A stretch of 64,000 nt of DNA, taken from the NCBI RefSeq assembly GCF_028994805.1, contig NZ_JAJQQP010000009.1, positions 62,001 through 126,000 of the forward strand, in the 5' to 3' direction. Made by a program: the position numbers and the translations under genes. Position 1 is the stretch's first letter. Every line of letters begins with the position of its first letter. This DNA is from Promicromonospora iranensis (lineage in GTDB: Bacteria; Actinomycetota; Actinomycetes; Actinomycetales; Cellulomonadaceae). Below the pieces are notes generated by a model. It saw nothing but the letters and a program-made list of their open reading frames with translations, did no database searches and had not been told where the DNA came from. Below are positions 1 through 64,000 of this stretch, one piece after another.

Positions 1-1
1 C

Positions 2-322
2 GGCGACGTCTTCGCCGAGACGCGTGCCTGGGCACTGGAGCACCTGGCCGAGCCGCTGACACTCGACGCGCTGGCCCGCAACGCGCGGGTCTCGGCGCGC
101 ACGTTCTCCCGCCGGTTCGTCGAGGACACCGGGTACACACCCATGCAGTGGGTCCTGCGGGCGCGCGTGGACCTGGCGCGGGAGCTGCTGGAGCGCAGCG
201 ACCTGAGCGTGGAGCAGATCGCGCACCGCGTGGGGCTGGGTACCGCGGCCAACCTGCGCCTGCACTTCCACCGGATCCTCGGCACGTCGCCCACGGAGTA
301 CCGGCACACGTTCTCGGCCTGA
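2..322 (+). CDS. AraC-family (GlxA-like) transcriptional regulator, C-terminal part
   Basis: This is the C-terminal 106 residues of a DNA-binding regulator; the gene begins before the window. Two helix-turn-helix units typical of the AraC/XylS domain are visible: the first around LTLDALARNARVSARTFSRR, the second around SVEQIAHRVGLGTAANLRLH. The family signature ends with GTSPTEYRHTF just before the stop. The 'RTFSRRF..DTGYTPMQWVLRARVDLAR' arrangement is typical of the GlxA/FtrA type, which usually carries an N-terminal DJ-1/PfpI-like domain; that part is out of view, so its effector cannot be judged. Its link to the downstream GAPDH gene is unknown. Confidence 0.85.
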   Translation, partial: GDVFAETRAWALEHLAEPLTLDALARNARVSARTFSRRFVEDTGYTPMQWVLRARVDLARELLERSDLSVEQIAHRVGLGTAANLRLHFHRILGTSPTEYRHTFSA

Positions 323-445
323 GCGGCGGCCGGCAGAGGCGTGGCGAGATCCTTGCGGGTGGTGGCGTTATGTCTGGCGTGATCCTTGCGCACCATGGCG
401 TTCCAGCCGCTGTCGGTGGTGCGCCGGTCGGCAGAGCATGGAGGC

Positions 446-1444
446 ATGACTCGCATAGCCATCAACGGATTCGGCCGTATCGGCCGCAACTCCCTCCGTG
501 CCCTGCTCGAGCGCGACAGCGACCTCGAGGTGGTCGCGATCAACGACCTCACCGCTCCTGACGCACTCGCCCACCTGCTCAAGTACGACAGCGCCCTCGG
601 CCGCCTCGGCCGGACCGTGGAGGTCGACGGCGACGAGCTCGTCGTGGACGGCCGCCGCATCACGGTGCTCGGTGAGCGCGAGCCCGCCAAGCTGCCGTGG
701 GCCGAGCTCGGCGTCGACATCGTGCTCGAGGCGACCGGCCGGTTCACCTCGGCCGAGGCGGCTCGTGCGCACCTCGACGCCGGAGCGCGCCGGGTGCTGG
801 TCAGCGCACCCTCGGCCGGCGCGGACGTCACGCTCGCCTACGGCGTGAACACCGGCACCTATGACCCCGCCCGGCACACGATCGTCTCGAACGCCTCGTG
901 CACGACGAACGCGCTGGCCCCGCTGGCCTCCGTCCTGGACGACCTGGCCGGCATCGAGCACGGCTTCATGACCACCGTGCACGCCTACACCCAGGAGCAG
1001 AACCTGCAGGACGGGCCGCACCGCGACCTGCGCAGGGCCCGCGCCGCCGGCGTCAACATCGCGCCGACCACCACCGGTGCGGCGAAGGCGATCGGCCTGG
1101 TGCTGCCGAACCTGAACGGCAAGCTGTCCGGTGACTCGATCCGCGTGCCTGTCCCGGTGGGCTCGCTGGTGGAGCTGAACACGACGGTGTCCCGCGAGGT
1201 GACGCGCGACGACGTGCTCGCCGCCTACCGGGCGGCCGCCGACGGCCCGCTCCAGGGCATCCTCGACTACTCCGACGAGCCGCTGGTCTCCAGCGACATC
1301 ACCGGTGAGCCGGCGTCCGCGATCTTCGACGCCGCGCTGGTCCGCGTCGAGGGCAAGCACGTCAAGGTCGTGGCCTGGTACGACAACGAGTGGGGCTTCT
1401 CCAACCGCGTGATCGACACGCTGGAGCTGCTCGCCCGCGCGTGA
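446..1444 (+). CDS. gap: Type I glyceraldehyde-3-phosphate dehydrogenase
   Basis: The protein converts glyceraldehyde 3-phosphate to 1,3-bisphosphoglycerate with NAD(P)+. At 332 residues it has normal family length. The Rossmann signature INGFGRIGRN opens the protein; the catalytic cysteine lies in SNASCTTN (Cys152) and the partner histidine in TTVHAYT (His179). The C-terminal WYDNEWGFSNRV motif is intact. The ATG at 446 is preferred because INGFGRIG must sit at the extreme N-terminus; an in-frame TTG at 386 would add 20 unsupported residues. The GGAGG before 446 is unusually close to the ATG. The loop after the catalytic His reads YTQEQNL rather than the usual YTNDQ, so this may be a second GAPDH paralogue. 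No pgk or tpi gene follows. Confidence 0.93.
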   Translation: MTRIAINGFGRIGRNSLRALLERDSDLEVVAINDLTAPDALAHLLKYDSALGRLGRTVEVDGDELVVDGRRITVLGEREPAKLPWAELGVDIVLEATGRFTSAEAARAHLDAGARRVLVSAPSAGADVTLAYGVNTGTYDPARHTIVSNASCTTNALAPLASVLDDLAGIEHGFMTTVHAYTQEQNLQDGPHRDLRRARAAGVNIAPTTTGAAKAIGLVLPNLNGKLSGDSIRVPVPVGSLVELNTTVSREVTRDDVLAAYRAAADGPLQGILDYSDEPLVSSDITGEPASAIFDAALVRVEGKHVKVVAWYDNEWGFSNRVIDTLELLARA

Positions 1445-1459
1445 CGGGACACCCATGGA

Positions 1460-1525
1460 GTGGTCGGTAGTCCGTCAGGTCATCGGTAGTTCGAGCTGCC
1501 GACAACCTGACGGACTACCGACCAC
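1460..1525. terminator. Long perfect inverted repeat, probable bidirectional terminator
   Basis: Arms 1460-1480 and 1505-1525 are perfect complements over 21 bases (core GGTCGGTAGTCCGTCAGGT). A nested small stem (CGGTAG / CTGCCG, one G-U pair) sits in the loop. It lies between the convergent GAPDH and phosphatase genes, and the right arm contains the stop codon of the phosphatase gene. No clear T-run follows on either side. Confidence 0.6.
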
Positions 1526-1952
1526 GCGCATCGACGGCGACAAGCCCTACCCACCGCTTCTGCTGCCTGGTTTCCACCGCGCGCGGCCTGTAGTGCGCGC
1601 GCACCCACGCCACGGCGTCGTCGGGCGCTACCCCGCTCATGATCGCGAGGACCGCCAGCGCCGTGCCGGTCCTGCCGACCCCGCCGCCGCAGGCGATCTC
1701 CACCCGCTCGGCCGCCGCGCGCGTGTGTGCCTGCCGCAGCACGGCCAGTGCATGGTCCGTCGAGTCGGGCAGGCGGAAGTCACGCCAGCGGACCCACTCG
1801 TGGTCCCACCCGGGCCGCGGCTCCTTGCCGAGCAGGTAGACGGCGAAGTCCGGGGGAGGGGCGTCCCGCCGCGGACGGCGCAACCCGGTCCCGCGCACTC
1901 GCCGGCCGTCCGGCAGCTCGACGACGCCGTCGACCATGTCCCACCGGTTCAT
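1515..1952 (-). CDS. Small protein-tyrosine phosphatase-like protein
   Basis: A 145-residue cytoplasmic protein with the Cys-X5-Arg phosphatase signature (IACGGGVGRTGTALAVL), typical of dual-specificity/cysteine phosphatases. A general-acid Asp may lie in the WRDFRLPDSTDHA segment about 30 residues upstream, as in this superfamily. The ATG at 1952 gives a compact domain beginning MNRWDMVDGVVELPDG; a longer open frame upstream has no family support. The stop codon lies inside a 21-bp inverted repeat shared with the end of the GAPDH gene. Substrate is unknown. A second, larger phosphatase occurs at 30632-31330. Confidence 0.75.
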   Translation of the reverse strand: MNRWDMVDGVVELPDGRRVRGTGLRRPRRDAPPPDFAVYLLGKEPRPGWDHEWVRWRDFRLPDSTDHALAVLRQAHTRAAAERVEIACGGGVGRTGTALAVLAIMSGVAPDDAVAWVRAHYRPRAVETRQQKRWVGLVAVDARGR

Positions 1953-2031
1953 GTCCTCAGCGTAGGGAGCCGCGCACCGATGAGTACCGCAGTTCTCCGC
2001 AGTCGGACAGGGAAACCGGAGGGAGAGGCAG

Positions 2032-2613
2032 ATGAGCAAGGTCTTCACACACATGACGATGTCGCTGGACGGGTTCATCGCGGACCCGGACGACGGCATA
2101 GAGGACATCTTCGACTGGTACGGCGCAGGGGACGTGAGCGTGCCCAGCGCCAACGAGGGTGTCTCGCTCACCGTCGACGAGGCCAGCGCGGCAGTGCTGC
2201 GGGACCTGATCGAGAGCGCGGGTGCCCTCGTCTCGGGCCGGCGCCTGTTCGACATCACCGACGGATGGGGCGACAACCACCCGATGGGCGTCCCGGTCGT
2301 CGTGGTCACCCATCGCCCGCCCGACGACGCGGACCGGTGGCCGCGGACGACGTTCGTGGGCGACGTCGGCACGGCGATCGAGCGTGCCACGGAGATAGCG
2401 GGTGGCAAGGACGTCACCGTCGCGAGCGCGAGCGTGGCCCAGCAGGCGCTCACGCTCGGGCTGGTGGACGAGGTGTGCGTCAGCCTCGCGCCCGTGCTGC
2501 TCGGTGCGGGGATCCCGTACTTCGCGAACCTCGACGGCCGGCACCTCCTGGAGGACCCGACGGTCGTGCAGGGACGCCGGGCGGTGCACCTGCGGTATCC
2601 GGTGCGGCGCTGA
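2032..2613 (+). CDS. Dihydrofolate reductase-like (RibD C-terminal domain) protein
   Basis: This 193-residue protein matches the stand-alone RibD_C/DHFR-fold family common in actinomycetes. The start MSKVFTHMTMSLDGFIAD is characteristic, followed by a 'LVSGRRLFD' segment and 'SASVAQQALTLGLVDEV', the usual NADPH-binding half, and a C-terminal 'LLGAGIPYF' turn. A strong GGAGGGAGAGG precedes the ATG. These proteins are NADPH-dependent reductases of unproven substrate; a real role in folate or riboflavin synthesis should not be assumed. The gene is divergent from the phosphatase gene and convergent with the glucanase gene. A paralogue lies at 7925-8515. Confidence 0.85.
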   Translation: MSKVFTHMTMSLDGFIADPDDGIEDIFDWYGAGDVSVPSANEGVSLTVDEASAAVLRDLIESAGALVSGRRLFDITDGWGDNHPMGVPVVVVTHRPPDDADRWPRTTFVGDVGTAIERATEIAGGKDVTVASASVAQQALTLGLVDEVCVSLAPVLLGAGIPYFANLDGRHLLEDPTVVQGRRAVHLRYPVRR

Positions 2614-2619
2614 ACCGCT

Positions 2620-2659
2620 GGTCGAGCTTGCCGAGACCCAGTTCTCGACAAGCTCGACC
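2620..2659. repeat. Palindrome between convergent genes (terminator or dispersed palindromic repeat)
   Basis: GGTCGAGCTTG (2620-2630) pairs perfectly with CAAGCTCGACC (2649-2659), with a second stem CGAGA/TCTCG inside. The flanking GAACCGCTGG occurs twice (2612 and 2664), and the second copy forms its own hairpin CCGCTGG-ACC-AGCGG. Position fits a shared terminator. The sequence also resembles short dispersed palindromes seen in Micrococcales genomes (inference). Confidence 0.5.
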
Positions 2660-2689
2660 CACGGAACCGCTGGACCAGCGGCGACGTGC

Positions 2690-4378
2690 CTAGAAGGTCC
2701 AGCGCTGCGTCTCCGCGCCGGAGCAGGCGCGGATCTCGAGCCGCTGGCCGTCGCGCAGGGGAGCACCCCCGACCGCCGTCAGGCACTTGCCGGACTGCGG
2801 GTTCATGAGCGCCCGGCTGGCGGACTGGTACGTCCAGTTCTGCGCCGCGGTCCCGTTACACGTCCACAGCTGCACGACGGCGCCGTCGGCGGTGCTGCCG
2901 CCCGACACGTCCATGCACTTGCCCAGCGCACGCAGCGTCGACCCGGACCGTGCCCACGTCTGGGCGGTGTTGCCGCTGCAGTTCACGATCTGCAGCGGGT
3001 TGCCGTCGGCCGAGTCGGCCCACGGGACGTCGACGCACATGCCGTTGGCCGCGTGCACCGGTCCGGTGCCCGGCGGGAGAGCGGAACCGCCGCCGTCGCC
3101 CCCGCCGCCGTCACCGCCGCCACCGTCGCCGTCGGACCCCGCGATGGGCGTCGCCGCGCCCTGGAACGGGTCGAGCTGGATGTAGGCAGCCGACGGGTTG
3201 CCGTCGTGCACGAGCGACTCCTGCGCCAGCACGTCGTCGAACGCGAAGCCGTAGGCCTTGCCGTTCGCCATCTGCTCGTGGATGTACTTGGAGTAGTAGT
3301 CCGTCACGGAGTCCTGGTAGAAGCCCGAGGTGCTGGTGCCGGGCTGCGTGGTGGTGGTCAGCAGCGTCGACCGGTGGAAGCCGGCACACAGCGTGCGGGC
3401 GATGGCGCCGATGTCGTTGTTCGGTGCCTCCAGGTCCTTGTAGCAGCCGAAGACGGAGTCGCTCGACGGCTTGCGGAACTCCGTGACGTAGGCGCCCGAG
3501 GCGTTGGTGAACCGCATGACGCCGTTCACCACACGGCCCGTGAACCGGGCGGCCGGGTCGTACGAGTACGGCGCGACGGTGAGGGGCTCGTTGGCGTACT
3601 TGGCCCACACCCGGTCGATGTAGCCCGCCAGGATGTTCGCATCGATCTGTCCGGTCCCGATGGCGTGGCCGGGAGCCAGGACGCGCAGCAGGGAGCCGTC
3701 CGGCGCGCGCTGGGCCAGGTTGCCCCAGCCGGGCGTGCCGGCGAGCGCGTTGACGACGTTCTGGTAGCCGTCCGGCTTGAGCATGCCGGTGCTGATCACG
3801 GTGCCGTCGGCCTTGCGCAGCCCGGTCTGGTATGGGGCGGAGAGGAAGTCGACCTGGGTGCTGTTGATCCAGAGGCCGTCGTTGTTGAGCGTGAACTCGG
3901 TCCAGGCGAACAGCTTGTTGCGGTTCGGGTCGTTCTGGTTCTGCACCGCGGGCTGGACCAGGCGGCCGTCGTTCACGATCTTGAACGAGAGCTTGCTGCC
4001 GTAGGAGAAGTAGACCCGGCCGGACATCTTGGGCAGCTGGATGGTCTTCGACTGCCCGTCCGCGGGACCGGCGATCGCGGCGTCGGGGGCGTCCACCGGC
4101 GTCCCGCCCACGGTGGGCCAGGGGTGGAACGTGCCCGCCGCGTCGGACCAGCCGAGCCGGCCCGTGTGCGGGTCACCGAGGACGTAGATGAAGACCTGGT
4201 CACCGCGACCGGAGTCGTTGGTGATGGTCAGGGGGATCGTGGCGGGGACCGCGGTAGCGGGCGTGGGCTGGGTGACGACGAGTGCGGTCGCGGTGATGGC
4301 GAGCGCGCCGAACGCGGCGATCGCGTTCACCAGCCTGCGGATTCTGGGCCTTCGGGTACGTGACCGTGCTGATGACAT
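2690..4378 (-). CDS. Secreted GH64 beta-1,3-glucanase with ricin-type (CBM13-like) lectin domain
   Basis: A 562-residue secreted enzyme expected to cleave beta-1,3-glucans (laminarin, fungal or callose glucan), typically releasing long oligosaccharides. An N-terminal signal peptide (Arg-rich start, then a hydrophobic run ending near ATAVPA) is followed by a GH64/thaumatin-like fold from about residue 45 to 415 (IPLTITNDSGRGDQVFIYV, GRVYFSYGSKLSFKIV, and FGCYKDLEAPNND, typical of the family). A Gly/Asp linker (GDGGGGDGGGG) leads to a C-terminal beta-trefoil of about 120 residues with three Q-x-W type repeats (AQTWAR, AQNWTY, TQRWTF). The start is supported by GAGGAG ahead of the ATG. It stands alone, transcribed away from the next gene. 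Regulation is not evident. Confidence 0.9.
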   Translation of the reverse strand: MSSARSRTRRPRIRRLVNAIAAFGALAITATALVVTQPTPATAVPATIPLTITNDSGRGDQVFIYVLGDPHTGRLGWSDAAGTFHPWPTVGGTPVDAPDAAIAGPADGQSKTIQLPKMSGRVYFSYGSKLSFKIVNDGRLVQPAVQNQNDPNRNKLFAWTEFTLNNDGLWINSTQVDFLSAPYQTGLRKADGTVISTGMLKPDGYQNVVNALAGTPGWGNLAQRAPDGSLLRVLAPGHAIGTGQIDANILAGYIDRVWAKYANEPLTVAPYSYDPAARFTGRVVNGVMRFTNASGAYVTEFRKPSSDSVFGCYKDLEAPNNDIGAIARTLCAGFHRSTLLTTTTQPGTSTSGFYQDSVTDYYSKYIHEQMANGKAYGFAFDDVLAQESLVHDGNPSAAYIQLDPFQGAATPIAGSDGDGGGGDGGGGDGGGSALPPGTGPVHAANGMCVDVPWADSADGNPLQIVNCSGNTAQTWARSGSTLRALGKCMDVSGGSTADGAVVQLWTCNGTAAQNWTYQSASRALMNPQSGKCLTAVGGAPLRDGQRLEIRACSGAETQRWTF

Positions 4379-4573
4379 AGGGAGATCTCCTCGGTTCCGG
4401 TGGTACGCCGTTGTACTTACTGGACTGTCAGCAAAACGGATATTAGTGAGGAATCCTGACTATGTCACTAGTCGGGCGCGATCTCGTGAGTCAACGAGCC
4501 TCCGGTTACCGTCGAACGGAGTGGAGCAGCGGACTCCGACCAGCGACACCGACCAGCCGAGGAGATGGTCCCC

Positions 4574-5467
4574 ATGCAGGCGACCAGCAAGCCGCGCCAC
4601 CGCAGCATCGACGTCGACGGGCTCGAGATCTTCTACCGGGAGGCGGGTGCGCCGGACCGGCCCTGCGTACTGCTCCTGCACGGGTTCCCGAGCTCCTCGC
4701 ACCTTTTTCGGCACGTGATGTCGCCGCTGGCCGAGGTGGCCCGCGTGGTGGCTCCTGACCTGCCGGGCTTCGGGTTCTCGGCCTCGCCCGGCGTCGACGA
4801 GTACGAGTACACGTTCGCGAGCCTGGCCGACACCGTGGAGGCGTTCCTGGCGCAGGTCGGGGTCGAGAAGTTCTTCGTCTACCTGCACGACTTCGGCGCC
4901 CCGGTGGGCTACTACCTCGCCACCCGGCACCCTGAGCGCATCCTCGGGCTGATCGTGCAGAACGGCAACGCGCACGACGACGGTCTGGGCAGCCAGTGGG
5001 ACAGTGCCCGGGCGTACTGGTCCGAGCCGACGGAGGCGAACCGGGCGCGGCTGCCCGAGTGGCTCAACGTCGAGGGGGTCCGCGACGAGTACACGAGCGG
5101 GCTGCCCGACCGGGTGCGCGCGCTCCAGCCGCCCGAGTCGTGGCACCTGGACTGGTCGCGGATGTCGCGGCCGGGCAACCTCGACGCCCAGTTCCGGCTG
5201 TTCCGCGACTACGCGAGCCACGTCGCCCGCTTCGACGAGCTGGCCGACTACCACCGGACCCACCAGCCGCCCTGCCTGGTGCTCTGGGGCCGCCACGACA
5301 CGTACTACGACCTGGACGAGATCATGGGCTACGCCCGGACGCTCGACCAGCTGGAGATGCACGTGTACGACGCCGGCCACATGCTGCTGGAGACCCACTG
5401 GCCGGAGTGCGCGGCAGTGATGGCGGCGTTCGTCCGGGACGTCGCCGTCGGGCCGTCTCGCGGCTGA
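4574..5467 (+). CDS. Alpha/beta hydrolase, haloalkane dehalogenase / epoxide hydrolase type
   Basis: A 297-residue cytoplasmic alpha/beta-hydrolase. The oxyanion-hole motif LLHGFPSSSHLF and the strand VVAPDLPGFGFS are intact. At the nucleophile elbow the sequence is YLHDFGAPVGYY, so the nucleophile is Asp rather than Ser. This places it with haloalkane dehalogenases and epoxide hydrolases. The acid residue is probably in LWGRHDTYY and the histidine in DAGHMLLETH. ATG 4574 is preferred over the in-frame ATG 4565 because GAGGAG at 4558-4563 is well spaced only for the former. The true substrate cannot be read from sequence. Confidence 0.82.
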   Translation: MQATSKPRHRSIDVDGLEIFYREAGAPDRPCVLLLHGFPSSSHLFRHVMSPLAEVARVVAPDLPGFGFSASPGVDEYEYTFASLADTVEAFLAQVGVEKFFVYLHDFGAPVGYYLATRHPERILGLIVQNGNAHDDGLGSQWDSARAYWSEPTEANRARLPEWLNVEGVRDEYTSGLPDRVRALQPPESWHLDWSRMSRPGNLDAQFRLFRDYASHVARFDELADYHRTHQPPCLVLWGRHDTYYDLDEIMGYARTLDQLEMHVYDAGHMLLETHWPECAAVMAAFVRDVAVGPSRG

Positions 5468-5472
5468 CTCGA

Positions 5473-5793
5473 TCAGTGGCGGGCGCCGAGCTCGACCAGG
5501 AGGACCCCGGCCGCGATCATGACGATTCCTGCGGCCATGACCTTCGTGAAAGGCTCCTCGAAGAGATACTTGCTCGCGATCGCGGTGAGCGCGACGCCGG
5601 AGGCGGCCCAGATCCCGTAGGCCATGCCGATGCCCATCCCGAGGTCGAGGACCAGGGTGAGGGCGGTGAACGCCGTCAGGTATCCGGCCACGACGACGAC
5701 GTACCAGCGTCTGCGGCCTTCCAGCGCGGCCTTCAGCGACAGCGCCGCCGACACCTCCGTGACGATGGCGACCGCCAAGAACACCCAGGCCAT
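5473..5793 (-). CDS. SMR-family multidrug efflux subunit (second of pair)
   Basis: A 106-residue four-helix membrane protein of the small multidrug resistance family (EmrE/QacC/Gdx). The essential membrane-embedded Glu lies in helix 1 (AIVTEVSAALSLKAALEG), helix 3 carries the MAYGIWAASGVALTA signature, and helix 4 ends MIAAGVLLVELGA. Its ATG overlaps the stop of the upstream SMR gene by one base (TGATG), implying translational coupling. Paired SMR genes usually encode heterodimers that export cationic drugs or guanidinium-type compounds by proton antiport; which applies here is unknown. Confidence 0.9.
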   Translation of the reverse strand: MAWVFLAVAIVTEVSAALSLKAALEGRRRWYVVVVAGYLTAFTALTLVLDLGMGIGMAYGIWAASGVALTAIASKYLFEEPFTKVMAAGIVMIAAGVLLVELGARH

Positions 5794-6152
5794 CAGGCGT
5801 TCGCCTCCTGTCGTTCGCGGGCGGCAGCTCGCTGGGACCCGAGCTCGATCGTGACGACGCCGCCCATGATCAGCGCGATGCCGACGCCCATGAGGGCCGT
5901 CAGCGGTTCGCCGTAGAGGACCGCCCCGAAGACCGCCGTGAGCGCCACCCCGAGGGCACCCCAGATGCCGTACGCGACGCCGAGTGCCATGCCTTCCCGC
6001 AGCACCAGGGCCAGGAAGACGAAGGCGGCCAGGAAGCCGACGACGACCAGGCCGTACCAGGCGGGCTGGTCGATCGCGGCCTTGAGCGAGAGGGAGCCGG
6101 TGACTTCGCTGCCGATCGCTCCGGCGAGCAGCAGCCATGGTTTCAGGTTCAT
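5793..6152 (-). CDS. SMR-family multidrug efflux subunit (first of pair)
   Basis: A 119-residue partner of the adjacent SMR protein. Helix 1 has the conserved Glu (AIGSEVTGSLSLKAAID), helix 3 has VAYGIWGALGVALTAVFG and helix 4 ends with IMGGVVTIELGS, followed by a charged tail (RAAARERQEANA) that the partner lacks. Such length asymmetry is typical of heterodimeric SMR pairs with fixed opposite topologies. The start overlaps the stop of the upstream TetR gene by four bases (ATGA), so regulator and pump genes form one operon. Confidence 0.9.
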   Translation of the reverse strand: MNLKPWLLLAGAIGSEVTGSLSLKAAIDQPAWYGLVVVGFLAAFVFLALVLREGMALGVAYGIWGALGVALTAVFGAVLYGEPLTALMGVGIALIMGGVVTIELGSQRAAARERQEANA

Positions 6153-6679
6153 TCGATGCCTTCCAGGAGGTCCAGGGCGAGATCGCGCACGTGGTCGCGC
6201 GACTCGCCCTCGGGCGGGAACGCGCAGAGCGCTTCGGCGAACCAGATGCCGTCGGCGATGAGGCGGACGGCGACGAGCCGCGCCCGCACGTCCGGCGGCA
6301 GGTCGTCCGGCACCTCGAGCCAGGGGCGCATCCGCTCGACCCAGCGGGTGGTGAGCTGCTCGCGCAGCCGCGGGTCGGCGAACACGATGAGGTCGCTCTG
6401 GTCGACCTCGCAGTCCAGGGCCCAGCCCAGGTAGGCACGGGTCCGGACGCCGGGCGCGACGGTCTCGACCGGTCCGGGCAGGCGCGCGGCCAGGTCCCGT
6501 TCCCAGCCGTCGACCACCCGGTCGAGCAGGGCGACCATCAGGGCTTCCTTGGTGGGGAAGTGGTACATGACGCCCGGCTTGGTCAGCCCTGCCTTTCGCG
6601 CCGCCGACTCCAGGGAGACCGTGGAGCCGTCCTGGAGCATGGCCAAGGCACCGTCGAGGATCAGAGTCTTCGAACTCAT
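6149..6679 (-). CDS. TetR-family regulator of the SMR efflux operon
   Basis: A 176-residue repressor. The N-terminal HTH is typical of TetR (VSLESAARKAGLTKPGVMYHFPTKEALM, about residues 20-47); the C-terminal ligand domain is unassigned. It is the first gene of a three-gene operon with the two SMR transporters. A perfect 7-bp-arm palindrome lies 12 bases upstream of the start codon, so autoregulation and control of the pump is the simple model. The inducer is probably the pump substrate. Confidence 0.88.
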   Translation of the reverse strand: MSSKTLILDGALAMLQDGSTVSLESAARKAGLTKPGVMYHFPTKEALMVALLDRVVDGWERDLAARLPGPVETVAPGVRTRAYLGWALDCEVDQSDLIVFADPRLREQLTTRWVERMRPWLEVPDDLPPDVRARLVAVRLIADGIWFAEALCAFPPEGESRDHVRDLALDLLEGIE

Positions 6680-6690
6680 GGGACAACTTT

Positions 6691-6708
6691 ACCAACCGGA
6701 AGGTTGGT
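6691..6708. promoter_or_regulatory. Putative TetR operator of the SMR operon
   Basis: ACCAACC-GGAA-GGTTGGT: perfect 7-base arms around a 4-base centre. It lies just upstream of the TetR start codon, where a repressor would block transcription of the regulator-pump operon. The size and symmetry are usual for TetR operators. Confidence 0.7.
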
Positions 6709-6725
6709 GGATACAAGCGCGCAAG

Positions 6726-6816
6726 GCCGAACCGCAACGTGACGCTGGACTCGGGCGTCGAGTCGATGGAAACACGTCAATGAGCCCTCACCTGGACGTG
6801 CAGCTTGCGGTTCGGC
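6726..6816. repeat. Distant 12-bp inverted repeat
   Basis: GCCGAACCGCAA (6726-6737) and TTGCGGTTCGGC (6805-6816) are perfect complements separated by 67 bases. They lie in the gene-free stretch between the SMR operon and tRNA-Val. No coding frame or known RNA is recognised here; function unknown. Confidence 0.4.
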
Positions 6817-6836
6817 GCCCTGGAGGGGATACGCGA

Positions 6837-6877
6837 AAGGCCCTCCGGCTCAGCGTTTCCGCTGGTCGGAGGGCCTT
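6837..6877 (-). terminator. Terminator of tRNA-Val(CAC)
   Basis: Arms AAGGCCCTCCG (6837-6847) and CGGAGGGCCTT (6867-6877) with an inner CAGCGTTTCCGCTGG hairpin, directly downstream of the minus-strand tRNA. The same inner hairpin (CAGCGGAAACGCTG) recurs behind both tRNA-Val(GAC) copies at 25.7 and 28.9 kb. Confidence 0.75.
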
Positions 6878-6886
6878 ATCTCACGG

Positions 6887-6958
6887 TGGGCGATACTGGG
6901 ATCGAACCAGTGACCTCTTCGGTGTGAACGAAGCGCGCTACCCCTGCGCCAATCGCCC
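6887..6958 (-). tRNA. tRNA-Val (anticodon CAC)
   Basis: A 72-nt cloverleaf on the minus strand. The acceptor stem GGGCGAT/ATCGCCC has discriminator A; the anticodon stem CTTCG/CGAAG encloses TTCACAC, giving anticodon CAC; the T-arm is GGTTCGATCC. CCA is not encoded. It is closely related to the two tRNA-Val(GAC) genes in this window outside the anticodon arm. Confidence 0.95.
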
Positions 6959-7062
6959 GTGCTGCTCACCCGCTAGGGCGTGCGTGGACGATATTAGCGT
7001 GCTTCCAGCGTGGATGCGAAATCCAATCGCCGGCTCGGCCCCAGTTCGAGGCCCCGACCGCG

Positions 7063-7911
7063 TCAGGGATCGATCCGCTCCCGCATGTTCCGCTCGAACA
7101 GGTCGCGCGCGGCGGCCGACAGCTCGCCGATCTGCAGGTCGACGCCGTCCAGCCAGACCGTCGGCTGCACGTTCCGCACGGACCCGGTCAGGAGCATCCG
7201 CGCCTCGCCCGCGGCCACCCGGTCGAGCACCGAGAACGGGAGCTCGCCGTCCTTGGCCTCGCGCACGGGCAGCCCTGCCTCGGCGCCCCACTCCAGCAGC
7301 AGCTCGCGGGTGATGCCGGCCAGGCAGCCCACGCTGAGCGGGGGAGTGACCAGCTCGGCGTCGAGCTCCAGGAAGACGTTGGAGCCCGTGCCCTCGCACA
7401 GGTCACCCTGCGTGTTTGCGAACACCGACTCGTCGGCACCCTTGCTGATCGCGTCCGCGAGCGCCACGACGTTCTCGGCGTAGGACGTCGTCTTCAGGCC
7501 CGCGACGGCGCTGTTCTCGTTGCGGGTCCAGGGGGAGCGTGCGGCCCGCCCGGTCGGCACGACGACGGCGGATGTCGCCGCCACGACCACTGTCTGCGGC
7601 CCGTCGGAGCGCCCGGAGCCGAGCGGCCCGACGCCGTCGGTCACGGTGATGCGCAGGCGCCCGGCGTCGGGTGCCGCGGAGAGGACGGCGTCGACGCCGT
7701 CGCGCACCTTGCGCAGGTCGAGGGGCGCCATGCCCATGCCTGCCGCCGAGCGCTCGAGGCGCGCGAGATGTCGCGTGAGGGCGAACGCGTGGCCGTCGAG
7801 CACCGCGCAGGTCTCGAAGACGCCGTCGCCGACAGTGATGCCGTGGTCCACCGCGCTGAGCGCGGCCTCGTCGGGCGCGACCATGCGCCCCTCTGCCCAG
7901 ATGACCGTCAT
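7063..7911 (-). CDS. pabC: 4-amino-4-deoxychorismate lyase / class IV aminotransferase
   Basis: A 282-residue fold-type IV PLP enzyme. The N-terminus DHGITVGDGVFET and RHLARLERSA are standard for the PabC/IlvE/D-amino-acid aminotransferase group. The PLP-binding lysine is in GLKTTSYAENV, and the CEGTGSNVFLE and LAGITRELLLE motifs follow. The chorismate-lyase role (release of p-aminobenzoate for folate) is the most likely for a stand-alone actinomycete protein of this type, and a PabB homologue is present 16 kb away. Branched-chain or D-amino acid aminotransferase activity cannot be excluded from sequence alone. Confidence 0.78.
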   Translation of the reverse strand: MTVIWAEGRMVAPDEAALSAVDHGITVGDGVFETCAVLDGHAFALTRHLARLERSAAGMGMAPLDLRKVRDGVDAVLSAAPDAGRLRITVTDGVGPLGSGRSDGPQTVVVAATSAVVVPTGRAARSPWTRNENSAVAGLKTTSYAENVVALADAISKGADESVFANTQGDLCEGTGSNVFLELDAELVTPPLSVGCLAGITRELLLEWGAEAGLPVREAKDGELPFSVLDRVAAGEARMLLTGSVRNVQPTVWLDGVDLQIGELSAAARDLFERNMRERIDP

Positions 7912-7924
7912 GGCGCCCAGTCTG

Positions 7925-8515
7925 TCACCGGCGCAGGGTCACGTGCGTGACCTCGGGCGTGTGCCGCACGGAGGTGGAGGAGAACTCGATGGGCGGTACG
8001 CCGTCGAACACGCGGGTGCCGGAGCCGAGGGTGAACGGTACGACGTGCAGCCGCAGCTCGTCGACGTGGCCGGCGGCGAGGTACTCGTTGAGCGTCGTGG
8101 CCCCGCCGGTGATGGAGATGTCGCGGTCCCCGGCGGCGGCCCGGGCCTGCTCCAGGGCGCTCTCGATGCCGCCGGTGACGAAGTGGAAGGTGGTACCGCC
8201 CTCCATCGGGATCGGGTCGCGTGCGTGGTGGGTGAGGACGAAGACGGGGCCGTGGTAGGGCGGGTTGTCGCCCCACCAGCCCGTCCAGTCCAGGTCCCAC
8301 TCGCCGCGGCCGGGGGAGAACATGTTGCGGCCCATGATGTACGCGCCGGCGCCCACGATGGCGTCCACCTCGGTCTTGTGCGCGTCCCCGTGCTCGAACA
8401 TCCAGGTGTGCAGGCGCTCGCCCGCGAGCGGTCCGAACGGGTGCTCCAACGACTGGTCGTGCCCGGCGGAGTAGCCGTCGAGCGAGACTGCCATGTCTGC
8501 TTTCACGATTCCCAT
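7925..8515 (-). CDS. Dihydrofolate reductase-like (RibD C-terminal domain) protein
   Basis: About 196 residues of the stand-alone RibD_C/DHFR fold. The start region GIVKADMAVSLDGYSAGHDQS, the central GAGAYIMGRNMFSPGRGEWD segment, the ISITGGATTLNEYLAAGHVDELRLH block and the C-terminal GSGTRVFDG are all typical. ATG 8515 puts the first beta-strand at the N-terminus; a GTG at 8539 in the same frame would add eight residues. It is a paralogue of the protein at 2032-2613. It ends 13 bases upstream of the aminodeoxychorismate lyase start and may be cotranscribed with it. Substrate unknown. Confidence 0.82.
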   Translation of the reverse strand: MGIVKADMAVSLDGYSAGHDQSLEHPFGPLAGERLHTWMFEHGDAHKTEVDAIVGAGAYIMGRNMFSPGRGEWDLDWTGWWGDNPPYHGPVFVLTHHARDPIPMEGGTTFHFVTGGIESALEQARAAAGDRDISITGGATTLNEYLAAGHVDELRLHVVPFTLGSGTRVFDGVPPIEFSSTSVRHTPEVTHVTLRR

Positions 8516-8571
8516 GTCGTGTCCGACGACGGAGGCCACGAGAACTCATCGGACGACCCCACGGCCGCGCG

Positions 8572-9531
8572 CTACCGCCGGGCCAGGGCCTCGATCTCCG
8601 CCACCGCGCTGTCGCCGAGCCGGCTCAGCTCGTTGCCCATGGACCCCGCGACGTGCGGTGTGAGCAGCACGTTCGGCAGGCTCCACAGGGGGTGGTCAGC
8701 CGGCAGCGGCTCGGGTTCGGTGACGTCGAGGACGGCGTCGATCCGGCCGGTGGAGAGCTCGGCGACGAGCGCGTCGGTGTCCACCAGGGCCCCGCGTGCG
8801 GTGTTGATCAGCGTGGCGCCGTCGGGCAGGAGGGCGAGGCGGCGTGCGTCGATCATCTGCCTGGTCTCCGGGATGTCGGGCGCGTGGACCGAGACCACCG
8901 TGGACGTGGCCATGAGCTCGTCGAGCTCGACCTTGCGCACGCCGAGCCGGTGCGCGTCGTCGTCGGTCAGGTAGGGGTCCGAGACCGACACGACCAGGTC
9001 GAAGGGGCGCAGCAGCTCGATGGTCTGCCGGCCGATGCACGAGGCGCCGACGAGGCCCACCCGGCGGCCGTGGTTGCCCGCCTGGGGGAACGCCTGCTCC
9101 CGGTCGATGAACGCGCGCCGCTCGGCGTAGAGCCGGGCGGAAGGCAGCGCCTGCTTGCCCGCCAGCAGGATGAGCGCGAGCGACAGCTCGGCCACCGGCC
9201 GCCCGTTGGCGGCGCGGGCGTCGGTCAGCGTCATCCGGCGCTCGCGGGCTGCGGGGCCCAGCAGGCCTGTCGCGCTCCCGCCCGTGTGCACGACGGCGCG
9301 CAGCCGGGGTGCTGCCGCCATCACGGCGTCGGTGAGGAAGCCCGCGCCCCAGCCGGTGACGAGCACGTCGCAGCGCTCGAGCGCCGTGGCCGCCTCCGGT
9401 GCGGCGAGGTCCTCGAGCACCTGTGGCCACACGTTCGCCACTGCCGCGAGCCGACGGCGGGCCGCGTCGTCGAGGAGCCGGTCCGCGAGCGCCGCCGGGC
9501 GCATGGTGAGCACTACGTCGAGTGGTTCCAT
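8572..9531 (-). CDS. D-isomer-specific 2-hydroxyacid dehydrogenase
   Basis: A 319-residue NAD(P)-dependent dehydrogenase. The cofactor-binding half contains GRRVGLVGASCIGRQTIELL; the catalytic Arg lies in INTARGALVDTDALV, the Glu region in DVTEPEPLPADHPLW and the His in VLLTPHVAGS. ATG 9531 has a good GGAGGT. Right upstream at 9556-9570 is a palindrome matching the LacI-type operators of the adjacent sugar locus, and the gene is divergent from the sugar-binding protein. It is therefore probably part of that carbohydrate regulon, perhaps acting on an acidic sugar catabolite (inference). Confidence 0.88.
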   Translation of the reverse strand: MEPLDVVLTMRPAALADRLLDDAARRRLAAVANVWPQVLEDLAAPEAATALERCDVLVTGWGAGFLTDAVMAAAPRLRAVVHTGGSATGLLGPAARERRMTLTDARAANGRPVAELSLALILLAGKQALPSARLYAERRAFIDREQAFPQAGNHGRRVGLVGASCIGRQTIELLRPFDLVVSVSDPYLTDDDAHRLGVRKVELDELMATSTVVSVHAPDIPETRQMIDARRLALLPDGATLINTARGALVDTDALVAELSTGRIDAVLDVTEPEPLPADHPLWSLPNVLLTPHVAGSMGNELSRLGDSAVAEIEALARR

Positions 9532-9555
9532 CTCTACCTCCTGGTCCGGTGTGCA

Positions 9556-9570
9556 GGATAACGTTGTCCC
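9556..9570. promoter_or_regulatory. LacI-type operator O1 (hydroxyacid dehydrogenase promoter)
   Basis: GGATAACGTTGTCCC, a near-perfect palindrome centred on CG. It lies about 25 bases upstream of the dehydrogenase start and belongs to a set of five similar sites in 9.5-19.1 kb. Confidence 0.75.
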
Positions 9571-9620
9571 ATTGCGGAGGGAAGCCCGACGTGCGGCGAG
9601 GTTGGAAATGGCGCGGTCAC

Positions 9621-9648
9621 TTGACACGCGGGACCAGGCCGCTAATCT
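9621..9648 (+). promoter_or_regulatory. Promoter of the ABC sugar importer operon
   Basis: TTGACA at 9621-9626, a 16-base spacer and TAATCT at 9643-9648 form a near-consensus vegetative promoter. The LacI-type operator O2 starts at its -10 box, so bound repressor would block initiation. Confidence 0.7.
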
Positions 9649-9662
9649 GAGAACGTTTTCCT
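9648..9662. promoter_or_regulatory. LacI-type operator O2 (sugar-binding protein promoter)
   Basis: TGAGAACGTTTTCCT, sharing the AACGTT core with O1 and O3. It overlaps the end of the -10 element and is about 50 bases upstream of the binding-protein ATG. Confidence 0.72.
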
Positions 9663-9713
9663 GCGCCGACCAGAGCGCAGCTCAAGGATGAGTACATCTC
9701 AAAGGGGAGAACC

Positions 9714-11051
9714 ATGATCAGATCACGCGCCCGCTGGGCGACCGCCGGGCTGGCCGTCACGGCGCTGACGGGCCTGAGTGCCTGCTCGGCTGCCGACGCG
9801 CCCACCACCGCCACGGGCGGTGGCGCCGAGGCCGCGGGCCCGGTGACCATCGAGGTCTGGGGGTGGAACGCCGAGACCGGCAAGCAGATCGTCGAGGCGT
9901 TCAACGAGGCACAGGACGACGTCACGGTGGAGTACGTGCTGCAGGCCAGCAACACCGCCACGCAGACCAACTTCCAGAACGCCATGGAGGCAGGCTCCGG
10001 CGTCCCCTGCCTGGTGCAGGGCTTCGCGCCGCTGACCACCATGGTCGTCAACGGCTGGGCGCAGGACATCACCGAGCAGGTCGAGGGCTCCGCCGACCTC
10101 TACAACGAGGGCTCGCTCGCCGCGGCCCAGGTCGACGGCCGGTACTACGGCCTGCCGAGCGGTTCCGACGGCCAGTTCTTCATCGTGAACCAGAAGACGT
10201 TCGACACGTACGACGTCGAGGTCCCCGCCACCTGGGACGAGTTCGTCGAGACCGGGCGCGAGCTCAAGAAGCACGGCGTCGACATCACCAACATGGCCGG
10301 TGAGGACCCCAGCGGCCTGATGGCCCTGGCCCAGCAGGCGGGTGCCGAGTGGTTCCGGATCGACGGCGACCAGTGGGTGGTCAGCTTCACGGACGACGCC
10401 ACGCTCGCCGCGGCCGACGTGTACCAGCCGCTCATCGACGAGGACCTGGTGTCCAACCAGACCTACATGGACCGGCCGGCCCTGTACGAGTACTTCGACT
10501 CCGGCAAGATGGCATCGACGACCACGCAGTGGTGGTCGCTCACGGGCCTGCAGACCGGCCTGGTCGACTCGGCGGGCGACTGGTCGGCGCACCCGATCCC
10601 GCAGTTCTCGGACGCGGCGGAGCCCGTCACGCCCGGCCGCACGCTCCCCTCGTTCGTCCCCGCGGGCTGCGAGAACCCCGAGGCCGCCGTGGCCTACTCG
10701 AACTGGCTCACCACGCCCGAGGCGATCGAGTCGGGCCGCAACGCCGAGACCGGCGCCGTCAGCTTCCCGACGCAGATCCCCGACCCCTCGGACTACGTCG
10801 ACGAGGTGGTCCCGGAGGGCCTCTTCGTGGACGACAAGGCCGCGGGCGAGGAGATCATCGCCGCCCAGGAGAACGTGATCGGCAAGTTCGAGCTCGGGCC
10901 GAACTACGACGCCTGGTTCCCGGAGCTGCAGGACCAGTGGGGCAAGGCCGTCGCCGGCGAGATCACGCTCGAGGAAGCGCTGACCGCTGTGCAGGAGTTC
11001 GTCGCGTCCGACCTGGACAGCAAGGGCATCTCCTACACCGTCGCCGAGTGA
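9714..11051 (+). CDS. ABC sugar importer, solute-binding lipoprotein
   Basis: A 445-residue extracytoplasmic binding protein of the carbohydrate (family 1 SBP) type. The signal sequence ends in a lipobox (LTGLSAC, Cys about residue 24) followed by an Ala/Gly/Thr linker; mature sequence begins VTIEVWGWNAETGKQIVEAFN, usual for this family. Further family features are a central MALAQQAGAEWF segment and a late VAYSNWLTTPEAIE segment. It is the first gene of a three-gene importer with the two permeases downstream. No ATPase gene is present; actinomycete sugar importers commonly share one MsiK-type ATPase encoded elsewhere. Operator O2 lies at its promoter. The ligand is probably an oligosaccharide released by the enzymes encoded downstream. 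Confidence 0.92.
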   Translation: MIRSRARWATAGLAVTALTGLSACSAADAPTTATGGGAEAAGPVTIEVWGWNAETGKQIVEAFNEAQDDVTVEYVLQASNTATQTNFQNAMEAGSGVPCLVQGFAPLTTMVVNGWAQDITEQVEGSADLYNEGSLAAAQVDGRYYGLPSGSDGQFFIVNQKTFDTYDVEVPATWDEFVETGRELKKHGVDITNMAGEDPSGLMALAQQAGAEWFRIDGDQWVVSFTDDATLAAADVYQPLIDEDLVSNQTYMDRPALYEYFDSGKMASTTTQWWSLTGLQTGLVDSAGDWSAHPIPQFSDAAEPVTPGRTLPSFVPAGCENPEAAVAYSNWLTTPEAIESGRNAETGAVSFPTQIPDPSDYVDEVVPEGLFVDDKAAGEEIIAAQENVIGKFELGPNYDAWFPELQDQWGKAVAGEITLEEALTAVQEFVASDLDSKGISYTVAE

Positions 11052-11079
11052 GCCGCTGACCCACGAGGGGAGGACGTCG

Positions 11080-12084
11080 ATGTCCGTCAACACGCAAGAC
11101 AACCACGCCGCCGTGCGCGAACCGGTACCCGGCTCGCCGCCCGGCGGGCAGCCCAGGAGCGGCTCCTCCCCTCGTGGGCGCACCCCGCGCTGGAACTGGC
11201 GCACCGCACAGAGCGTCAAGGGAGCCTCGCTCACCTTCCCGTTCCTGGCCGGCTTCACGCTGTTCGTGCTCGTGCCGGTCGGGATGGCGCTGCGCGAGAG
11301 CGTCTACACCACGAGGTCCGCGGGGGGTCTGGGCTTCGGCGGCCAGACCGTGTCCTTCGCCGGGCTGGACAACTTCGCCGCGGGTCTCGTCGACGGCAGC
11401 TTCTGGGCGGGGATGCTCAGGGTGTTCCTGTACGCCCTGGTCGTCGTCCCGCTGACCCAGGTGCTGAGCCTCGCCCTGGCTCTCCTGCTCGACGCCGCGC
11501 GGCGCCGGACCGCCGCCCGGTTCCGGATCGCGCTGCTGCTCCCGTACATGGTGCCGGGCATCGTCGCGACGATGGTCTGGATCTTCCAGTACAGCCCGAC
11601 GGTCGGGCCGCTGACGCCGTTCTTCGAGGCGTTCGGCCTCGACGTGAACTTCTTCTCCAGCTCGATGGTCTGGGTGTCGATGGGCAACCTCGCGATCTGG
11701 GGCGCGCTCGGGTTCACGATGCTGATCCTCTACGGGGCGCTCCAGTCGGTACCCCACGAGATCTTCGAGGCGGCGCGGCTCGACGGCGCGTCCGAGCTGC
11801 GGATCGCGCTGTCCATCAAGGTGCCCTTCGTCCGCGGGTCGCTGGTGCTGACGTCGCTGCTCTCGATCATCGGCACGCTGCAGCTCTTCGACCAGCCCCT
11901 GCTGTTCCGGGCCGTCACGCCCGAGACCATCACCCGGGACTTCACGCCCGCCATGATGATCTACGACCAGGCGTTCAACGTGGGCAACCTCAACTACGCC
12001 ACGGCTCTGTCGGTCATCCTCGCCCTCGTCGTCGGTGTCGCCTCCGCGATCATCTACCGCTTCATCAACAGGGAAGAGCCATGA
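11080..12084 (+). CDS. ABC sugar importer permease, MalF-like
   Basis: A 334-residue inner-membrane permease with six predicted helices after a Pro/Gly/Arg-rich cytoplasmic N-terminus (about 45 residues). The EAA loop that contacts the ATPase reads EAARLDGASELRIALSIKVP. It lies 28 bases after the binding-protein gene, and its stop overlaps the next permease start by four bases. It forms the membrane channel with that partner. Confidence 0.92.
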   Translation: MSVNTQDNHAAVREPVPGSPPGGQPRSGSSPRGRTPRWNWRTAQSVKGASLTFPFLAGFTLFVLVPVGMALRESVYTTRSAGGLGFGGQTVSFAGLDNFAAGLVDGSFWAGMLRVFLYALVVVPLTQVLSLALALLLDAARRRTAARFRIALLLPYMVPGIVATMVWIFQYSPTVGPLTPFFEAFGLDVNFFSSSMVWVSMGNLAIWGALGFTMLILYGALQSVPHEIFEAARLDGASELRIALSIKVPFVRGSLVLTSLLSIIGTLQLFDQPLLFRAVTPETITRDFTPAMMIYDQAFNVGNLNYATALSVILALVVGVASAIIYRFINREEP

Positions 12085-13025
12085 GCGACACGACACTCGT
12101 GCCCGACGCCGCCGTCGTCCCCGATCCCGTCGCCCGACCCGGACGCCGACGTCGCCGCCGGCTCGACGAGGGTTCCTCCGTGGCGGAAGCCCGCGGCTCC
12201 TCCCGCTGGGTGGTCCTCGGGGTGCTGGTCGCCCTGACGCTGTACGCCGTCGGGCCGCTGTGGTGGCTGCTCGTCGCGGCGACGAAGAACCAGCGGGAGC
12301 TGTACACCACCCACGGGCTCTGGTTCAGCCAGCTCAACCTGTGGGACAACCTGAGCACCCTGTTCACCTACCAGGACGGGATCTTCGGCCGGTGGCTGTG
12401 GAACACCGTCGTGTACGCGGGGCTCGGCTCGCTCGGGCTGACGTTCGTCGCGCTCGCGGCCGGCTACGGGATCGCCAAGTACCGGTACCGCGGGCGCGGG
12501 CTGACGATGGGCCTGATCATCGCGTCCTTCCTGATCCCCGGCTCGCTGATGATCGTGCCGAGCTTCATCCTCTTCGTGAAGCTGGGCATGTACGACACGA
12601 TCTGGGCGATGATCCTGCCCGGCATGTTCGGGTCGTTCTCCGTCTACCTGGCCAAGGTCTACGCGGAGGGCGCGGTGCCGTCCGAGCTCATGGAGGCCGC
12701 CCGCATCGACGGCGCGGGGGAGTACCGGATCTTCTTCTCCATGGGGCTGCGCCTGCTGTCGACCGCGGGCGCGACGATCTTCCTGCTGCACTTCGTGGCC
12801 TCGTGGAACACGTTCATGTGGCCGCTGGTCTTCCTCAAGGGGGTCGACAAGTGGCCGGTGATGCTCGGCATGTACTCGTGGCTGCAGCGAGGGATGGACA
12901 GCACGGTGGACCTCACCAGCCTCGTGGTCACCGGGTCGCTCGTCTCGACCATCCCGATGGTGGTGCTCATGATCGCGATGCAGCGCTACTGGCGTTCGGG
13001 CGTCACGCTCGGGAGCCTCAAGTAG
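12081..13025 (+). CDS. ABC sugar importer permease, MalG-like
   Basis: A 314-residue permease with six membrane helices. The N-terminus is charged (PGRRRRRRLDEG) and the EAA loop reads MEAARIDGAGEYRIFFSMG. A FLLHFVASWNTFMWPLVFLKG segment is typical of MalG-type subunits. It is translationally coupled to the upstream permease (ATGA overlap). The gene ends eight bases before the convergent lacI gene. Confidence 0.92.
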   Translation: MSDTTLVPDAAVVPDPVARPGRRRRRRLDEGSSVAEARGSSRWVVLGVLVALTLYAVGPLWWLLVAATKNQRELYTTHGLWFSQLNLWDNLSTLFTYQDGIFGRWLWNTVVYAGLGSLGLTFVALAAGYGIAKYRYRGRGLTMGLIIASFLIPGSLMIVPSFILFVKLGMYDTIWAMILPGMFGSFSVYLAKVYAEGAVPSELMEAARIDGAGEYRIFFSMGLRLLSTAGATIFLLHFVASWNTFMWPLVFLKGVDKWPVMLGMYSWLQRGMDSTVDLTSLVVTGSLVSTIPMVVLMIAMQRYWRSGVTLGSLK

Positions 13026-13033
13026 TGCCCGGG

Positions 13034-14053
13034 TCAGCCCTTCGGCGGGGCGGTCGACTCCCGCACCACCAGCTGCGGCGCCGTGACCGACGACGCAGCA
13101 TCGCCGTCGCCGTCGATCACCTGCGAGAGCAGGCCGAACGCGCGGGTACCGAGGTCCTCGAAGTCCTGGTCCACGGTGGTCAGGGACGGCTGCCACAGGG
13201 CGACGAGCGGCTGGTCGTCGAAGCCGATCACGGAGATGTCGCCCGGGACGTCGAGGCCGCGGTCGGACAGTGCCCGCATGAGGCCCAGCGCGATGTCGTC
13301 GTTGGCGCAGAAGACCGCGGTGACGTCGTTCATCCCGGCGATCCGCTCGCCCCAGCGGTAGCCGGAGCTCGCGTCCCAGTCGGCCCGCATGATCTGCGGG
13401 ACCGGCGCACCGGCGGCGCCCAGGGCCGCACGCCAGCCGTCGGTGCGGCCCGAGTGCTTGCCCTCGGTCGGGCCGGCGATGTGGTGGACCGTCCGGTGCC
13501 CGAGATGGAGCAGGTAGTCGGTCGCCTGGCGACCCGCGGTGCGCTCGTCGATCAGCGCCGCCGGGACCGTGCCCGTGCGGCGCGAGCCGCCGCCGGCGAC
13601 CACCACGGGCAGGCCCTCGGGCAGCGCCTTGGCGGCGTTGATACCCGCCCGGTCGAACTCGAGCACGATCACGCCCGCCGTCGGCTGGGCCAGCGTGAGA
13701 TCGATGGCGGCGCGCACGTGCTCGTCGTCGCCGGACTCCACGACGGTGATCGACACGGTCATGCCGGCCCGCCGGGCGGCCGTCTCCACCCCCTGCAGCG
13801 TGCGGGCGTAACCGTAGTTGGCGGTCGCGCCCGCGAGCACGGACACGAGCGTGCGCCGGCCCGAGCGCATCGAGCGGGCGGCGCCGTTCGGGCGGTACCC
13901 GAGGGCCTGCACCGCCTCGTGCACACGCTGGGCGAGCTCGGGCGCCACGTACTTCGAGCCGTTCAGGACCCGGGAGACGGTGGGTACCGAGACCTCCGCC
14001 GCCCTGGCGACATCGGCGAGGACAGGGGCTCGGTACGACTTCGGACTGGCCAT
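13034..14053 (-). CDS. LacI-family transcriptional regulator of the carbohydrate locus
   Basis: A 339-residue repressor. The N-terminal HTH and hinge read VLADVARAAEVSVPTVSRVL and ALGYRPNGAARSMRSG; the rest is a periplasmic-binding-protein-like ligand domain (VIVLEFDRAGINAAKALP, VTAVFCANDDIALGLMRAL, DISVIGFDDQPLVALWQPSLTTV). It is divergent from the first glycoside hydrolase gene, and operator O3 lies between the two starts, predicting autoregulation. The same palindrome occurs at the importer, dehydrogenase and lyase promoters, so this protein is the natural candidate for local control. The effector is presumably a sugar released from the polymer. Confidence 0.92.
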   Translation of the reverse strand: MASPKSYRAPVLADVARAAEVSVPTVSRVLNGSKYVAPELAQRVHEAVQALGYRPNGAARSMRSGRRTLVSVLAGATANYGYARTLQGVETAARRAGMTVSITVVESGDDEHVRAAIDLTLAQPTAGVIVLEFDRAGINAAKALPEGLPVVVAGGGSRRTGTVPAALIDERTAGRQATDYLLHLGHRTVHHIAGPTEGKHSGRTDGWRAALGAAGAPVPQIMRADWDASSGYRWGERIAGMNDVTAVFCANDDIALGLMRALSDRGLDVPGDISVIGFDDQPLVALWQPSLTTVDQDFEDLGTRAFGLLSQVIDGDGDAASSVTAPQLVVRESTAPPKG

Positions 14054-14072
14054 GAGCCGAGCATACGACAGC

Positions 14073-14087
14073 TGATAACGTTTTCCC
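14073..14087. promoter_or_regulatory. LacI-type operator O3 (lacI / glycoside hydrolase divergent promoter)
   Basis: TGATAACGTTTTCCC lies between the lacI start (14053) and the GH43 start (14105). It shares the AACGTTTTCC core with O2 and the GATAACG half with O4 and O5. Confidence 0.78.
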
Positions 14088-14104
14088 CATCTGAGGAGAG
14101 TTGA

Positions 14105-15061
14105 GTGCCCACCCACCCGCGCGCCCCCCGTGGCGTCATCGCACCAGGACGGCTCTTCACCGACGACCAGGGTGCCGTCGCCCAGCTGCACGGCGTCGGC
14201 ATCCAGAGGTTCGGCGACCTGTTCTACGCCTGGGGCGAGGACAAGACGAACGGCGGGACCTTCGGGGGAGTGGCCTGCTACTCGTCACCCGACCTCGCGA
14301 CCTGGACCGCGCACGGGCACGCCCTGCCCGTCTCGCCCGACGTCCCCGACCTCGCCCCGGGCCGGGTGATCGAACGACCCAAGGTGCTGCGCAACCCGGC
14401 CGGGACGTACGTGATGTTCCTGCACGTCGACTCCGGCGACTACGCCGACGCCCGGGTGGGCTGGGCGGTCGCCGACCGGCCCGAGGGCCCATACACCTAC
14501 CTGCGCAGCGAGCGCCCGCTCGGCAACATCAGCCGGGACATCGGCGTGTTCGCGGACGACGACGGCACCGGGTACCTGCTGTCCGAGGACCGGGAGCACG
14601 GCCTGCACGTCTACCGGCTGTCCGCGGACTACCTGGCGGTCGAGGAGATCGTCGCGACCACGCTCACACCGCCCAGCGACCACCCGGCGGGTCCGCACGG
14701 GTACGAGTCGCCGGCGCTCGTCAAGGCGGACGACCTCTACTACCTGTTCGGCTCCGACCTGTCGGGCTGGTCCACGAACGACAACAAGGTGGCGACGGCG
14801 CCGTCGCCCGCCGGTCCGTGGAGCGACTGGGCCGACTTCGCGCCCCCGGGCTCGGCCACGTGCGACTCCCAGACCTCGACGGTCGTGACCGTGCACGGCT
14901 CCGAGACCACGAGCCACGTGTACGTCGGCGACCGGTGGGACCGGGACGACCTGTTCCACTCCGCGCCCGTCTGGCTCCCCCTGCGGATCGCCGACGGCGT
15001 CGCACGGCTCGAGTGGCGCGACACCTGGACCATCGATCCCCGGACGGGGGTGATCGCATGA
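14105..15061 (+). CDS. GH43 family protein, exo-beta-1,3-galactanase-like (GH43_24 type)
   Basis: A 318-residue five-bladed beta-propeller hydrolase without a signal peptide, thus probably intracellular. The early segment VGIQRFGDLFYAWGEDKTNGG, the VIERPKVLRNPAGTYVMFLH block and DLYYLFGSDLSGW resemble galactan 1,3-beta-galactosidases of GH43. The usual N-terminal catalytic Asp of GH43 (an xDP motif) is not seen, which agrees with the known replacement of that base in the galactanase subfamily. The GTG start follows GAGGAGAG. Its stop overlaps the next gene by four bases. Likely role: removing galactose from imported beta-1,3-galacto-oligosaccharides; subfamily and substrate are inferred. Confidence 0.78.
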   Translation: MPTHPRAPRGVIAPGRLFTDDQGAVAQLHGVGIQRFGDLFYAWGEDKTNGGTFGGVACYSSPDLATWTAHGHALPVSPDVPDLAPGRVIERPKVLRNPAGTYVMFLHVDSGDYADARVGWAVADRPEGPYTYLRSERPLGNISRDIGVFADDDGTGYLLSEDREHGLHVYRLSADYLAVEEIVATTLTPPSDHPAGPHGYESPALVKADDLYYLFGSDLSGWSTNDNKVATAPSPAGPWSDWADFAPPGSATCDSQTSTVVTVHGSETTSHVYVGDRWDRDDLFHSAPVWLPLRIADGVARLEWRDTWTIDPRTGVIA

Positions 15062-17259
15062 CCGTCACCCTTCCCGGGCTCGAGGACAGCACCGAGCTGC
15101 GGATCGAGTGGGGCAACGACGTCCTCCGCGTGGCGATAGCCCACGGCCCGCACACCGCGCCACGGCTGGTGGCGCTGTGGCACGTGGCGGAGGAGCGGCC
15201 GGACCTGGCAGGTCTGCGCCGCTCGGCGCTCCCGGTGCTGGAGGTGACGGTGCTCGGCGACGGCCGCTCCGGGACGTCGGGCAAACGACACGTCGACGGC
15301 GCGGCGGCCCAGCGGATGCGGCTCGTCGGGCTGGACGAGACCGCGGAGGAGGGCACCGCCGGGAAGGCCGCCCCCGTCCGCCGCCTCCTGCTGCACCTCG
15401 CCGACGCCGAGTCCGGCCTGCGTGCCACCGTGCACTACGAGCTCGCCGACACGGTCCCCGTGCTGCGGACCTGGGCGGAGCTGTCGGCCGACCACGAGCT
15501 CGTGCTCGACCACGTCACCACCGGCGTCGTCTCCGGGCTCGGGCACGCCGCCCGCTGGGAGACGGAGCTCGCCGTGTGGGAGGCGGCCAACCCCTGGAGC
15601 GGCGAGTTCCGCTGGCACCGGTCCACGCTCGCCGAGCGCGGCCTGTACGACGTCGGCATGGTGCGGTTCGGCCAGGTCGGGTCGAAGAACCGGATCAGCC
15701 TCACCTCGACCGGTGCCTGGTCCACGTCCGAGCACCTGCCCATGGGCCTGGTCGAGGACACCCGCACCGGCCGGCTGCTCGCCTGGCAGGTCGAGACCAG
15801 CGGCGCCTGGCACACCGAGCTCGGCGACCGGTACGGCGACGTCTACCTCGCCGCCATGGGACCGACCGCGCACGAGCACCAGTGGGCCGGCCGCCTCGAC
15901 GCCGGCACCGGGTTCAGCAGCGCCCCGGTGAGTCTCGCGATCGTCCCCGGTGCCGCCGCCGGACCCGCGGCGACCCTGGACGCCGTCGCCGCGGCGCTCA
16001 CCGCGCACCGCCGCCGCACCCGGCGGCCCCACCCCGACCACGACACGCTGCCCGTCGTCTACAACGACTTCCTGAACACCCTCATGTCCGACCCGACCAC
16101 CGAGCGCGAGCTCCCTCTGATCGAGGCGGCCGCCGACCTCGGCGCCGAGTACTACGTGATCGACGCCGGCTGGTACGACGACGAGCACGGCGGCTGGTGG
16201 GACTCCGTGGGCCAGTGGGAACCCTCGACCACCCGGTTCCCCGACGGCGGCCTGGGCGGCCTCATCGACCGCATCCGTGCCCACGGCATGCGCCCGGGCC
16301 TCTGGCTCGAACCCGAGGTGGTCGGCGTGCGCAGCCCCGTCGCCCGCACGCTCCCCGACGCGGCGTTCTTCCAGCGCCACGGCCACCGCGTCGCCGAGTG
16401 GGGCAGGTACCAGCTCGACCTGCGCCACCCCGCCGCACGCGCGCACCTCGACACGGTGGTCGACCGGCTCGTGACCACGTTCGGCCTCGCCTACCTCAAG
16501 CTCGACCACAACGTCGACATCGGCCCCGGCACCGACGCAGGCACCGGCGAGGCACCAGGCACCGGCCTGCTCGAGCACGGCCGCGCCTTCCTCGACTGGG
16601 CAGGCGCCGTCATGGACCGCCACCCCGGCCTCGTCATCGAGGCCTGCGCGGCCGGCGGGTCGCGCACCGACGCGGCCACCGGCCGCGTCTTCCCCGTCCA
16701 GTCCGTCACCGACCAGCAGGACTACCTCGCCACCCCGCCCGTCGCCGCGGCCGCCCCCCTCGCTCTCCCGCCCGAGCAGACCGGGATCTGGGCCTGCGTC
16801 GACGGCACCATGGACCGCGAACAGCTCGCCTTCTCCCTCGTCACGGCGCTCCTGGCCCGGGTACACCTGACCGGCCGCGTCGACACCCTTGACACCGACC
16901 AGCGGGCGGTCGTCCGGGAGGCGCTCGCGGTGTACCGGGACCTGCGGTCCGCCGTCGGGCGCTCGGTCCCCGTGTGGCCGCTCGGCCTGCCCGGCTGGCG
17001 CGACCCCTGGATCGTCCAGGGCGCGCGCGACGGCGACCATCTCTACCTCGCGGTCTGGCGCCGGGGCGACACGGACGACGGCGCCCCCGACACCCTGCGG
17101 GTGCCGCTGCCCGGCCGGGTCACGGACGAGGTCGTGGAGGTGCTGTACCCGCGCTGGGGCGGCGAGTCCGTCGCCGTGGTCGACGACGGCGGGGCGCTGG
17201 AGCTCAAGCTCCCGGCCCTGACCTCGGCGCGGCTGCTGCGGGTCCGGGTGACCTCGTGA
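15058..17259 (+). CDS. GH36-family alpha-galactosidase-like protein
   Basis: A 733-residue cytoplasmic enzyme of alpha-galactosidase type. The N-terminal beta-supersandwich is followed by a TIM barrel with YVIDAGWYDDEHGGWW (substrate-binding Asp and Trp), GMRPGLWLEPEVVG, the nucleophile motif YLKLDHNVD (Asp483) and the acid/base region QSVTDQQDY (Asp552). In classical GH36 the nucleophile motif is K-W-D-x-N and the following loop is C-x-G-G-G; here they are KLDHN and EACAAGGSR. It is therefore a divergent member and specificity may not be plain alpha-galactoside. It is translationally coupled on both sides to GH43 genes. Confidence 0.82.
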   Translation: MTVTLPGLEDSTELRIEWGNDVLRVAIAHGPHTAPRLVALWHVAEERPDLAGLRRSALPVLEVTVLGDGRSGTSGKRHVDGAAAQRMRLVGLDETAEEGTAGKAAPVRRLLLHLADAESGLRATVHYELADTVPVLRTWAELSADHELVLDHVTTGVVSGLGHAARWETELAVWEAANPWSGEFRWHRSTLAERGLYDVGMVRFGQVGSKNRISLTSTGAWSTSEHLPMGLVEDTRTGRLLAWQVETSGAWHTELGDRYGDVYLAAMGPTAHEHQWAGRLDAGTGFSSAPVSLAIVPGAAAGPAATLDAVAAALTAHRRRTRRPHPDHDTLPVVYNDFLNTLMSDPTTERELPLIEAAADLGAEYYVIDAGWYDDEHGGWWDSVGQWEPSTTRFPDGGLGGLIDRIRAHGMRPGLWLEPEVVGVRSPVARTLPDAAFFQRHGHRVAEWGRYQLDLRHPAARAHLDTVVDRLVTTFGLAYLKLDHNVDIGPGTDAGTGEAPGTGLLEHGRAFLDWAGAVMDRHPGLVIEACAAGGSRTDAATGRVFPVQSVTDQQDYLATPPVAAAAPLALPPEQTGIWACVDGTMDREQLAFSLVTALLARVHLTGRVDTLDTDQRAVVREALAVYRDLRSAVGRSVPVWPLGLPGWRDPWIVQGARDGDHLYLAVWRRGDTDDGAPDTLRVPLPGRVTDEVVEVLYPRWGGESVAVVDDGGALELKLPALTSARLLRVRVTS

Positions 17260-18944
17260 GCGGCCTCGTGAGCGGCCGTCCGGTCGGCCCTCCGAAGGGC
17301 CCGGTGCGCAGGGCGGTCAACCCGGTGGTGCGCGGCTTCGCCCCGGACCCGTCGGCGATCCGGGTGGGGGACTGGTACTACCTCGCGACCAGCTCGTTCG
17401 AGTGGTTCCCGACCATCCCGCTGTACCGCTCGCGGGACCTCGCGGACTGGGAGCCGGCCGGGTCGGTCGGCACCGCGGTTCCCGGCCGGTCCCTTCTCGG
17501 GGTGCCCGACTCGGGCGGGATCTGGGCGCCCGCCCTCAGCCACGCGGACGGCGTGTTCTGGGTCGTGTACTCGATCGTCCGCTCGCTCGGCACCCGGCAC
17601 TTCGACCTGGAGACCTACCTCTGCACGGCACCCGACGTCGGCGGCCCGTGGTCGGAGCCCGTGCGCCTGCCCGGCCACGGGTTCGACCCGTCGCTGCTGC
17701 ACCACGACGGCCGGCACTACCTGCTCAACCTGCAGAACGACTCGCGGGTCGGCGGACGACGGTTCGACGGCATCGTGCTCACCGAGCTGGAGGTACCGCT
17801 GACGGGCGGCGGCGTGCCCGACACGGCTCGGGTGCGCGCCGTGGGCCCGACCAGCCTGCTGCTGCAGCGCGACAACCTGGTCGAGGGGCCCAAGATCACC
17901 GTCAAGGACGGCTGGTTCTACCTGCTGCTGGCCGAGGGAGGCACCGGCGTCGAGCACGGGGTGCTCGTCGCACGGAGCCGGTCGCTGACCGGGCCCTACG
18001 AGGTCGACGACGTCCCGCTGCTCACGTCCCGCGACGACCCGGCGGTCCCGCTGCAGAAGGCCGGGCACGGCGAGCTGGTCCGGACGCCGTCGGGCGAGTG
18101 GTACCTGACGCACCTGGCGTCCCGGCCCCTGGAGACGCCGTCCGGGCCGCGCAGCACGCTCGGCCGCGAGACGGCGGTGCAGCGCGTGGTCTGGGTCGAC
18201 GGCTGGCCCCGGCTGGCCCAGGGCGGCTGGCACCCGGCCACGGAGGTCGAGGTCCCGGACGTGACCGAGCTGGGCGGCGTCGAACAGCGCGGTGGTCTCG
18301 AGATCGCTCCAGCCTGGCCCTGGTCGACGCTGCGGGAGCCCGCAGGGGACTGGGTGCAGCCCGTCCCCGACCAGCCTGGCGTGCTGCGGCTGCGCGGCCG
18401 GCAGTCCGCCGAGTCGCTGTGGCAGCAGTCGCTCCTGGCTCAGCGCCTGACCGAGCACCACGCCGAGGTGGAGGTGACCGTCGACGCCGAGCCCACCACG
18501 TTCACCCAGTCGGCGGGGCTGGTGCTCTGGTACAGCACGACGTCGTACTACCAGCTTCACGTCACGTGGACGGAGCCCGAGGGCGAGCCCCAGGCCGGCC
18601 AGCAGTGGGCGGGGAACCAGGGCCGCCGCGTGCTGGTCCTGACCCACGGCCACCCGGACGGCGCCCGGGTGCTGGATACCGTGGCCCTCGTCGACGGCCC
18701 GGTCCGCCTGCGCGCGCAGATCGACGACGTCACGGCCCGGCTGTGGTCGGCGAGCGACGGCGGGCCGTGGGCGCAGATCGGCCCGGACGTGGACTTCAGC
18801 GAGCTCTCCGACGACTTCGGCCCGCGCCTGCGATTCACGGGCGCCTTCGTGGGGATCAGCGCGGTCGACCTCGTCGACGGCGCCTTCACCGCCGACTTCT
18901 CCGACTGGACCCTTCGGTACAGAAGCACGATGCCGGGCGACTGA
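17256..18944 (+). CDS. GH43 beta-xylosidase / alpha-L-arabinofuranosidase-like protein
   Basis: A 562-residue two-domain enzyme: a five-bladed propeller (to about residue 330) and a C-terminal beta-sandwich (from about 350) typical of XynB3-like GH43 proteins. Catalytic residues are visible: base Asp31 in FAPDPSA, pKa-tuning Asp144 in HGFDPSLL, acid Glu210 in VEGPKITVKDGWFYLLLAEG. No signal peptide, so intracellular. The GTG start overlaps the GH36 stop by four bases; a second in-frame GTG lies at 17268. It should trim xylose or arabinose from imported oligosaccharides. In context with a galactanase and an alpha-galactosidase, arabinose side chains of arabinogalactan are plausible. Confidence 0.85.
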   Translation: MSGLVSGRPVGPPKGPVRRAVNPVVRGFAPDPSAIRVGDWYYLATSSFEWFPTIPLYRSRDLADWEPAGSVGTAVPGRSLLGVPDSGGIWAPALSHADGVFWVVYSIVRSLGTRHFDLETYLCTAPDVGGPWSEPVRLPGHGFDPSLLHHDGRHYLLNLQNDSRVGGRRFDGIVLTELEVPLTGGGVPDTARVRAVGPTSLLLQRDNLVEGPKITVKDGWFYLLLAEGGTGVEHGVLVARSRSLTGPYEVDDVPLLTSRDDPAVPLQKAGHGELVRTPSGEWYLTHLASRPLETPSGPRSTLGRETAVQRVVWVDGWPRLAQGGWHPATEVEVPDVTELGGVEQRGGLEIAPAWPWSTLREPAGDWVQPVPDQPGVLRLRGRQSAESLWQQSLLAQRLTEHHAEVEVTVDAEPTTFTQSAGLVLWYSTTSYYQLHVTWTEPEGEPQAGQQWAGNQGRRVLVLTHGHPDGARVLDTVALVDGPVRLRAQIDDVTARLWSASDGGPWAQIGPDVDFSELSDDFGPRLRFTGAFVGISAVDLVDGAFTADFSDWTLRYRSTMPGD

Positions 18945-18978
18945 GTCCCCGACTGACTCTTGTGTTGTCCGGTACGTC

Positions 18979-19010
18979 GGGATAACGTATTCCCGGGATA
19001 ACGATATCCC
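18979..19010. promoter_or_regulatory. Tandem LacI-type operators O4 and O5
   Basis: Two directly abutting 16-base palindromes, GGGATAACGTATTCCC (18979-18994) and GGGATAACGATATCCC (18995-19010), about 75 bases upstream of the large lyase gene. Each is perfectly symmetric apart from one central pair. They match O1-O3 and place the secreted lyases under the same regulator. The following leader to 19083 contains short GC-rich inverted repeats. Confidence 0.8.
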
Positions 19011-19083
19011 GCTCACGACGAGGTGACTACCGCGCGACCACGGTCGCGTGCGGCCGCAGTGCTGCGGCCCTGGAGGGAATCCG

Positions 19084-22000
19084 ATGAGGCAACGCACGTC
19101 CAGGCTGCGTTCGAGTGCGGCCGCACTGATCAGCACGGTGGCCCTGGTGGTGGCCGGGTTCGTCCCGGCGTCCGCCGCGGCTGACGCCGGGACGGCCGAG
19201 CTGCCGGCCGACCCGCTCGTCAAGATCCACGAGACCGTGAGCGACGCCGGGTTCGCGCATCCCGGCGTCGGCCTGACCGCGGACAACCTCGAGAACATGC
19301 GGACCCAGGTGCTCGCCGGCGTGGAGCCGTGGGCGAGCTACTACGACGCCATGACGCAGACCAGGTACGCGTCCGCCACCTTCAAGGCGTCGATCCAGGG
19401 CCCGACCGACGAGCAGCCGACCAGCACGGCGTACGACACGGCGAGCATGCGCGGACGGCAGCACACCGACAGCCTCGGCGCCATGACGCAGGCACTGATG
19501 TACCTGGTCACCGGCGAGGAGCTGTACCGGGCGAACGCGCTGCACGTGATCCGCACCTGGAGCAGCCTCGACCCCGCCCGGTACAAGTACTTTCCCGACG
19601 CCCACATCCACACCGGCGTCCCCCTCTACCAGACCCTGGTCGCCGCCGAGATCATCCGCTCGACCGAGCCGGTGAACGACGAGCTCGACGGGTACGACCT
19701 GCGCTGGACGGAGCGCGACCAGCAGCGGATCGAGGGCAACCTCGTCCGCCCGGTGCTCGACACGTTCCTGTTCTCCGAGAACCGGCTGTGGAACCAGCAC
19801 CTGTACGGCGTGATCGGCATGGTGGCCGCGGCGATCTTCCTCGACGACGCCGACCTCTACGCCGAGCGCGTCGAATGGTTCACCGTGAACGCCGGCTACA
19901 AGAGCGAGCACACGATCAACGGCGGGGACGTCAACGGTTCGCTGGCCGCCGTCTTCCGCGAGATCGAGGTGGACGACCCGCGCAACCCCTACGGCAAGAG
20001 CTTCGTCCAGCACCTGGAGATGGGCCGCGACCAGGCGCACGCCGAGGGCGACGTCGACCTCCTGGCCGCCCTGGCCCGCATCGTGCACAACCAGGGCACG
20101 CGGGTCGACCCCGCCGCCGGCACCGTCTCGACCGCGTCGGACGCCGTCAGCCCGTACGCGTTCCTGGACAACCGCATCCTCGAAGGCGGCGACGTCTTCG
20201 CGGCCTTCATGATGGGCGAGGAACCGCCCTACATCGACACGTCCGGGGGAGCGGGCAAGCTCGCCGAGGCCTACCGCGGACGCCTGCGCGAGCCGCTCAA
20301 CGAGCTCTACTACCAGTACGAGTACGTCGCGGGCGTGGACGTCGAGGCGGAGGCGCCGTTCGTGGCCGAGATGTACCGGCACGGCGACGGGCCCCTGTAC
20401 CGCTACGGCACCGGGGTCTCGAACTTCTGGAACGAGAGCGGCTCGGACTACACCGGCGCCGAGTACTGGGTGGCGTTCCCGCCGGAGCTCGCCGACCAGG
20501 ACGTCACCGTCCCCGCCGTCGGCGACGGGCCCGAGCTGCCCCTGGAGAAGTTCGGCCACACCCTCGGCAAGGGCGCCAGGCAGCTGACCGACGACGCAGG
20601 CGAGCGCTTCGTCCGGCTCGACGCCAGGAAGGACGACGCCCAGGTCGCCGTGCGCCGCGTCGTCTACGCCGACCGCAGCCGCACCGCGCTGGTCGGGGTG
20701 CGGGTCCGCACCCACGCCACCGCGACCCTCGAGGTCTCCCGGACCTCGTACGGCGAGCCGTTCACCACCGTCCAGCTCCCGGACACCGGTGGACGGTGGC
20801 GGCACGTCTGGTTCGACGTCGCCACGGCGAAGGTGCCGTCAGCCGGAGCCAACCTGGTGGTGCTCGGTGCGACCGGCGGCAGGACCCACGTGGACGTCGA
20901 GAGCGTGCTCGCCGACGCCAACGGGACCCTCGCCCCGCCGACGTTCAGTGACGGCGCCTCCCTGGACGCCGTGGCGGTGGCCGGCGAGCCCTATGCGCGG
21001 GACCTCGGGGTGACCGACCCCGACGGCGACTTCACGCTGGCGCTCCAGGACGCGCCGCGCGGGGCGACGGTCTCGGCCGACGGCACGTTCACGTGGACGC
21101 CGGACGGCAGGCGTGACGTCGAGGACCTCGTCGTCGTCGCCTCGGACGACCGGGCCGACACCGCGTTGCCCGTGTCCCTCACCGTCGCACCGGACCGTAC
21201 CGCCGCGGTGGACGCGCTCCAGGCCGGGCTGGAGGCGCCGGAGGCGTACACGACCGCCAGCTGGCGGTCGTTCGCCGACGCGCGGGCGGCCGCGCTGGAC
21301 GGCGTGGACGGCTCGGGCGCGGCGGAGTTCGGTGCCCTGCTGGAGCGTCTGCGGCTCGCCGTCGCCGACCTGGAGCTGCTCGACCCGCGCCTACCTGACG
21401 GCACGCTCGACTTCTCCCGCATCGTCTCCTCGGAACGGATCACGCCGACGACCCTCCTGGCCCTCACGGACGGGGACAGCCAGACCACCTGGGGAGACCT
21501 GCGGGTGCCGAGCGTCGTGCTCGACCTCGGGCCGGGCTACCGCGTCCGGGCCGACGGCTTCGGGTTCCTCGCCCGGGACACGTTCCCCAACCGGGCCGAG
21601 GGCACGAACGTCTACGGGTCGTCCGACGGCGAGGACTGGACGCTGCTGACCGAGCACCCCAACGTGGGCGACGACACCGAGATCGAGCAGGTGGCGGTGC
21701 GCGCGGCGGAGCGGGACAGCGTGTTCCGATACCTCAAGCTCCAGATCGACGAGCCCGGCGCGCCGACCGATCCCGCCTCGCCTGTCGTCATCTGGACCCT
21801 CGCGGACTTCCGGATCGACGGCGAACGGATCGAGGCGGACCTGGACCTGCTGCTCGCCGAGGCGCAGGCGGCGGACCTGTCGGGCTGGTCGCGGGGGTCA
21901 GTAGTGCTGTTCACGAGGGAGATCGAGGCGGTCCGCACCGCCTCCGCTGAGGAGGGGGCGGACACGAAGGCGCTCGCACAGCGCGTCCTTGCCGCCTGGG

Positions 22001-22641
22001 ACCTGCTGGAACGGCCGGCACCCGAGCTCGCCGACGTCGCGCACGCGTGGGTCACCGCGAGCACGCCGTCGTGGGACGGCAGCCGGGACGCCGCGGCCAA
22101 CGGCTGGGCGATGTTCGACGGTGACCCGGGCACCTTCACCGATACGAAGCAGGCCAACGGCTGGGTCCAGGTCGTTCCCGACGACGACACCACCTTCCAC
22201 GTCGAGGCCGTGCGGTACCTGCCCCGTTCCACCCACGTGAGCCGCGCCGACGGCGTCCAACTCCAGCGATCCGACGACGGCGGGCAGACCTGGCAAACCT
22301 TCGCCACGATCGGTGGCGCGACGGCGGGCTGGAACCAGATCGACCTGCCCGAGCCGGTCGAGACGGCAGCGATCCGGGTGCTGGCCTCCTCGGGCAACAC
22401 CAATCTGGCCGAGGTCGCGCTCGTCACCAGCACCGTGGACCGCACAGGGCTCGACCTGTACCTGGCGGAGACCGCGGAGCTGGCCGCGAGCGACTGGACC
22501 ACCGCGTCCTGGGAGCGCCTCGCCGCCGCGCGCGAGGCGGGGATCGCCCTCCGGGCCGACGGCGCCGACCCCGACCAGGAGGAGGTGGACACCGCCACCG
22601 ACGAGCTCGCCGCGGCCGTGGCCGCGCTCGAAGCGGCCTGA
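19084..22641 (+). CDS. Large secreted polysaccharide lyase (alginate-lyase superfamily) with carbohydrate-binding modules
   Basis: A 1185-residue secreted protein. A signal peptide (to about AASAA, residue 32) precedes an (alpha/alpha)n-type lyase domain of about residues 60-480 of the alginate_lyase (AlgL-like) superfamily: HTDSLGAMTQALMYLVTGEE, ENRLWNQHLYGVIGM and MGRDQAHAEGDVDLLAALAR. A beta-rich segment (about 500-620), an Ig/cadherin-like domain (625-710), and alternating FIVAR helical modules and F5/8-type (discoidin-like) domains to the end complete it; three FIVAR-like segments and two discoidin-like domains can be counted. The C-terminus lacks an LPXTG anchor. It should bind and depolymerise an uronic-acid-containing polysaccharide outside the cell. 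Exact PL family (PL38-like is one candidate) and substrate are not determinable here. ATG 19084 follows GGAGGG; operators O4/O5 are upstream. Confidence 0.78.
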   Translation: MRQRTSRLRSSAAALISTVALVVAGFVPASAAADAGTAELPADPLVKIHETVSDAGFAHPGVGLTADNLENMRTQVLAGVEPWASYYDAMTQTRYASATFKASIQGPTDEQPTSTAYDTASMRGRQHTDSLGAMTQALMYLVTGEELYRANALHVIRTWSSLDPARYKYFPDAHIHTGVPLYQTLVAAEIIRSTEPVNDELDGYDLRWTERDQQRIEGNLVRPVLDTFLFSENRLWNQHLYGVIGMVAAAIFLDDADLYAERVEWFTVNAGYKSEHTINGGDVNGSLAAVFREIEVDDPRNPYGKSFVQHLEMGRDQAHAEGDVDLLAALARIVHNQGTRVDPAAGTVSTASDAVSPYAFLDNRILEGGDVFAAFMMGEEPPYIDTSGGAGKLAEAYRGRLREPLNELYYQYEYVAGVDVEAEAPFVAEMYRHGDGPLYRYGTGVSNFWNESGSDYTGAEYWVAFPPELADQDVTVPAVGDGPELPLEKFGHTLGKGARQLTDDAGERFVRLDARKDDAQVAVRRVVYADRSRTALVGVRVRTHATATLEVSRTSYGEPFTTVQLPDTGGRWRHVWFDVATAKVPSAGANLVVLGATGGRTHVDVESVLADANGTLAPPTFSDGASLDAVAVAGEPYARDLGVTDPDGDFTLALQDAPRGATVSADGTFTWTPDGRRDVEDLVVVASDDRADTALPVSLTVAPDRTAAVDALQAGLEAPEAYTTASWRSFADARAAALDGVDGSGAAEFGALLERLRLAVADLELLDPRLPDGTLDFSRIVSSERITPTTLLALTDGDSQTTWGDLRVPSVVLDLGPGYRVRADGFGFLARDTFPNRAEGTNVYGSSDGEDWTLLTEHPNVGDDTEIEQVAVRAAERDSVFRYLKLQIDEPGAPTDPASPVVIWTLADFRIDGERIEADLDLLLAEAQAADLSGWSRGSVVLFTREIEAVRTASAEEGADTKALAQRVLAAWDLLERPAPELADVAHAWVTASTPSWDGSRDAAANGWAMFDGDPGTFTDTKQANGWVQVVPDDDTTFHVEAVRYLPRSTHVSRADGVQLQRSDDGGQTWQTFATIGGATAGWNQIDLPEPVETAAIRVLASSGNTNLAEVALVTSTVDRTGLDLYLAETAELAASDWTTASWERLAAAREAGIALRADGADPDQEEVDTATDELAAAVAALEAA

Positions 22642-22707
22642 AGCCTGGCCGTCTCTTTGATGTCCGCTCTCCATGCCCGTGTCGATGACGACAGAACGGA
22701 AGCTGCG

Positions 22708-24021
22708 ATGACTTCACGTGAAGAGCACCCGAACACCGGCCGGGACGGCGCCTCGCGCCGGGCCTTCCTCGCCGGATCGTCCCTGGCCCTCCTGGCCGGG
22801 ATCTCCGGCAGCGCCCTGGCCGCACAGGCGGCGGCAGCTGCCCCGGCGAACCCGCACGGTGCCCCGCTCGGCGGTGCGGCGGGCGGCGCGGCGCGGCGCG
22901 CGTCCGCCCTCGCCTACGCCCACCCCGGCATGCAGCACACGGCGGCCCAGCTCGACGCCGCCGCCCGCCGGGTAGCGGCCGGCACCCAGCCGTGGAAGGG
23001 CGGGTGGGACCGCCTCGTCGCGAACGGCCGCTCGTCCGCGACGTGGCAGCCGCGCCCGCTCGCGGACGTGATCCGCGGCGGCGACGGCCAGAACTACGCC
23101 CAGATGTACCTCGACATCCACGCCGCCTACCAGAACGCCCTGCGGTGGCGCGTGTCGGGCGACGAGGCGCACGGGGCCGCCGCGGTGCGCATCCTCAACG
23201 CCTGGTCCGGCACCCTGCGGTCGCTCGGCGGTAACGCCGACCGGTTCCTGGCCTCCGGCATCTACGGGTACCAGTTCGCCAACGCCGCCGAGCTCGTCCG
23301 TGACCGGTCGGACTTCGACCTCGGGCGGTTCCGGAACATGCTGCTCGGCATCTTCCACCCGATGAACGAGCACTTCCTGACCAACCACAACGACGCGGTG
23401 ATCACGAACTACTGGGCCAACTGGGACCTGTGCAACATGGCGTCGATCCTCGCTATCGGGATCTTCGCCGACCGCGCGGACCTGGTCGGGCGCGCCGTCG
23501 ACTACTTCGAGGACGGCGCGGGGAACGGCTCGATCAGGAACGCGGTGCCGTTCCTGCACGCCGAGGACGGCGGCCTCGGGCAGTGGCAGGAGTCGGGCCG
23601 CGACCAGGCGCACACGATCATGGGCGTCGGCCTCATGGCCGCGTTCTGCGAGATGGCCTGGAACCAGGGAATCGACTGCTACGGCTACGACAGCAACCGG
23701 TTCCTCAAGGGCGCGCAGTACGTCGCCAAGTACAACCTGGGCAACGCCGTGCCGTTTGCCGACTACACCTGGCAGTCCGGTCCGAACACGACCGCCCCGC
23801 ACGTCGGGTGGCAGACCCACACCCAGATCAGTGCGGCGTCCCGCGGGCAGGCGCGGCCGGTGTGGGCGATGATCCTGGCGCACTACTCGGGGAGGAAGGG
23901 TCTGGAGGCGCGCTGGGTGCGGCAGATCGCCGAGTCGATCCGTCCTGAGGGCGGTGGCGGCGACTACGGCACGGGGTCGGGCGGGTTCGACCAGCTCGGG
24001 TTCGGCACACTCATGTACTGA
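22708..24021 (+). CDS. Secreted polysaccharide lyase (alginate-lyase superfamily), Tat-type signal
   Basis: A 437-residue protein with a Tat-like leader (SRRAFLAGSSLALLAG) and a low-complexity Ala/Gly stretch before the mature domain. The catalytic-fold markers are FLTNHNDAVITNYWANWDLC, EDGGLGQWQESGRDQAHTIM and GVGLMAAFCEMAWNQG. The GRDQAH and NQG elements align with the MGRDQAHAEGDVDLLAALAR...HNQG region of the large lyase just upstream, so the two are paralogues. The gap of 66 bases has no terminator, so they are probably cotranscribed. This one lacks accessory modules and may act on shorter or soluble substrate. Confidence 0.78.
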   Translation: MTSREEHPNTGRDGASRRAFLAGSSLALLAGISGSALAAQAAAAAPANPHGAPLGGAAGGAARRASALAYAHPGMQHTAAQLDAAARRVAAGTQPWKGGWDRLVANGRSSATWQPRPLADVIRGGDGQNYAQMYLDIHAAYQNALRWRVSGDEAHGAAAVRILNAWSGTLRSLGGNADRFLASGIYGYQFANAAELVRDRSDFDLGRFRNMLLGIFHPMNEHFLTNHNDAVITNYWANWDLCNMASILAIGIFADRADLVGRAVDYFEDGAGNGSIRNAVPFLHAEDGGLGQWQESGRDQAHTIMGVGLMAAFCEMAWNQGIDCYGYDSNRFLKGAQYVAKYNLGNAVPFADYTWQSGPNTTAPHVGWQTHTQISAASRGQARPVWAMILAHYSGRKGLEARWVRQIAESIRPEGGGGDYGTGSGGFDQLGFGTLMY

Positions 24022-24058
24022 CCGGTCGGCACTCCCGTCACCAGCCCGCAGCAGTCCG

Positions 24059-25261
24059 TCACCGGGGCTCCGACGCCAGCGCGACCAGCCGCTCCGCCTT
24101 CAGCTCGGTCTCGTGCCACTCCGCCGTCGGGTCGGAGCCCCAGGTGATGCCGGCGCCGGTGCCGAACCGGAGCACCCCGCCGGTTCCGTGGTCGGCCCAC
24201 CAGAACGTGCGGATGCCGACGGCGAGCGACGCCTCGCCGTCGGCCACCCACCCCACCGCGCCGCAGTACGGGCCGCGGGGCACGGGCTCCAGCTCACCGA
24301 TGATCCGCAGCGCGCTCGACTTCGGGGCACCCGAGACCGACCCCGGCGGGAACGTGCCGGCCAGCAGACGGCGCCACAGCTCGCCGGAGCGGACGACGTC
24401 GTCGGACAGGGTGCCGCGCACGCGAGAGACGAGGTGCACCAGGCCGGGATGCTCCTCGACCGCCAGCAGTCCGGTGACCTCGACGGTGCCCGGGCGGCAG
24501 ACGATCTGCAGGTCATTGCGCACGAGGTCCGTGATCATCACGTTCTCGGCGCGGTCCTTCTCGGTGAGCCCGTCGGGCGTGCGCGCCGTGCCCTTGATCG
24601 GGCCGGACTCGACGACGGTGCCCGTCCCCGGCTCCTCCCGCACGGCCAGGTAGAGCTCGGGGGAGGCGCTCACCACCCACACCGGGTCCAGCCCGCTGGC
24701 AGCAGGGACGTGGACGGCAGCGGCGTGCGGAGCAGGGTTCCCGGCCGCGAGCCGGGCGGCGAGCGCCCGGGCGTCGGGCTCGGTGCCGGTAGGCCCGGCG
24801 GCGAGCGGCGCGGACAGCACGCGGCAGATGTTCGCCTGGTAGACGTCGCCGTCGCGCACGTGCTCGCGGACCCGGCCGACGGCGGCCTCGTAGCCGGCCT
24901 GGTCCATGGACGAGGTCCAGGCGTCGGAGGGCGGGCCGGTCCAGGCGGTGGGGGAGGGCGCTCCGGCGTCGTGTGTACCGGCGTCCTGCACCTGGGCGAA
25001 CCGCCACGCACGGGCACGGCCGCCGGCGCGGGTCCCGGAGCCTGCCTCGAAGTCGGCGACGACGAACCACGTGCCGGTCGCGAGCCGTTCGGGCTCGGCC
25101 AGGACGTCTATGCATTCGACGGCGTCCGTCGCGACGCGTCCGGCGAAGCGTGCCCAGCCGGTGTTCCCGGTCACGTCGGGCGGGGGAGTCACGGAACCCC
25201 GCCGGGACGGAACCGGTGGAATCGTGCGGTTTGCGGGCGGATGAGCCGAGCTGCGGGACAC
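24059..25261 (-). CDS. pabB: Aminodeoxychorismate synthase component I (PabB-like)
   Basis: About 400 residues of a chorismate-utilising enzyme that converts chorismate and ammonia to 4-amino-4-deoxychorismate for p-aminobenzoate/folate. Family motifs: VESGPIKGTARTP, NVMITDLVRNDLQ, TFPPGSVSGAPKSSALRII, GPYCGAVGW and GAGITWGSDPTAEWHETELK. The PIKGT signature (Lys rather than Ala) is typical of PabB over anthranilate synthase. The GTG at 25261 is tentative; the first 25 residues are Pro/Ser-rich, and the next in-frame GTG (about 25195) would also serve. No glutaminase (pabA) is adjacent. Chorismate lyase lies at 7063-7911. Confidence 0.88.
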   Translation of the reverse strand: MSRSSAHPPANRTIPPVPSRRGSVTPPPDVTGNTGWARFAGRVATDAVECIDVLAEPERLATGTWFVVADFEAGSGTRAGGRARAWRFAQVQDAGTHDAGAPSPTAWTGPPSDAWTSSMDQAGYEAAVGRVREHVRDGDVYQANICRVLSAPLAAGPTGTEPDARALAARLAAGNPAPHAAAVHVPAASGLDPVWVVSASPELYLAVREEPGTGTVVESGPIKGTARTPDGLTEKDRAENVMITDLVRNDLQIVCRPGTVEVTGLLAVEEHPGLVHLVSRVRGTLSDDVVRSGELWRRLLAGTFPPGSVSGAPKSSALRIIGELEPVPRGPYCGAVGWVADGEASLAVGIRTFWWADHGTGGVLRFGTGAGITWGSDPTAEWHETELKAERLVALASEPR

Positions 25262-25288
25262 GGGACAACCGTACGGCGGCGCGCGCGA

Positions 25289-25319
25289 TTGGACGGTTCG
25301 CCCTCTGTTCGATTAATGT
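25289..25319 (+). promoter_or_regulatory. Promoter of first Gly-Cys-Val tRNA cluster
   Basis: TTGGAC (25289-25294), 19-base spacer, TAATGT (25314-25319), 48 bases before tRNA-Gly. The second cluster has the same -35 word in the same GATTGGAC context and the same 19-base spacing. Confidence 0.5.
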
Positions 25320-25366
25320 TCAGAACGCGCCGGAACACCGGGGGAAACCCCAGGATGCCCGGCTTC

Positions 25367-25438
25367 GCGGATGTAGCTCAGTGGTAGAGCATCACCTTGC
25401 CAAGGTGAGGGTCGCGGGTTCAAGTCCCGTCATCCGCT
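25367..25438 (+). tRNA. tRNA-Gly (anticodon GCC), copy 1
   Basis: A 72-nt cloverleaf: acceptor GCGGATG/CATCCGC, D-arm AGCTCAGTGGTAGAGC, anticodon stem CACCT/AGGTG around TGCC-containing loop (TTGCCAA; anticodon GCC), T-arm GGGTTCAAGTCCC. It is identical to copy 2 at 28617-28688. Confidence 0.97.
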
Positions 25439-25503
25439 CGGAAACGCCGCTCTCGTAGATCTTCGGCTGATGAGAGCACCCAAGGTTGTAGGTTTGACCC
25501 AGC

Positions 25504-25574
25504 GGTGGGTTGGCCGAGTGGCGAGGCAGCGGCCTGCAAAGCCGTATACACGGGTTCGAATCCCGTACCCACCT
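25504..25574 (+). tRNA. tRNA-Cys (anticodon GCA), copy 1
   Basis: A 71-nt cloverleaf: acceptor GGTGGGT/ACCCACC, anticodon loop CTGCAAA (GCA), T-arm GGGTTCGAATCCC. It differs from copy 2 at two positions, one in the D-arm (GTGGC versus GAGGC) and one next to the anticodon arm (GTATAC versus GTACAC). Confidence 0.96.
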
Positions 25575-25587
25575 CGCATTGCAGCAC

Positions 25588-25659
25588 GGGCGATTGGCGC
25601 AGCGGTAGCGCGCTTCCCTGACACGGAAGAGGTCACTGGTTCGATCCCAGTATCGCCCA
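25588..25659 (+). tRNA. tRNA-Val (anticodon GAC), copy 1
   Basis: A 72-nt cloverleaf: acceptor GGGCGAT/ATCGCCC, anticodon stem CTTCC/GGAAG around CTGACAC (GAC), T-arm GGTTCGATCC. It is identical to copy 2 at 28788-28859. Confidence 0.97.
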
Positions 25660-25670
25660 CCAGCACGGCA

Positions 25671-25710
25671 GGCCCCCTCACCAGCGGAAACGCTGGCCAG
25701 GGGGTCTTTT
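25671..25710 (+). terminator. Terminator of tRNA cluster, copy 1
   Basis: Stem-loop with arms 25671-25686 and 25691-25706 around GAAA, followed by a T-run (TCTTTTG). It contains the CCAGCGGAAACGCTGG hairpin shared with the other two tRNA-Val terminators. Confidence 0.85.
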
Positions 25711-25730
25711 GTATGTCTGGGGCCCGCGGC

Positions 25731-26642
25731 TCAAAAGAGGACGTCATGCTGGGTCTCCGTGGTCGCTCTGGGCTTGGTGACGAGGGTTGCTCCCGCGGTG
25801 AAGGGTTCGTCGTCGTGGGCTCGGCTCAGGGCCCAGCCCTGGAGCAGACCGGTGTCCAGCAGCATGAGCCCGGCCGACGTGGCGAGGTACAGGTCGCGTC
25901 CGATCCGACACACGACCTCACCGTTGATCGTGGCTTCGGCATGCAGGGGGTCGATCTGCTGGTCAGGGGCAATTCCGCCGTGGGGCAACCCGTAGGTCGG
26001 GGTGTGATCCACGGGGTCGGTAGTGGTGCGGGTCTGACCGGACGGCCAGTCCAGACCCGCGGCGTGTTCCGCGACCGCGACGAGCTCTGCTGCGCGGGTC
26101 AGAGCTGTTCCGGGCGCCAGCCGGGCGCCGCGCTTTCGGGCGGTGCGGACCTGCTGGGGTATACCGAGCGCGGTGGTGAGCAGTGCTTCGCACCGCCTGG
26201 CGGACAACAGGGACCCGGCCGACAGGACCATCGAGGACAGCGCGCCCTGTTCCAGCAGCCGGGCTTGCCCGCGTTCGGTCGCCGTGATCCCGGTCTTGAT
26301 GATGCTGCCGTGATGGGCGAGATAGACGGTGAACTCGCGGGGATCGTCCAGGGCGGTGTCGGTCGCGACCGACCGGGTGCGAGCGATCGCTGCGCAGGAG
26401 ACGCACTGCCCGGACTTCGCACCCGCGTCGATCGGTGCGGCCGCGGTGCAGGGCACTCGGCGGCCGTCCCACCGCAGCCCGGTACAGCGCCGGTCCGACC
26501 CGACCCTGAGCGACAGGCGTGCCCCGGGTTCGACCGCGCTGGCGCGTACGTCACCGGTCGGCGAGAGCCACTCCAGCCTGGCGCCGGCCTCGGTCCAGAC
26601 AAGCCCGGTGGGCCGCCAGGCGGGTGCGGAGGCATCGATCAT
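25731..26642 (-). CDS. DUF2797-like protein
   Basis: A 303-residue cytoplasmic protein of unknown function. A Cys-rich N-terminal third (RRCTG, RVPCT, QCVSC: possible metal site of four cysteines) is followed by a segment FTVYLAHHGSIIKTGITATERGQARLLEQGA that is typical of DUF2797 proteins and resembles a GIY-YIG-like strand pattern. ATG 26642 is chosen because AGGAGG sits nine bases upstream; the open frame continues far upstream without support. It is convergent with the tRNA cluster and is the first of four genes between the two copies of that cluster. Function not assigned. Confidence 0.68.
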   Translation of the reverse strand: MIDASAPAWRPTGLVWTEAGARLEWLSPTGDVRASAVEPGARLSLRVGSDRRCTGLRWDGRRVPCTAAAPIDAGAKSGQCVSCAAIARTRSVATDTALDDPREFTVYLAHHGSIIKTGITATERGQARLLEQGALSSMVLSAGSLLSARRCEALLTTALGIPQQVRTARKRGARLAPGTALTRAAELVAVAEHAAGLDWPSGQTRTTTDPVDHTPTYGLPHGGIAPDQQIDPLHAEATINGEVVCRIGRDLYLATSAGLMLLDTGLLQGWALSRAHDDEPFTAGATLVTKPRATTETQHDVLF

Positions 26643-26767
26643 GAGTCGCCTCCTAGCGTCGCAGGGCTCGGTACGTGTCGCGCGGTCTTCCGTCGGTGTT
26701 TCCTCGACGCATCCCGGGTCGCTCCATACTCTCCCAGGGACAGGATGCCCACCGGAGGTCCCGCGCC

Positions 26768-27187
26768 ATGCCAGGTCCACGCAGTCACGAGACGGCCCAC
26801 GGGTGGTTGCTCGCAATCGAGATCCTCTGTGGACTCGCGGTGTGGCTCGGTGTCTTCGTCCTTTTCGTCAACCACATCGAAGCCACCGGGTTCATCGTCC
26901 CCGTCAGTGAGGGGCCTCATCCCGACACCATCTCGGCGTACCGTGCCTGGGCACCGGTGACGGCGGCGGCGCTGCTCGTGATGCTTGTCGCGGCGTTCCG
27001 ACGTCGCGCCCGCTGGCTCTTCCTCGGCCATGCGATCACAGCCTTCGTCGCGATCGCCGCCGTACTCCTGTTCGCCGTGCCCTCGATCGACTTCCGCTCA
27101 TTGATCGACCCACCGCCGGTCGAGCAGTCTTACGGTCCTGGCTACGAGCCGTGCTACAGCGGCTCCGACGGCTGCCCAGGCGGCTAA
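26768..27187 (+). CDS. Small membrane protein, unknown function
   Basis: A 139-residue protein with three predicted membrane helices (WLLAIEILCGLAVWLGVFVL, about residues 12-32; APVTAAALLVMLVAA, 62-78; LFLGHAITAFVAIAAVLLFA, 85-105) and a C-terminal extracytoplasmic tail with two cysteines (YEPCYSGSDGCPGG). Spacing after GGAGGT supports the ATG. It is divergent from the DUF2797-like gene and lies between the duplicated tRNA clusters. No family recognised. Confidence 0.65.
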   Translation: MPGPRSHETAHGWLLAIEILCGLAVWLGVFVLFVNHIEATGFIVPVSEGPHPDTISAYRAWAPVTAAALLVMLVAAFRRRARWLFLGHAITAFVAIAAVLLFAVPSIDFRSLIDPPPVEQSYGPGYEPCYSGSDGCPGG

Positions 27188-27243
27188 GAGCTCAACTGTC
27201 GGCTACGGGCGGCTAGGGGCGTCTGCTGTCGGAGCGGGGGAGG

Positions 27244-28047
27244 TTACGACCCGGGCGTCACGGTCCATGATCCGTTCGTCGTGATGGCGAGCACCCCGGG
27301 CAGCGAGACGTCGTAGGAGTCGGTGAACGCCACGCTGTCCCCGAACACCCGAGGGCTGCCCGAGACGCTGAAGTAGCGGCCGGCGAACGAGTCGTCGGGC
27401 CCTGCCGGGGCGAACTCCACGTCGAGGCGTGTCGCTGTGTCGCCGAACGCCAGCACCTTCGAGCCGTCGCCGGACTGCTCGCCGGTCACGGGAGCCAGAT
27501 CGTTCCACGACTCGAACCGCAGGCTCCACGGTCCTTCGGCGGCAAGCCAGACGGCCTGCTCGGGGTCACCACCCTTGAACACGTCCATGAGGTAGTCGCC
27601 GGCCAGGGCGCCGTCGGCCGCGCCGAACGGTGTGCCACGGTCGGGACCCGTGAGGACGGTCGCCCCCGAGCAGGCCGAGCAGTCGAGGTGGACGACGACA
27701 GCGAACTCGCCGTCCCGCTCGAAGGTGACCTCGGCGCTGCCCCGCCCTTCCGCCGCGGCGGGCGCACCCTCCGCCACGGTGCCCGCCGCCACCGAGCGGG
27801 CCGGTGCTTCGGTCGGGCGCAGGTCGGGCGTCGGTTCGGGCGTCGGTTCGGCCTCGGGTGCTGGTGCCTCCGGGGTCACGTCGGCACGGGGCGGCGCGGG
27901 CTCGGACGGGGTGGCGGTCCGGGCCGACGGGGATGCGCCCGTGGCGGGGCCTTCGGCGGCGGCACACGCGGTCGACGCGACCGCGACGAGGAACGCGGCG
28001 GCGAGCGCCGCGACCGTCGGACGCGGCCGGTCGTGGGGTGTGGTCAC
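27244..28047 (-). CDS. Putative secreted lipoprotein, unknown function
   Basis: A 267-residue protein with a signal peptide ending in a lipobox (VASTACAA, Cys about residue 28), a long Pro/Glu/Thr/Ala-rich linker (PEAPAPEAEPTPEPTPD) to about residue 100, and a C-terminal beta-rich domain of about 160 residues containing a CSAC motif (LDCSACSGAT) and a WSLRFESWNDLAP segment. The linker suggests display away from the membrane. No catalytic motif is recognised. Confidence 0.65.
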   Translation of the reverse strand: MTTPHDRPRPTVAALAAAFLVAVASTACAAAEGPATGASPSARTATPSEPAPPRADVTPEAPAPEAEPTPEPTPDLRPTEAPARSVAAGTVAEGAPAAAEGRGSAEVTFERDGEFAVVVHLDCSACSGATVLTGPDRGTPFGAADGALAGDYLMDVFKGGDPEQAVWLAAEGPWSLRFESWNDLAPVTGEQSGDGSKVLAFGDTATRLDVEFAPAGPDDSFAGRYFSVSGSPRVFGDSVAFTDSYDVSLPGVLAITTNGSWTVTPGS

Positions 28048-28074
28048 GGGGTCAGGCTGCCATGGAGTGCCCGG

Positions 28075-28473
28075 CTACTGCGTCGTGTAGTGCTCGATGC
28101 TCATCACCAGGATGACGCGGTCGGCGCTGTCCGGCGGCGGGGGCTGGTCGGGGGCGCCGTACCGCTCGGCGAGGTGGACGTAGAACGCGCCGGTCGGGTC
28201 CGGGATCACCTCGATCAGCTTCCCGCGGACCTCGACGTAGCTCAGCACGTTGTCGTCGTTGATGATCGCGAGGCTCATCGACGGGTTGTGCTGCAGGTTG
28301 CGGTACTTGGCGCGCTTCGTGGTGTGCGTGAAGCGCAGCGTCTCGCCGTCGAAGTCGAACCACATCGGGTTGACCTGGACCGTGTCGTCCGGGCGGATGG
28401 TGCCGAGGAACGCGTAGTTCGGCGCCTCCAGGAGCGGGATCAGGTGGGCGGGGATGACGTCGGTCGCACTCAT
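28075..28473 (-). CDS. PPOX-class flavin/F420-dependent protein
   Basis: A 132-residue split-barrel protein of the pyridoxamine-5'-phosphate-oxidase-like superfamily, of the short actinomycete type that often binds F420 or FMN. Evidence: YAFLGTIRPDDTVQVNPMWFDFDG, RFTHTTKRAKYRNLQHNPSMSLAI and VEVRGKLIEVIPDP. ATG 28473 with GGCGG upstream fits the domain start. Likely a small reductase; substrate unknown. It ends 27 bases before the lipoprotein gene on the same strand. Confidence 0.82.
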   Translation of the reverse strand: MSATDVIPAHLIPLLEAPNYAFLGTIRPDDTVQVNPMWFDFDGETLRFTHTTKRAKYRNLQHNPSMSLAIINDDNVLSYVEVRGKLIEVIPDPTGAFYVHLAERYGAPDQPPPPDSADRVILVMSIEHYTTQ

Positions 28474-28537
28474 ACCGCCGAACATAGCCGCGGGCCGGTC
28501 TCCAGGGGACGCGTCGCAGGTGACACGCTCATTTCGA

Positions 28538-28568
28538 TTGGACCGGCACACCGTTTGTGAACTACTCT
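28538..28568 (+). promoter_or_regulatory. Promoter of second Gly-Cys-Val tRNA cluster
   Basis: TTGGAC (28538-28543), 19-base spacer, TACTCT (28563-28568), about 48 bases before tRNA-Gly. Layout matches the first cluster although surrounding sequence differs. Confidence 0.45.
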
Positions 28569-28616
28569 TCCGGAGCGTCACCACAGGGGCCCGAAGGGGT
28601 CCGAGCTGGTGGCAAC

Positions 28617-28688
28617 GCGGATGTAGCTCAGTGGTAGAGCATCACCTTGCCAAGGTGAGGGTCGCGGGTTCAAGTCCCGTCATCCGCT
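28617..28688 (+). tRNA. tRNA-Gly (anticodon GCC), copy 2
   Basis: Same 72-nt sequence as 25367-25438, including the discriminator T. The spacer to tRNA-Cys is 27 bases here and 65 bases in copy 1. Confidence 0.97.
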
Positions 28689-28715
28689 CGAACCCGCTTT
28701 TTTGGTGGGGAGCAC

Positions 28716-28786
28716 GGTGGGTTGGCCGAGAGGCGAGGCAGCGGCCTGCAAAGCCGTACACACGGGTTCGAATCCCGTACCCACCT
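28716..28786 (+). tRNA. tRNA-Cys (anticodon GCA), copy 2
   Basis: A 71-nt cloverleaf with two base differences from copy 1. Only one base separates it from tRNA-Val, against 13 in copy 1. Confidence 0.96.
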
Positions 28787-28787
28787 C

Positions 28788-28859
28788 GGGCGATTGGCGC
28801 AGCGGTAGCGCGCTTCCCTGACACGGAAGAGGTCACTGGTTCGATCCCAGTATCGCCCA
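28788..28859 (+). tRNA. tRNA-Val (anticodon GAC), copy 2
   Basis: Identical to copy 1 over 72 nt; the identity continues for only a few bases (CCAGCA) downstream before the sequences diverge outside the shared terminator hairpin. Confidence 0.97.
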
Positions 28860-28865
28860 CCAGCA

Positions 28866-28911
28866 AAAAGGGCCCTCTGGCCAGCGGAAACGCTGGCCAG
28901 AGGGCCCTTTT
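28866..28911. terminator. Terminator of tRNA cluster, copy 2
   Basis: A near-perfect 21-bp stem (28866-28886 / 28891-28911) around GAAA, with A-run before and T-run after, so it can act on both strands: for the tRNAs and for the convergent oxidoreductase gene. It shares the CCAGCGGAAACGCTGG core with copy 1 but has a different outer stem. Confidence 0.88.
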
Positions 28912-28946
28912 GCACGCCTGCCCGCCCGGCGCCCGGGCCGCCGGTC

Positions 28947-29957
28947 TCAGACGCGGACGAGCATCTTGCCGGTGTTGGCGCCGCGCATCATGTCGAGGAA
29001 CGCGTCGACGGTGTTCTCGATGCCGTCGACGACCGTCTCGTCGTAGGCGATCTTGCCCGCCGCGAACCAGGCCGTCATCTGCTCCTGGAACTCGGGGGCG
29101 AGGTGGAGGTAGGAGCCGAGGGTGAACCCTTGCAGGGTGAGCCCGCGCGTGATGATGTTGCCCATGTTGTCGGGTCCGGGGGTCTTCTCGGTCGTGTTGT
29201 AGCTGGCGATGGCGCCGCAGAGCGCGGCGCGTCCGCCGTCGTTGAACGCGTCGATGGCTGCTTCGAGGTGGTCGCCGCCGACGTTGTCGAAGAACACGTC
29301 GATCCCGTCGGGTGCGGCCTCGGCCAGCTGGGCGCGCACGTCGCCGTCCTTGTAGTTGAAGGCGGCGTCGTAGCCGTACTTCTCGGTCAGCAGCGCGACC
29401 TTCTCGGGTGAACCAGCCGATCCGATGACGCGCTCGGCTCCCAGGAGCTTGGCGATCTGGCCGGCGGCGGTGCCGACGGCGCCGGCCGCTCCGGAGATGA
29501 AGACGGTGTCGCCCTCCCGCATCCCGGCGATCGCGGTGAGCCCGACGTACGCGGTCAGCCCGGTCATGCCGAGCACGTGCAGGCGCAGCGACAGCGGCAC
29601 GCCCGGCACGTCGGGGACGACGCGGAAGGTCGAGGCGTCGTCCTGCACGGTGTCGGACCAGCCGTGCTGGTGCAGCACGATCGCCCCGACGGGGACCTCG
29701 TCGGCGGCGGACTCGACCACGTGGCCGATCGCTCCGCCCGAGATGGTCTCGCCGAGCGCGAAGGGGGCGACGTAGCTGCGCACGTCGTTCATCCGGCCGC
29801 GCATGTACGGGTCGACCGAGACGAACGCGTTGCGCACGCGCACCTGGCCGGGCCGAAGGTCGCCGTAGGCGACGGTCGCGGTGCGGAAGTTCTCGTGGGC
29901 GGGCCATCCGCTCGGGCGGGAGGCGAGCTGGATCTGTGTGCTCATGAACTCGGACAT
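28947..29957 (-). CDS. Zinc-less MDR-family NADP-dependent oxidoreductase (CurA / alkenal reductase type)
   Basis: A 336-residue quinone-oxidoreductase-type enzyme without the zinc ligands of alcohol dehydrogenases. Family signs: SVDPYMRGRMND, the MTGLTAYVGL segment before the Rossmann motif VFISGAAGAVGTAAGQIAKLLGA, FFDNVGGDHLEAAI, and the C-terminal EFQEQMTAWFAAGKI. This is the pattern of enoate/alkenal double-bond reductases (CurA, leukotriene B4 dehydrogenase-like). ATG 29957 has GAGGGA upstream; MSTQ at 29945 is an alternative. It is divergent from a TetR gene and separated from it by an AT-rich region with an inverted repeat, so that regulator probably controls it. Confidence 0.87.
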   Translation of the reverse strand: MSEFMSTQIQLASRPSGWPAHENFRTATVAYGDLRPGQVRVRNAFVSVDPYMRGRMNDVRSYVAPFALGETISGGAIGHVVESAADEVPVGAIVLHQHGWSDTVQDDASTFRVVPDVPGVPLSLRLHVLGMTGLTAYVGLTAIAGMREGDTVFISGAAGAVGTAAGQIAKLLGAERVIGSAGSPEKVALLTEKYGYDAAFNYKDGDVRAQLAEAAPDGIDVFFDNVGGDHLEAAIDAFNDGGRAALCGAIASYNTTEKTPGPDNMGNIITRGLTLQGFTLGSYLHLAPEFQEQMTAWFAAGKIAYDETVVDGIENTVDAFLDMMRGANTGKMLVRV

Positions 29958-29992
29958 CGATGTGCTCCCTCGGGCGGACCCACTGTTTCTGT

Positions 29993-30031
29993 AATGACTC
30001 TTCCAATATATACTGGACAGAGCGTTTCAGA
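29993..30031. promoter_or_regulatory. Divergent promoter/operator region with imperfect palindrome
   Basis: An AT-rich island in GC-rich DNA. CTCTTCCA and TGGACAGAG flank ATATATAC (one-base insertion in the right arm), with outer TTTCTG / CAGAAA. It sits between the oxidoreductase and TetR starts and is the likely TetR operator. Confidence 0.5.
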
Positions 30032-30048
30032 AAACCGAGGAGGCGAGG

Positions 30049-30642
30049 ATGGCTCGGACGCAAGCGTTCGACCGGGAAGTGGTGGTGCGCGCGGCACGCG
30101 CCCTGTTCTGGCGTGCCGGGTTCGAGGGAGCCTCGGTCCCAGCACTGGAGGAAGCGACAGGGCTGAGCCGGTCGAGCATCTACAACACCTTCGGCTCCAA
30201 GCGAGGGCTGTTCGACGCCGCGGTGCAGAGCTATCTCGACGAGGTGATCCGGCCCAGGCTGCGTCCCCTGAAGGACGAGGTCGTCGCCCCGGAGGCGGTG
30301 CTCACGTACCTGGACGGGCTGCGGGACGCGTTCACGAGAGCCGGGTCGATGTCCGCGGCCAACGGATGCCTGCTCATCAACACGGCGACCGCGCCGGTCG
30401 TGCGCGACGACGATGTCGCGCGAGTCGTCTCCGACTACCGTGCGGAGCTGCGTGCGGCGATCGGCCGTGGGGCCGCCGCCTACCTCGACGCCGCCACGCC
30501 GGTCGAGCAGGAGCGCCTCGCCGACGCGGTCACCGGGCTCTCGATCGCCGCGTTCGCGCTCGTGCGGATCGCCCCGTCCGAGGCGGTCCGCGCGCTCGCC
30601 ACCGCGCGGGACCTGCTCACGGCGGCCCGGCTCAGCCGATGA
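30049..30642 (+). CDS. TetR-family transcriptional regulator
   Basis: A 197-residue regulator. The HTH reads ASVPALEEATGLSRSSIYNTFGSKRGLF (about residues 26-53), and the C-terminal domain has the TetR_C segment with an ANGCLLINTATA motif seen in redox/xenobiotic-responsive members. It is divergent from the MDR oxidoreductase, which it probably represses. Its 3' end overlaps the convergent phosphatase gene by 11 bases. Confidence 0.88.
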   Translation: MARTQAFDREVVVRAARALFWRAGFEGASVPALEEATGLSRSSIYNTFGSKRGLFDAAVQSYLDEVIRPRLRPLKDEVVAPEAVLTYLDGLRDAFTRAGSMSAANGCLLINTATAPVVRDDDVARVVSDYRAELRAAIGRGAAAYLDAATPVEQERLADAVTGLSIAAFALVRIAPSEAVRALATARDLLTAARLSR

Positions 30643-31330
30643 GCCGGGAGCGCAGCGCCCGGATGTGACCAGGGGTGAGCCCGCCGCGGGACAGATAGGC
30701 CTCCACCGAGCCGTGCTGCGTGCGCAGGTGCTCCATGGCCCCGACGATGACGTGGCGGGTGGGCGGGATCTCGCGGCCGGCCAGCACCTCGCGGTCGGCG
30801 GCCCGCGCGGCGTACCGCGGCGCGAGTCGCTGGTTGGTGATCTCGTAGTCGTCGGCCAGCGCGTCGAGGTCCGCCCCGACGAGGCTGAGCGCGAGCGCCA
30901 CCACGAGTCCCGTGCGGTCCTTGCCCGCGGCGCAGTGCACCAGCACCGGCCCCTCGGGCGCGTCCGCGACGGCACCGACGGCGCGCGCGAACAGCTCAGG
31001 ACGCCGGTCCAGCAGGCCGGTGTACAGGTGCACCCACGGCCCTTCCTCCGGGTCGCCGGCCGCCTGCACCGGAACGTGCAGGTGCGCCGGGAGCTCGGCG
31101 AGCCTGCTGGGGTACTGCTCGATCTCCTCCGGGCGGCGCAGGTCGATGATCCGCGAGAAGCCGTAGGCGGTGGCGGCGACGACGCCGTCGTCGGTCAGGA
31201 AGCTGGGCGACTCCGAGCGGACCAGGGTGCGCTCGCGGACGGTGCCCCCGCCCGTGAGCGGGAGTCCACCGAGGTCACGCACGTTGAGGCAGCCGGGCCA
31301 GTCGAGGTGGAGCGGTGTGTAGTCCGTCAC
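30632..31330 (-). CDS. Tyrosine-protein phosphatase (Y_phosphatase3 type)
   Basis: A 232-residue phosphatase. The start LNVRDLGGLPLTGGGTVRERTLVRS is the typical N-terminus of the bacterial Y_phosphatase3/PtpB-like family; the signature VLVHCAAGKDRTGLVVAL gives Cys-X5-Arg, with the extra Lys-Asp typical of phosphoinositide/triple-specificity members. The C-terminal SVEAYLSRGGLTPGHI segment is also usual. The GTG start lies 10 bases after the antiporter stop, suggesting cotranscription. A role in phosphoprotein or phosphoinositide turnover cannot be resolved. Confidence 0.85.
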   Translation of the reverse strand: MTDYTPLHLDWPGCLNVRDLGGLPLTGGGTVRERTLVRSESPSFLTDDGVVAATAYGFSRIIDLRRPEEIEQYPSRLAELPAHLHVPVQAAGDPEEGPWVHLYTGLLDRRPELFARAVGAVADAPEGPVLVHCAAGKDRTGLVVALALSLVGADLDALADDYEITNQRLAPRYAARAADREVLAGREIPPTRHVIVGAMEHLRTQHGSVEAYLSRGGLTPGHIRALRSRLIG

Positions 31331-31340
31331 GCGGGTGAGA

Positions 31341-33110
31341 TTAGCGCTCCGGCTCGTCCTCGCCTATCGGGATCTTGCCCTTGCGCATCTCGACGGCGAT
31401 CTGCTCGGCGTCCAGCAGGTCCAGGGCGTTCCCGAGCTGGGCCGAGTCGTACGTGCCGGCGGACCGGGCGGCGAGCAGCTCCTCGCGCTGGGCGGCGATG
31501 GTGGCCAGCCGCAGCTCCCGGTACTGGACGAAGCGCTCCGTGGAGAGGACCGCGTCCTCGTCCTGCGACTCGTGCTCCCGGAACATGTCCTTGCGTACGC
31601 GGGCGACCACACCGTCGTCGTACGGTGTGCCGTCCGGGCGTCGGGGGTCGGCGAGGAACGCCCGAGCGGCCTGCTCGGTCTCGCGGCGCAGGGCGGGCAG
31701 GTCGCCCGTGGTGTCCTGCCCGACCAGTCCCAGCCGGCGGGTCACCCACGGGAGCGTGCTGCCCTGGACCAGCAGCGTGCCGAACGCGACACCGAACGCG
31801 ACGAGGACCAGGAAGGACCGGCCGGGCGTCTCCGCCGGCAGCGTCTGCGCCGCGGCGAGCGTCACGACGCCGCGCATGCCCGCCCACACCAGGAGGGTGC
31901 CCTCGCGCCAGCCGAGCGGCTTGGCGAGGACGTAGTCGATGTCGGCGGTGCGGCGGCGCAGCGTGCCCTGGATCCGCCGCAGGCGGGCGGTCGTCGAGTG
32001 CCGGCCCGTGTGCTCCGTGCTCTCGGCGGTCGCGGGCGGGGTGGCGGCGACCCGCAGGTCGATGCGGTCCTGGAATCCCGTGAGCGTCTCCCGGACCGCC
32101 TGGCCGCGGCGTGCCCGGCGGGCCTGGATACCGATCAGCGGCGTGACGAAGGCCGCGCGCACCACCAGGACGGCGGCGCCCGCGACCGCGGCGACCCCGG
32201 CGGCCTGCAGGACCGAGCCGCTGCCGTGCTCCGCGTCCTCGATCAGGTCGAAGAGCTGGATGCCCATCGCGAGGAAGACCGCGCCCTCGAGCAGCAGCTC
32301 GACGGTGTGCCAGTTGGACCGCTCCGCGATCCGGTCCTGCGGGCGCAGGTGCCGCGCGGAGCCGTTGCCGGTCACCAGGCCCGCCGCGACGACCGCCACC
32401 AGCCCCGACGCGCCCAGCTCCTCCGCGGGCAGGTACGCGAGGAACGGGACGACGAACGACATGGCCGTGCTCAGGGCGGCGTGCTGCAGGCGCTTGCGGA
32501 TGCGCAGGCCGACCCAGCCGACGGGGACCCCGACCACGACGGCGACACCCGCCGCGTACACGAAGCTGCCGACCACCTCCCACAGGCTGACGGACGCCGC
32601 CGTCGCCGCGATCGCCGACCGGAGCAGCACCAGCGCGGAGGCGTCGTTGAGCAGGGACTCGCCCTCGAGCATCGTGACGCTGCGCGGGGACGCCCCGAGC
32701 CGCTTCACGATGGTGGTCGCCACGGCGTCGGTCGGGCTGACGATCGCGCCCAGGGCGATGGCCGTGGCCAGGTCGATGTCCGGGATCAGCCACCGGAACA
32801 GCAGCCCGAGCAGCACCGAGCTGATCACCACGAGAGTGACGGACAGGCCGCCGATAGCCGTGAAGTCGCGCCGGAAGTCCATCGACGGCAGGCCGACCGC
32901 CGCGGAGTACAGCAGCGGGGGCAGCACGCCGCCGAGGATCAGCTCGGGCGGCACCTCGATCGCGGGCACCCAGGGCAGCAGGCTCACACCGGCGCCGAGC
33001 ACCACCAGGACCAGCGGCGACGCGACACCGGCCCGGGGCGCGAGCGCGGTGACGGCGATGATGAGGGCCGCCGCGGCGACGGCGATGGTCAGGTACTCGA
33101 CGTACTCCAC
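31341..33110 (-). CDS. CPA1-family Na+/H+ antiporter
   Basis: A 589-residue membrane antiporter with about 12 helices followed by a long cytoplasmic tail (about residues 440-589). Key motifs are in place: ALGAIVSPTDAVATTIVKRLG and MLEGESLLNDASALVLL, the ion-coordinating Asp regions of the NhaP/YjcE group. The GTG at 33110 starts just ahead of the first helix (YLTIAVAAAALIIAVTAL); longer frames upstream have no hydrophobic or charged signal. It would exchange Na+ (or K+) for H+ in pH and salt homeostasis. The downstream phosphatase gene is 10 bases away. Confidence 0.88.
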   Translation of the reverse strand: MEYVEYLTIAVAAAALIIAVTALAPRAGVASPLVLVVLGAGVSLLPWVPAIEVPPELILGGVLPPLLYSAAVGLPSMDFRRDFTAIGGLSVTLVVISSVLLGLLFRWLIPDIDLATAIALGAIVSPTDAVATTIVKRLGASPRSVTMLEGESLLNDASALVLLRSAIAATAASVSLWEVVGSFVYAAGVAVVVGVPVGWVGLRIRKRLQHAALSTAMSFVVPFLAYLPAEELGASGLVAVVAAGLVTGNGSARHLRPQDRIAERSNWHTVELLLEGAVFLAMGIQLFDLIEDAEHGSGSVLQAAGVAAVAGAAVLVVRAAFVTPLIGIQARRARRGQAVRETLTGFQDRIDLRVAATPPATAESTEHTGRHSTTARLRRIQGTLRRRTADIDYVLAKPLGWREGTLLVWAGMRGVVTLAAAQTLPAETPGRSFLVLVAFGVAFGTLLVQGSTLPWVTRRLGLVGQDTTGDLPALRRETEQAARAFLADPRRPDGTPYDDGVVARVRKDMFREHESQDEDAVLSTERFVQYRELRLATIAAQREELLAARSAGTYDSAQLGNALDLLDAEQIAVEMRKGKIPIGEDEPER

Positions 33111-33286
33111 GGCCCGACGGTACGAGACGCGGGGGACACCCGCCGACCGCTGGGCCCGGAATAACCGATCTGCCGCACCCACCCGTGCGGGCGCCCTTCG
33201 GTACGCGTAGGTTCTCGACAGGCGGCGGGACCCCGTCGCCGAGCAGGGGGCGCACAGTCGTGTGCCTGTGTCGAGAGGATTCGAAC

Positions 33287-33472
33287 ATGGGGCTTTTTGA
33301 CAAGGCCAAGAAGTTCGCGACCGACCCGGACAACATCGAGAAGGCGAAGGAGCAGCTCAACGACGGCAACGTCGACGCCGCCACCGACAAGCTGAAGGAA
33401 GTCACGCCCGACCAGGCGGACGGCCTGATCGACCAGCTGGGCGACAAGGCCAAGGACTACGGCCAGAGCTGA
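33287..33472 (+). CDS. Small helical charged protein, MT0933-antitoxin-like or unknown
   Basis: A 61-residue protein (MGLFDKAKKFATD...) rich in Lys, Asp and Ala with heptad-like helical spacing and no membrane segment. The LFDKAKKFATDPDNIEKAKEQL pattern resembles short proteins annotated as Rv0909/MT0933-type antitoxins and other helical stress proteins, but no toxin gene is adjacent. Divergent from the antiporter gene. A role is not assigned. Confidence 0.55.
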   Translation: MGLFDKAKKFATDPDNIEKAKEQLNDGNVDAATDKLKEVTPDQADGLIDQLGDKAKDYGQS

Positions 33473-33528
33473 CCCACCGGTCGGCCTGCGGCGTGACTGC
33501 AGGCACGGGACCGCCGCTGTATCGGTAC

Positions 33529-33566
33529 GATCGAGGGGCACCGTCCGCGGACGGTGCCCCTCGATC
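33529..33566 (+). terminator. Perfect 18-bp stem in the thrS leader (terminator or attenuator)
   Basis: GATCGAGGGGCACCGTCC pairs with its exact complement across only two central bases (33547-33548), followed by CGTTTCTTCTC. It ends 32 bases before the thrS GTG and 56 bases after the small protein's stop. It could terminate that gene or attenuate thrS. No T-box sequence is seen around it. Confidence 0.65.
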
Positions 33567-33598
33567 CGTTTCTTCTCGCATTTCCAAGGAGCACCCCT

Positions 33599-35629
33599 GT
33601 GTCCGACGTCGTATCGCCGCCCAGCCCTGCCGCAATCAACCCGGCTGACACCGGCACGGAGGCGACGACGACCACCGCCACGACGACCGGCGTCGAGCTG
33701 TACGGCGCGCGCCGCGACGTGGTCGTGGTGCGGGTGGACGGCGAGCTGTGGGACCTCGACCGGGAGATCCCGGCCGGTCACAAGGTCGAGCCGGTGACCG
33801 TCGGCGAGCCGGACGGCCTGGCCGTGCTGCGGCACAGCGCCGCGCACGTGCTCGCCCAGGCGGTGCAGCAGGTCAACCCGGACGCGAAGCTGGGCATCGG
33901 CCCGCCCGTGACGGACGGCTTCTACTACGACTTCGACGTCGAGACGCCGTTCACGCCCGAGGACCTCAAGGCTCTCGACAAGATCATGGGCCGCATCATC
34001 AAGGAGGGCCAGACGTTCCGTCGTCGTGTGGTCACCGAGGACGAGGCGCGCGCGGAGCTGGCGAACGAGCCGTACAAGCTGGAGCTGATCGGCCTCAAGG
34101 GAGGCTCGGGCGACGCGGACGGTGCCGAGGACAACGGCGAGAACGTCGAGGTCGGCGGCGCCGAGCTCACGATCTACGACAACGTCCGCGGCGCGGGTCG
34201 CGAGACCGAGGCCGTGGTCTGGAGCGACCTGTGCCGCGGCCCGCACCTGCCGAACACGCGCCTGATCGGCAACGGGGTGCAGCTCATGCGCTCGGCCGCG
34301 GCCTACTGGCGCGGCAGCGAGAAGAACCCCATGCTGCAGCGTGTCTACGGCACGGCGTGGCCCACCAAGGACGAGCTCAAGGCGCACCTGGAGCGGCTGG
34401 CCGAGGCCGAGCGGCGCGACCACCGGCGCATCGGCGCCGAGATGGACCTGTTCAGCTTCCACGACGAGGTCGGCTCCGGCCTGCCGCTGTTCCACCCCAA
34501 GGGTGGCGTGATCAAGCGCGTCATGGAGGACTACGTCCGCCAGCGGCACATCGAGGAGGGCTTCTCCTACGTCGGTACGCCGCACATCACCAAGGACGGG
34601 CTGTTCCACACCTCGGGGCACCTGCCGTACTACTCGGACACCATGTTCCCGGAGATGGACCTCGAGGGGTCCAAGTACCGGCTCAAGGCCATGAACTGCC
34701 CGATGCACAACCTGATCTTCGCCTCGCGCGGGCGCTCGTACCGTGAGCTGCCGCTGCGCCTGTTCGAGTTCGGCTCGGTGTACCGGTACGAGAAGTCCGG
34801 CGTCGTGCAGGGCCTGACGCGCGTCCGCGGGCTGACCCAGGACGACTCGCACTCCTACGTGACGCCCGAGCAGGCGCCGTCCGAGGTCAAGCACCTGCTG
34901 GACTTCATGCTCAGCGTGCTGCGCGACTTCGGCCTCGACGACTTCTACCTGGAGCTGTCCACGCGGGACGACTCGAAGCCGGACAAGTTCGTCGGCTCCG
35001 ACGAGGACTGGGCCGCCGCCACGAAGATCCTCGAGGAGGTGGGCCGCGAGACCGGCCTGGAGCTCGTGGCCGACCCGGGCGGCGCCGCGTTCTACGGTCC
35101 GAAGATCTCGGTGCAGGCCAAGGACGCCATCGGGCGGACCTGGCAGATGGGCACCGTGCAGTACGACTTCAACCAGCCCAAGGGCTTCGGGCTGGAGTAC
35201 ACCGCTGCCGACGGTACCCGCCAGCAGCCCGTGATGATCCACTCGGCCAAGTTCGGCTCCATCGAGCGGTTCATGGGTGTGCTCATCGAGCACTACGCGG
35301 GCGCCTTCCCGGCCTGGCTCGCGCCCGTGCAGGTCAAGCTCGTCCCGGTCGCCGAGGCGTTCGACGACTACGTGAAGGACGTCGCCGCGCAGCTGACGGC
35401 CCGTGGCGTCCGCGTCGAGCTGGACCTGTCGGACGACCGGTTCGGCAAGAAGATCCGGAACGCGTCCAAGGAGAAGGTGCCGTTCACGCTCATCGCCGGC
35501 GGTGAGGACGTCGAGGCCGGTGCTGTGTCCTTCCGGTTCCGCGACGGGACGCAGGAGAACGGCGTGCCCGTGGCGGACGCCGTCGAGCGCATCGTGGCGG
35601 CCGTGGCCGAGCGGTCCCAGCAGGCCTGA
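33599..35629 (+). CDS. thrS: Threonine-tRNA ligase
   Basis: A 676-residue class II synthetase that charges tRNA-Thr. Domains: a degenerate TGS-like N-terminus (after a Thr-rich [12 protein letters not shown] stretch), the editing domain with [12 protein letters not shown] (HxxxH) and SDLCRGPHL, then the catalytic core with the zinc site around [12 protein letters not shown], motif 2 ([22 protein letters not shown]) and motif 3 near [19 protein letters not shown], and a C-terminal anticodon-binding domain. The GTG at 33599 is chosen because AAGGAG is correctly spaced. The low-complexity Thr stretch near the start is unusual. The stop overlaps the next gene's ATG by one base (TGATG). Confidence 0.96.
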
Positions 35630-36201
35630 TGGAGCCCACCGTCCAGGACGCCGCGGACTTCGGCCCGCCCGACGACGGCCAGCAGCGGCTGTGGACGCCG
35701 CACCGCATGGTCTACATCGGCGGCCAGGACAAGCCAGCCGACTCGACGGTCGGGCAGTGTCCGTTCTGCCGCATCCCGCAGGGCGACGACGAGCAGGGGC
35801 TCGTCGTCGCCCGCGGGCAGCGGTGCTACGTCGTGCTGAACCTCTACCCGTACAACTCCGGGCACCTGATGGTGCTCCCGTACCGGCACGTCTCGGACTA
35901 CACGGACCTCGACGCGGACGAGACGGTCGAGCTGGCACAGATGACTCAGCAGGCCATGCGCGTGTCGCGCGCCGTGTACGCGCCCGCAGGCTTCAATCTT
36001 GGTATCAACCAGGGCGAGGTGGCGGGCGCGGGCATCGCGGCGCACCTGCACCAGCACGTGGTGCCGCGCTGGCTGGGCGACGCGAACTTCCTGCCCGTCG
36101 TCGGCCAGACCAAGGCGTTGCCCGAGCTGCTGGGAGAGACTCGCCGCCGGCTCGCGGAGGCGTGGGTGACCGCAGGGGGCGGCAACCAAGAGGAGAACTG
36201 A
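35629..36201 (+). CDS. HIT-family hydrolase (Ap4A phosphorylase/hydrolase-like)
   Basis: A 190-residue histidine-triad nucleotide-binding protein. The HIT motif is HLHQHVVPRW and an upstream CPFCRIP..H-type zinc-binding element is visible. LNLYPYNSGHLMVLPYRHV is typical of the Ap4A-active branch found next to PIM genes in actinomycetes. It starts on the thrS stop and ends directly before the PIP synthase ATG (36202), so it is inside the operon. Confidence 0.9.
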   Translation: MEPTVQDAADFGPPDDGQQRLWTPHRMVYIGGQDKPADSTVGQCPFCRIPQGDDEQGLVVARGQRCYVVLNLYPYNSGHLMVLPYRHVSDYTDLDADETVELAQMTQQAMRVSRAVYAPAGFNLGINQGEVAGAGIAAHLHQHVVPRWLGDANFLPVVGQTKALPELLGETRRRLAEAWVTAGGGNQEEN

Positions 36202-36831
36202 ATGTTACGGAGCCTGCGCTCCCTCATGACGACGGTGTTCACGCCCCTGGCCCGGCTGCTGCTCGCGCTGCGGGTCTCACCGGACGCCGTGACCGTCGCC
36301 GGCACGCTGATCGTCTCGGCGATCTCACTGACGCTGTTCCCCCTGGGGCACACGCTCGTGGGCGGCCTCCTGGTCGGGTTCTTCGTCCTGTTCGACTCGC
36401 TCGACGGGGTGATGGCGCGCATGTCCGGACGCTCCGGCCCGTGGGGCGCGTTCCTCGACTCCACGCTGGACCGCGTGGCCGACGGCGCGGTGTTCGGCGG
36501 CATCATGCTCTGGTTCGTCCTGCACCCCGACGAGCACCACGGCATGTGGGGCATCGCCGTCGCGCTGGCCTGCCTGGTGCTCGGCAGCGTGGTGCCGTAC
36601 GCCCGGGCCCGGGCCGAGAGCGTCGGGGCCACCGCGCAGGTCGGCATCGCCGAGCGCGCCGACCGGCTCCTGCTGGCACTCGTCCCGTTCACGTTCATGC
36701 AGGTCGGCCTGCCGGTGGTGGTGCTGGAGGTCGTCCTGACGCTGCTGGCGCTGGCGAGCCTCGTGACCGTGCTCCAGCGCATGGCCACGGTGCGCGCACA
36801 GCTCACCCGCCGAGCCGAGCAGGGGGCCTGA
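36202..36831 (+). CDS. pgsA: CDP-alcohol phosphatidyltransferase, phosphatidylinositol-phosphate synthase type
   Basis: A 209-residue membrane enzyme with about six helices. The CDP-alcohol signature is complete: DSLDGVMARMSGRSGPWGAFLD then STLDR (D-x2-D-G-x2-A-R-x8-G-x3-D-x3-D). In actinobacteria the enzyme at this place, directly before a PIM acyltransferase and PimA, makes phosphatidylinositol phosphate from CDP-diacylglycerol and inositol phosphate; this context decides the substrate over phosphatidylglycerophosphate. It is translationally coupled to the next gene (TGATG). Confidence 0.9.
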   Translation: MLRSLRSLMTTVFTPLARLLLALRVSPDAVTVAGTLIVSAISLTLFPLGHTLVGGLLVGFFVLFDSLDGVMARMSGRSGPWGAFLDSTLDRVADGAVFGGIMLWFVLHPDEHHGMWGIAVALACLVLGSVVPYARARAESVGATAQVGIAERADRLLLALVPFTFMQVGLPVVVLEVVLTLLALASLVTVLQRMATVRAQLTRRAEQGA

Positions 36832-37784
36832 TGAACGTCGCGTCGGCGTACACGTTCGCCTGGCGGAACGCCACGAAGATCCCCGAGCCCGTCCTGCGGG
36901 CCCTGTTCACCGTGGTGGCCGACGTCACCTGGCTGCGGCACGGCAAGAGCGTGCGGCGCATGGAGCAGAACTACGCCCGCGTCCGGCCGGACCTCGACGC
37001 TGCCGCGATTCGCCGCCTGTCCCGCGCCGGGATGCGCAGCTACATGCGGTACTTCCGCGAGGCGTTCACCCTGCAGGGCATCACCCCCGAGCAGCTGCGG
37101 GCACGCGTCCGCGTGGAGGGCTACGACGAGCACGTCCGGCCGGTGGTCGACGACGGGGGAGCGGTCTCGCTGGCGCTGGGCCACCTCGGCAACTGGGACC
37201 TGGCCGGCGCGTACGGCTCCCAGTACCTCGCGAGCGTGCTCACGGTCGCCGAGCGGCTCAAGCCCGACGAGCTGTTCGAGGAGTTCGTGCGGTTCCGCGG
37301 CTCGCTCGGCATCGACGTGCTGGCCCTCGGCAACGGCGACGTGCTCGGCGCCCTGATCCGCGGCGCCAAGGAGGGCAGCAAGCTCATCCCGCTGCTCAGC
37401 GACCGCGACCTCACCTCGACCGGTATCGAGGTGGACCTCGCCGGCCACCGGGCCCGCGTGGCCGCGGGGCCGGCCCTGCTCGGCCTGGAGGCCGGCGTCC
37501 CCGTGCACGCGGTGGGCATCACGTACGAGCGGCTGCACGGCGCCCGGCGTCGGGCCGCCCGGACGCCGTGGGGGATCGTCATCCGGTTCTACCCGCCCCT
37601 GCCCGTGCCCGACGCCGCGCTGCCCCGCGACGAGCGGTCACGCCTGCTCACCCAGGGCTGGGTCGACCAGCTCGCAGAGACGGTCGTCGAGCACACCCAC
37701 GACTGGCACATGCTGCAGCGCGTGTTCGTCGCCGACCTCGGGCCCGCCCGGCAGAAGGCCGCCCGCCCGCGGGAGACCGGATGA
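36831..37784 (+). CDS. Phosphatidylinositol mannoside acyltransferase
   Basis: A 317-residue membrane-associated acyltransferase of the LpxL/HtrB-like family (PatA/Rv2611c type). The catalytic HX4D motif is HLGNWD, preceded by SYMRYFREAFTLQGI; VHAVGITYERL and the VEHTHDWHMLQRVF end are typical. It would acylate the mannose of PIM1/PIM2 made by the next gene product. It overlaps PimA by four bases. Confidence 0.9.
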   Translation: MNVASAYTFAWRNATKIPEPVLRALFTVVADVTWLRHGKSVRRMEQNYARVRPDLDAAAIRRLSRAGMRSYMRYFREAFTLQGITPEQLRARVRVEGYDEHVRPVVDDGGAVSLALGHLGNWDLAGAYGSQYLASVLTVAERLKPDELFEEFVRFRGSLGIDVLALGNGDVLGALIRGAKEGSKLIPLLSDRDLTSTGIEVDLAGHRARVAAGPALLGLEAGVPVHAVGITYERLHGARRRAARTPWGIVIRFYPPLPVPDAALPRDERSRLLTQGWVDQLAETVVEHTHDWHMLQRVFVADLGPARQKAARPRETG

Positions 37785-39010
37785 GAGGCGCCCGGCGCCG
37801 CAGTCACCGCGCGCTGCGGGTCGGCATCGTCTGCCCCTACTCCTTCGACGCCCCCGGCGGCGTCCAGTTCCACGTGCGCGACCTCGCCGAGGCGCTGCAG
37901 GCCGCCGGCCACGAGGTGTCGGTGCTCGCCCCGTCCAGCGACGACATCAACCTGCCCGGGGTCGTCACCGCCGCCGGCCGCGCCGTCCCCGTGCCCTACA
38001 ACGGGTCGGTCGCACGGCTCACCTTCGGGCCGCTCACCGCGACCCGCGTCCGCCGCTGGCTGGAGGGCGGCATCGAGGGCCACCCCTTCGACATCGTCCA
38101 CCTGCACGAGCCGATGGTGCCGTCGTTGTCGATGCTCGCGCTGTGGCAGGCGACCGAGCCGGTGGTCGCCACCTTCCACACCTCGCAGGTGCGCTCGCGA
38201 GCGCTCCAGGTCGCCTACCCGCTCGTGCGCCAGTCCCTGGAGAAGATCGCCGCCCGCATCGCCGTCTCCGAGGACGCCCGCCGCACCCTCGTGGACCACC
38301 TCGGTGGCGACGCCGTCGTGATCCCGAACGGCGTCTACACCGAGGTGTTCTCGAGCAGCCCACGCCGCCCCGAGTGGACCGGGACCCCCGACGCGCCGAC
38401 CGTCGCGTTCCTCGGCCGCCTCGACGAGCCGCGCAAGGGACTGAGCCTCCTCGTGCAGGCCGTCCCCACCATCCTCGCCGGCATTCCCGGCGCCCGGTTC
38501 CTGGTGGCGGGCCGCGGCGACGGCATCGTCGCCGAGACCCGCGAGCTGCTGGGGGAGCAGGCCTCGTCCGTCGAGTTCCTCGGCGGAGTCACCGACGCCG
38601 AGAAGGCCCAGCTGCTCGCCTCCGCCGACCTCTACGTGGCGCCGCAGACCGGCGGGGAGAGCTTCGGCATCGTGCTCGTCGAGGCCATGGCCGCCGGTGC
38701 CGTGGTGGTGGCCAGCGACCTGGGCGCCTTCCAGCGCGTCCTGGACGACGGCGCGGCGGGCGCCCTGTTCCGCAACGGCGACCCCGCCGACCTCGCCGAC
38801 ACGGTGCTGTCGCTGCTGGCCGACCCGGCGCGGCGCGAGGCCTACCGCGCCCACGCCGCCGAGTGGGTCCAGCGGTTCGACTGGTCCGGCGTCACCGAGC
38901 AGGTGCTCGCCGTGTACGACATGACGCTCGCCGCCGACAACGCGATCGGCGGCGACGTCGTCGGACGGGTCATGGGGCTGTTCCCACGCCGTGTGGGAGG
39001 CGACGCATGA
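37781..39010 (+). CDS. pimA: Phosphatidylinositol alpha-mannosyltransferase PimA
   Basis: A 409-residue GT4 glycosyltransferase that transfers mannose from GDP-mannose to phosphatidylinositol. Evidence: VCPYSFDAPGGVQFHVRDLA (donor/acceptor loop with GGVQ), FDIVHLHEPMVPSLSMLAL, the EX7E motif in TGGESFGIVLVEAMAAG, and its place after the PIP synthase and acyltransferase genes. Four-base overlaps on both sides show tight coupling. Confidence 0.93.
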   Translation: MRGARRRSHRALRVGIVCPYSFDAPGGVQFHVRDLAEALQAAGHEVSVLAPSSDDINLPGVVTAAGRAVPVPYNGSVARLTFGPLTATRVRRWLEGGIEGHPFDIVHLHEPMVPSLSMLALWQATEPVVATFHTSQVRSRALQVAYPLVRQSLEKIAARIAVSEDARRTLVDHLGGDAVVIPNGVYTEVFSSSPRRPEWTGTPDAPTVAFLGRLDEPRKGLSLLVQAVPTILAGIPGARFLVAGRGDGIVAETRELLGEQASSVEFLGGVTDAEKAQLLASADLYVAPQTGGESFGIVLVEAMAAGAVVVASDLGAFQRVLDDGAAGALFRNGDPADLADTVLSLLADPARREAYRAHAAEWVQRFDWSGVTEQVLAVYDMTLAADNAIGGDVVGRVMGLFPRRVGGDA

Positions 39011-39594
39011 CCTGGTCCGAGATCGCGCTCATCGCGCTGGGGGCGCTCGCGGTCGGCCTGCTGCTCGCCTGGCGGGGCGCCTCCCGGCTGGACCGGCTGC
39101 ACCGCAAGGTCGCCGCGTCGCGGATCGCGCTCGACGCGCAGCTCGTGCGCAGGGCTTCGACGGCGGTCGAGCTCGCGGCCTCGGGCGCGCTGGACCCCGC
39201 GAGCGCGATCCTGGTGGCGGACGCCGCGTACACGGCGTCGGACGCCGGACCGGTGACCTCGCCCGCCGCCGCGTTGAAGATGGACGGGCTGGGACCGGAG
39301 CGGGAGCGGGCCGAGTCCGGGCTCACGGCGACCCTGCGCGAGGCCATGGGGTCGCCGGAGTCGATACAGCTCCTGCAGGCGGGGCCGTCGGGCGAGGTCG
39401 TGGCGGCGCTCGCCGCCGCCTGGTACCGCGCGACGCTGGCGCGCCGGTTCCACAACGAGGCGGTCGCGCAGACGCGGAGGGTGCGCAAGCTCTGGTACGT
39501 CCGGCTGTTCCACCTGGCGGGCCGGGCGCCGATGCCGCGCACCGTCGAGCTGGACGATGCCCTGCCGCACGCCCTGGAGCCCAACGGCGGATGA
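39007..39594 (+). CDS. LemA-like membrane-anchored protein
   Basis: A 195-residue protein with one N-terminal membrane helix ([18 protein letters not shown]) and a helical cytoplasmic or extracellular domain. The [31 protein letters not shown] segment and [17 protein letters not shown] resemble LemA-family helices. It is coupled to pimA by a four-base overlap and is the last gene before pdxS. Conserved at this location in several actinomycetes to my knowledge; function unknown. Confidence 0.62.
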
Positions 39595-39712
39595 CCGCCC
39601 CGCGAACGGCGGACGGGGCGGGCCGGGGCGGACGATAAGATCTAGGCAGGGCGCCGACCGCGCCCGGAACGACCGGCGTCGATCCCATCGGCGAGAACTT
39701 TGCGAGGTAACC

Positions 39713-40627
39713 GTGACTGAATCCGTGACCGGCGAGAACACCGTGGGTACGGTCGGCACCGCGCGCGTGAAGCGCGGTATGGCCGAGATGCTCAAGGGCG
39801 GCGTCATCATGGACGTCGTCACGCCCGACCAGGCGAAGATCGCCGAGGACGCGGGTGCGGTGGCCGTCATGGCGCTGGAGCGGGTGCCTGCTGACATCCG
39901 TGCGCAGGGCGGCGTGTCGCGCATGAGCGACCCCGACATGATCGACGGCATCATCGAGGCCGTCTCGATCCCCGTGATGGCGAAGGCGCGCATCGGGCAC
40001 TTCGTCGAGGCGCAGGTGCTGCAGTCGCTCGGTGTCGACTACATCGACGAGTCCGAGGTGCTGACGCCGGCGGACTACACCAACCACATCGAGAAGTGGA
40101 ACTTCACCGTGCCGTTCGTGTGCGGTGCGACGAACCTGGGTGAGGCGCTGCGCCGCATCACCGAGGGTGCGGCGATGATCCGCTCGAAGGGTGAGGCCGG
40201 CACGGGCGACGTGTCGAACGCGACCACGCACATGCGCCAGATCCGCCAGCAGATCCGCCGCCTCACGTCGCTCCCGGAGGACGAGCTCTTCGTCGCCGCC
40301 AAGGAGCTGCAGGCGCCGTACGAGCTGGTCAAGGAGGTCGCGACCACGGGCAAGCTCCCGGTCGTGCTGTTCACGGCGGGCGGCATCGCCACGCCGGCGG
40401 ACGCCGCGATGATGATGCAGCTCGGTGCCGAGGGCGTGTTCGTCGGCTCCGGCATCTTCAAGTCGGGCAACCCGGCCCAGCGCGCCAAGGCGATCGTCCA
40501 GGCCACCACGTTCTTCGACGACGCCGACGTGATCGCCAAGGTCTCGCGTGGTCTCGGCGAGGCGATGGTCGGCATCAACGTCGAGGAGGAGCCGGCGCCG
40601 GTGCGGCTGGCGGAGCGCGGCTGGTGA
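39713..40627 (+). CDS. pdxS: Pyridoxal 5'-phosphate synthase, lyase subunit
   Basis: A 304-residue TIM-barrel enzyme making PLP from ribose 5-phosphate, glyceraldehyde 3-phosphate and ammonia, the last from the PdxT glutaminase. Diagnostic segments: [47 protein letters not shown], the catalytic lysines in [14 protein letters not shown] and [16 protein letters not shown], and [16 protein letters not shown]. The start is a GTG after GAGGT. pdxT is not found next to it; the 3' end abuts an apparent insertion whose far side carries a duplicate of the last 58 bases of this gene. Confidence 0.96.
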
Positions 40628-40702
40628 CGCTCTGTTCCCAGGGCGTTGATCTGCCCTAATGCGGTTGAAGAGGCCCTGCAGACTTCACCTCTGCAGGGCC
40701 TC
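40570..40702 (+). repeat. Direct repeat, proximal copy: pdxS 3' end plus terminator
   Basis: The first 60 bases (40570-40629: end of pdxS, stop codon and two bases) are identical to 43272-43331. The next 73 bases are about three-quarters similar and both end in a terminator hairpin beginning GAGGCC. Here the hairpin arms are 40670-40681 and 40691-40702 (GAGGCCCTGCAG). Confidence 0.88.
40670..40702 (+). terminator. pdxS terminator
   Basis: A 12-bp perfect stem with nine-base loop downstream of pdxS. The following gene starts 24 bases later. A structurally equivalent but sequence-different hairpin lies at 43371-43403. Confidence 0.8.
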
Positions 40703-40725
40703 GCTGTCTCGTCTACGGAGGCTCG

Positions 40726-41724
40726 GTGCAGTCTGTGGTTAAGGCGCTAAGGTCGTTCGGTCGATGGTTCCTCACGGGTCGGACTGCGCGAAAGCCGATC
40801 AGTGCGGACGGTTCCCGCGAACCTGAGTCGGGCTGGTCCTGGCGAGCGCCAGTCACGGTGCTCACGGCGCTTGGTGTCCTTTTCGGGGCGCTCACGTGGC
40901 TGGACAGCCGTGCGGCCAACCGCGAGCAGATTGAGCTGGCGACCGAGGCCAACGAGCGAGAGCGGGCCGACTGGCAACGCGAGGAAGCCCAGCGGGCAGC
41001 GGAGTCGACGACCGTAGCCGAGGGGCCCGTTCGCCTGTCCGCCGGGTACCCCTTCTGGATGGGGCCGAAGGGCTACGCCTTTCCCGACGCGCTGTTGGAT
41101 CTCGGCGGGTTGCCGTGGGACTCGAGTGCACCTGCGCAAGAGCCGGGTTACCGGTGGCTCGCGAGCGGTCCGATCGCATGGGTACCGACGAGCGCATGGG
41201 AGTCGGACGTCGTTGTCGAGGCGACAGCGTCCGGAACGGTCCTGGTGCAAGGTGTCGAGGTACGCGACCGGACGTGTGTCGAACCCCTGGACGGGACTTT
41301 TCTTGGTATGCCCAATGTGGGCGGCCCCGGAGAAGACGCGCCGCCCATCCTCCTTGGGGTGGATGTTGAGGCGCCGCGGCCGGTCACCCGCGAGCGGGAC
41401 GGGCTGAAGGAGTTGGGAGACCCTTGGACCGGCCAGCTCGCGCTGGAAAAGGGTGACGCCCGGGCGGTCTCGGTGCGCTTCGTAGCAGCGACGAAGCACT
41501 GTACGTTCAAGGCCGACCTGGTCGTGCACGCGAACGGCGCCATCCACCGCATCCCCCTCCCTCATGGGTGGGGCGAGAACGGCGCGCCGGACGGCTACAC
41601 GTTCGAGATCTCCGGGCCTGTGGCGTCGTACCAGAATGCCTACTACGTCGAGGCGTACGACGACACGGTGATCCAGACGCTTCCTCTGGACGCGGTGGCG
41701 GGCTTCATCCGATCCGAGGGCTGA
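40726..41724 (+). CDS. Hypothetical single-pass membrane protein
   Basis: A 332-residue protein of no recognised family. A short basic cytoplasmic N-terminus is followed by one membrane helix (APVTVLTALGVLFGALTWL, about residues 41-59), a charged coiled-coil-like stretch (NREQIELATEANERERADWQREEAQRAAE) and a beta-rich C-terminal domain of about 230 residues with three cysteines. The GTG has a good ACGGAGG. Codon third positions look less GC-biased than in flanking genes. It is the first of two genes between the duplicated pdxS ends. Confidence 0.7.
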   Translation: MQSVVKALRSFGRWFLTGRTARKPISADGSREPESGWSWRAPVTVLTALGVLFGALTWLDSRAANREQIELATEANERERADWQREEAQRAAESTTVAEGPVRLSAGYPFWMGPKGYAFPDALLDLGGLPWDSSAPAQEPGYRWLASGPIAWVPTSAWESDVVVEATASGTVLVQGVEVRDRTCVEPLDGTFLGMPNVGGPGEDAPPILLGVDVEAPRPVTRERDGLKELGDPWTGQLALEKGDARAVSVRFVAATKHCTFKADLVVHANGAIHRIPLPHGWGENGAPDGYTFEISGPVASYQNAYYVEAYDDTVIQTLPLDAVAGFIRSEG

Positions 41725-41856
41725 CCGCGAGGCTCCGCGGGCATCGCTACCGGATGCCGTGGGATCTGATCCAGCCACCAAGTGGCGTAGGTCAGCGCGG
41801 TTCAAGAGCATGGAGATGCTCGCGGACCGAACGCACTCGACTGCGACCCGCATCGT

Positions 41857-41944
41857 GCGGATCAGCGACTTTTTCTTTGCAGAACAGCGACTTGGGCTCT
41901 GCAGAACAGCGGGTTGACGCTTGCAGAACAGCGACTTACGAGGT
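41857..41944. repeat. Four direct repeats with 22-bp period upstream of the DUF4143 ATPase
   Basis: Units start at 41857, 41879, 41901 and 41923. The core GCAGAACAGCGACTT is exact in units 2 and 4, while unit 1 (GCGGATCAGCGACTT) and unit 3 (GCAGAACAGCGGGTT) each differ at two bases. The 7-base remainder varies. The period is two helical turns, placing all units on one DNA face. The last unit runs into the probable ribosome-binding site, with the GTG start at 41956. Confidence 0.8.
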
Positions 41945-41955
41945 GTCATAGTGTC

Positions 41956-43218
41956 GTGACCTCGAACGATATCCTGTCTCGCCATGCCCTCCCGTGGGCC
42001 AAGGAGCTCGTCGATTCCTTCCCTGCTGTCGTCGTCGAGGGTGCGCGACAGGTGGGCAAGAGCACACTCGCGACGATGCTTGTCGAGGGCTCGGAGCGCC
42101 CTGCGCGTTACCTCACCCTGGACGACGACGTCATGCGCGCCGCCGCGCAGAACGACCCGCAGGCCTTCGTGAATCAGATCCCCGACGGGATGCTCGTCAT
42201 CGACGAGATCCAGCGTGCCCCCGAACTGTTGCTGCCGATCAAGGCGTCCATCGACCGGCACCGCACCGCGGGCCGGTTCCTTCTCACCGGGTCGGCCGAC
42301 CTCCTGCGGCTCGAACGAACGCCGGACTCTCTCGCGGGCCGAGCGGTCACATTGCCGCTGCGGACCTTGAGTCAGGGGGAGATCAACGGTCGTCTCGACG
42401 ACTTCGTGACCCGCTTCGTTGCCGGGGTGGATCCCTTTGACGTCCGCTCGACAGTCTCGCGTGAGGACTACGCGAACCTCCTCGCAGCAGGCGGATATCC
42501 GGAGGTCTTCCGGCGGTCACCGCGACTGCGTGCAGCCTGGTTCGATGGATACATCGACCGCATCGTCCAGCGCGACGCCCGCGATGTCCGGCGCCTCGTC
42601 GACGGGAACCGCTTGGCGACGGTCCTGCGCCTGGTCGCGGCGAACCAAGCCGGTGAGGTGGTCCGCGCCCGCCTCTCGCGAGACGCCGATGTCCCCGAGA
42701 CGACCATGACCGCTTACCTCGATCTCGTCGAGACGCTGTATCTCGTCGAGAGGATTCGACCGTGGACGGGGAACCTCACGACCCGCCAGGCTGGCAAGGC
42801 CAAGGGGCTCGTCACCGATTCCGCGCTCGCCATGCATCTCTCGGGCGTCACACCGGCCCGTGCTGCTGCACTCGTCGGCGGCGGCGAGCTGCTGGGTCCT
42901 CTGCTGGAAGGTCTCGTGGTCTCCGAGCTGCGCAAGCAGCAGACCTGGAGCGATACCCGGTTCTCCGTCTTCCACTACCGCGAGACGTCGGGTGTGGAGG
43001 TGGACGTCCTCCTTGAGCTCGACGACGGCCGGGTCCTCGGCCTCGAGGTGAAAGCGAAGCAGACCTACAAGCCCGAGCACTTCCGTGGTCTGCAGCGGCT
43101 TGCCGAGCGTCTGGGCGACCGGTTCCTGGGGGGAATCGTGCTCGGCACTGCGGACCAGGGTGTGCGGTTCGGCGAAAAGCTCGTCGGGTTGCCCATCGCC
43201 TCCCTGTGGGAGCTCTAA
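41956..43218 (+). CDS. AAA ATPase with DUF4143 domain
   Basis: A 420-residue P-loop ATPase of the AAA_14/DUF4143 family. Walker A: VVEGARQVGKSTLATML; Walker B: GMLVIDEIQRAPELLLP; a sensor segment FLLTGSADLLRL. The C-terminal DUF4143 part contains GLLVTDSALAMHLSG-like sequence and a restriction-endonuclease-like core (HYRETSGVEVDVLLELDDGRVLGLEVK: D...ExK pattern), as in this family. The GTG at 41956 is chosen from homologous N-termini (LPWAKELVDSFPAVVVEG); the ribosome-binding site GAGGTG is within the last 22-bp repeat. Biological role of the family is largely unproven; mobility and defence-like contexts are common. It is followed by the duplicate of the pdxS end. Confidence 0.87.
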   Translation: MTSNDILSRHALPWAKELVDSFPAVVVEGARQVGKSTLATMLVEGSERPARYLTLDDDVMRAAAQNDPQAFVNQIPDGMLVIDEIQRAPELLLPIKASIDRHRTAGRFLLTGSADLLRLERTPDSLAGRAVTLPLRTLSQGEINGRLDDFVTRFVAGVDPFDVRSTVSREDYANLLAAGGYPEVFRRSPRLRAAWFDGYIDRIVQRDARDVRRLVDGNRLATVLRLVAANQAGEVVRARLSRDADVPETTMTAYLDLVETLYLVERIRPWTGNLTTRQAGKAKGLVTDSALAMHLSGVTPARAAALVGGGELLGPLLEGLVVSELRKQQTWSDTRFSVFHYRETSGVEVDVLLELDDGRVLGLEVKAKQTYKPEHFRGLQRLAERLGDRFLGGIVLGTADQGVRFGEKLVGLPIASLWEL

Positions 43219-43589
43219 CTGGATTCCCTGGTGACCTGAGGTCTGCTCGGGTGCGCGACAATCTTGGACCACGGCATCAACGTCGAGGAGGAGCCGGCGC
43301 CGGTGCGGCTGGCGGAGCGCGGCTGGTGACGTTCTGTCCTGTGGGCGTTGCTCTGCCCTAAGGAACTGGAGAGGCCCCGCGGACTTGGTGTCCGCGGGGC
43401 CTCTTTGTCTCCTGGTGCGCGCCCGGAAGGGAGAGCCAGCACGGTCCGCTGAGGGACGCTGACCGCAGCGGACCGTCCTGAGCCCTCGCGTTACGCGCGC
43501 AGGAAGCTCAGCCATCACCGGCGCCACACCACGCCGCGGAACGAGGTGAGAAGACCTCGGTTGCAAATCACCTTGTGTCGTCTGTTGCC
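43219..43589. other. Gene-free stretch with pdxS-end remnant and inverted repeats
   Basis: The stretch holds the remnant pdxS end (43272-43331), its terminator (43371-43403) and an inverted repeat ACGGTCCGCT / AGCGGACCGT (43441-43476) that may terminate the minus-strand hydrolase gene. Nothing coding is recognised in 43477-43589. Confidence 0.7.
43272..43403 (+). pseudogene. Direct repeat, distal copy: remnant of pdxS 3' end plus terminator
   Basis: Bases 43272-43331 exactly repeat the last 58 bases of pdxS and two bases beyond, encoding [18 protein letters not shown] and the stop, but with no gene body in front. The adjoining 3' UTR is diverged (for example GTTCTGTCCTGTGGGCGTTG against GCTCTGTTCCCAGGGCGTTG). 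The hairpin arms are 43371-43383 and 43391-43403 (GAGGCCCCGCGGA), so the stem is preserved with changed sequence. Confidence 0.88.
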
Positions 43590-44393
43590 CTATCGGCCCG
43601 GCCGTCCGAGGGCAGCGACCTCGCGCACGGCGACGGCCACGGCCCGGGAATCCTTTCGCAGGACGCTTCCATGGTTGCTTCCTACCTTCGCGCTCACCTT
43701 CAGGTTCGGGTTGCGGACCAGCAGCGGGTCGATGGACTTGCGCATCTGCTCCTGCAAGTCGTCGCGGCTTCCGACCGCTTCACCGGAGGCGACGACGTAC
43801 CGGACGGGCACGGCCATGCCGACGACCACGGGCTCGAGGGCGGCATGGAGCAGGTGGGACTCGATGGCGAGATCCGCATGGGTCTCGGCGGAGAACCGCG
43901 CGGCCAGACCCAACGGGCGCACCAGTGGCATCAGCGGCCTCATTCGCTTGAACACCTTCCGGATCTCGTCGTGGCCGGCCTCGTCGGTCCAGCCGACCGG
44001 ATACGGGCCATCGACACCGACCACACCCAGCGCGCGGGCTGGGTTTCGACTCGCCCAGTGCACACCGAGCAGGGCTCCGTACGACCAACCGACCAGCAGT
44101 GGACGGTCCACGCCCCTCGCATCGAGGACGGCGTCGATGTCGCGCATGCAGGCCTCGAACGAGTAGTCGGTCGCGAGCTTCGACTTCCCGCGGGCCCGTT
44201 CATCGAAGGTGATGTGGCGGTAACCCGGCCCGAGCTCGGCGATGACGCGCCGCCAGTGCCGCTTGGAGGCGTATGAGCCGTTCAGGTAGACAACGGGGGT
44301 GCCCGGACCACCGGTGTCTGTGACGGCAAGGGCCGTGTCGTCGATCGGGACCATGCCGGTCCATGCCGCGATGCGGGCGGTCGCAGAGGTCAT
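43590..44393 (-). CDS. Alpha/beta hydrolase
   Basis: A 267-residue Ser-type alpha/beta-hydrolase. The oxyanion region VVYLNGSYASKRHWRRV, the strand HITFDERARGKSKL and the nucleophile elbow LLVGWSYGALLGVHW are present; the active-site His is in KVGSNHGSVLRKDSR. The GAAGGAGACATC ahead of ATG 44393 is a strong start signal. No signal peptide. Substrate unknown. Followed on the same strand by nothing; preceded by a VOC protein gene whose stop is 13 bases away. Confidence 0.85.
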   Translation of the reverse strand: MTSATARIAAWTGMVPIDDTALAVTDTGGPGTPVVYLNGSYASKRHWRRVIAELGPGYRHITFDERARGKSKLATDYSFEACMRDIDAVLDARGVDRPLLVGWSYGALLGVHWASRNPARALGVVGVDGPYPVGWTDEAGHDEIRKVFKRMRPLMPLVRPLGLAARFSAETHADLAIESHLLHAALEPVVVGMAVPVRYVVASGEAVGSRDDLQEQMRKSIDPLLVRNPNLKVSAKVGSNHGSVLRKDSRAVAVAVREVAALGRPGR

Positions 44394-44406
44394 GATGTCT
44401 CCTTCT

Positions 44407-44838
44407 TCAAGATCGGAAAACGTGGTCGGGGATCGTCTGTGACGAGTCGGAGTCAGCGCGGGTGACCCACGTGACGAGCTGCCAGACGATCCCGTTGGGG
44501 TCGGCGAACTGGCAGTAACGCTCACCCCAGGGCTCGGTCGCTGGCGCGCTGATCACCCGGGCGCCGGCTGCCGTCATGCGCGCGTACTCGGCGTCGATGT
44601 CGTCGACGACGAAGGCGAGCAGCATGCCCTGCCCTGCAGAGCTGGCGATCTCGGCGGGCTTGAACGTGCCGAGCCCTGTGCGCAGGAAGATCACGTTGAT
44701 TCCTGCGTCGGGATGCTGCAGCGAGACGAAGCCGTCGGCGGACATCGCCTCGGTGAAGCCGAGATGGGTCTTCGCGAACTCGGCGGATGCCGCCTCGTCA
44801 GCGACATTGAGGGATAGGGCTGTGGCGCGCACCTGCAT
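44407..44838 (-). CDS. VOC-superfamily (glyoxalase/bleomycin-resistance fold) protein
   Basis: A 143-residue protein with the paired beta-alpha-beta-beta-beta layout: ATALSLNVADEAASAEFAKTHLGF in the first half and GMLLAFVVDDIDAEYARMTAAGARV with PWGERYCQFADPNGIVWQLV in the second. The metal-ligand positions (His/Glu) are not all obvious, so activity is uncertain. ATG 44838 is favoured by GAGGA upstream; ATG 44853 is an alternative. Probably cotranscribed with the alpha/beta hydrolase. Confidence 0.85.
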   Translation of the reverse strand: MQVRATALSLNVADEAASAEFAKTHLGFTEAMSADGFVSLQHPDAGINVIFLRTGLGTFKPAEIASSAGQGMLLAFVVDDIDAEYARMTAAGARVISAPATEPWGERYCQFADPNGIVWQLVTWVTRADSDSSQTIPDHVFRS

Positions 44839-44879
44839 GGTGGTTCCTCTCATCTGGGCTGGGAGTGTGCGGTACTTGC

Positions 44880-45465
44880 TTACGGTCGGCCGACCGCGAG
44901 TTCAGGATTCGGCACGGCGTGCTCTGCGGCTCGGCTGACCTGCTCCCAAGACGACCAGGTCTCGATCCGCTGACGCGAGAGTTGGTGCGCCAGGTCGTAG
45001 ACCATGCTGCCGAGCAGGAGCCTCAGCGGCGGTTCGTCGCTGTCGACAAGAGTGAGCATCGCCTCAGCGGCGAGCTGCGGGTCGCTGTCGACCGAGCCCT
45101 CCACCCACTGCTGCTCGAGCACGGCCCGCAGTGGGCCGTACGCGTCGGATGGTGTCGTCGAGACCATGCCGGAGTAGAGGTTGGTCCAGTAGCCGCCGGG
45201 CGGCACGATGGTGACCTTGACGTCGGCCGAAGCGCGCGACGGCGTCCGCCACGGCGGCTTCGACCGCGTTCTTGTCGGTCACGTCGAGCTTCAGCGCGAG
45301 GACGCGGTCGCGGTGACGTGCGTCGAAGTCGTCGGTCGTCGCGGTCCGTGCCGCGGCAACCACGCGATCTCCGCGCTCGAGCGCCGCCAGGGCGAGCGCG
45401 CGCCCCACGCCTCGGCTGGCGCCCGTGATGAACCACGTACGGGGTGATAGGGAACTCTGTCGCAT
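44880..45465 (-). pseudogene. Short-chain dehydrogenase pseudogene with internal deletion
   Basis: The first 79 or so codons from ATG 45465 encode the Rossmann half (TWFITGASRGVGRALALAAL, LALKLDVTDKNAVEAAVADAVARFG). Around 45222 the frame shifts and the sequence resumes with the C-terminal part of an SDR (VKVTIVPPGGYWTNL, then ...SMVYDLAHQLSRQRIETW). Roughly 90 residues including the NNAG, catalytic Ser and Tyr-x3-Lys segment are missing. The gene cannot make an active SDR. The upstream inverted repeats suggest it was once regulated by a divergent TetR. Confidence 0.82.
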
Positions 45466-45486
45466 CGCCACTCCCAGAGATATGAG

Positions 45487-45505
45487 ACGAGACGGTTCGT
45501 CTCGT
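45487..45505. promoter_or_regulatory. Palindromic operator upstream of the SDR pseudogene
   Basis: ACGAGACG-GTT-CGTCTCGT, perfect 8-base arms. Related half-sites (CGTCTCGT) recur at about 45550. It suits a TetR-type regulator, whose own gene seems to be the decayed fragment next to it. Confidence 0.6.
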
Positions 45506-45578
45506 TGCGAGGACCATAGCAGTGGCGCTCTCGTTTTGCAATACGCAACGTCTCGTCTCGCGTTGATGTAGTGGCCGC

Positions 45579-45665
45579 ATGCCGAATCCCGACCCCGCGC
45601 GCGCAACGAGAAGTCTCGCCGCGCCGTTCTCACCGCGACGCTCGACCTCCTTCGCGACCTGCTGT
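45579..45665 (+). pseudogene. Remnant of a TetR-family regulator gene (N-terminus only)
   Basis: ATG 45579 opens MPNPDPAR; after a one-frame shift near 45600 the DNA reads RNEKSRRAVLTATLDLLRDL, a typical start of a TetR DNA-binding domain, and then stops resembling anything. It sits divergent to the broken SDR gene, as intact regulator-SDR pairs usually do. About 27 codons survive. Confidence 0.5.
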
Positions 45666-45699
45666 GCCCCCGGCTCAAGGTGCCCGGCGCACGCCGGGC

Positions 45700-45730
45700 T
45701 TGACCTTAAGTCCGGTTGAGGTCCTAGCGT
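45700..45730 (+). promoter_or_regulatory. MerR-family-type promoter with 19-bp spacer
   Basis: TTGACC (45700-45705), 19-base spacer, TAGCGT (45725-45730). The spacer holds an imperfect palindrome GACCTTAAGT-CC-GGTTGAGGTC, the layout of SoxR/MerR-activated promoters, where a MerR-type protein compensates for the overlong spacer. No MerR-type gene is in the window. Confidence 0.7.
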
Positions 45731-45769
45731 CGGGGAGGCCGCATCGCGCACCACTCATCGGAGGAACAC

Positions 45770-46435
45770 ATGGCATCCGCGGGAGACAGCCCTCTGGGCA
45801 CGCCGATCGAAGGGCTGCTCGCCACACCGACGTCGCGGCTCCCGTACCAGCACAACGTGCTGCTGCGCTCGTACGTGCTGCAGCGGCCGCAGGGCAACCT
45901 GATCGTGTACAACTCGCCCGGCGTGAGCGAGTCGGCGGACGCGATCCGCGCTCTCGGCACCCCGGCTCGTCTCCTGGTGAACCACGGCCACGAAGCGATG
46001 TACGGGCAGCCGGACCTGGACGTGCCCGTCTGGGTCCACGAGGACGACCATGCCAAGGTGGCGAGATCGCTCGACGTGGCGGGTACCTTCGGCGGCCGGG
46101 AGATGATCGACGACGACCTCGAGGTGATCCCTACCCCCGGCCATACCGCGGGGACCGCCTCCTACCTCTGGGACAACGGCGCCCACCGCTTCCTCTTCAC
46201 GGGCGATTTCGTCTGGATCGAGCACGGCGAGTGGAAGGCGGTGGTCCTGAGCCCTGAGCTTCGCCGCGACTACCTCGACAGCCTCGCGCTCGTGCGCGAG
46301 ATCGACTTCGACGTGCTCGTACCGTGGGGCGCCACCGACGAGGGCCCGTCCTGCATGCTGGTGGCGGACCGGTCAGAGGTGCGCCGCAGGATCGACGCGA
46401 TCATCGATCGGGTCAGGTCCGGCGGCGACCGCTGA
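45770..46435 (+). CDS. Metallo-beta-lactamase-fold hydrolase
   Basis: A 221-residue protein of the MBL fold. The second half has VIPTPGHTAGTASYLW and RFLFTGDFVWIEHG, usual MBL motifs 3 and 4. The classical HxHxDH zinc motif is not present in full (VNHGHEAMYGQPDLD), so zinc binding and hydrolysis are uncertain; similar reduced members occur in actinomycetes. A strong GGAGGA precedes the ATG. The promoter is of MerR-regulated type, suggesting induction by a redox, metal or drug signal. Confidence 0.8.
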   Translation: MASAGDSPLGTPIEGLLATPTSRLPYQHNVLLRSYVLQRPQGNLIVYNSPGVSESADAIRALGTPARLLVNHGHEAMYGQPDLDVPVWVHEDDHAKVARSLDVAGTFGGREMIDDDLEVIPTPGHTAGTASYLWDNGAHRFLFTGDFVWIEHGEWKAVVLSPELRRDYLDSLALVREIDFDVLVPWGATDEGPSCMLVADRSEVRRRIDAIIDRVRSGGDR

Positions 46436-46478
46436 CCGTCCGGCGAGTCGTGGACCTGTGACGGTCGACCCGGCCGCT

Positions 46479-47978
46479 CTACCAGGGTGACGGCTCGTAG
46501 TCCTTGAGGAAGCAGCCGTACAGGTCGGTCCCGGCCTCACCCTGGACGATCGGGTCATAGACGCGGGCGGCGCCGTCGACCAGGTCGAGGGGCGCGTGCC
46601 AGCCCTCGGCGGCGAGCCGCAGCTTCTCCTGGTGCGGGCGCTCGTCCGTGATCCACCCGGTGTCCACCGCGGTCATCAGGATCCGGTCCTTCTCGAACAT
46701 CTCCGCCGCGGAGGTCCGGGTCAGCATGTTGAGGGCGGCCTTGGCCATGTTGGTGTGCGGGTGTCCCGCGGACTTGTACCGGCGGGAGAACTGCCCCTCC
46801 ATCGCCGAGACGTTGACGACGTACCCGCGTCGCGTCTTGGACGTCGCGGCACGCATCGCGGGCCGCAGCCGGGAGATGAGCAGGAACGGCGCGATCGCGT
46901 TGCAGAGCTGGACCTCCAGGAGCTCCAGCGGATCCACCTCGTCCACGACCTGGGTCCACGAGTTGGTCGTCTGGAGGTCGGGGAGAAGCCCTCCGGCGTC
47001 GACGGCCGTGCCGGCCAGGTGGGCGTCCAGGGAGGCCGAGCCCGCCCGGAGTGCCAGTGCCGTCAGGGACGCCGCGCTGTGCATCGCGACGGCGTCGGCC
47101 TGCGACTGCCCCTCGTGGTGGGCGACCGACAAGCCGGTCAGGGCCCCCGCGATCGCGGCCGGGTGCGCCTCCGAGATGCGGTCGAACGTGACCATCTCCG
47201 GCGCTTCCAGCCCGTGGGGGAGCGGGGCGACCGGCGCCGACTCGCCCGTGACGAGCTGCGAGTAGGACCCCGGGGACCGGCGGACCGTCTGGCAGGCGTT
47301 GTTGACCAGGATGTCGAGCGGGCCCGCCGCGGCGACGTCGTCGGCCAGGGCGATCACCTGGGTGGGGTCGCGCAGGTCGATGCCGACGATCTTGAGCCGG
47401 TGCAGCCAGTCGGCAGCGTCGGGCATCGCCGAGAAGCGGCGCACCGCGTCCTTCGGGAAGCGGGTGGTGATGGTGAGGTGCGCGCCGTCGCGCAGCAGGC
47501 GCAACGCGATGTACATGCCGATCTTCGCGCGGCCCCCGGTGAGCAGGGCGCGGCGGCCGGTCAGGTCCGTGCGCTGGTCGCGCCGTGCGCGGCTCTTCGC
47601 GGCACAGTCCGGGCAGAGGTCGTGGTAGAACGAGTCGACCAGCGTGTAGTCCGTCTTGCAGATGTAGCAGCCACGAGCGGTGCGCAGCTCCCCGGCGAAC
47701 GTCCCCGGCGCGGTCGAGACCAGCGGGATGCCTGCGGTCTCGTCGTCGATCCGCGCCGCCGAACCGGTCGCCGTCTTCTCGATGACGCTCCGGTCGTGCG
47801 CCTGAAGCTCCTCGCGGACCGCGGCCTTGCGGGACTTCTTGAGCAGCTTCCACATGTAACCGGTCGCCCGTTTGACCGTCTGGACGTCGGGATGGTTGGG
47901 GTCGAGGTCCTTGAGGCTCCCCAGCACCCGAAGGGTGGTGGCGAGCTCGTCCGGGTCGATCCCCGCGTTCGTTGGCAC
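46479..47978 (-). CDS. Unusual large SDR-family oxidoreductase with Cys4 motif
   Basis: A 499-residue protein, about twice normal SDR length. An N-terminal helical region (TLRVLGSLKDLDPNHPDVQTV) precedes a Cys4 element (CYICKTDY...LCPDC, about residues 103-125) resembling a zinc ribbon. The SDR Rossmann part follows: RRALLTGGRAKIGMYIALRLL, IVGIDLRDPTQVIALADD, LDILVNNACQTVRR, a catalytic-type YVVNVSAMEGQFSRRYKSAGHPHTNMAKAALNML. GHPHTNMAK replaces the usual YxxxK neighbourhood, with the active Tyr possibly absent. The GTG at 47978 is tentative. A 60-bp piece of this gene (46996-47055) recurs at 50661-50720. Function unknown. Confidence 0.8.
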   Translation of the reverse strand: MPTNAGIDPDELATTLRVLGSLKDLDPNHPDVQTVKRATGYMWKLLKKSRKAAVREELQAHDRSVIEKTATGSAARIDDETAGIPLVSTAPGTFAGELRTARGCYICKTDYTLVDSFYHDLCPDCAAKSRARRDQRTDLTGRRALLTGGRAKIGMYIALRLLRDGAHLTITTRFPKDAVRRFSAMPDAADWLHRLKIVGIDLRDPTQVIALADDVAAAGPLDILVNNACQTVRRSPGSYSQLVTGESAPVAPLPHGLEAPEMVTFDRISEAHPAAIAGALTGLSVAHHEGQSQADAVAMHSAASLTALALRAGSASLDAHLAGTAVDAGGLLPDLQTTNSWTQVVDEVDPLELLEVQLCNAIAPFLLISRLRPAMRAATSKTRRGYVVNVSAMEGQFSRRYKSAGHPHTNMAKAALNMLTRTSAAEMFEKDRILMTAVDTGWITDERPHQEKLRLAAEGWHAPLDLVDGAARVYDPIVQGEAGTDLYGCFLKDYEPSPW

Positions 47979-48367
47979 CCCGTAGGGTAACCGGCGCCCG
48001 GGCCCGGTGCCCAGATCGGTCCACGCGAAGCGCCATCGCTGCGTGCCCGGCGGCCCTCACCCTTGAGCGTGGCCGCTCCGGTGTCTTCCGCGTCGGAACA
48101 GGCGGGACGTCGTTCCGGCTCCTCGGCACAGCGCGCGACGACTCCTGCCGCGCTCAGCCCTAATCGATTAACAAAGCGGCATCCGTTGACGCCGGGCAAA
48201 CGCTTACCTTACGGTCGTCCACGCCGATTGGATCGATTCAAGTTCGGTGTCGGATGACATCGCGGCAAGGGAGCCCGTCTCCCTCGTCGCGCCTCGCCAG
48301 ATCCCCGGCCGTGCCCGAAACGGCCGCGCCGCAGCACAGTCGAGCCAGCTCAAAGAGGAGCGAAACA
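47979..48367. other. Gene-free region with promoter elements of the rhamnogalacturonan lyase gene
   Basis: No gene is recognised in 47979-48160. Further on are the palindrome TAATCGATTA (48161-48170), a possible promoter TTGACG-17-TTACGG (48186-48214) with GCAAACGCTTACC inside it, which resembles half of a LacI-family operator, and GATCGATTC (about 48231). The lyase leader of about 150 bases then runs to a GAGGAG ribosome-binding site. The palindromes are candidate regulator sites. Confidence 0.55.
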
Positions 48368-50587
48368 ATGTCCGTACGAAGAAGAGGAAGAACAAGGGTG
48401 GCGCTGGTGGCCGGGCTCTCGGGCCTCGCCGTCGTCGCGTCGAGCGTCGTCGCACTGAACACCGCGTCCGCAGCGACGGTCCGCCATGAGGCCGAGGCCG
48501 CCCCGGCCGTCTGCGGTGGCGTGGTCGAGGCCAACCACGCCGGGCACTCGGGCAGCGGATTCTGCAACACCGACAATGCCGTCGGCGTCGCGCTCGAGTT
48601 CAAGGTCGATGCCGCCGCCGCGGGCACGGTGACCCTGGCGTTCGGCTATGCCAACGGCGGAACGGCCGGCAGGCCGGGCGAGGTCGTCGTGAACGGCGCC
48701 GCGGTACGGACCGCGCAGTTCGGCGCCACCGGCGCGTGGACGAGCTGGGTGACCGAGACCGTCACCGCTCAGCTCAACGCGGGCGTCAACACGGTCCGCC
48801 TGCAGGCCACCGGTGCGACCGGCCTGGCGAACATCGATTACCTGGACGTCACGACCGGCGACACCGGGGGACCCGGTGGCGACGGCGCCTACGAGGTCGA
48901 GGCGCTCACCCGCGGAGTGACCGTCGTGCCTTCGGGGAGCGGCAACCTCGTCAGCTGGCGCCTGCTGGGCACCGACAGCCAGAACGTGGCCTTCAACGTC
49001 TACCGCGACGGGCAGAAGCTCAACTCGTCGCCGATCACCGGCGCGACGAACTACCTCGACAGCAGCGGCAGCGGGACCTACACGGTCGCTGCCGTCACCG
49101 GCGGCTCCGAGGGGACGCGCTCGGGCACCGAGGCCAGGTTCGGCTCCGGTGGCTACCTCGACGTCCCGATCAGCCGGCCCTCGAGCAGCCACGAGGCCAA
49201 CGACACCAGCGTCGCCGACCTGGACGGCGACGGTGACTACGAGTACATCGTCAAGTGGTACCCCGCCAACGCCAAGGACAACGCGCAGTCCGGCGTCACC
49301 GACAACACCTTCATCGACGCCTACACCCTCCAGGGGACCCGCCTGTGGCGGATCGACCTGGGGCGCAACATCCGCTCCGGTGCCCATTACACCCAGTTCC
49401 AGGTGTACGACTACGACGGTGACGGCGATGCCGAGATCGCCATGAAGACCGCCGACGGCACGCGCGACGGCCGCGGCGTCGTCATCGGCAACGCGAGCGC
49501 GGACCACCGCAACAGCAGCGGCTACATCCTGACGGGACCGGAGTACCTGACCATCTTCGACGGCCGCACCGGCGGCGCGATCGACACCGTCGACTACCAG
49601 CCCCCGCGCGGCAACGTGTCGAGCTGGGGCGACAACTACGGCAACCGGGTCGACCGCTTCCTGGCCGGCACCGCCTACCTCGACGGCGCCACGCCGTCGA
49701 TGATCTTCGCGCGCGGCTACTACACGCGCTCGGTGATCTGGGCCGTGGACTTCGACGGCCAGAACCTCTCGACACGGTGGATCTTCGACTCCGACGTCAA
49801 GGGCTCGCAGTACCGCGGCCAGGGTGCGCACAGCCTGTCCATCGCCGACCTGAACGGCGACGGTCGCCAGGACGTCGTCTACGGGGCGATGGCGATCGGC
49901 TCGGACGGCAACGCGCTGTGGAACTCCCGCATGGGTCACGGCGACGCGCTCCACGTCTCGGACTTCGTGCCCAGCCGTGCTGGTCAAGAGGTGTTCATGG
50001 TGCACGAGAGCAGCAGCGACCCGTCGTCCAGCCTCATCGGCTCCAACGGCTCGGTCCTGTTCCAGACCAGCCCCAGCGGCGACAACGGCCGCGGCGTCGC
50101 CGCGAACGTCACGACCGCCAATCCCGGGGGCGAGTTCTGGTCCTCGAACGTGTCAGACCTGCGGAACGCGTCAGGGAGCTCCGTCGGCGCCAAGCCGGCC
50201 TCGGCGAACTTCCTGGCCTGGTGGGACGGCGACGGCGAGCGCGAGCTGCTCGACGGCACCCGGATCACCGACTATCCCTCCGGGACGGCGTTGACCGGGT
50301 CGGGCGTGGCGTCGAACAACGGCACCAAGTCGAACCCGGCGCTCTCGGCGGACCTGTTCGGCGACTGGCGCGAAGAGGTGATCTGGCGGACCAGTGACTC
50401 CTCAGCGCTGCGCATCTATGCCACGCCGCACAGGACGAACCTGCGCATCGCGACGCTGATGCACGACGTCCAGTACCGCGTCGCCATCGCCTGGCAGAAC
50501 ACCGGCTACAACCAGCCGCCGCACCCGAGCTTCCACATCGGCAGCGAGGTCACGAGCTACCCCTGGCCGGACATCCACACCCCGTAA
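48368..50587 (+). CDS. Secreted CBM35-PL11 rhamnogalacturonan lyase
   Basis: A 739-residue secreted enzyme. Signal peptide (to about TASAA, residue 37); CBM35-like module (about 38-140: RHEAEAAPAVCGGVVEANHAGHSGSGF and NTVRLQATGATGLANIDYLDV); catalytic PL11 eight-bladed propeller (about 150-739) with calcium-binding loops ADLDGDGDYEYIVKWYP, YDYDGDGDAEIAMKTADGT and IADLNGDGRQDVVYGAM, as in YesW/YesX-type enzymes. It cleaves the rhamnogalacturonan I backbone of pectin by beta-elimination. The ATG follows CAAAGAGGAGCG. A very strong terminator lies downstream. Confidence 0.93.
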   Translation: MSVRRRGRTRVALVAGLSGLAVVASSVVALNTASAATVRHEAEAAPAVCGGVVEANHAGHSGSGFCNTDNAVGVALEFKVDAAAAGTVTLAFGYANGGTAGRPGEVVVNGAAVRTAQFGATGAWTSWVTETVTAQLNAGVNTVRLQATGATGLANIDYLDVTTGDTGGPGGDGAYEVEALTRGVTVVPSGSGNLVSWRLLGTDSQNVAFNVYRDGQKLNSSPITGATNYLDSSGSGTYTVAAVTGGSEGTRSGTEARFGSGGYLDVPISRPSSSHEANDTSVADLDGDGDYEYIVKWYPANAKDNAQSGVTDNTFIDAYTLQGTRLWRIDLGRNIRSGAHYTQFQVYDYDGDGDAEIAMKTADGTRDGRGVVIGNASADHRNSSGYILTGPEYLTIFDGRTGGAIDTVDYQPPRGNVSSWGDNYGNRVDRFLAGTAYLDGATPSMIFARGYYTRSVIWAVDFDGQNLSTRWIFDSDVKGSQYRGQGAHSLSIADLNGDGRQDVVYGAMAIGSDGNALWNSRMGHGDALHVSDFVPSRAGQEVFMVHESSSDPSSSLIGSNGSVLFQTSPSGDNGRGVAANVTTANPGGEFWSSNVSDLRNASGSSVGAKPASANFLAWWDGDGERELLDGTRITDYPSGTALTGSGVASNNGTKSNPALSADLFGDWREEVIWRTSDSSALRIYATPHRTNLRIATLMHDVQYRVAIAWQNTGYNQPPHPSFHIGSEVTSYPWPDIHTP

Positions 50588-50604
50588 CCGGACGACGGCT
50601 CCAG

Positions 50605-50642
50605 GTCGGGGCGGGCGGACCATGGGGTCCGCCCGCCCCGAC
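50605..50642 (+). terminator. Terminator after the rhamnogalacturonan lyase gene
   Basis: A 17-bp perfect stem (50605-50621 / 50626-50642; GTCGGGGCGGGCGGACC) with a four-base loop, beginning 17 bases after the stop. Confidence 0.85.
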
Positions 50643-50660
50643 ACATGAGCGCCCCCGTCG

Positions 50661-50720
50661 GCATCGACGGCGGTGTGGGCCGGGTGGGCGTCCAGGGCGG
50701 CCGAGCCCGCCCGGAGGGCC
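50661..50720. pseudogene. Short duplicate fragment of the upstream SDR gene
   Basis: 53 of 60 bases match 46996-47055, an internal part of the Cys4-SDR gene, in the same orientation. No other part of the SDR gene is seen here. It reads as a relic between the two biomass-enzyme genes. Confidence 0.7.
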
Positions 50721-50832
50721 GTGTTAATCCTTTAGGTTCGTTGCCCGGCCCTGCTCTCCGGCCTGACCGTCATGGTGCGTGCCGGCCCGCCGTGGAGTCG
50801 GCCAGGTGCCCGACCAAGGAAGGCGGACCCCC

Positions 50833-53529
50833 ATGCACAGGACACAGGTCTCCCCGAGGAGTCCAGGACGGCGGCGAGCAGTCGCGACAGTCGCGACACT
50901 CGCCGTCGGGGCACTGGCGACGATCGGCATGATGGCTCCCGCGAGCGCCGGCCCACCCGTCGACACCTCCGGTGACGACGGCGGCGCGGCGCCGGTGGCA
51001 GCACCGTTCGCAGCGGCCGGTGAGTACACCGACCGGTTCCTCGAGATGTACGACAAGATCCACGATCCGGCGAACGGCTACTTCTCGCCGCAGGGCATCC
51101 CGTACCACGCCGCAGAGACGCTGATGGTCGAGGCGCCGGACTACGGGCACGAGACGACGTCGGAGGCGTACAGCTTCTGGCTCTGGCTGGAGGCGTCGTA
51201 CGGCCAGGTCACGGGTGACTGGGCACCGTTCAACGAGGCTTGGGACACGCTCGAGGCCAACATGATCCCGACCACGGAGAACCAGCCGACGAACGGCGCG
51301 TACAACCCGGCGGACCCGGCGACGTACGCCCCCGAGCACGACCATCCGAGCCAGTACCCGTCAGAGCTCGACGCCGATGTGTCCGTCGGCCAGGACCCGA
51401 TCGGCGCCGAGCTGCGCCAGACCTATGGCACGTCCGAGGTCTACGGCATGCACTGGCTGTCGGATGTCGACAACATCTACGGCTTCGGCGCCGCGCCGGG
51501 ATCGTCGAGCCTGCAGGGACCGGACCACCCCGGCCCCTCCTACATCAACACGTTCCAGCGAGGTCCGCAGGAGTCGGTGTGGGAGACCATCCCGCAACCG
51601 TCGATCGACGACTTCTCCTACGGCGGGCCCAACGGGTACCTCGACCTGTTCACGGACGACGCGGCGTACGCACAGCAGTGGAAGTACACCAACGCCCCCG
51701 ACGCCGACGCCCGTGCTGTCGAGGCCGTGTACTGGGCCAAGCAGTTCGCAGAGGCCCAGGGCGCCGGCGACCAGATCGCGGACACGGTCGACAAGGCGTC
51801 CAAGATGGGCGACTACCTGCGCTACTCGCTGTTCGACAAGTACTTCAAGGAGCCCGGCTGCGAGTCGACGTCGTGCCCGGCGGGCAGCGGCCGGAGCTCG
51901 GCGCACTACCTGCTGTCCTGGTACTACGCGTGGGGTGGTTCGCTGGACACGTCTGGGCCGTGGGCATGGCGCATCGGGTCGTCGCACGCGCACTTCGGCT
52001 ACCAGAACCCGCTCGCGGCGCACGCGCTGTCGACGGACCCGGACCTGGTCCCGGCGTCACCGACCGCGCAGGACGACTGGTCGGAGAGCCTGGACCGGCA
52101 GGTCGAGCTCTTCCAGTGGCTGCAGTCCGCCGAGGGCGGGATCGCCGGTGGTGCGACCAACAGCGTCGGCGGCGACTACTCCGCCCACCCGGCCGGTGCC
52201 GCGACCTTCTACGGCATGGTCTACGACGAGGACCCGGTCTACGAGGACCCGCCGTCGAACCAGTGGATCGGCATGCAGGGGTGGGGCATGGAGCGGATCG
52301 CGCAGCTCTACCACGAGACGGGTGACCCGCGGGCCGAGGAGATCCTGGAGAAGTGGGTGCCGTGGGTGCTGTCGGAGATCACCGCCACCGACACCACGTG
52401 GGCGGTGCCGTCCACGCTGTCGTGGTCCGGCCAGCCCGACACGTGGGACCCGGCCGACCCGGGCAGCAACGCGGGGCTGCACGTCGAGGTGACGGACCAC
52501 GGGCAGGACGTCGGCGTCGCCGGCGCTCTCGCCCGGACGCTGATCTACTGGGCGGCCGCGTCCGGCGACCAGGAGGCGGGAGACACGGCGCGTGCCCTGC
52601 TCGACGCCATGTGGACGCAGGACAGCGACGCCATGGGTGTCGCCACGGTGGAGACCCGCACGGACTACGGCCGGTTCGACGACGAGTTCACCCCGGGTGG
52701 CGACGGCGTCTACGTGCCGCCGGGCTGGTCGGGTACGTACCCGAACGGCGACCAGATCGAGCCCGGGGTGTCGTTCCTCGACATCCGGTCGTTCTACCAG
52801 GACGACCCCATGTTCCCCGAGGTGCAGGAGTACCTGGACGGCGGCGACGCGCCGCAGTTCACCTACCACCGGTTCTGGGCCCAGGTCGCCGTCGCGACGG
52901 CGATGGCCGACTACGACCGCCTCCTGGGCGACGGCGTCGGCGAGCCGGACACACAGGCGCCGACGGCGCCGACCGACCTCCAGGTCTCCGGCACGACGTC
53001 GTCCTCCGTCTCTCTGACATGGGACGCTGCCACCGACGACGTGGGCGTGACGGGCTACGAGGTGCTGCGGGACGGCGAGGTCGTGACCCGAGTGAGCACG
53101 ACGTCGTACACCGAGACGGGCCTGGACCCTGCCACCGCGTACGAGTACACGGTGCGGGCGTACGACGCCGCGCGCAACGTCTCACCATCTTCCAGCCCGG
53201 TCACGGCGACCACGGACGAGGGCACGACCGAGCCGGGTGGCTGCAGCGGCGAGCTGACCGTGGTGAACCAGTGGGGCGGCGGCTTCCAGGCGACCGTCGG
53301 GATCACCGCGGGCAGCGCCGCGATCGGCGGCTGGACCGCGACGTTCGACCTGGCACCGGCGTCGTTCGTGCAGGGCTGGAACGGGCAGTTCAGCGCGTCG
53401 GGCTCGTCGGTGACGGTGTCCGACGTCGACTGGAACGGGTCACTGGCCGCCGGGGCGTCCACCGAGGTCGGGTTTACCGGGAGCGGTACCGCGCCGGCGT
53501 CGGTCCCGGTGACCTGCGCGGCTGACTGA
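50833..53529 (+). CDS. Secreted GH48 cellobiohydrolase with FN3 and CBM2 domains
   Basis: An 898-residue exo-acting cellulase, probably the reducing-end processive cellobiohydrolase of the organism. After a Tat/Sec-like leader (RRRAVATVATLAVGALATIGMMAPASA) the GH48 domain spans about residues 52-705: YFSPQGIPYHAAETLMVEAPDYGHETTSEAYSFW includes the acid Glu (HETTSEA), with VYGMHWLSDVDNIYGFG and SSAHYLLSWYYAWGG also diagnostic. An FN3 domain (about 711-798) and a C-terminal CBM2 (804-898, CSGELTVVNQWGGGF to VPVTCAAD, cysteine-bridged) complete it. Organisms that have GH48 usually have a true cellulase system, so this marks a cellulolytic host. ATG supported by AAGGAAGG. Confidence 0.95.
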   Translation: MHRTQVSPRSPGRRRAVATVATLAVGALATIGMMAPASAGPPVDTSGDDGGAAPVAAPFAAAGEYTDRFLEMYDKIHDPANGYFSPQGIPYHAAETLMVEAPDYGHETTSEAYSFWLWLEASYGQVTGDWAPFNEAWDTLEANMIPTTENQPTNGAYNPADPATYAPEHDHPSQYPSELDADVSVGQDPIGAELRQTYGTSEVYGMHWLSDVDNIYGFGAAPGSSSLQGPDHPGPSYINTFQRGPQESVWETIPQPSIDDFSYGGPNGYLDLFTDDAAYAQQWKYTNAPDADARAVEAVYWAKQFAEAQGAGDQIADTVDKASKMGDYLRYSLFDKYFKEPGCESTSCPAGSGRSSAHYLLSWYYAWGGSLDTSGPWAWRIGSSHAHFGYQNPLAAHALSTDPDLVPASPTAQDDWSESLDRQVELFQWLQSAEGGIAGGATNSVGGDYSAHPAGAATFYGMVYDEDPVYEDPPSNQWIGMQGWGMERIAQLYHETGDPRAEEILEKWVPWVLSEITATDTTWAVPSTLSWSGQPDTWDPADPGSNAGLHVEVTDHGQDVGVAGALARTLIYWAAASGDQEAGDTARALLDAMWTQDSDAMGVATVETRTDYGRFDDEFTPGGDGVYVPPGWSGTYPNGDQIEPGVSFLDIRSFYQDDPMFPEVQEYLDGGDAPQFTYHRFWAQVAVATAMADYDRLLGDGVGEPDTQAPTAPTDLQVSGTTSSSVSLTWDAATDDVGVTGYEVLRDGEVVTRVSTTSYTETGLDPATAYEYTVRAYDAARNVSPSSSPVTATTDEGTTEPGGCSGELTVVNQWGGGFQATVGITAGSAAIGGWTATFDLAPASFVQGWNGQFSASGSSVTVSDVDWNGSLAAGASTEVGFTGSGTAPASVPVTCAAD

Positions 53530-53556
53530 GCATGGTGAGCTAGGTCGACGACGGAC

Positions 53557-53587
53557 GGGCCCCGCGGACGTTGTGTCCGCGGGGCCC
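53557..53587 (+). terminator. Terminator after the GH48 gene
   Basis: A 13-bp stem (GGGCCCCGCGGAC 53557-53569 / 53575-53587) followed by TTCTG. The stem is nearly the same sequence as the terminator at 43371-43403 (CCCCGCGGAC...GTCCGCGGGG). Confidence 0.82.
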
Positions 53588-53607
53588 TTCTGTGGTCAGC
53601 GGTCTGA

Positions 53608-54306
53608 TCAGCTCAGCGGGACCATCCCGGTCCGTCCCTCCCAGGAGCCGTGCTCCGCGAGCGGACGGAAGCGGAACGTCGCGAACTCGCGGTGGAAGTC
53701 ACGGCGCCGACGTTCGACCATGGCGTCCGCGTGCCGTCGGTCCGGGTGACCGCCGGAGCGGCCGTGCACCATCTCCTCCATCTCGCGCACGGTGCGCCAC
53801 ACGGAGAACGTGGAGATCGTGCGCGGCGGCCGGAAGGCGGCCACGGCGAGCGTGGTGGCGGGGTGGTCGCGCACCTGACGTTCGACGGGTCTGCCCCACT
53901 GCAGGAACCGGGGCACCTCGGGCAGACGCATCCGCGCGACGGTCACCGCGACCACGGGCTCGTCCTGGTCCCAGCCGCCCGTCCGGGCCGGCAGCCCGGG
54001 CAGCGCCGCCAGCCGGGACCAGCGGCGCAGGTACTCCAGGCGGACGTGCCAGCCGGTCGCCAGGTGGCGACCGAGGACGTCGTCGGACAGGAAGCGGTCC
54101 ACGGCGTCCTCGTCGCGCCACTGTGCGAACACCGCGATCCGTCGCAGCTGCAACCGGTCCAGTGAGACGGCGGGTGCCCCCAGGCGCATGAGGGCCAGGC
54201 ACTCGGCGTGGTCCAGTCCGGGAGTGGCGGCGCCCGACGGCGGTCGCAGCAGCGCGCGTGCCGTCACGGCGGGCGGCAGCTCAGCGAGGTGAAAGGTGTG
54301 GATCAT
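53608..54306 (-). CDS. Spheroidene-monooxygenase (CrtA)-like protein
   Basis: A 232-residue protein that resembles the CrtA-like monooxygenase family: VAAFRPPRTISTFSVWRTVREMEEMVHG, HADAMVERRRRDFHREFATFRFRPL are typical of its C-terminal half. Many such proteins outside phototrophs have no known role in carotenoid synthesis, and no carotenoid genes are nearby. ATG 54306 is chosen by the compact start MIHTFHLAELPPAVTARAL. Confidence 0.68.
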   Translation of the reverse strand: MIHTFHLAELPPAVTARALLRPPSGAATPGLDHAECLALMRLGAPAVSLDRLQLRRIAVFAQWRDEDAVDRFLSDDVLGRHLATGWHVRLEYLRRWSRLAALPGLPARTGGWDQDEPVVAVTVARMRLPEVPRFLQWGRPVERQVRDHPATTLAVAAFRPPRTISTFSVWRTVREMEEMVHGRSGGHPDRRHADAMVERRRRDFHREFATFRFRPLAEHGSWEGRTGMVPLS

Positions 54307-54411
54307 CGAGCGTGCTCCATCGTGTGGTGGAACCTCCGGGACCCGAGGTCCAGCAGATGGTTCACGAGAAGGCATTCTCGCAGGAAGGCGACGGTCGGTT
54401 ACCGTCGGGAC

Positions 54412-56937
54412 GTGCTGCTACCTGAGTCGTCGGTGCCAGGGGCGGACCTGCCTGTCCGGGCGGTCCTGCCCGCCACGGTCGACGCGGTGCGGTCGCACGG
54501 CAGCGCGGTGCTGGTCGCGCCGCCCGGATCTGGCAAGACCTCGCTGCTGCCGCTCGCGCTGGGGGACGCGCTCGGCGGCACGATCGTCGTCGCCGAGCCG
54601 CGGAGGATGGCGACCCGCGCGGCCGCGACACGGCTGGCGATGCTGGTCGGTGAACCGCTCGGGCAGCGGATCGGCTACGCGATGCGCGGTGAACGCAGCG
54701 GCGGCACGGGAGTCCGTGTCGAGGTGGTGACGACCGGGCTCCTCGTGCGGCGTCTGCAGCGGGACCCGGAGCTGCCGGGTGTCTCCGCGATCGTGATCGA
54801 CGAGTGCCACGAGCGGCACCTGGATGCCGATCTGCTGCTCGCGCTCTGCGTCGACGTCCGGGCGAACCTTCGTGAGGACCTGGCGATCGTCGCGACCTCG
54901 GCCACGGCGGACACGGTCCGGCTGAGCCGCGCCCTGGGCACGGACGTCCCGGCGCCCGTGGTCACCGCTTCCGCTGCGCTGTTCGACGTGGCGGTCGAGT
55001 GGGCGCCACCGCCGGTTCCTGCGCCGCTGCTCCCCGGTGGGCGCGTCGACCCGCGCCTGCTGGATCACGTCGCGGCCGTCGTCCGGCGCGCGCTGGCCGA
55101 GAACGACGGCGACATCCTCGTGTTCGTCCCCGGCGAGGCCGAGATCAACGGTGTGACTCGACGGCTGTCGGGTCTGAACGTCCTGCCGTTGTTCGGTCGT
55201 CAGTCGAAGGCCGAACAGGACCGTGCGCTGGCGCCGGCCGCCACCCGTCGGATCGTGGTCACGACATCGGTCGCGGAGAGCTCGCTGACCGTGCCCGGCG
55301 TCCGGGTCGTGGTCGACTCGGGTCTTGCCCGGGAGCCGCGGACCGACCAGTCCCGTGGCCTCGGTGCGCTGGTCACCTGCCGGGTCTCGAGATCGTCGGC
55401 CGACCAGCGCGCGGGTCGCGCCGGGCGAGAGGCGCCTGGCCGCGTCTATCGGTGCTGGTCCGCCACCGACCACGCGCGTCTCGACGACCATGCGGCGCCG
55501 GAGATCGCGATCGCCGACCTGGCCGCCTTCGCCCTCGACCTCGCGGCGTGGGGCGCGCCCGCCGGCGCCGGTCTGACCTTGCTCGACGCGCCGCCGGCGG
55601 CGGCGATGACCGCGGCCACCGAGCTGCTGCGACGCATCGACGCCCTGGACGACGACGGCCGGATCACCGAGCGAGGCCGGCGGATGGCGGCGATCGGGGC
55701 GCATCCCCGGTGGGCTCGTGCGTTGCTGGACGGGACGCCGCGGGTCGGCGCGGACCGGGCCCGCGAGATCGTCGCGATGCTCTCGGACGACTCCGGTCGG
55801 GCGTTCGGCGACGACCTGCCGGCTCGCCTCAGGGCCCTTCGCCGCGGTGACGACCGCGGAGCGACTGCCCGCTGGCGCGAGGAGACGAAGCGCCTCGGCC
55901 GTGGTGCGACGCCCGGTGACCCGCCGCGTGGGTCGGCCGACCGGGGGACGCGCGGCGTTCCGGACGATCTCGCCGTGGGGATCGTGGTGGGACTGGCGTA
56001 CCCGGACCGGATCGCGCGGGCCCGGGGAACGGACTCCACGACGTACCAGATGTCCGGTGGCACGGGTGCTGCCCTGGACCCGCAGTCGCCCCTGCGGACC
56101 TCACCCTGGCTGGCGATCGCGGTCGCCGACCGGGCACCCGGGCGGGCCGACGCCAGGATCCGTTCCGCCGCGCCGATCGACGAGCAGACCGCGCGGGACG
56201 TCGCCGGCGAGCACGTCACGACCACCGACGATATCCGCTGGGACGACGGCCGGATCGTGACGCGGCGCGTCGAGGCGCTCGGGGCGATCGTGCTCAAGGA
56301 CGTCCCGCTGGCGAAGCCCGACCCGTTGCTCGTCCAGGCGGCCGTCCGCGACGGCATCCGGCGCGACGGACTGTCCGTGCTGCGCTGGTCGGAGGCCGCG
56401 CTCGCCCTGCGGGAGCGGCTCGCGTTCTGCCACGCCCACCTCGGCGCCCCGTGGCCCGCGGTCGACGACGACGCGCTGCTGGCCGGTCTCGACGAGTGGC
56501 TCGGTACGGAGCTCGCCTCGGTGCGAGGTGCGCGCGACCTTGCCCGCATCGACGTGGCCTCGGCGCTCCGGCGGCTGCTGCCATGGCCCGCGGCAGGCCG
56601 GTTCGGGGAGCTCGCACCGGAACGGCTCAAGGTCCCGTCGGGATCCGAGGTGCGGCTCGTGTACGACGGCGTCGAGCCGCCGGTCCTCGCGGTGAAGCTG
56701 CAGGAGGTCTTCGGCTGGACCGCCACTCCGACCGTCGCGGACGGTCGTGTCCCCGTCGTCCTGCACCTGTTGTCGCCCGCCCGGCGCCCGGTCGCGATCA
56801 CGAGCGATCTCGCCTCGTTCTGGAAGCAGGGCTATCCCCAGGTCCGCGCCGACCTGCGCGGCCGCTACCCCCGCCATCCGTGGCCGGAGGATCCGTTCAC
56901 CGCCGCCCCGACCAAGCGGGTCAAGCCTCGCCAGTGA
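54412..56937 (+). CDS. hrpB: ATP-dependent helicase HrpB
   Basis: An 841-residue DEAH-box RNA helicase. Motif I [18 protein letters not shown], motif II [15 protein letters not shown], motif III [8 protein letters not shown] and motif VI [15 protein letters not shown] are present, followed by the HrpB-specific C-terminal region ([63 protein letters not shown] type). Role in bacteria is poorly known. The GTG at 54412 is tentative; no strong ribosome-binding site is seen. Confidence 0.92.
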   Translation: [841 protein letters not shown]

Positions 56938-57052
56938 GCTCCTGGAGATGCCGGTCAGGGTCCGCAATGACCCGTGGTGAGGGACCGGTGCGGGAGAACC
57001 AGGGTCCCGTCAGGGCAAGAACCCATACTTTCCGGGCAGCATCCGGGACACG

Positions 57053-59521
57053 ATGAAGGCGTCCAGACGCAGACGTCGTCACAGGTTCCCAAGGATGCGG
57101 AGCATCGCGGTGGAGAACGAGGAGCGGCTCTACCTTCGGTACGCGTACAACGACCTGGTCAAGAACAAGGGCATCAATGCTGCCCTGGTCGTCACCCTGG
57201 TCCTCAGCGCTTTTCTCATGGCGACGGGTTCCATGGTGCTCGAGAGGCTGGCCGGCTCCATCAGCCGGCTGTCCGAGCAGGGCAAGCCCCCGGACTTCCT
57301 GCAGATGCACAAGGGGGAGTACGACCCGGCCGCGCTGACGCGGTTCGCGGCGGACCACGAGTCCGAGATCGACGCGTGGCTCGTCGAGGAGATGCTCGGT
57401 TACGACAGCGCCTCCTTGTCCTGGTCCCGCCCGGACACCGGCGAGAACGGTGACCTGGCCGCCAGCCGGATCGACAACCTCTTCGTCACCCAGAACACGG
57501 AGTTCGACTTTCTGGTCGACCGGACCGGGACCGTCGTGGAACCGGCGGCCGGCGAGGTGTACGTCCCGGTCCTCTACCAGCAGCGGTACGGGCTCACGCC
57601 GGGGGACGTCCTCACGATCCGGACCGGCTCCGGGCCCTACGAGCTCGAGGTGCGGGGCGAGGTCAAGGACGCGCAGATGGCGGCCTCGCTCTCGCCGTCG
57701 TCCCGGTTCCTGATCCACCCCGAGGACTTCGAAGCGCTGGGACGGGCCGGCGGAGCGACGCCGGAGATCATCGTGGAGTATCGGCTGGCGGCCGACGGTG
57801 ACGCGAACGCGCTGCAGACGGCGTACGAGGGCGCGGGCGGACTGCCGACGAACGGCCAGCCGGTCACGGGCCCGCAGCTTCGGATCATCAGCATGATCAG
57901 CGACGGCCTCGTCGCGTTCGCGCTGGTGTTCGTCAGTCTGGTCCTGATCGTGATCGCGCTGCTCAACCTGCGCTTCGTCATCCGGGGAACGCTGGAGGAC
58001 GAGGTCCACGAGATCGGTGCGATGAAGGCGATCGGCATCCCGGACCGGGAGATCTCCAGGCTCTACCTGACGAAGTACAGCATCCTGGCGCTGGTCGGCT
58101 GCGTCGTCGGCGGTCTGCTCGCGATCGTCGCGGCGAACGTGCTGACGCACGGTATCCAGACGAGCTACGCACCGGCGCCGGTGGACGTCTGGACGTTCCT
58201 GGTGCCGCTGATCGCGCTCGCCGCCGTCTACGTGATCGTGGTCGGCATCTGCCGAGGCGTTCTGCGCGGGGTGCGGAGGATCGAGGTCGTGAACGCCCTC
58301 GTGCACGGCAGCACTCTCGACGAGAAGCAGGCCGCCCGCCGCACGAGGCGGCAGGCGCGCTGGGTGCGCCGGACGGGGCTGGTGTCATCCTCCGGAGCTG
58401 GTATCAACCGACGCCTGGCCGTGCTCGACCTGCGGGCCGAGGGCCGGGCATGGGTGTTGTTGCCGGTGGTGTTCGGCCTGACAGCGGTGCTGATCACGCT
58501 CCCGGCCAACATGGTCAGCACGTTCGAGAGCCCACGGTTCGTCACCTACATGGGTGTGCCGGAGCGTGATCTGCGCGCGGACGTGCAGTTCCAGGAGGAC
58601 GTCGATGGCGTCAAGGACCGGCTGGTCACCGCGATGGAGGATGACGACCGCCTCACCGACGTGCGCTCCTACGCCTCCGTCGACTACACCGCCGACAGCG
58701 AGGACGGGCCGGCGAGGCTACGCGTCGAGGTCGGGAACCGGCCCGACGACGGAGGGATCCGGTTCAGCCAGGGTGGCCTGCCGCGGGACGGCCAGATCGC
58801 GTTGTCGGTCCTCAACGCGGACAGGTTCCGGGTGGGTGTCGGGGACGATCTGACGATCCACGACGGGGACCAATCGATCACCGTGCAGGTGAGCGGGATC
58901 TACCAGGACATCACCAGCGGCGGGCAGACCGCCAAGATGTCGGGCGACGTGACCGAGGGCGCCGCGGCCTACACCGTCTTCGCGGACCTGGCGGGCGACG
59001 GGGCGGACCCCGGCGGGATCGCCGACGAGTACGACGAACAGTTCCCGACCGGGGGTGTGAAGCCGACCCAGGAGTACGTGCGGGAGACCCTGGGGGTCCT
59101 GATCGACTCGATGCGGGCCGCGGCGTGGGTCGCGCTCGTGTTCGGCCTCGGGGTGGTCGTACTCATCACGAGCCTGTTCCTCAAGCTCCGGCTCGCGCGC
59201 GACCGGTCGAACATGGGCGTGCTGTCCGCGATCGGGTTCTCCGCCAAGGAGCTCGTGGGGCAGGTGCGGACCAAGACGCTGCTGGTGGTGGCCGCTGGAA
59301 CGGCGGCGGGTCTGGTGCTCGCGGCCACCGCGGGGCAGTCGTTGGCGAGCGCCGCTCTGACTGCCGTCCAGCTCGGGATCACGGATCTGACGTTCATCCC
59401 GAACCCGTGGCTCGTGTACGTGCTGTACCCGCTGCTCCTGCTCGGGGCGGGGTACTTCGGCGTCGCGGTGCTCACGGCCGGCGTCCGGCGTGCCGACAAG
59501 AGCGAATGGATCCGACGATGA
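57053..59521 (+). CDS. ABC transporter permease, FtsX-like, two-block type
   Basis: An 822-residue membrane protein with two FtsX blocks. Helix 1 (INAALVVTLVLSAFLMATGSM), an extracytoplasmic domain, helices 2-4 (ALVFVSLVLIVIALLNLRFVI...), then a second such unit (VLLPVVFGLTAVLITLPANMV through LVYVLYPLLLLGAGYFGVAV). This is the MacB/LolCDE-like export or signal type rather than an importer. ATG 57053 is used, but ATG 57095 and GTG 57110 are also possible, and YLRYAYNDLVKNKG just after them is the usual beginning of such permeases. The stop overlaps or adjoins the ATPase start. Substrate unknown: peptide, lipid or antibiotic efflux are all possible. Confidence 0.88.
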   Translation: MKASRRRRRHRFPRMRSIAVENEERLYLRYAYNDLVKNKGINAALVVTLVLSAFLMATGSMVLERLAGSISRLSEQGKPPDFLQMHKGEYDPAALTRFAADHESEIDAWLVEEMLGYDSASLSWSRPDTGENGDLAASRIDNLFVTQNTEFDFLVDRTGTVVEPAAGEVYVPVLYQQRYGLTPGDVLTIRTGSGPYELEVRGEVKDAQMAASLSPSSRFLIHPEDFEALGRAGGATPEIIVEYRLAADGDANALQTAYEGAGGLPTNGQPVTGPQLRIISMISDGLVAFALVFVSLVLIVIALLNLRFVIRGTLEDEVHEIGAMKAIGIPDREISRLYLTKYSILALVGCVVGGLLAIVAANVLTHGIQTSYAPAPVDVWTFLVPLIALAAVYVIVVGICRGVLRGVRRIEVVNALVHGSTLDEKQAARRTRRQARWVRRTGLVSSSGAGINRRLAVLDLRAEGRAWVLLPVVFGLTAVLITLPANMVSTFESPRFVTYMGVPERDLRADVQFQEDVDGVKDRLVTAMEDDDRLTDVRSYASVDYTADSEDGPARLRVEVGNRPDDGGIRFSQGGLPRDGQIALSVLNADRFRVGVGDDLTIHDGDQSITVQVSGIYQDITSGGQTAKMSGDVTEGAAAYTVFADLAGDGADPGGIADEYDEQFPTGGVKPTQEYVRETLGVLIDSMRAAAWVALVFGLGVVVLITSLFLKLRLARDRSNMGVLSAIGFSAKELVGQVRTKTLLVVAAGTAAGLVLAATAGQSLASAALTAVQLGITDLTFIPNPWLVYVLYPLLLLGAGYFGVAVLTAGVRRADKSEWIRR

Positions 59522-59532
59522 GAGGACAACTC

Positions 59533-60303
59533 ATGGACCAGGCAGCGGTGACCTTGGAGTCACACGAGCTGAGCAAGACGTATTTCTCCACGGAACCGCC
59601 GACCGAGGTCCTGCGCGGCATCGACCTGTCCGTGCGCGCCGGCGAGTTCCTCGTCGTCATGGGCACATCCGGGTCCGGCAAGTCCACGCTGCTGTACAGC
59701 ATCAGCGGCATGGACCGGCCCACCAGCGGGAACGTCACGCTGGAGGGCCGGGAGCTCACCTCGCTCGGCGACACGGAGATGAGCAAGGTCCGCCTGACGC
59801 GGATGGGTTTCGTGTTCCAGCAGCCGCACTTCCTGGGCAACCTGGAAGTGCGGGACAACATCCTTCTGCCCGCCCTCAGGGCGGCGCCCAAGCAGGGCCG
59901 GGAGGCCGCGATCTCGCGGGTGGACGCGCTGATGGAGCGGTTCGGCATCACGCACATCAGGAGTCACGGGATCACCCAGGTCTCCGGTGGGCAGCTGCAG
60001 CGCGCCTCGATCTGCCGGGCGCTGGCCGGCGAACCGTCCGTGCTGTTCGCGGACGAGCCCACGGGTGCGCTGAACAGCAGCATGACCGCCGAGGTCATGG
60101 ATGCGTTCACCGACGTGCACCGCGACGGCACCACGATCGTCATGGTGACCCATGACCCCGGCGTCGCCGCCCGCGGCGAGCGCGTCATCTACCTGCGCGA
60201 CGGCACCGTCGAGGCCGCGCGCGAGATCGGGCGCTGGGAGCCTGACACGGCGCGCCGTCGCGAGGACGACCTCCTGGCGTGGCTCAGGGACCTGGGCTTC
60301 TGA
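59533..60303 (+). CDS. ABC transporter ATPase for the FtsX-type permease (MacB/LolD-like)
   Basis: A 256-residue ATPase. Walker A VMGTSGSGKSTLLYS, Q-loop GFVFQQPHFLGNL, signature VSGGQLQRASICRAL, Walker B VLFADEPTGALNS and H-loop VMVTHDPGVAARG are intact; the SGMDRPTSGNVTLEG and TGALN sequences put it in the LolD/MacB group. ATG 59533 has AGAGGA at ideal distance; ATG 59518 (overlapping the permease stop) would add five residues. It is the partner of the upstream permease. Confidence 0.92.
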   Translation: MDQAAVTLESHELSKTYFSTEPPTEVLRGIDLSVRAGEFLVVMGTSGSGKSTLLYSISGMDRPTSGNVTLEGRELTSLGDTEMSKVRLTRMGFVFQQPHFLGNLEVRDNILLPALRAAPKQGREAAISRVDALMERFGITHIRSHGITQVSGGQLQRASICRALAGEPSVLFADEPTGALNSSMTAEVMDAFTDVHRDGTTIVMVTHDPGVAARGERVIYLRDGTVEAAREIGRWEPDTARRREDDLLAWLRDLGF

Positions 60304-60362
60304 TCCGAGCCGTGGGTCCGTCGGTGCGGGACCTTCCCCGCTGTGAACGTAGGGTCGTCGGC

Positions 60363-61004
60363 ATGACGTGGCGAAGCGACAGTTCCGATCAGCCTCAAGG
60401 AGCGTCTGACGCCCGTCCCCCTGGCGGAGCGCGGCTGGTCGCATCGGCCCCACGGGCCGACGGCCCCGGCACCACGTCCCTCGGGGACGACTGGGTACCG
60501 GGCCAGGACGGCATCCGCGAGCGCTCGGCGGCGCGCGTCATCCTGATGGACGCCGACGGCCGGGTGCTCGTGGTGCGCGGGCACGACGTGAACCAGCCGG
60601 AACGGTCCTGGTGGTTCACGGTGGGCGGCGGCATCGACGCGGGGGAGACCCCGGAGCAGGCCGCGCTGCGCGAGACCCACGAGGAGGTGGGTATCGCCCT
60701 GGAGGCGGGCGACCTGGTCGGTCCCGTGCTCACGCGGACCGGCATCTTCGAGTTCTTCGCCGAGACGTGCCGCCAGTACGAGGTCTTCTACCTCGCGCGG
60801 ACGCCGGAGGCGGTGGAGGTGACGACCGCCGGCTGGACCGCCGCCGAGCGCGAGCTGCTCGACGAGATGGCCTGGCTGACGGCGGACGAGCTGCGCGAGC
60901 AGCCGCTGGAGGTGTTCCCGCCAGAACTGCCTGACGTCGTCGACGGGCTCGTGGCGGGCTGGGACGGACAGGTGCGGCACCTGGGCGAGCAGTTCGACGA
61001 CTGA
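60363..61004 (+). CDS. NUDIX hydrolase
   Basis: A 213-residue pyrophosphohydrolase. The Nudix box GGGIDAGETPEQAALRETHEEVGI fits GX5EX7REUXEEXGU. A low-complexity Pro/Ala/Gly N-terminus (about 45 residues) precedes the domain (RSAARVILMDADGRVLVVRGHDV). Substrate not readable; nucleotide-sugar, NADH or modified nucleotide are all open. Confidence 0.9.
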   Translation: MTWRSDSSDQPQGASDARPPGGARLVASAPRADGPGTTSLGDDWVPGQDGIRERSAARVILMDADGRVLVVRGHDVNQPERSWWFTVGGGIDAGETPEQAALRETHEEVGIALEAGDLVGPVLTRTGIFEFFAETCRQYEVFYLARTPEAVEVTTAGWTAAERELLDEMAWLTADELREQPLEVFPPELPDVVDGLVAGWDGQVRHLGEQFDD

Positions 61005-61032
61005 GGCGTGTCCGGTGAATCGCGGAGCCAGA

Positions 61033-61073
61033 GCACGGCGGGAGCCCTCACCCGGTGAGGGCCACCGCCGTGC
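61033..61073. terminator. Bidirectional terminator between NUDIX and protease genes
   Basis: Outer stem GCACGGCGG / CCGCCGTGC (61033-61041 / 61065-61073) encloses an inner stem GCCCTCACC / GGTGAGGGC. It separates the convergent NUDIX and S8 protease genes. Confidence 0.75.
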
Positions 61074-61089
61074 GTCAGCCGGACCTACC

Positions 61090-64000
61090 TCACTTCACCA
61101 GGTAGGCGCGCTCGGTCGTCTCCTTGACGGTGCCGCCCGCGGCGTCGGTCGCCGTCGCCCGCAGCGAGATCGCCGTGGTGCCGGCCGGGGCCTTCACCCT
61201 GGCGACGCCGTCGGACAAGGTCGCCTTGTGCCACGTGGCGCCGTCATCGGCGGACCAGCGCAGACCGGTCACCTTCGCGCCCTCGCCGCCGACCGCGTCG
61301 AGCGTCACCGTGGTGTTCCGCGGGGCGCGGCCCTTCCGGTCGATCCTGGCGACGTCGTACCGCACGTCGAGCAGGCTGCGCGCCTGCCCGTTCTGGGAGC
61401 CGCCCGGCTCGGCCCGGAAAGTCCACCTGCCGGACACCGATGCCCCGGTGTACCACTGGTCCGACCAGCGGGCGCCGTCGAACTTCACCACGTACCGAGC
61501 GCCGTCGGCAGGCATCTCCAGGTCGGTGAAGTTCGTGGGCTCGTCGGAGATCTTCTTGCCGTCCTGCCACACGGCGAGTCGCAGGTCGTCGGGGGCGTAC
61601 GGCAGGCTCAGGTGCCCGTCCGAGTCGGAGAACCCGCCCTGGATCGTGAGCACGTCGTCGTTCTGGGTGAGCTTCCCTGCCGGGGAGTGCGGGGCGCCCG
61701 CGAAGGTGGTCGCCGCTTCCTGCCCCGGCTCGTAGGCGGTGAAGTCCGTGGCGAACTGGCCCACGCCGTTGCCGTCGGAGGAGTAGACGTGGACCTCCTT
61801 CATCCACTGGACGCCCTCGGCGTTCACGTACTCGGTACGGGTCCCGCGCTCGACCGGGTACAGGTACATGCCCCCGGGACTCATCCCGTCGGGAACACCC
61901 CACCAGCCCTCCGTCTGGGTGCCGCCGGGCATCGGTGCGGCATACGTCGTCGCGAGCGTGGCCAGGTCGTCCTGCCACACGGTGAACTTACCGGTCCGCA
62001 CCGCGGGCTGCCGGAAGAGCAGGTCGTAGGTGTACGACGGCGGCTGGGTGCCCTCGGTCGGTTCGGACAGCTCGTACCCGAGAACCAGATCGAACGTGCC
62101 GACGCTCACGGCCTCGGTCGGGAGGACGAACACGTCGCCGCTCTCGGCGGAAGCCCCGAATATCAACGGGTCGCCGTTCGCGGCGGCCCGTGTTCCGTCG
62201 ACAGTGATCATGTCGGTCGTGGCATCGCGCGGCGTGGTGGCCGACACCGGGAGTCCCTTGCGGGCGTCCAGGCTGAGGGTGGTATCACCGTCTACGGTGA
62301 TCTCCGGCACGAAGGCGGCCACGGTCTGCGTGAGCGCGTTGTTCTTGCCGTACCGGAGCATCATGGAGCTGACCGAGTAGGTTCCTGCCGGGACCTGGAA
62401 CGTCCACCCACGGCTCTCGTCTCCGTCGGCCATGTGGATCTCGTCGAGCGCCTCGCGGTCGTGGGCGTCCGTGATCCCCGCGAACGTGAAACCCGTGAAC
62501 GGCTTGCCGTTCCGTCCGGTCTGCTCGACCGTCAGGTCGAACATCTCGGGCTGCCTGACCCAGCCCACCGGGGTCCGTACGGTGGTCCCGCCGTCGCTGG
62601 TCGCGAGGACGGTGCCGCTGTAGCGACCCAGGTCGCCGGCGGCGCGGTCGACGGTGACGTCTACGGTCGCGGTACCGCGGGCCGGGACGGTCACGGTGCT
62701 GCGGGAGAGCTCGGCCGCGCCCGACGGTGCACCGTCCGGCCCCGTCACCGCCAGCTCGAGGACGAGCTCGACGGCGTCGGTGGCGGTGTTGCGATATGTG
62801 ACGGTGTCCGACGCCGTGCCCTCGTGGGGGTACTCGAATGTCCCGAAGGACACCGATGCGGGGCTGGCCGTCACGTTCTGGTCCAGGGCCGAGGGGATGT
62901 GGATGCGTCCGGCGCCCTCCTCCCACACGGTGGCGCCGTTGGTGTCCGCCGAACCCATGAGCAGGGCCTTGGCCTGCTCGGGAGCGAGGTCGGGGCGCTG
63001 TTGCAGCAGGACGGCGGCGGCACCGGCGACGTGCGGGGCAGCCATGGAGGTACCGCCCAGCGCGGCATGCCGGTCGTCGACCACGTCGCCGAGGGTGGTT
63101 CCGGCGGCGCGCGCCGCGACGATGCCGACGCCGGGGGCGGTCACGTCGGGCTTGATCGCGCCGTCGGTGCGCGGCCCGCGGCTGGAGAAGTCCGCGAGGG
63201 CGTCGCCGTCGTCCACCGCGCCGACCGTCAGGGCCGACGACGCGGCGGCCGGCGCCCCGATCGTCTCGAGCTCACCGTCGTTGCCGGCGGCGACGACGAA
63301 CAGCGCGCCGTGCTGCTCGGTGAGCTGGTCGAGCGCCACGGACATCGGGTCGGTGCCGTCCCCGTACTCCCTCGTGCCCAGAGACATGTTGATCACGTCG
63401 GCGCCCTGTTCGGCGGCCCACTCCATGCCCTCGATGATCGTGGAGATCTCGCCGCTGCCGTCGTCGCCGAGGACCTTGCCGATGATGAGGTCCGCGCCGG
63501 GCGCCATGCCCGAGTTGTCGCCGTCGGACGCCTCTCCCGATCCCGCCACCGTGGCGGCGACGTGGGTGCCGTGGCCGTCCCTGTCGATGACATTCTCCCC
63601 GCCGGAGAAGTCCTTCGTGGCAACCACTGCCTCATCCAGGTCGGGGTGGGTCTCGTCGATGCCGGTATCCAGCACCGCGACCTTGACGCCCTTCCCGGTG
63701 AACCCGGACTCCCACGCCTCCGGCGCGCCGATCTGGGGCGCCGAGTCCACGTCCAGCGCGTGCACGGGAGCGTCCAGCCACACCCGCTCGATCGCGAGGC
63801 TGGCCGCGCTGGCCCTGGTGGACGCGCCGGACTCCTGGGCGCGCAGCACCGCGAGCAGCTCCGGACCGTGGGTGGCGTCCAGGTCGTCCGCGACCGCGCC
63901 GGCCGACTCCAGCCGGCGCTCCGGGGAGACGCCCGCCGCCCGCCATGCCGTGGACGCTGCCAGGGTCGCGGGACCGCTTGCCCTCGCGGGTGCCGCCTGC
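61090..64000 (-). CDS. Secreted subtilisin-like (S8) serine protease, N-terminus cut by window end
   Basis: About 970 residues are visible; the signal peptide and first codons lie beyond base 64000. The frame begins within an Ala/Thr-rich leader region (PARASGPATLAASTAW) and propeptide, then the S8 domain with catalytic Asp (VAVLDTGIDETHPDL), His (RDGHGTHVAATVAGS) and Ser (LGGTSMAAPHVAGAAAVLL). The long C-terminal half (about 550 residues) has beta-rich segments of the type seen in large actinomycete S8 proteases (for example LVLGYELSEPTEG and a final TGLRWSADDGATWHKATLS-like segment). It would act outside the cell in protein degradation. No LPXTG anchor. Confidence 0.92.
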   Translation of the reverse strand, partial: QAAPARASGPATLAASTAWRAAGVSPERRLESAGAVADDLDATHGPELLAVLRAQESGASTRASAASLAIERVWLDAPVHALDVDSAPQIGAPEAWESGFTGKGVKVAVLDTGIDETHPDLDEAVVATKDFSGGENVIDRDGHGTHVAATVAGSGEASDGDNSGMAPGADLIIGKVLGDDGSGEISTIIEGMEWAAEQGADVINMSLGTREYGDGTDPMSVALDQLTEQHGALFVVAAGNDGELETIGAPAAASSALTVGAVDDGDALADFSSRGPRTDGAIKPDVTAPGVGIVAARAAGTTLGDVVDDRHAALGGTSMAAPHVAGAAAVLLQQRPDLAPEQAKALLMGSADTNGATVWEEGAGRIHIPSALDQNVTASPASVSFGTFEYPHEGTASDTVTYRNTATDAVELVLELAVTGPDGAPSGAAELSRSTVTVPARGTATVDVTVDRAAGDLGRYSGTVLATSDGGTTVRTPVGWVRQPEMFDLTVEQTGRNGKPFTGFTFAGITDAHDREALDEIHMADGDESRGWTFQVPAGTYSVSSMMLRYGKNNALTQTVAAFVPEITVDGDTTLSLDARKGLPVSATTPRDATTDMITVDGTRAAANGDPLIFGASAESGDVFVLPTEAVSVGTFDLVLGYELSEPTEGTQPPSYTYDLLFRQPAVRTGKFTVWQDDLATLATTYAAPMPGGTQTEGWWGVPDGMSPGGMYLYPVERGTRTEYVNAEGVQWMKEVHVYSSDGNGVGQFATDFTAYEPGQEAATTFAGAPHSPAGKLTQNDDVLTIQGGFSDSDGHLSLPYAPDDLRLAVWQDGKKISDEPTNFTDLEMPADGARYVVKFDGARWSDQWYTGASVSGRWTFRAEPGGSQNGQARSLLDVRYDVARIDRKGRAPRNTTVTLDAVGGEGAKVTGLRWSADDGATWHKATLSDGVARVKAPAGTTAISLRATATDAAGGTVKETTERAYLVK

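Follow-up and report, generated by a model that had tools for sequence, protein, structure and literature searches.

We analysed a window of 64,000 nucleotides from Promicromonospora iranensis. Positions 8572 to 24,021 hold genes for a LacI-family regulator, an ABC importer, three glycoside hydrolases (GHs), two secreted lyase-like proteins (Ly1 and Ly2) and a dehydrogenase, together with five predicted operators:

8572..9531, minus strand: D-2-hydroxyacid dehydrogenase family (PF02826, 4.5e-49), ATG at 9531 after CCAGGAGG
9555..9570: operator 1, AGGATAACGTTGTCCC, between the dehydrogenase and importer genes
9621..9648, plus strand: sigma-70-like importer promoter as read from the sequence (TTGACA at 9621, 16-base spacer, TAATCT at 9643)
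9647..9662: operator 2, CTGAGAACGTTTTCCT, which takes in the final two bases of the importer promoter -10
9714..11051, plus strand: ABC importer solute-binding protein (PF01547, 1.2e-22)
11080..12084, plus strand: ABC importer permease A (PF00528, 3.2e-07)
12081..13025, plus strand: ABC importer permease B (PF00528, 5.5e-10)
13034..14053, minus strand: LacI-family regulator (PF00356, PF13377)
14072..14087: operator 3, CTGATAACGTTTTCCC, between lacI and the galactanase-type GH43 gene
14105..15061, plus strand: GH43 no. 1, exo-beta-1,3-galactanase type (5flw, 3.2e-89), no signal peptide seen
15058..17259, plus strand: GH36, beta-L-arabinopyranosidase-like (NF053652, PF02065)
17250..18944 (start codon not settled), plus strand: GH43 no. 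2, XynB beta-xylosidase type (PF04616; PF17851, GH43_C2)
18979..18994: operator 4, GGGATAACGTATTCCC, upstream member of a tandem pair
18995..19010: operator 5, GGGATAACGATATCCC, abutting operator 4
19084..22641, plus strand: Ly1, secreted lyase-like (PF05426, 22.3 bits, cut-off 22.2), with a C-terminal F5/8C domain (PF00754, 7.4e-14)
22708..24021, plus strand: Ly2, secreted lyase-like (PF05426, 42 bits), SRRAFLA Tat-type signal recognised by eye

The five palindromes of the initial annotation were all present, at most one base from the positions it gave, and the genes and their directions were as it described. All five predicted operators were 16-bp palindromes with a CG centre, and operator 3 lay 18 bases before the lacI start. 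For the LacI family, the excerpts of PMC4052901 describe even palindromic operators with a central CG, near start codons, and autoregulation. The CG-centred even palindromes near starts are present here; autoregulation itself we infer.

The specificity of the sites was assessed across the 5.84 Mb genome. With up to two mismatches, the consensus GGGATAACGTTATCCC matched three places, all inside the present locus. With up to three mismatches it matched six, four of them in the locus and the other two within open reading frames elsewhere. The backward control pattern matched no place genome-wide. An earlier pattern, GATAACGNNNNTTTTCC, was dropped, having 15 places on both strands and none in the window. 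Operator 2 (9647, CTGAGAACGTTTTCCT) differs from GGGATAACGTTATCCC at five positions and was accepted because it is conserved in relatives. As both the consensus and the operator matrix (cut-off 15 bits) were derived from the window's own sites, scores within the window are circular, and relatives provide the independent test. The Ly2 gene (22708–24021) had no operator of its own in the window at the matrix cut-off of 15 bits; it starts 66 bases after the Ly1 gene and is probably co-transcribed with it.

Four other genomes of the genus carried the same sites ahead of the same genes. Counterparts of operator 2 and of the tandem operators 4 and 5 were found in G002, G003, G004 and G008. Operator 1 had counterparts in the first three of these, with only a weaker one in G008, and operator 3 was kept in all four as well as in G038 and Isoptericola. 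Operators also accompanied genes lying elsewhere: unlinked lyase-2 (Ly2) copies in G003, G004, G008 and G076, the dehydrogenase, Ly1 and lyase paralogue genes on other contigs of Isoptericola, and the GH36, importer and Ly1 paralogue genes of Arthrobacter. No operator was detected at the lyase-2 copies of G022, of contig 74 of G038, or of Isoptericola L074, the closest Isoptericola copy. Further operator-adjacent genes in relatives included GH51, GH31 and GH95 genes and a BAD_1527-like arabinofuranosidase gene (159 bits, cut-off 500).

The regulator combines a LacI helix-turn-helix with a periplasmic-binding-like effector domain. Its orthologues in G002, G003, G004, G008, G038, G047 and G076 were 77–96% identical, and the stretch VSVPTVSRVL was identical in all nine orthologue rows printed with a full N-terminus. 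All 14 genomes that encode an orthologous LacI (at least 63% identity) had sites, compared with 12 of the 146 that lack one. Since the sites are genome-unique, stand ahead of the same genes in related bacteria and occur mainly where this LacI is encoded, the importer, the three GHs, Ly1, Ly2 and the dehydrogenase very probably form one LacI regulon, as judged by predicted operator placement. The single regulon suggested initially, dehydrogenase included, is therefore supported by site conservation and LacI co-occurrence. It is very probably common to Myceligenerans, Isoptericola, Arthrobacter and Glycomyces. The loci of G003, G004 and G008 lacked the dehydrogenase; a homologue sits behind an operator in Isoptericola (L161), and members of its cluster occurred in 29 of the 80 lyase-2 loci kept. 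It looks like a true regulon member.

Among solved structures, GH43 no. 1 was closest to the exo-beta-1,3-galactanase 5flw (3.2e-89), with 7bys at 5.9e-52. By sequence it is clearly an exo-beta-1,3-galactanase relative, presumably of subfamily GH43_24, as would suit a type II arabinogalactan utilisation locus. Two of the initial assignments had to be revised. The GH36, described as alpha-galactosidase-like, reached 522 bits against NF053652, the profile of the BAD_1528 beta-L-arabinopyranosidase, far under the equivalog cut-off of 1100. The best-scoring alpha-galactosidase structure gave 80 bits, profile and single-sequence scores being not strictly comparable. It likely belongs to the BAD_1528 group, and alpha-galactosidase is not our first choice. 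GH43 no. 2, described as arabinosidase-type, was nearest to XynB-type beta-xylosidases (1yrz, 1.1e-119); it might still be an arabinosidase, with xylosidases scoring best. The three enzymes occurred together in seven genomes: G000 (the present one), G002, G003, G004, G008, G038 and G164. Each of two Myceligenerans copies lacked one of the three.

The signal peptide of Ly1 was recognised by eye. Ly1 and Ly2 were homologous (hhalign probability 99.8%). The AF2 model of Ly2 (pLDDT 81) gave Foldseek matches to lyase folds and suggests a PL38/PL17/PL5-like toroid; all 31 matches with E < 0.001 were described as lyases or chondroitinase. For Ly1 the model was poor (pLDDT 58) and its fold matches were set aside, and its hhalign probability with PL38 was only 1.6%. 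The Ly2 model resembled PL38 alginate lyases such as BoPL38 in fold (TM-score by target about 0.6, rmsd 6–7 Å), and Ly2 had weak sequence similarity (1e-4) to BACOVA_01668, which we take to be a PL38 alginate lyase. In the breakdown of gum arabic, the L-rhamnose-alpha-1,4-D-glucuronate lyases belong to PL27 and PL42, whose fold is a beta-propeller. These lyases would share the polymer type with Ly1 and Ly2; none of the 50 Ly2 fold matches listed bore a PL27 or PL42 name.

N238 and R298 of Ly2 align with an Asn and an Arg of PL38, both kept; the Asn is the charge-neutralising residue. In contrast, His243 and Tyr298, the catalytic bases according to the part of PMC13169297 dealing with PL38, aligned with Trp239 and His302 of Ly2 (hhalign probability 82.7%). 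Because both bases are replaced in Ly2, lyase activity of Ly1 and Ly2 is only putative. Four acids, D136, E195, E295 and D299, were invariant in 47 rows. The search for unsaturated-uronate hydrolases covered GH88/105 (PF07470) alone, and no protein in the genome scored over its cut-off, with one partial match at 22.3 bits (cut-off 26.6). For the uronate-lyase-type pair of the initial annotation, the fold of Ly2 is that of lyases, but with the replaced bases and the lack of a GH88/105 over cut-off the assignment is putative.

At least 559 matched stretches encoded a relative of this type, and 80 loci were kept; the 'alginate lyase family' group is thus common in soil actinobacteria, and our searches turned up no characterised member. 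Three scanned relatives of Ly2 had AbfB or ricin-B modules, and the domain scan detected no binding module in the window's Ly2. A profile search with the full-length rows yielded AbfB modules and two chance-level matches. A long Ly2-like Streptomyces protein carries other domains, and the Streptomyces neighbours of Ly2 include a GH28-like gene and a carboxylesterase. In P. panici, a rhamnosidase-like gene adjoins lyase-2 copies. Across an intergenic stretch that bears an operator, lyase 2 faces a bicupin gene, which we weighed as a candidate KdgF-like uronate enzyme; its best match was gentisate 1,2-dioxygenase (254 bits, cut-off 442), and we took it as a neighbour.

The gene set had been thought to fit no common textbook locus. 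This was too strong, as PMC10688797 describes bifidobacterial arabinogalactan clusters in which GH36 occurs alongside LacI and an ABC importer. The Bifidobacterium AAfase/GAfase clusters hold GH39, GH36, LacI, a solute-binding protein and two permeases, and share with the present locus LacI, the importer, a GH36 of the beta-L-arabinopyranosidase group and a secreted enzyme supplying it; the B. pseudocatenulatum importer has no ATPase gene in that account (PMC10688797). Unlike these clusters, the present locus had no GH39 in the domain scan, and it adds the galactanase and XynB-type GH43 in the operon, two lyase-like proteins, a dehydrogenase and five mapped operators. Bifidobacterial AauR, AbfR and BauR are likewise LacI-family repressors that locally control genes for importers and arabinosidases (PMC5928203). 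Their gene set differs, and the regulon-table passage of that paper lists neither a lyase-like protein nor a dehydrogenase.

Taken together, the locus is probably a local regulon for type II arabinogalactan rich in arabinose (a gum or the glycan of plant AGPs), the best-supported substrate. We infer the following scheme. When inducer is lacking, LacI would occupy the five 16-bp CG-centred palindromes and block the importer promoter through the operator overlapping its -10, as well as the lacI and GH operon promoter, the secreted-enzyme operon and the dehydrogenase. LacI would be released by an oligosaccharide that has been taken up, or by a sugar derived from it. Outside the cell, the toroid-type Ly1 and Ly2 would open the polymer, and fragments would enter by the ABC importer. 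The cytoplasmic galactanase, GH36 and XynB-type GH43 would then break these down, yielding galactose, arabinose and perhaps xylose. The dehydrogenase would probably act on an acid of the alpha-keto or alpha-hydroxy type that stems from a uronic acid side group. The type of substrate and the arrangement of secreted enzymes, importer and cytoplasmic GHs outlined in the initial annotation are supported. The galactanase and GH36 assignments, the operator-adjacent GH51, arabinofuranosidase-like, GH31 and GH95 genes of relatives and the AbfB or ricin-B modules of Ly2 relatives speak for the arabinogalactan reading. Against it count the GH36 score far under the equivalog cut-off, the absence of the PL38 His and Tyr from Ly2, the lack of a GH88/105 over cut-off, the Ly2 of the window with no binding module, the other domains and the gene partners seen in Streptomyces, the loci lacking the dehydrogenase and the lyase-2 copies with no operator.

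That the palindromes belong to chance or to another LacI-family regulator, with the genes as mere neighbours, could be argued from the 40 LacI-type matches in the genome and from how common CG-centred palindromes are across the family in the excerpts of PMC4052901. However, the sites accompany unlinked orthologues and co-occur with the present LacI, and reversed-sequence controls gave 0 and 1 matches versus 49 and 23. We regard this explanation as highly improbable, and chance palindromes as ruled out by the genome-wide search, the controls and the co-occurrence. The same regulon might instead serve a different acidic polymer decorated with arabinose (an exudate gum of the glucuronomannan or glucuronan type, or pectic arabinogalactan), with the galactanase trimming side chains only. 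The uronate-lyase fold of secreted Ly2, together with its homologue Ly1, would suit such a polymer, as would the rhamnosidase-like gene of P. panici and the Streptomyces partners of Ly2; these partners may hint at a different uronic-acid polymer. Yet the cytoplasmic core stays together in seven genomes, and no mannan or glucuronan enzymes were seen among the regulon genes scanned, making this substrate rather unlikely.

A serious possibility, if not our expectation, is that Ly1 and Ly2 are glycoside hydrolases or binding proteins on a lyase-type toroid and not lyases. The exchange of both PL38 bases, the invariant acids and the lack of a GH88/105 over cut-off argue for it; the retained Asn and Arg, the lyase or chondroitinase descriptions of the 31 fold matches and the His-based catalytic system of PL42 lyases (from the pages of PMC13169297 on that family) argue against it. 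At the other extreme, Ly1 and Ly2 might represent two unrecognised arabinogalactan-specific lyase families in which His replaces the toroid-lyase Tyr, with the dehydrogenase reducing 4-deoxy-5-keto-uronate from unsaturated glucuronate and so by-passing GH88/105 and the usual aldehyde reductase; this we consider speculative and unlikely.

Under the preferred reading, a regulon for type II arabinogalactan, shared operators link the soil-actinobacterial 'alginate lyase family' proteins to arabinogalactan-type breakdown. The regulator and its predicted sites are named, and the gene set is small and directly testable. Should Ly1 and Ly2 indeed act on arabinogalactan that bears uronate, they could serve in AGP and gum analysis, and the dehydrogenase would suggest a new step in the breakdown of uronates.

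The locus lies in the part of contig 31 (bases 62001-126000) of a 5.84 Mb genome that forms the window, and consists of the following predicted features:

8572-9531, minus strand, dehydrogenase
9714-13025, plus strand, importer genes
13034-14053, minus strand, lacI
14105-15061, plus strand, GH43 no. 1
15058-17259, plus strand, GH36
17250-18944, plus strand, GH43 no. 2
19084-22641, plus strand, secreted lyase-like protein 1 (Ly1)
22708-24021, plus strand, secreted lyase-like protein 2 (Ly2)
9555-9570, 9647-9662, 14072-14087, 18979-18994 and 18995-19010, operators

Its left-hand neighbours are an aminotransferase class IV gene and a RibD_C gene, and to the right follows a gene for a chorismate-binding enzyme. 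A GH64 beta-1,3-glucanase that also has a ricin-B lectin domain is encoded 4 kb left of the regulon (2690-4378). A Gly-Cys-Val tRNA trio occurs twice (25367-25662 and 28617-28862), with identical order and anticodons and 3 kb between, which may reflect a duplication or the scar of an integration site.

The five palindromes reported in the initial annotation were all found in the window. A search for their consensus, GGGATAACGTTATCCC, across the genome, proposed there as a check, gave matches concentrated at the locus: four of six at up to three mismatches, the other two both within open reading frames, and three of three at up to two. The backward control pattern had no genome-wide match at up to three mismatches. 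The chance of at least four of six randomly dropped places falling in this 14.5 kb is 6e-10, a figure that is descriptive only because the consensus was read from the very sites tested. The site at 9647 has five mismatches to the consensus and is supported by conservation in relatives. This site covers the end of the -10 element in the promoter read from the sequence upstream of the importer (TTGACA/TAATCT, with TAATCT at 9643 and a 16-base spacer), a classical repressor position.

In four genomes of the same genus (G002, Promicromonospora sp. AC04, P. soli and P. panici), the sites recur at matching places: a tandem pair before Ly1, one site in the intergenic region that separates lacI from the galactanase gene, and two sites before the importer, the second of which is weak in P. 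panici. Unlinked copies of lyase 2 (Ly2 relatives) in the latter three genomes and on contig 94 of genome G076 have their own predicted operator, 20 to about 400 bases upstream of the called start; no site was found at the copies in G022 (best LacI 42% identical to that of the window), on contig 74 of G038 and in Isoptericola stretch L074. In Isoptericola, sites are spread over four contigs and precede the lacI/GH43/GH36/GH43 group, the dehydrogenase and Ly1 (66% and 68% identical, respectively), and one paralogue each of Ly1 and lyase 2; the contig bearing the dehydrogenase and Ly1, at 7.7 kb, is too short to tell linkage. Arthrobacter has them before a GH36 gene, an importer, a Ly1 paralogue and lyase 2. 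Across 80 lyase-2 loci, a five-site matrix (at least 17 bits) gave 23 matches versus one on reversed sequence, 18 located upstream of or at a gene start in the regulon set and five elsewhere. The corresponding counts were 49 and 0 in 22 regions including the window, several chosen for an already known site; four of the 80 loci (L075, L082, L084, L085; 7 of the 23 matches) repeat stretches of these regions.

Other genes were seen at these loci. GH43 no. 2 and Ly1 of P. soli are separated by a DUF222 gene on the opposite strand (L052:12004-13758), and in the same genome a gentisate-dioxygenase-like gene with two neighbours (L050:15990-18676) diverges from the lyase-2 copy across the operator-bearing intergenic stretch; like-sized genes are similarly placed in Promicromonospora sp. 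AC04 and P. panici. An alpha-L-rhamnosidase-like gene of P. panici (L047:16325-19192; 660 bits, cut-off 1720) adjoins a lyase-2 pair, with its own LacI and importer genes.

Co-occurrence of regulator and sites (at most two mismatches) was assessed in two samples. Among 148 genomes, own included, a LacI of at least 80% identity was present in eight, all of which carried sites (26, one inside an open reading frame on G038 contig 45). Of the remaining 140 genomes, which include the site-less G088 (LacI 58%), 11 had sites (12 in total). The backward control gave four sites in three of the 148. The second sample comprised twelve further genomes, five picked for a site at the lyase-2 locus and seven for its absence. 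All six with a LacI of 63-82% carried sites (22), versus one of six without (one site), and the backward control gave one site in one of the twelve. Isoptericola, among the seven picked for no site, proved to have the LacI and six sites. Pooled, sites occurred in 14 of 14 genomes with the LacI (13 of 13 excluding our own) and 12 of 146 without. By conserved sites and co-occurrence, the regulon initially read from raw sequence is very probably real.

The glycoside hydrolase labels proposed earlier held in part. GH43 no. 1 is of the exo-beta-1,3-galactanase type (structure match 5flw, 3.2e-89), as had been suggested, whereas for GH36 the alpha-galactosidase label was not the best fit: it scored 522 bits against the NCBIfam beta-L-arabinopyranosidase BAD_1528 profile, below the cut-off of 1100, and 80 bits against the best alpha-galactosidase structure. 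Bifidobacterial GH36 subfamily I is described as having two groups, one of alpha-galactosidases and one of BAD_1528 beta-L-arabinopyranosidases (PMC10688797). For GH43 no. 2, a protein with a C2 domain, the nearest matches are XynB-type xylosidases (1.1e-119). By eye, signal peptides were present in Ly1, Ly2 and the solute-binding protein and absent from the three glycoside hydrolases. No importer ATPase was identified among the ten proteins of the locus; this subunit is usually shared and encoded elsewhere.

Ly1 proved homologous to Ly2 (hhalign 99.8%, 4.1e-28). In its structure model (pLDDT 81), Ly2 is built as a toroid lyase: every Foldseek match with E < 0.001 (31 in total) is annotated as a lyase or a chondroitinase, including PL17 and PL38 and, presumably, PL39, PL5 and PL15, at moderate TM-scores (0.25-0.63 by target; rmsd 5-7 Å). 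A profile of 47 Ly2 relatives reached the alginate lyase BACOVA_01668, which we take to be a PL38 enzyme, at 1e-4, and Ly2 aligned with one PL38 sequence (hhalign probability 82.7%, E 9.5e-6); Ly1 alone gave no hhalign alignment to the PL38 stretch. In the Ly2 alignment, with PL38 residues numbered by a hand-derived offset of 21, the PL38 Asn and Arg are retained (N238, R298), and His243 and Tyr298, given as the catalytic bases (PMC13169297), are replaced by Trp239 and His302. These four Ly2 residues are invariant in 47 of 47 rows of relatives. Of the secreted uronate-lyase-type enzymes initially proposed, Ly2 thus shows a toroid-lyase fold in the model but differs from PL38 at two catalytic residues, and any lyase activity is putative. 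AbfB modules, which bind arabinofuranose, or ricin-B modules occur in three scanned Ly2 relatives; the domain scan of the window Ly2 found neither. An arabinose-binding domain of the AbfB kind has been described (PMC8424115). Streptomyces loci additionally encode a long lyase-2-like protein (37 of the 80 loci); the one scanned (L118:6696-9971) has fn3 and Ig-like domains, not AbfB or ricin-B, and adjoins a GH28-like gene.

The dehydrogenase has a predicted operator in the window, G002 and Isoptericola. In 29 of the 80 loci, many from Streptomyces and not independent, its cluster is represented no more than about 10 kb from lyase 2. Homologues of at least 45% identity number one to six per 7.6-13.2 Mb genome (ten genomes, eight picked because the locus holds one). 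The loci of Promicromonospora sp. AC04, P. soli and P. panici have no dehydrogenase and continue with the RibD_C neighbour instead. A GH88/105 profile search of our genome returned nothing over the cut-off and one partial match (22.3 bits); an alpha-keto acid from cleaved uronate is therefore a reasonable candidate substrate.

Among the matches listed from open-licence literature (titles and abstract openings), none tied a lyase-2 relative to arabinogalactan or described this LacI regulon, which is weak evidence of absence because of the restriction to such papers. Genes adjoining predicted operators in relatives encode GH51, BAD_1527-like, GH31 and GH95 proteins, and the predicted gene set including these fits an arabinose-rich type II arabinogalactan or gum. 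Room is left for a more acidic polymer, because GH28-like (37 of 80), second lyase-2-like (37) and carboxylesterase (25) clusters, labelled from one scanned member each, are frequent near lyase 2, and galactanase homologues, by similarity to the window protein, occur in nine of the 80 loci. Judged from sequence, the locus is a predicted LacI-controlled locus of arabinogalactan type, with two lyase-like families and a dehydrogenase partner.
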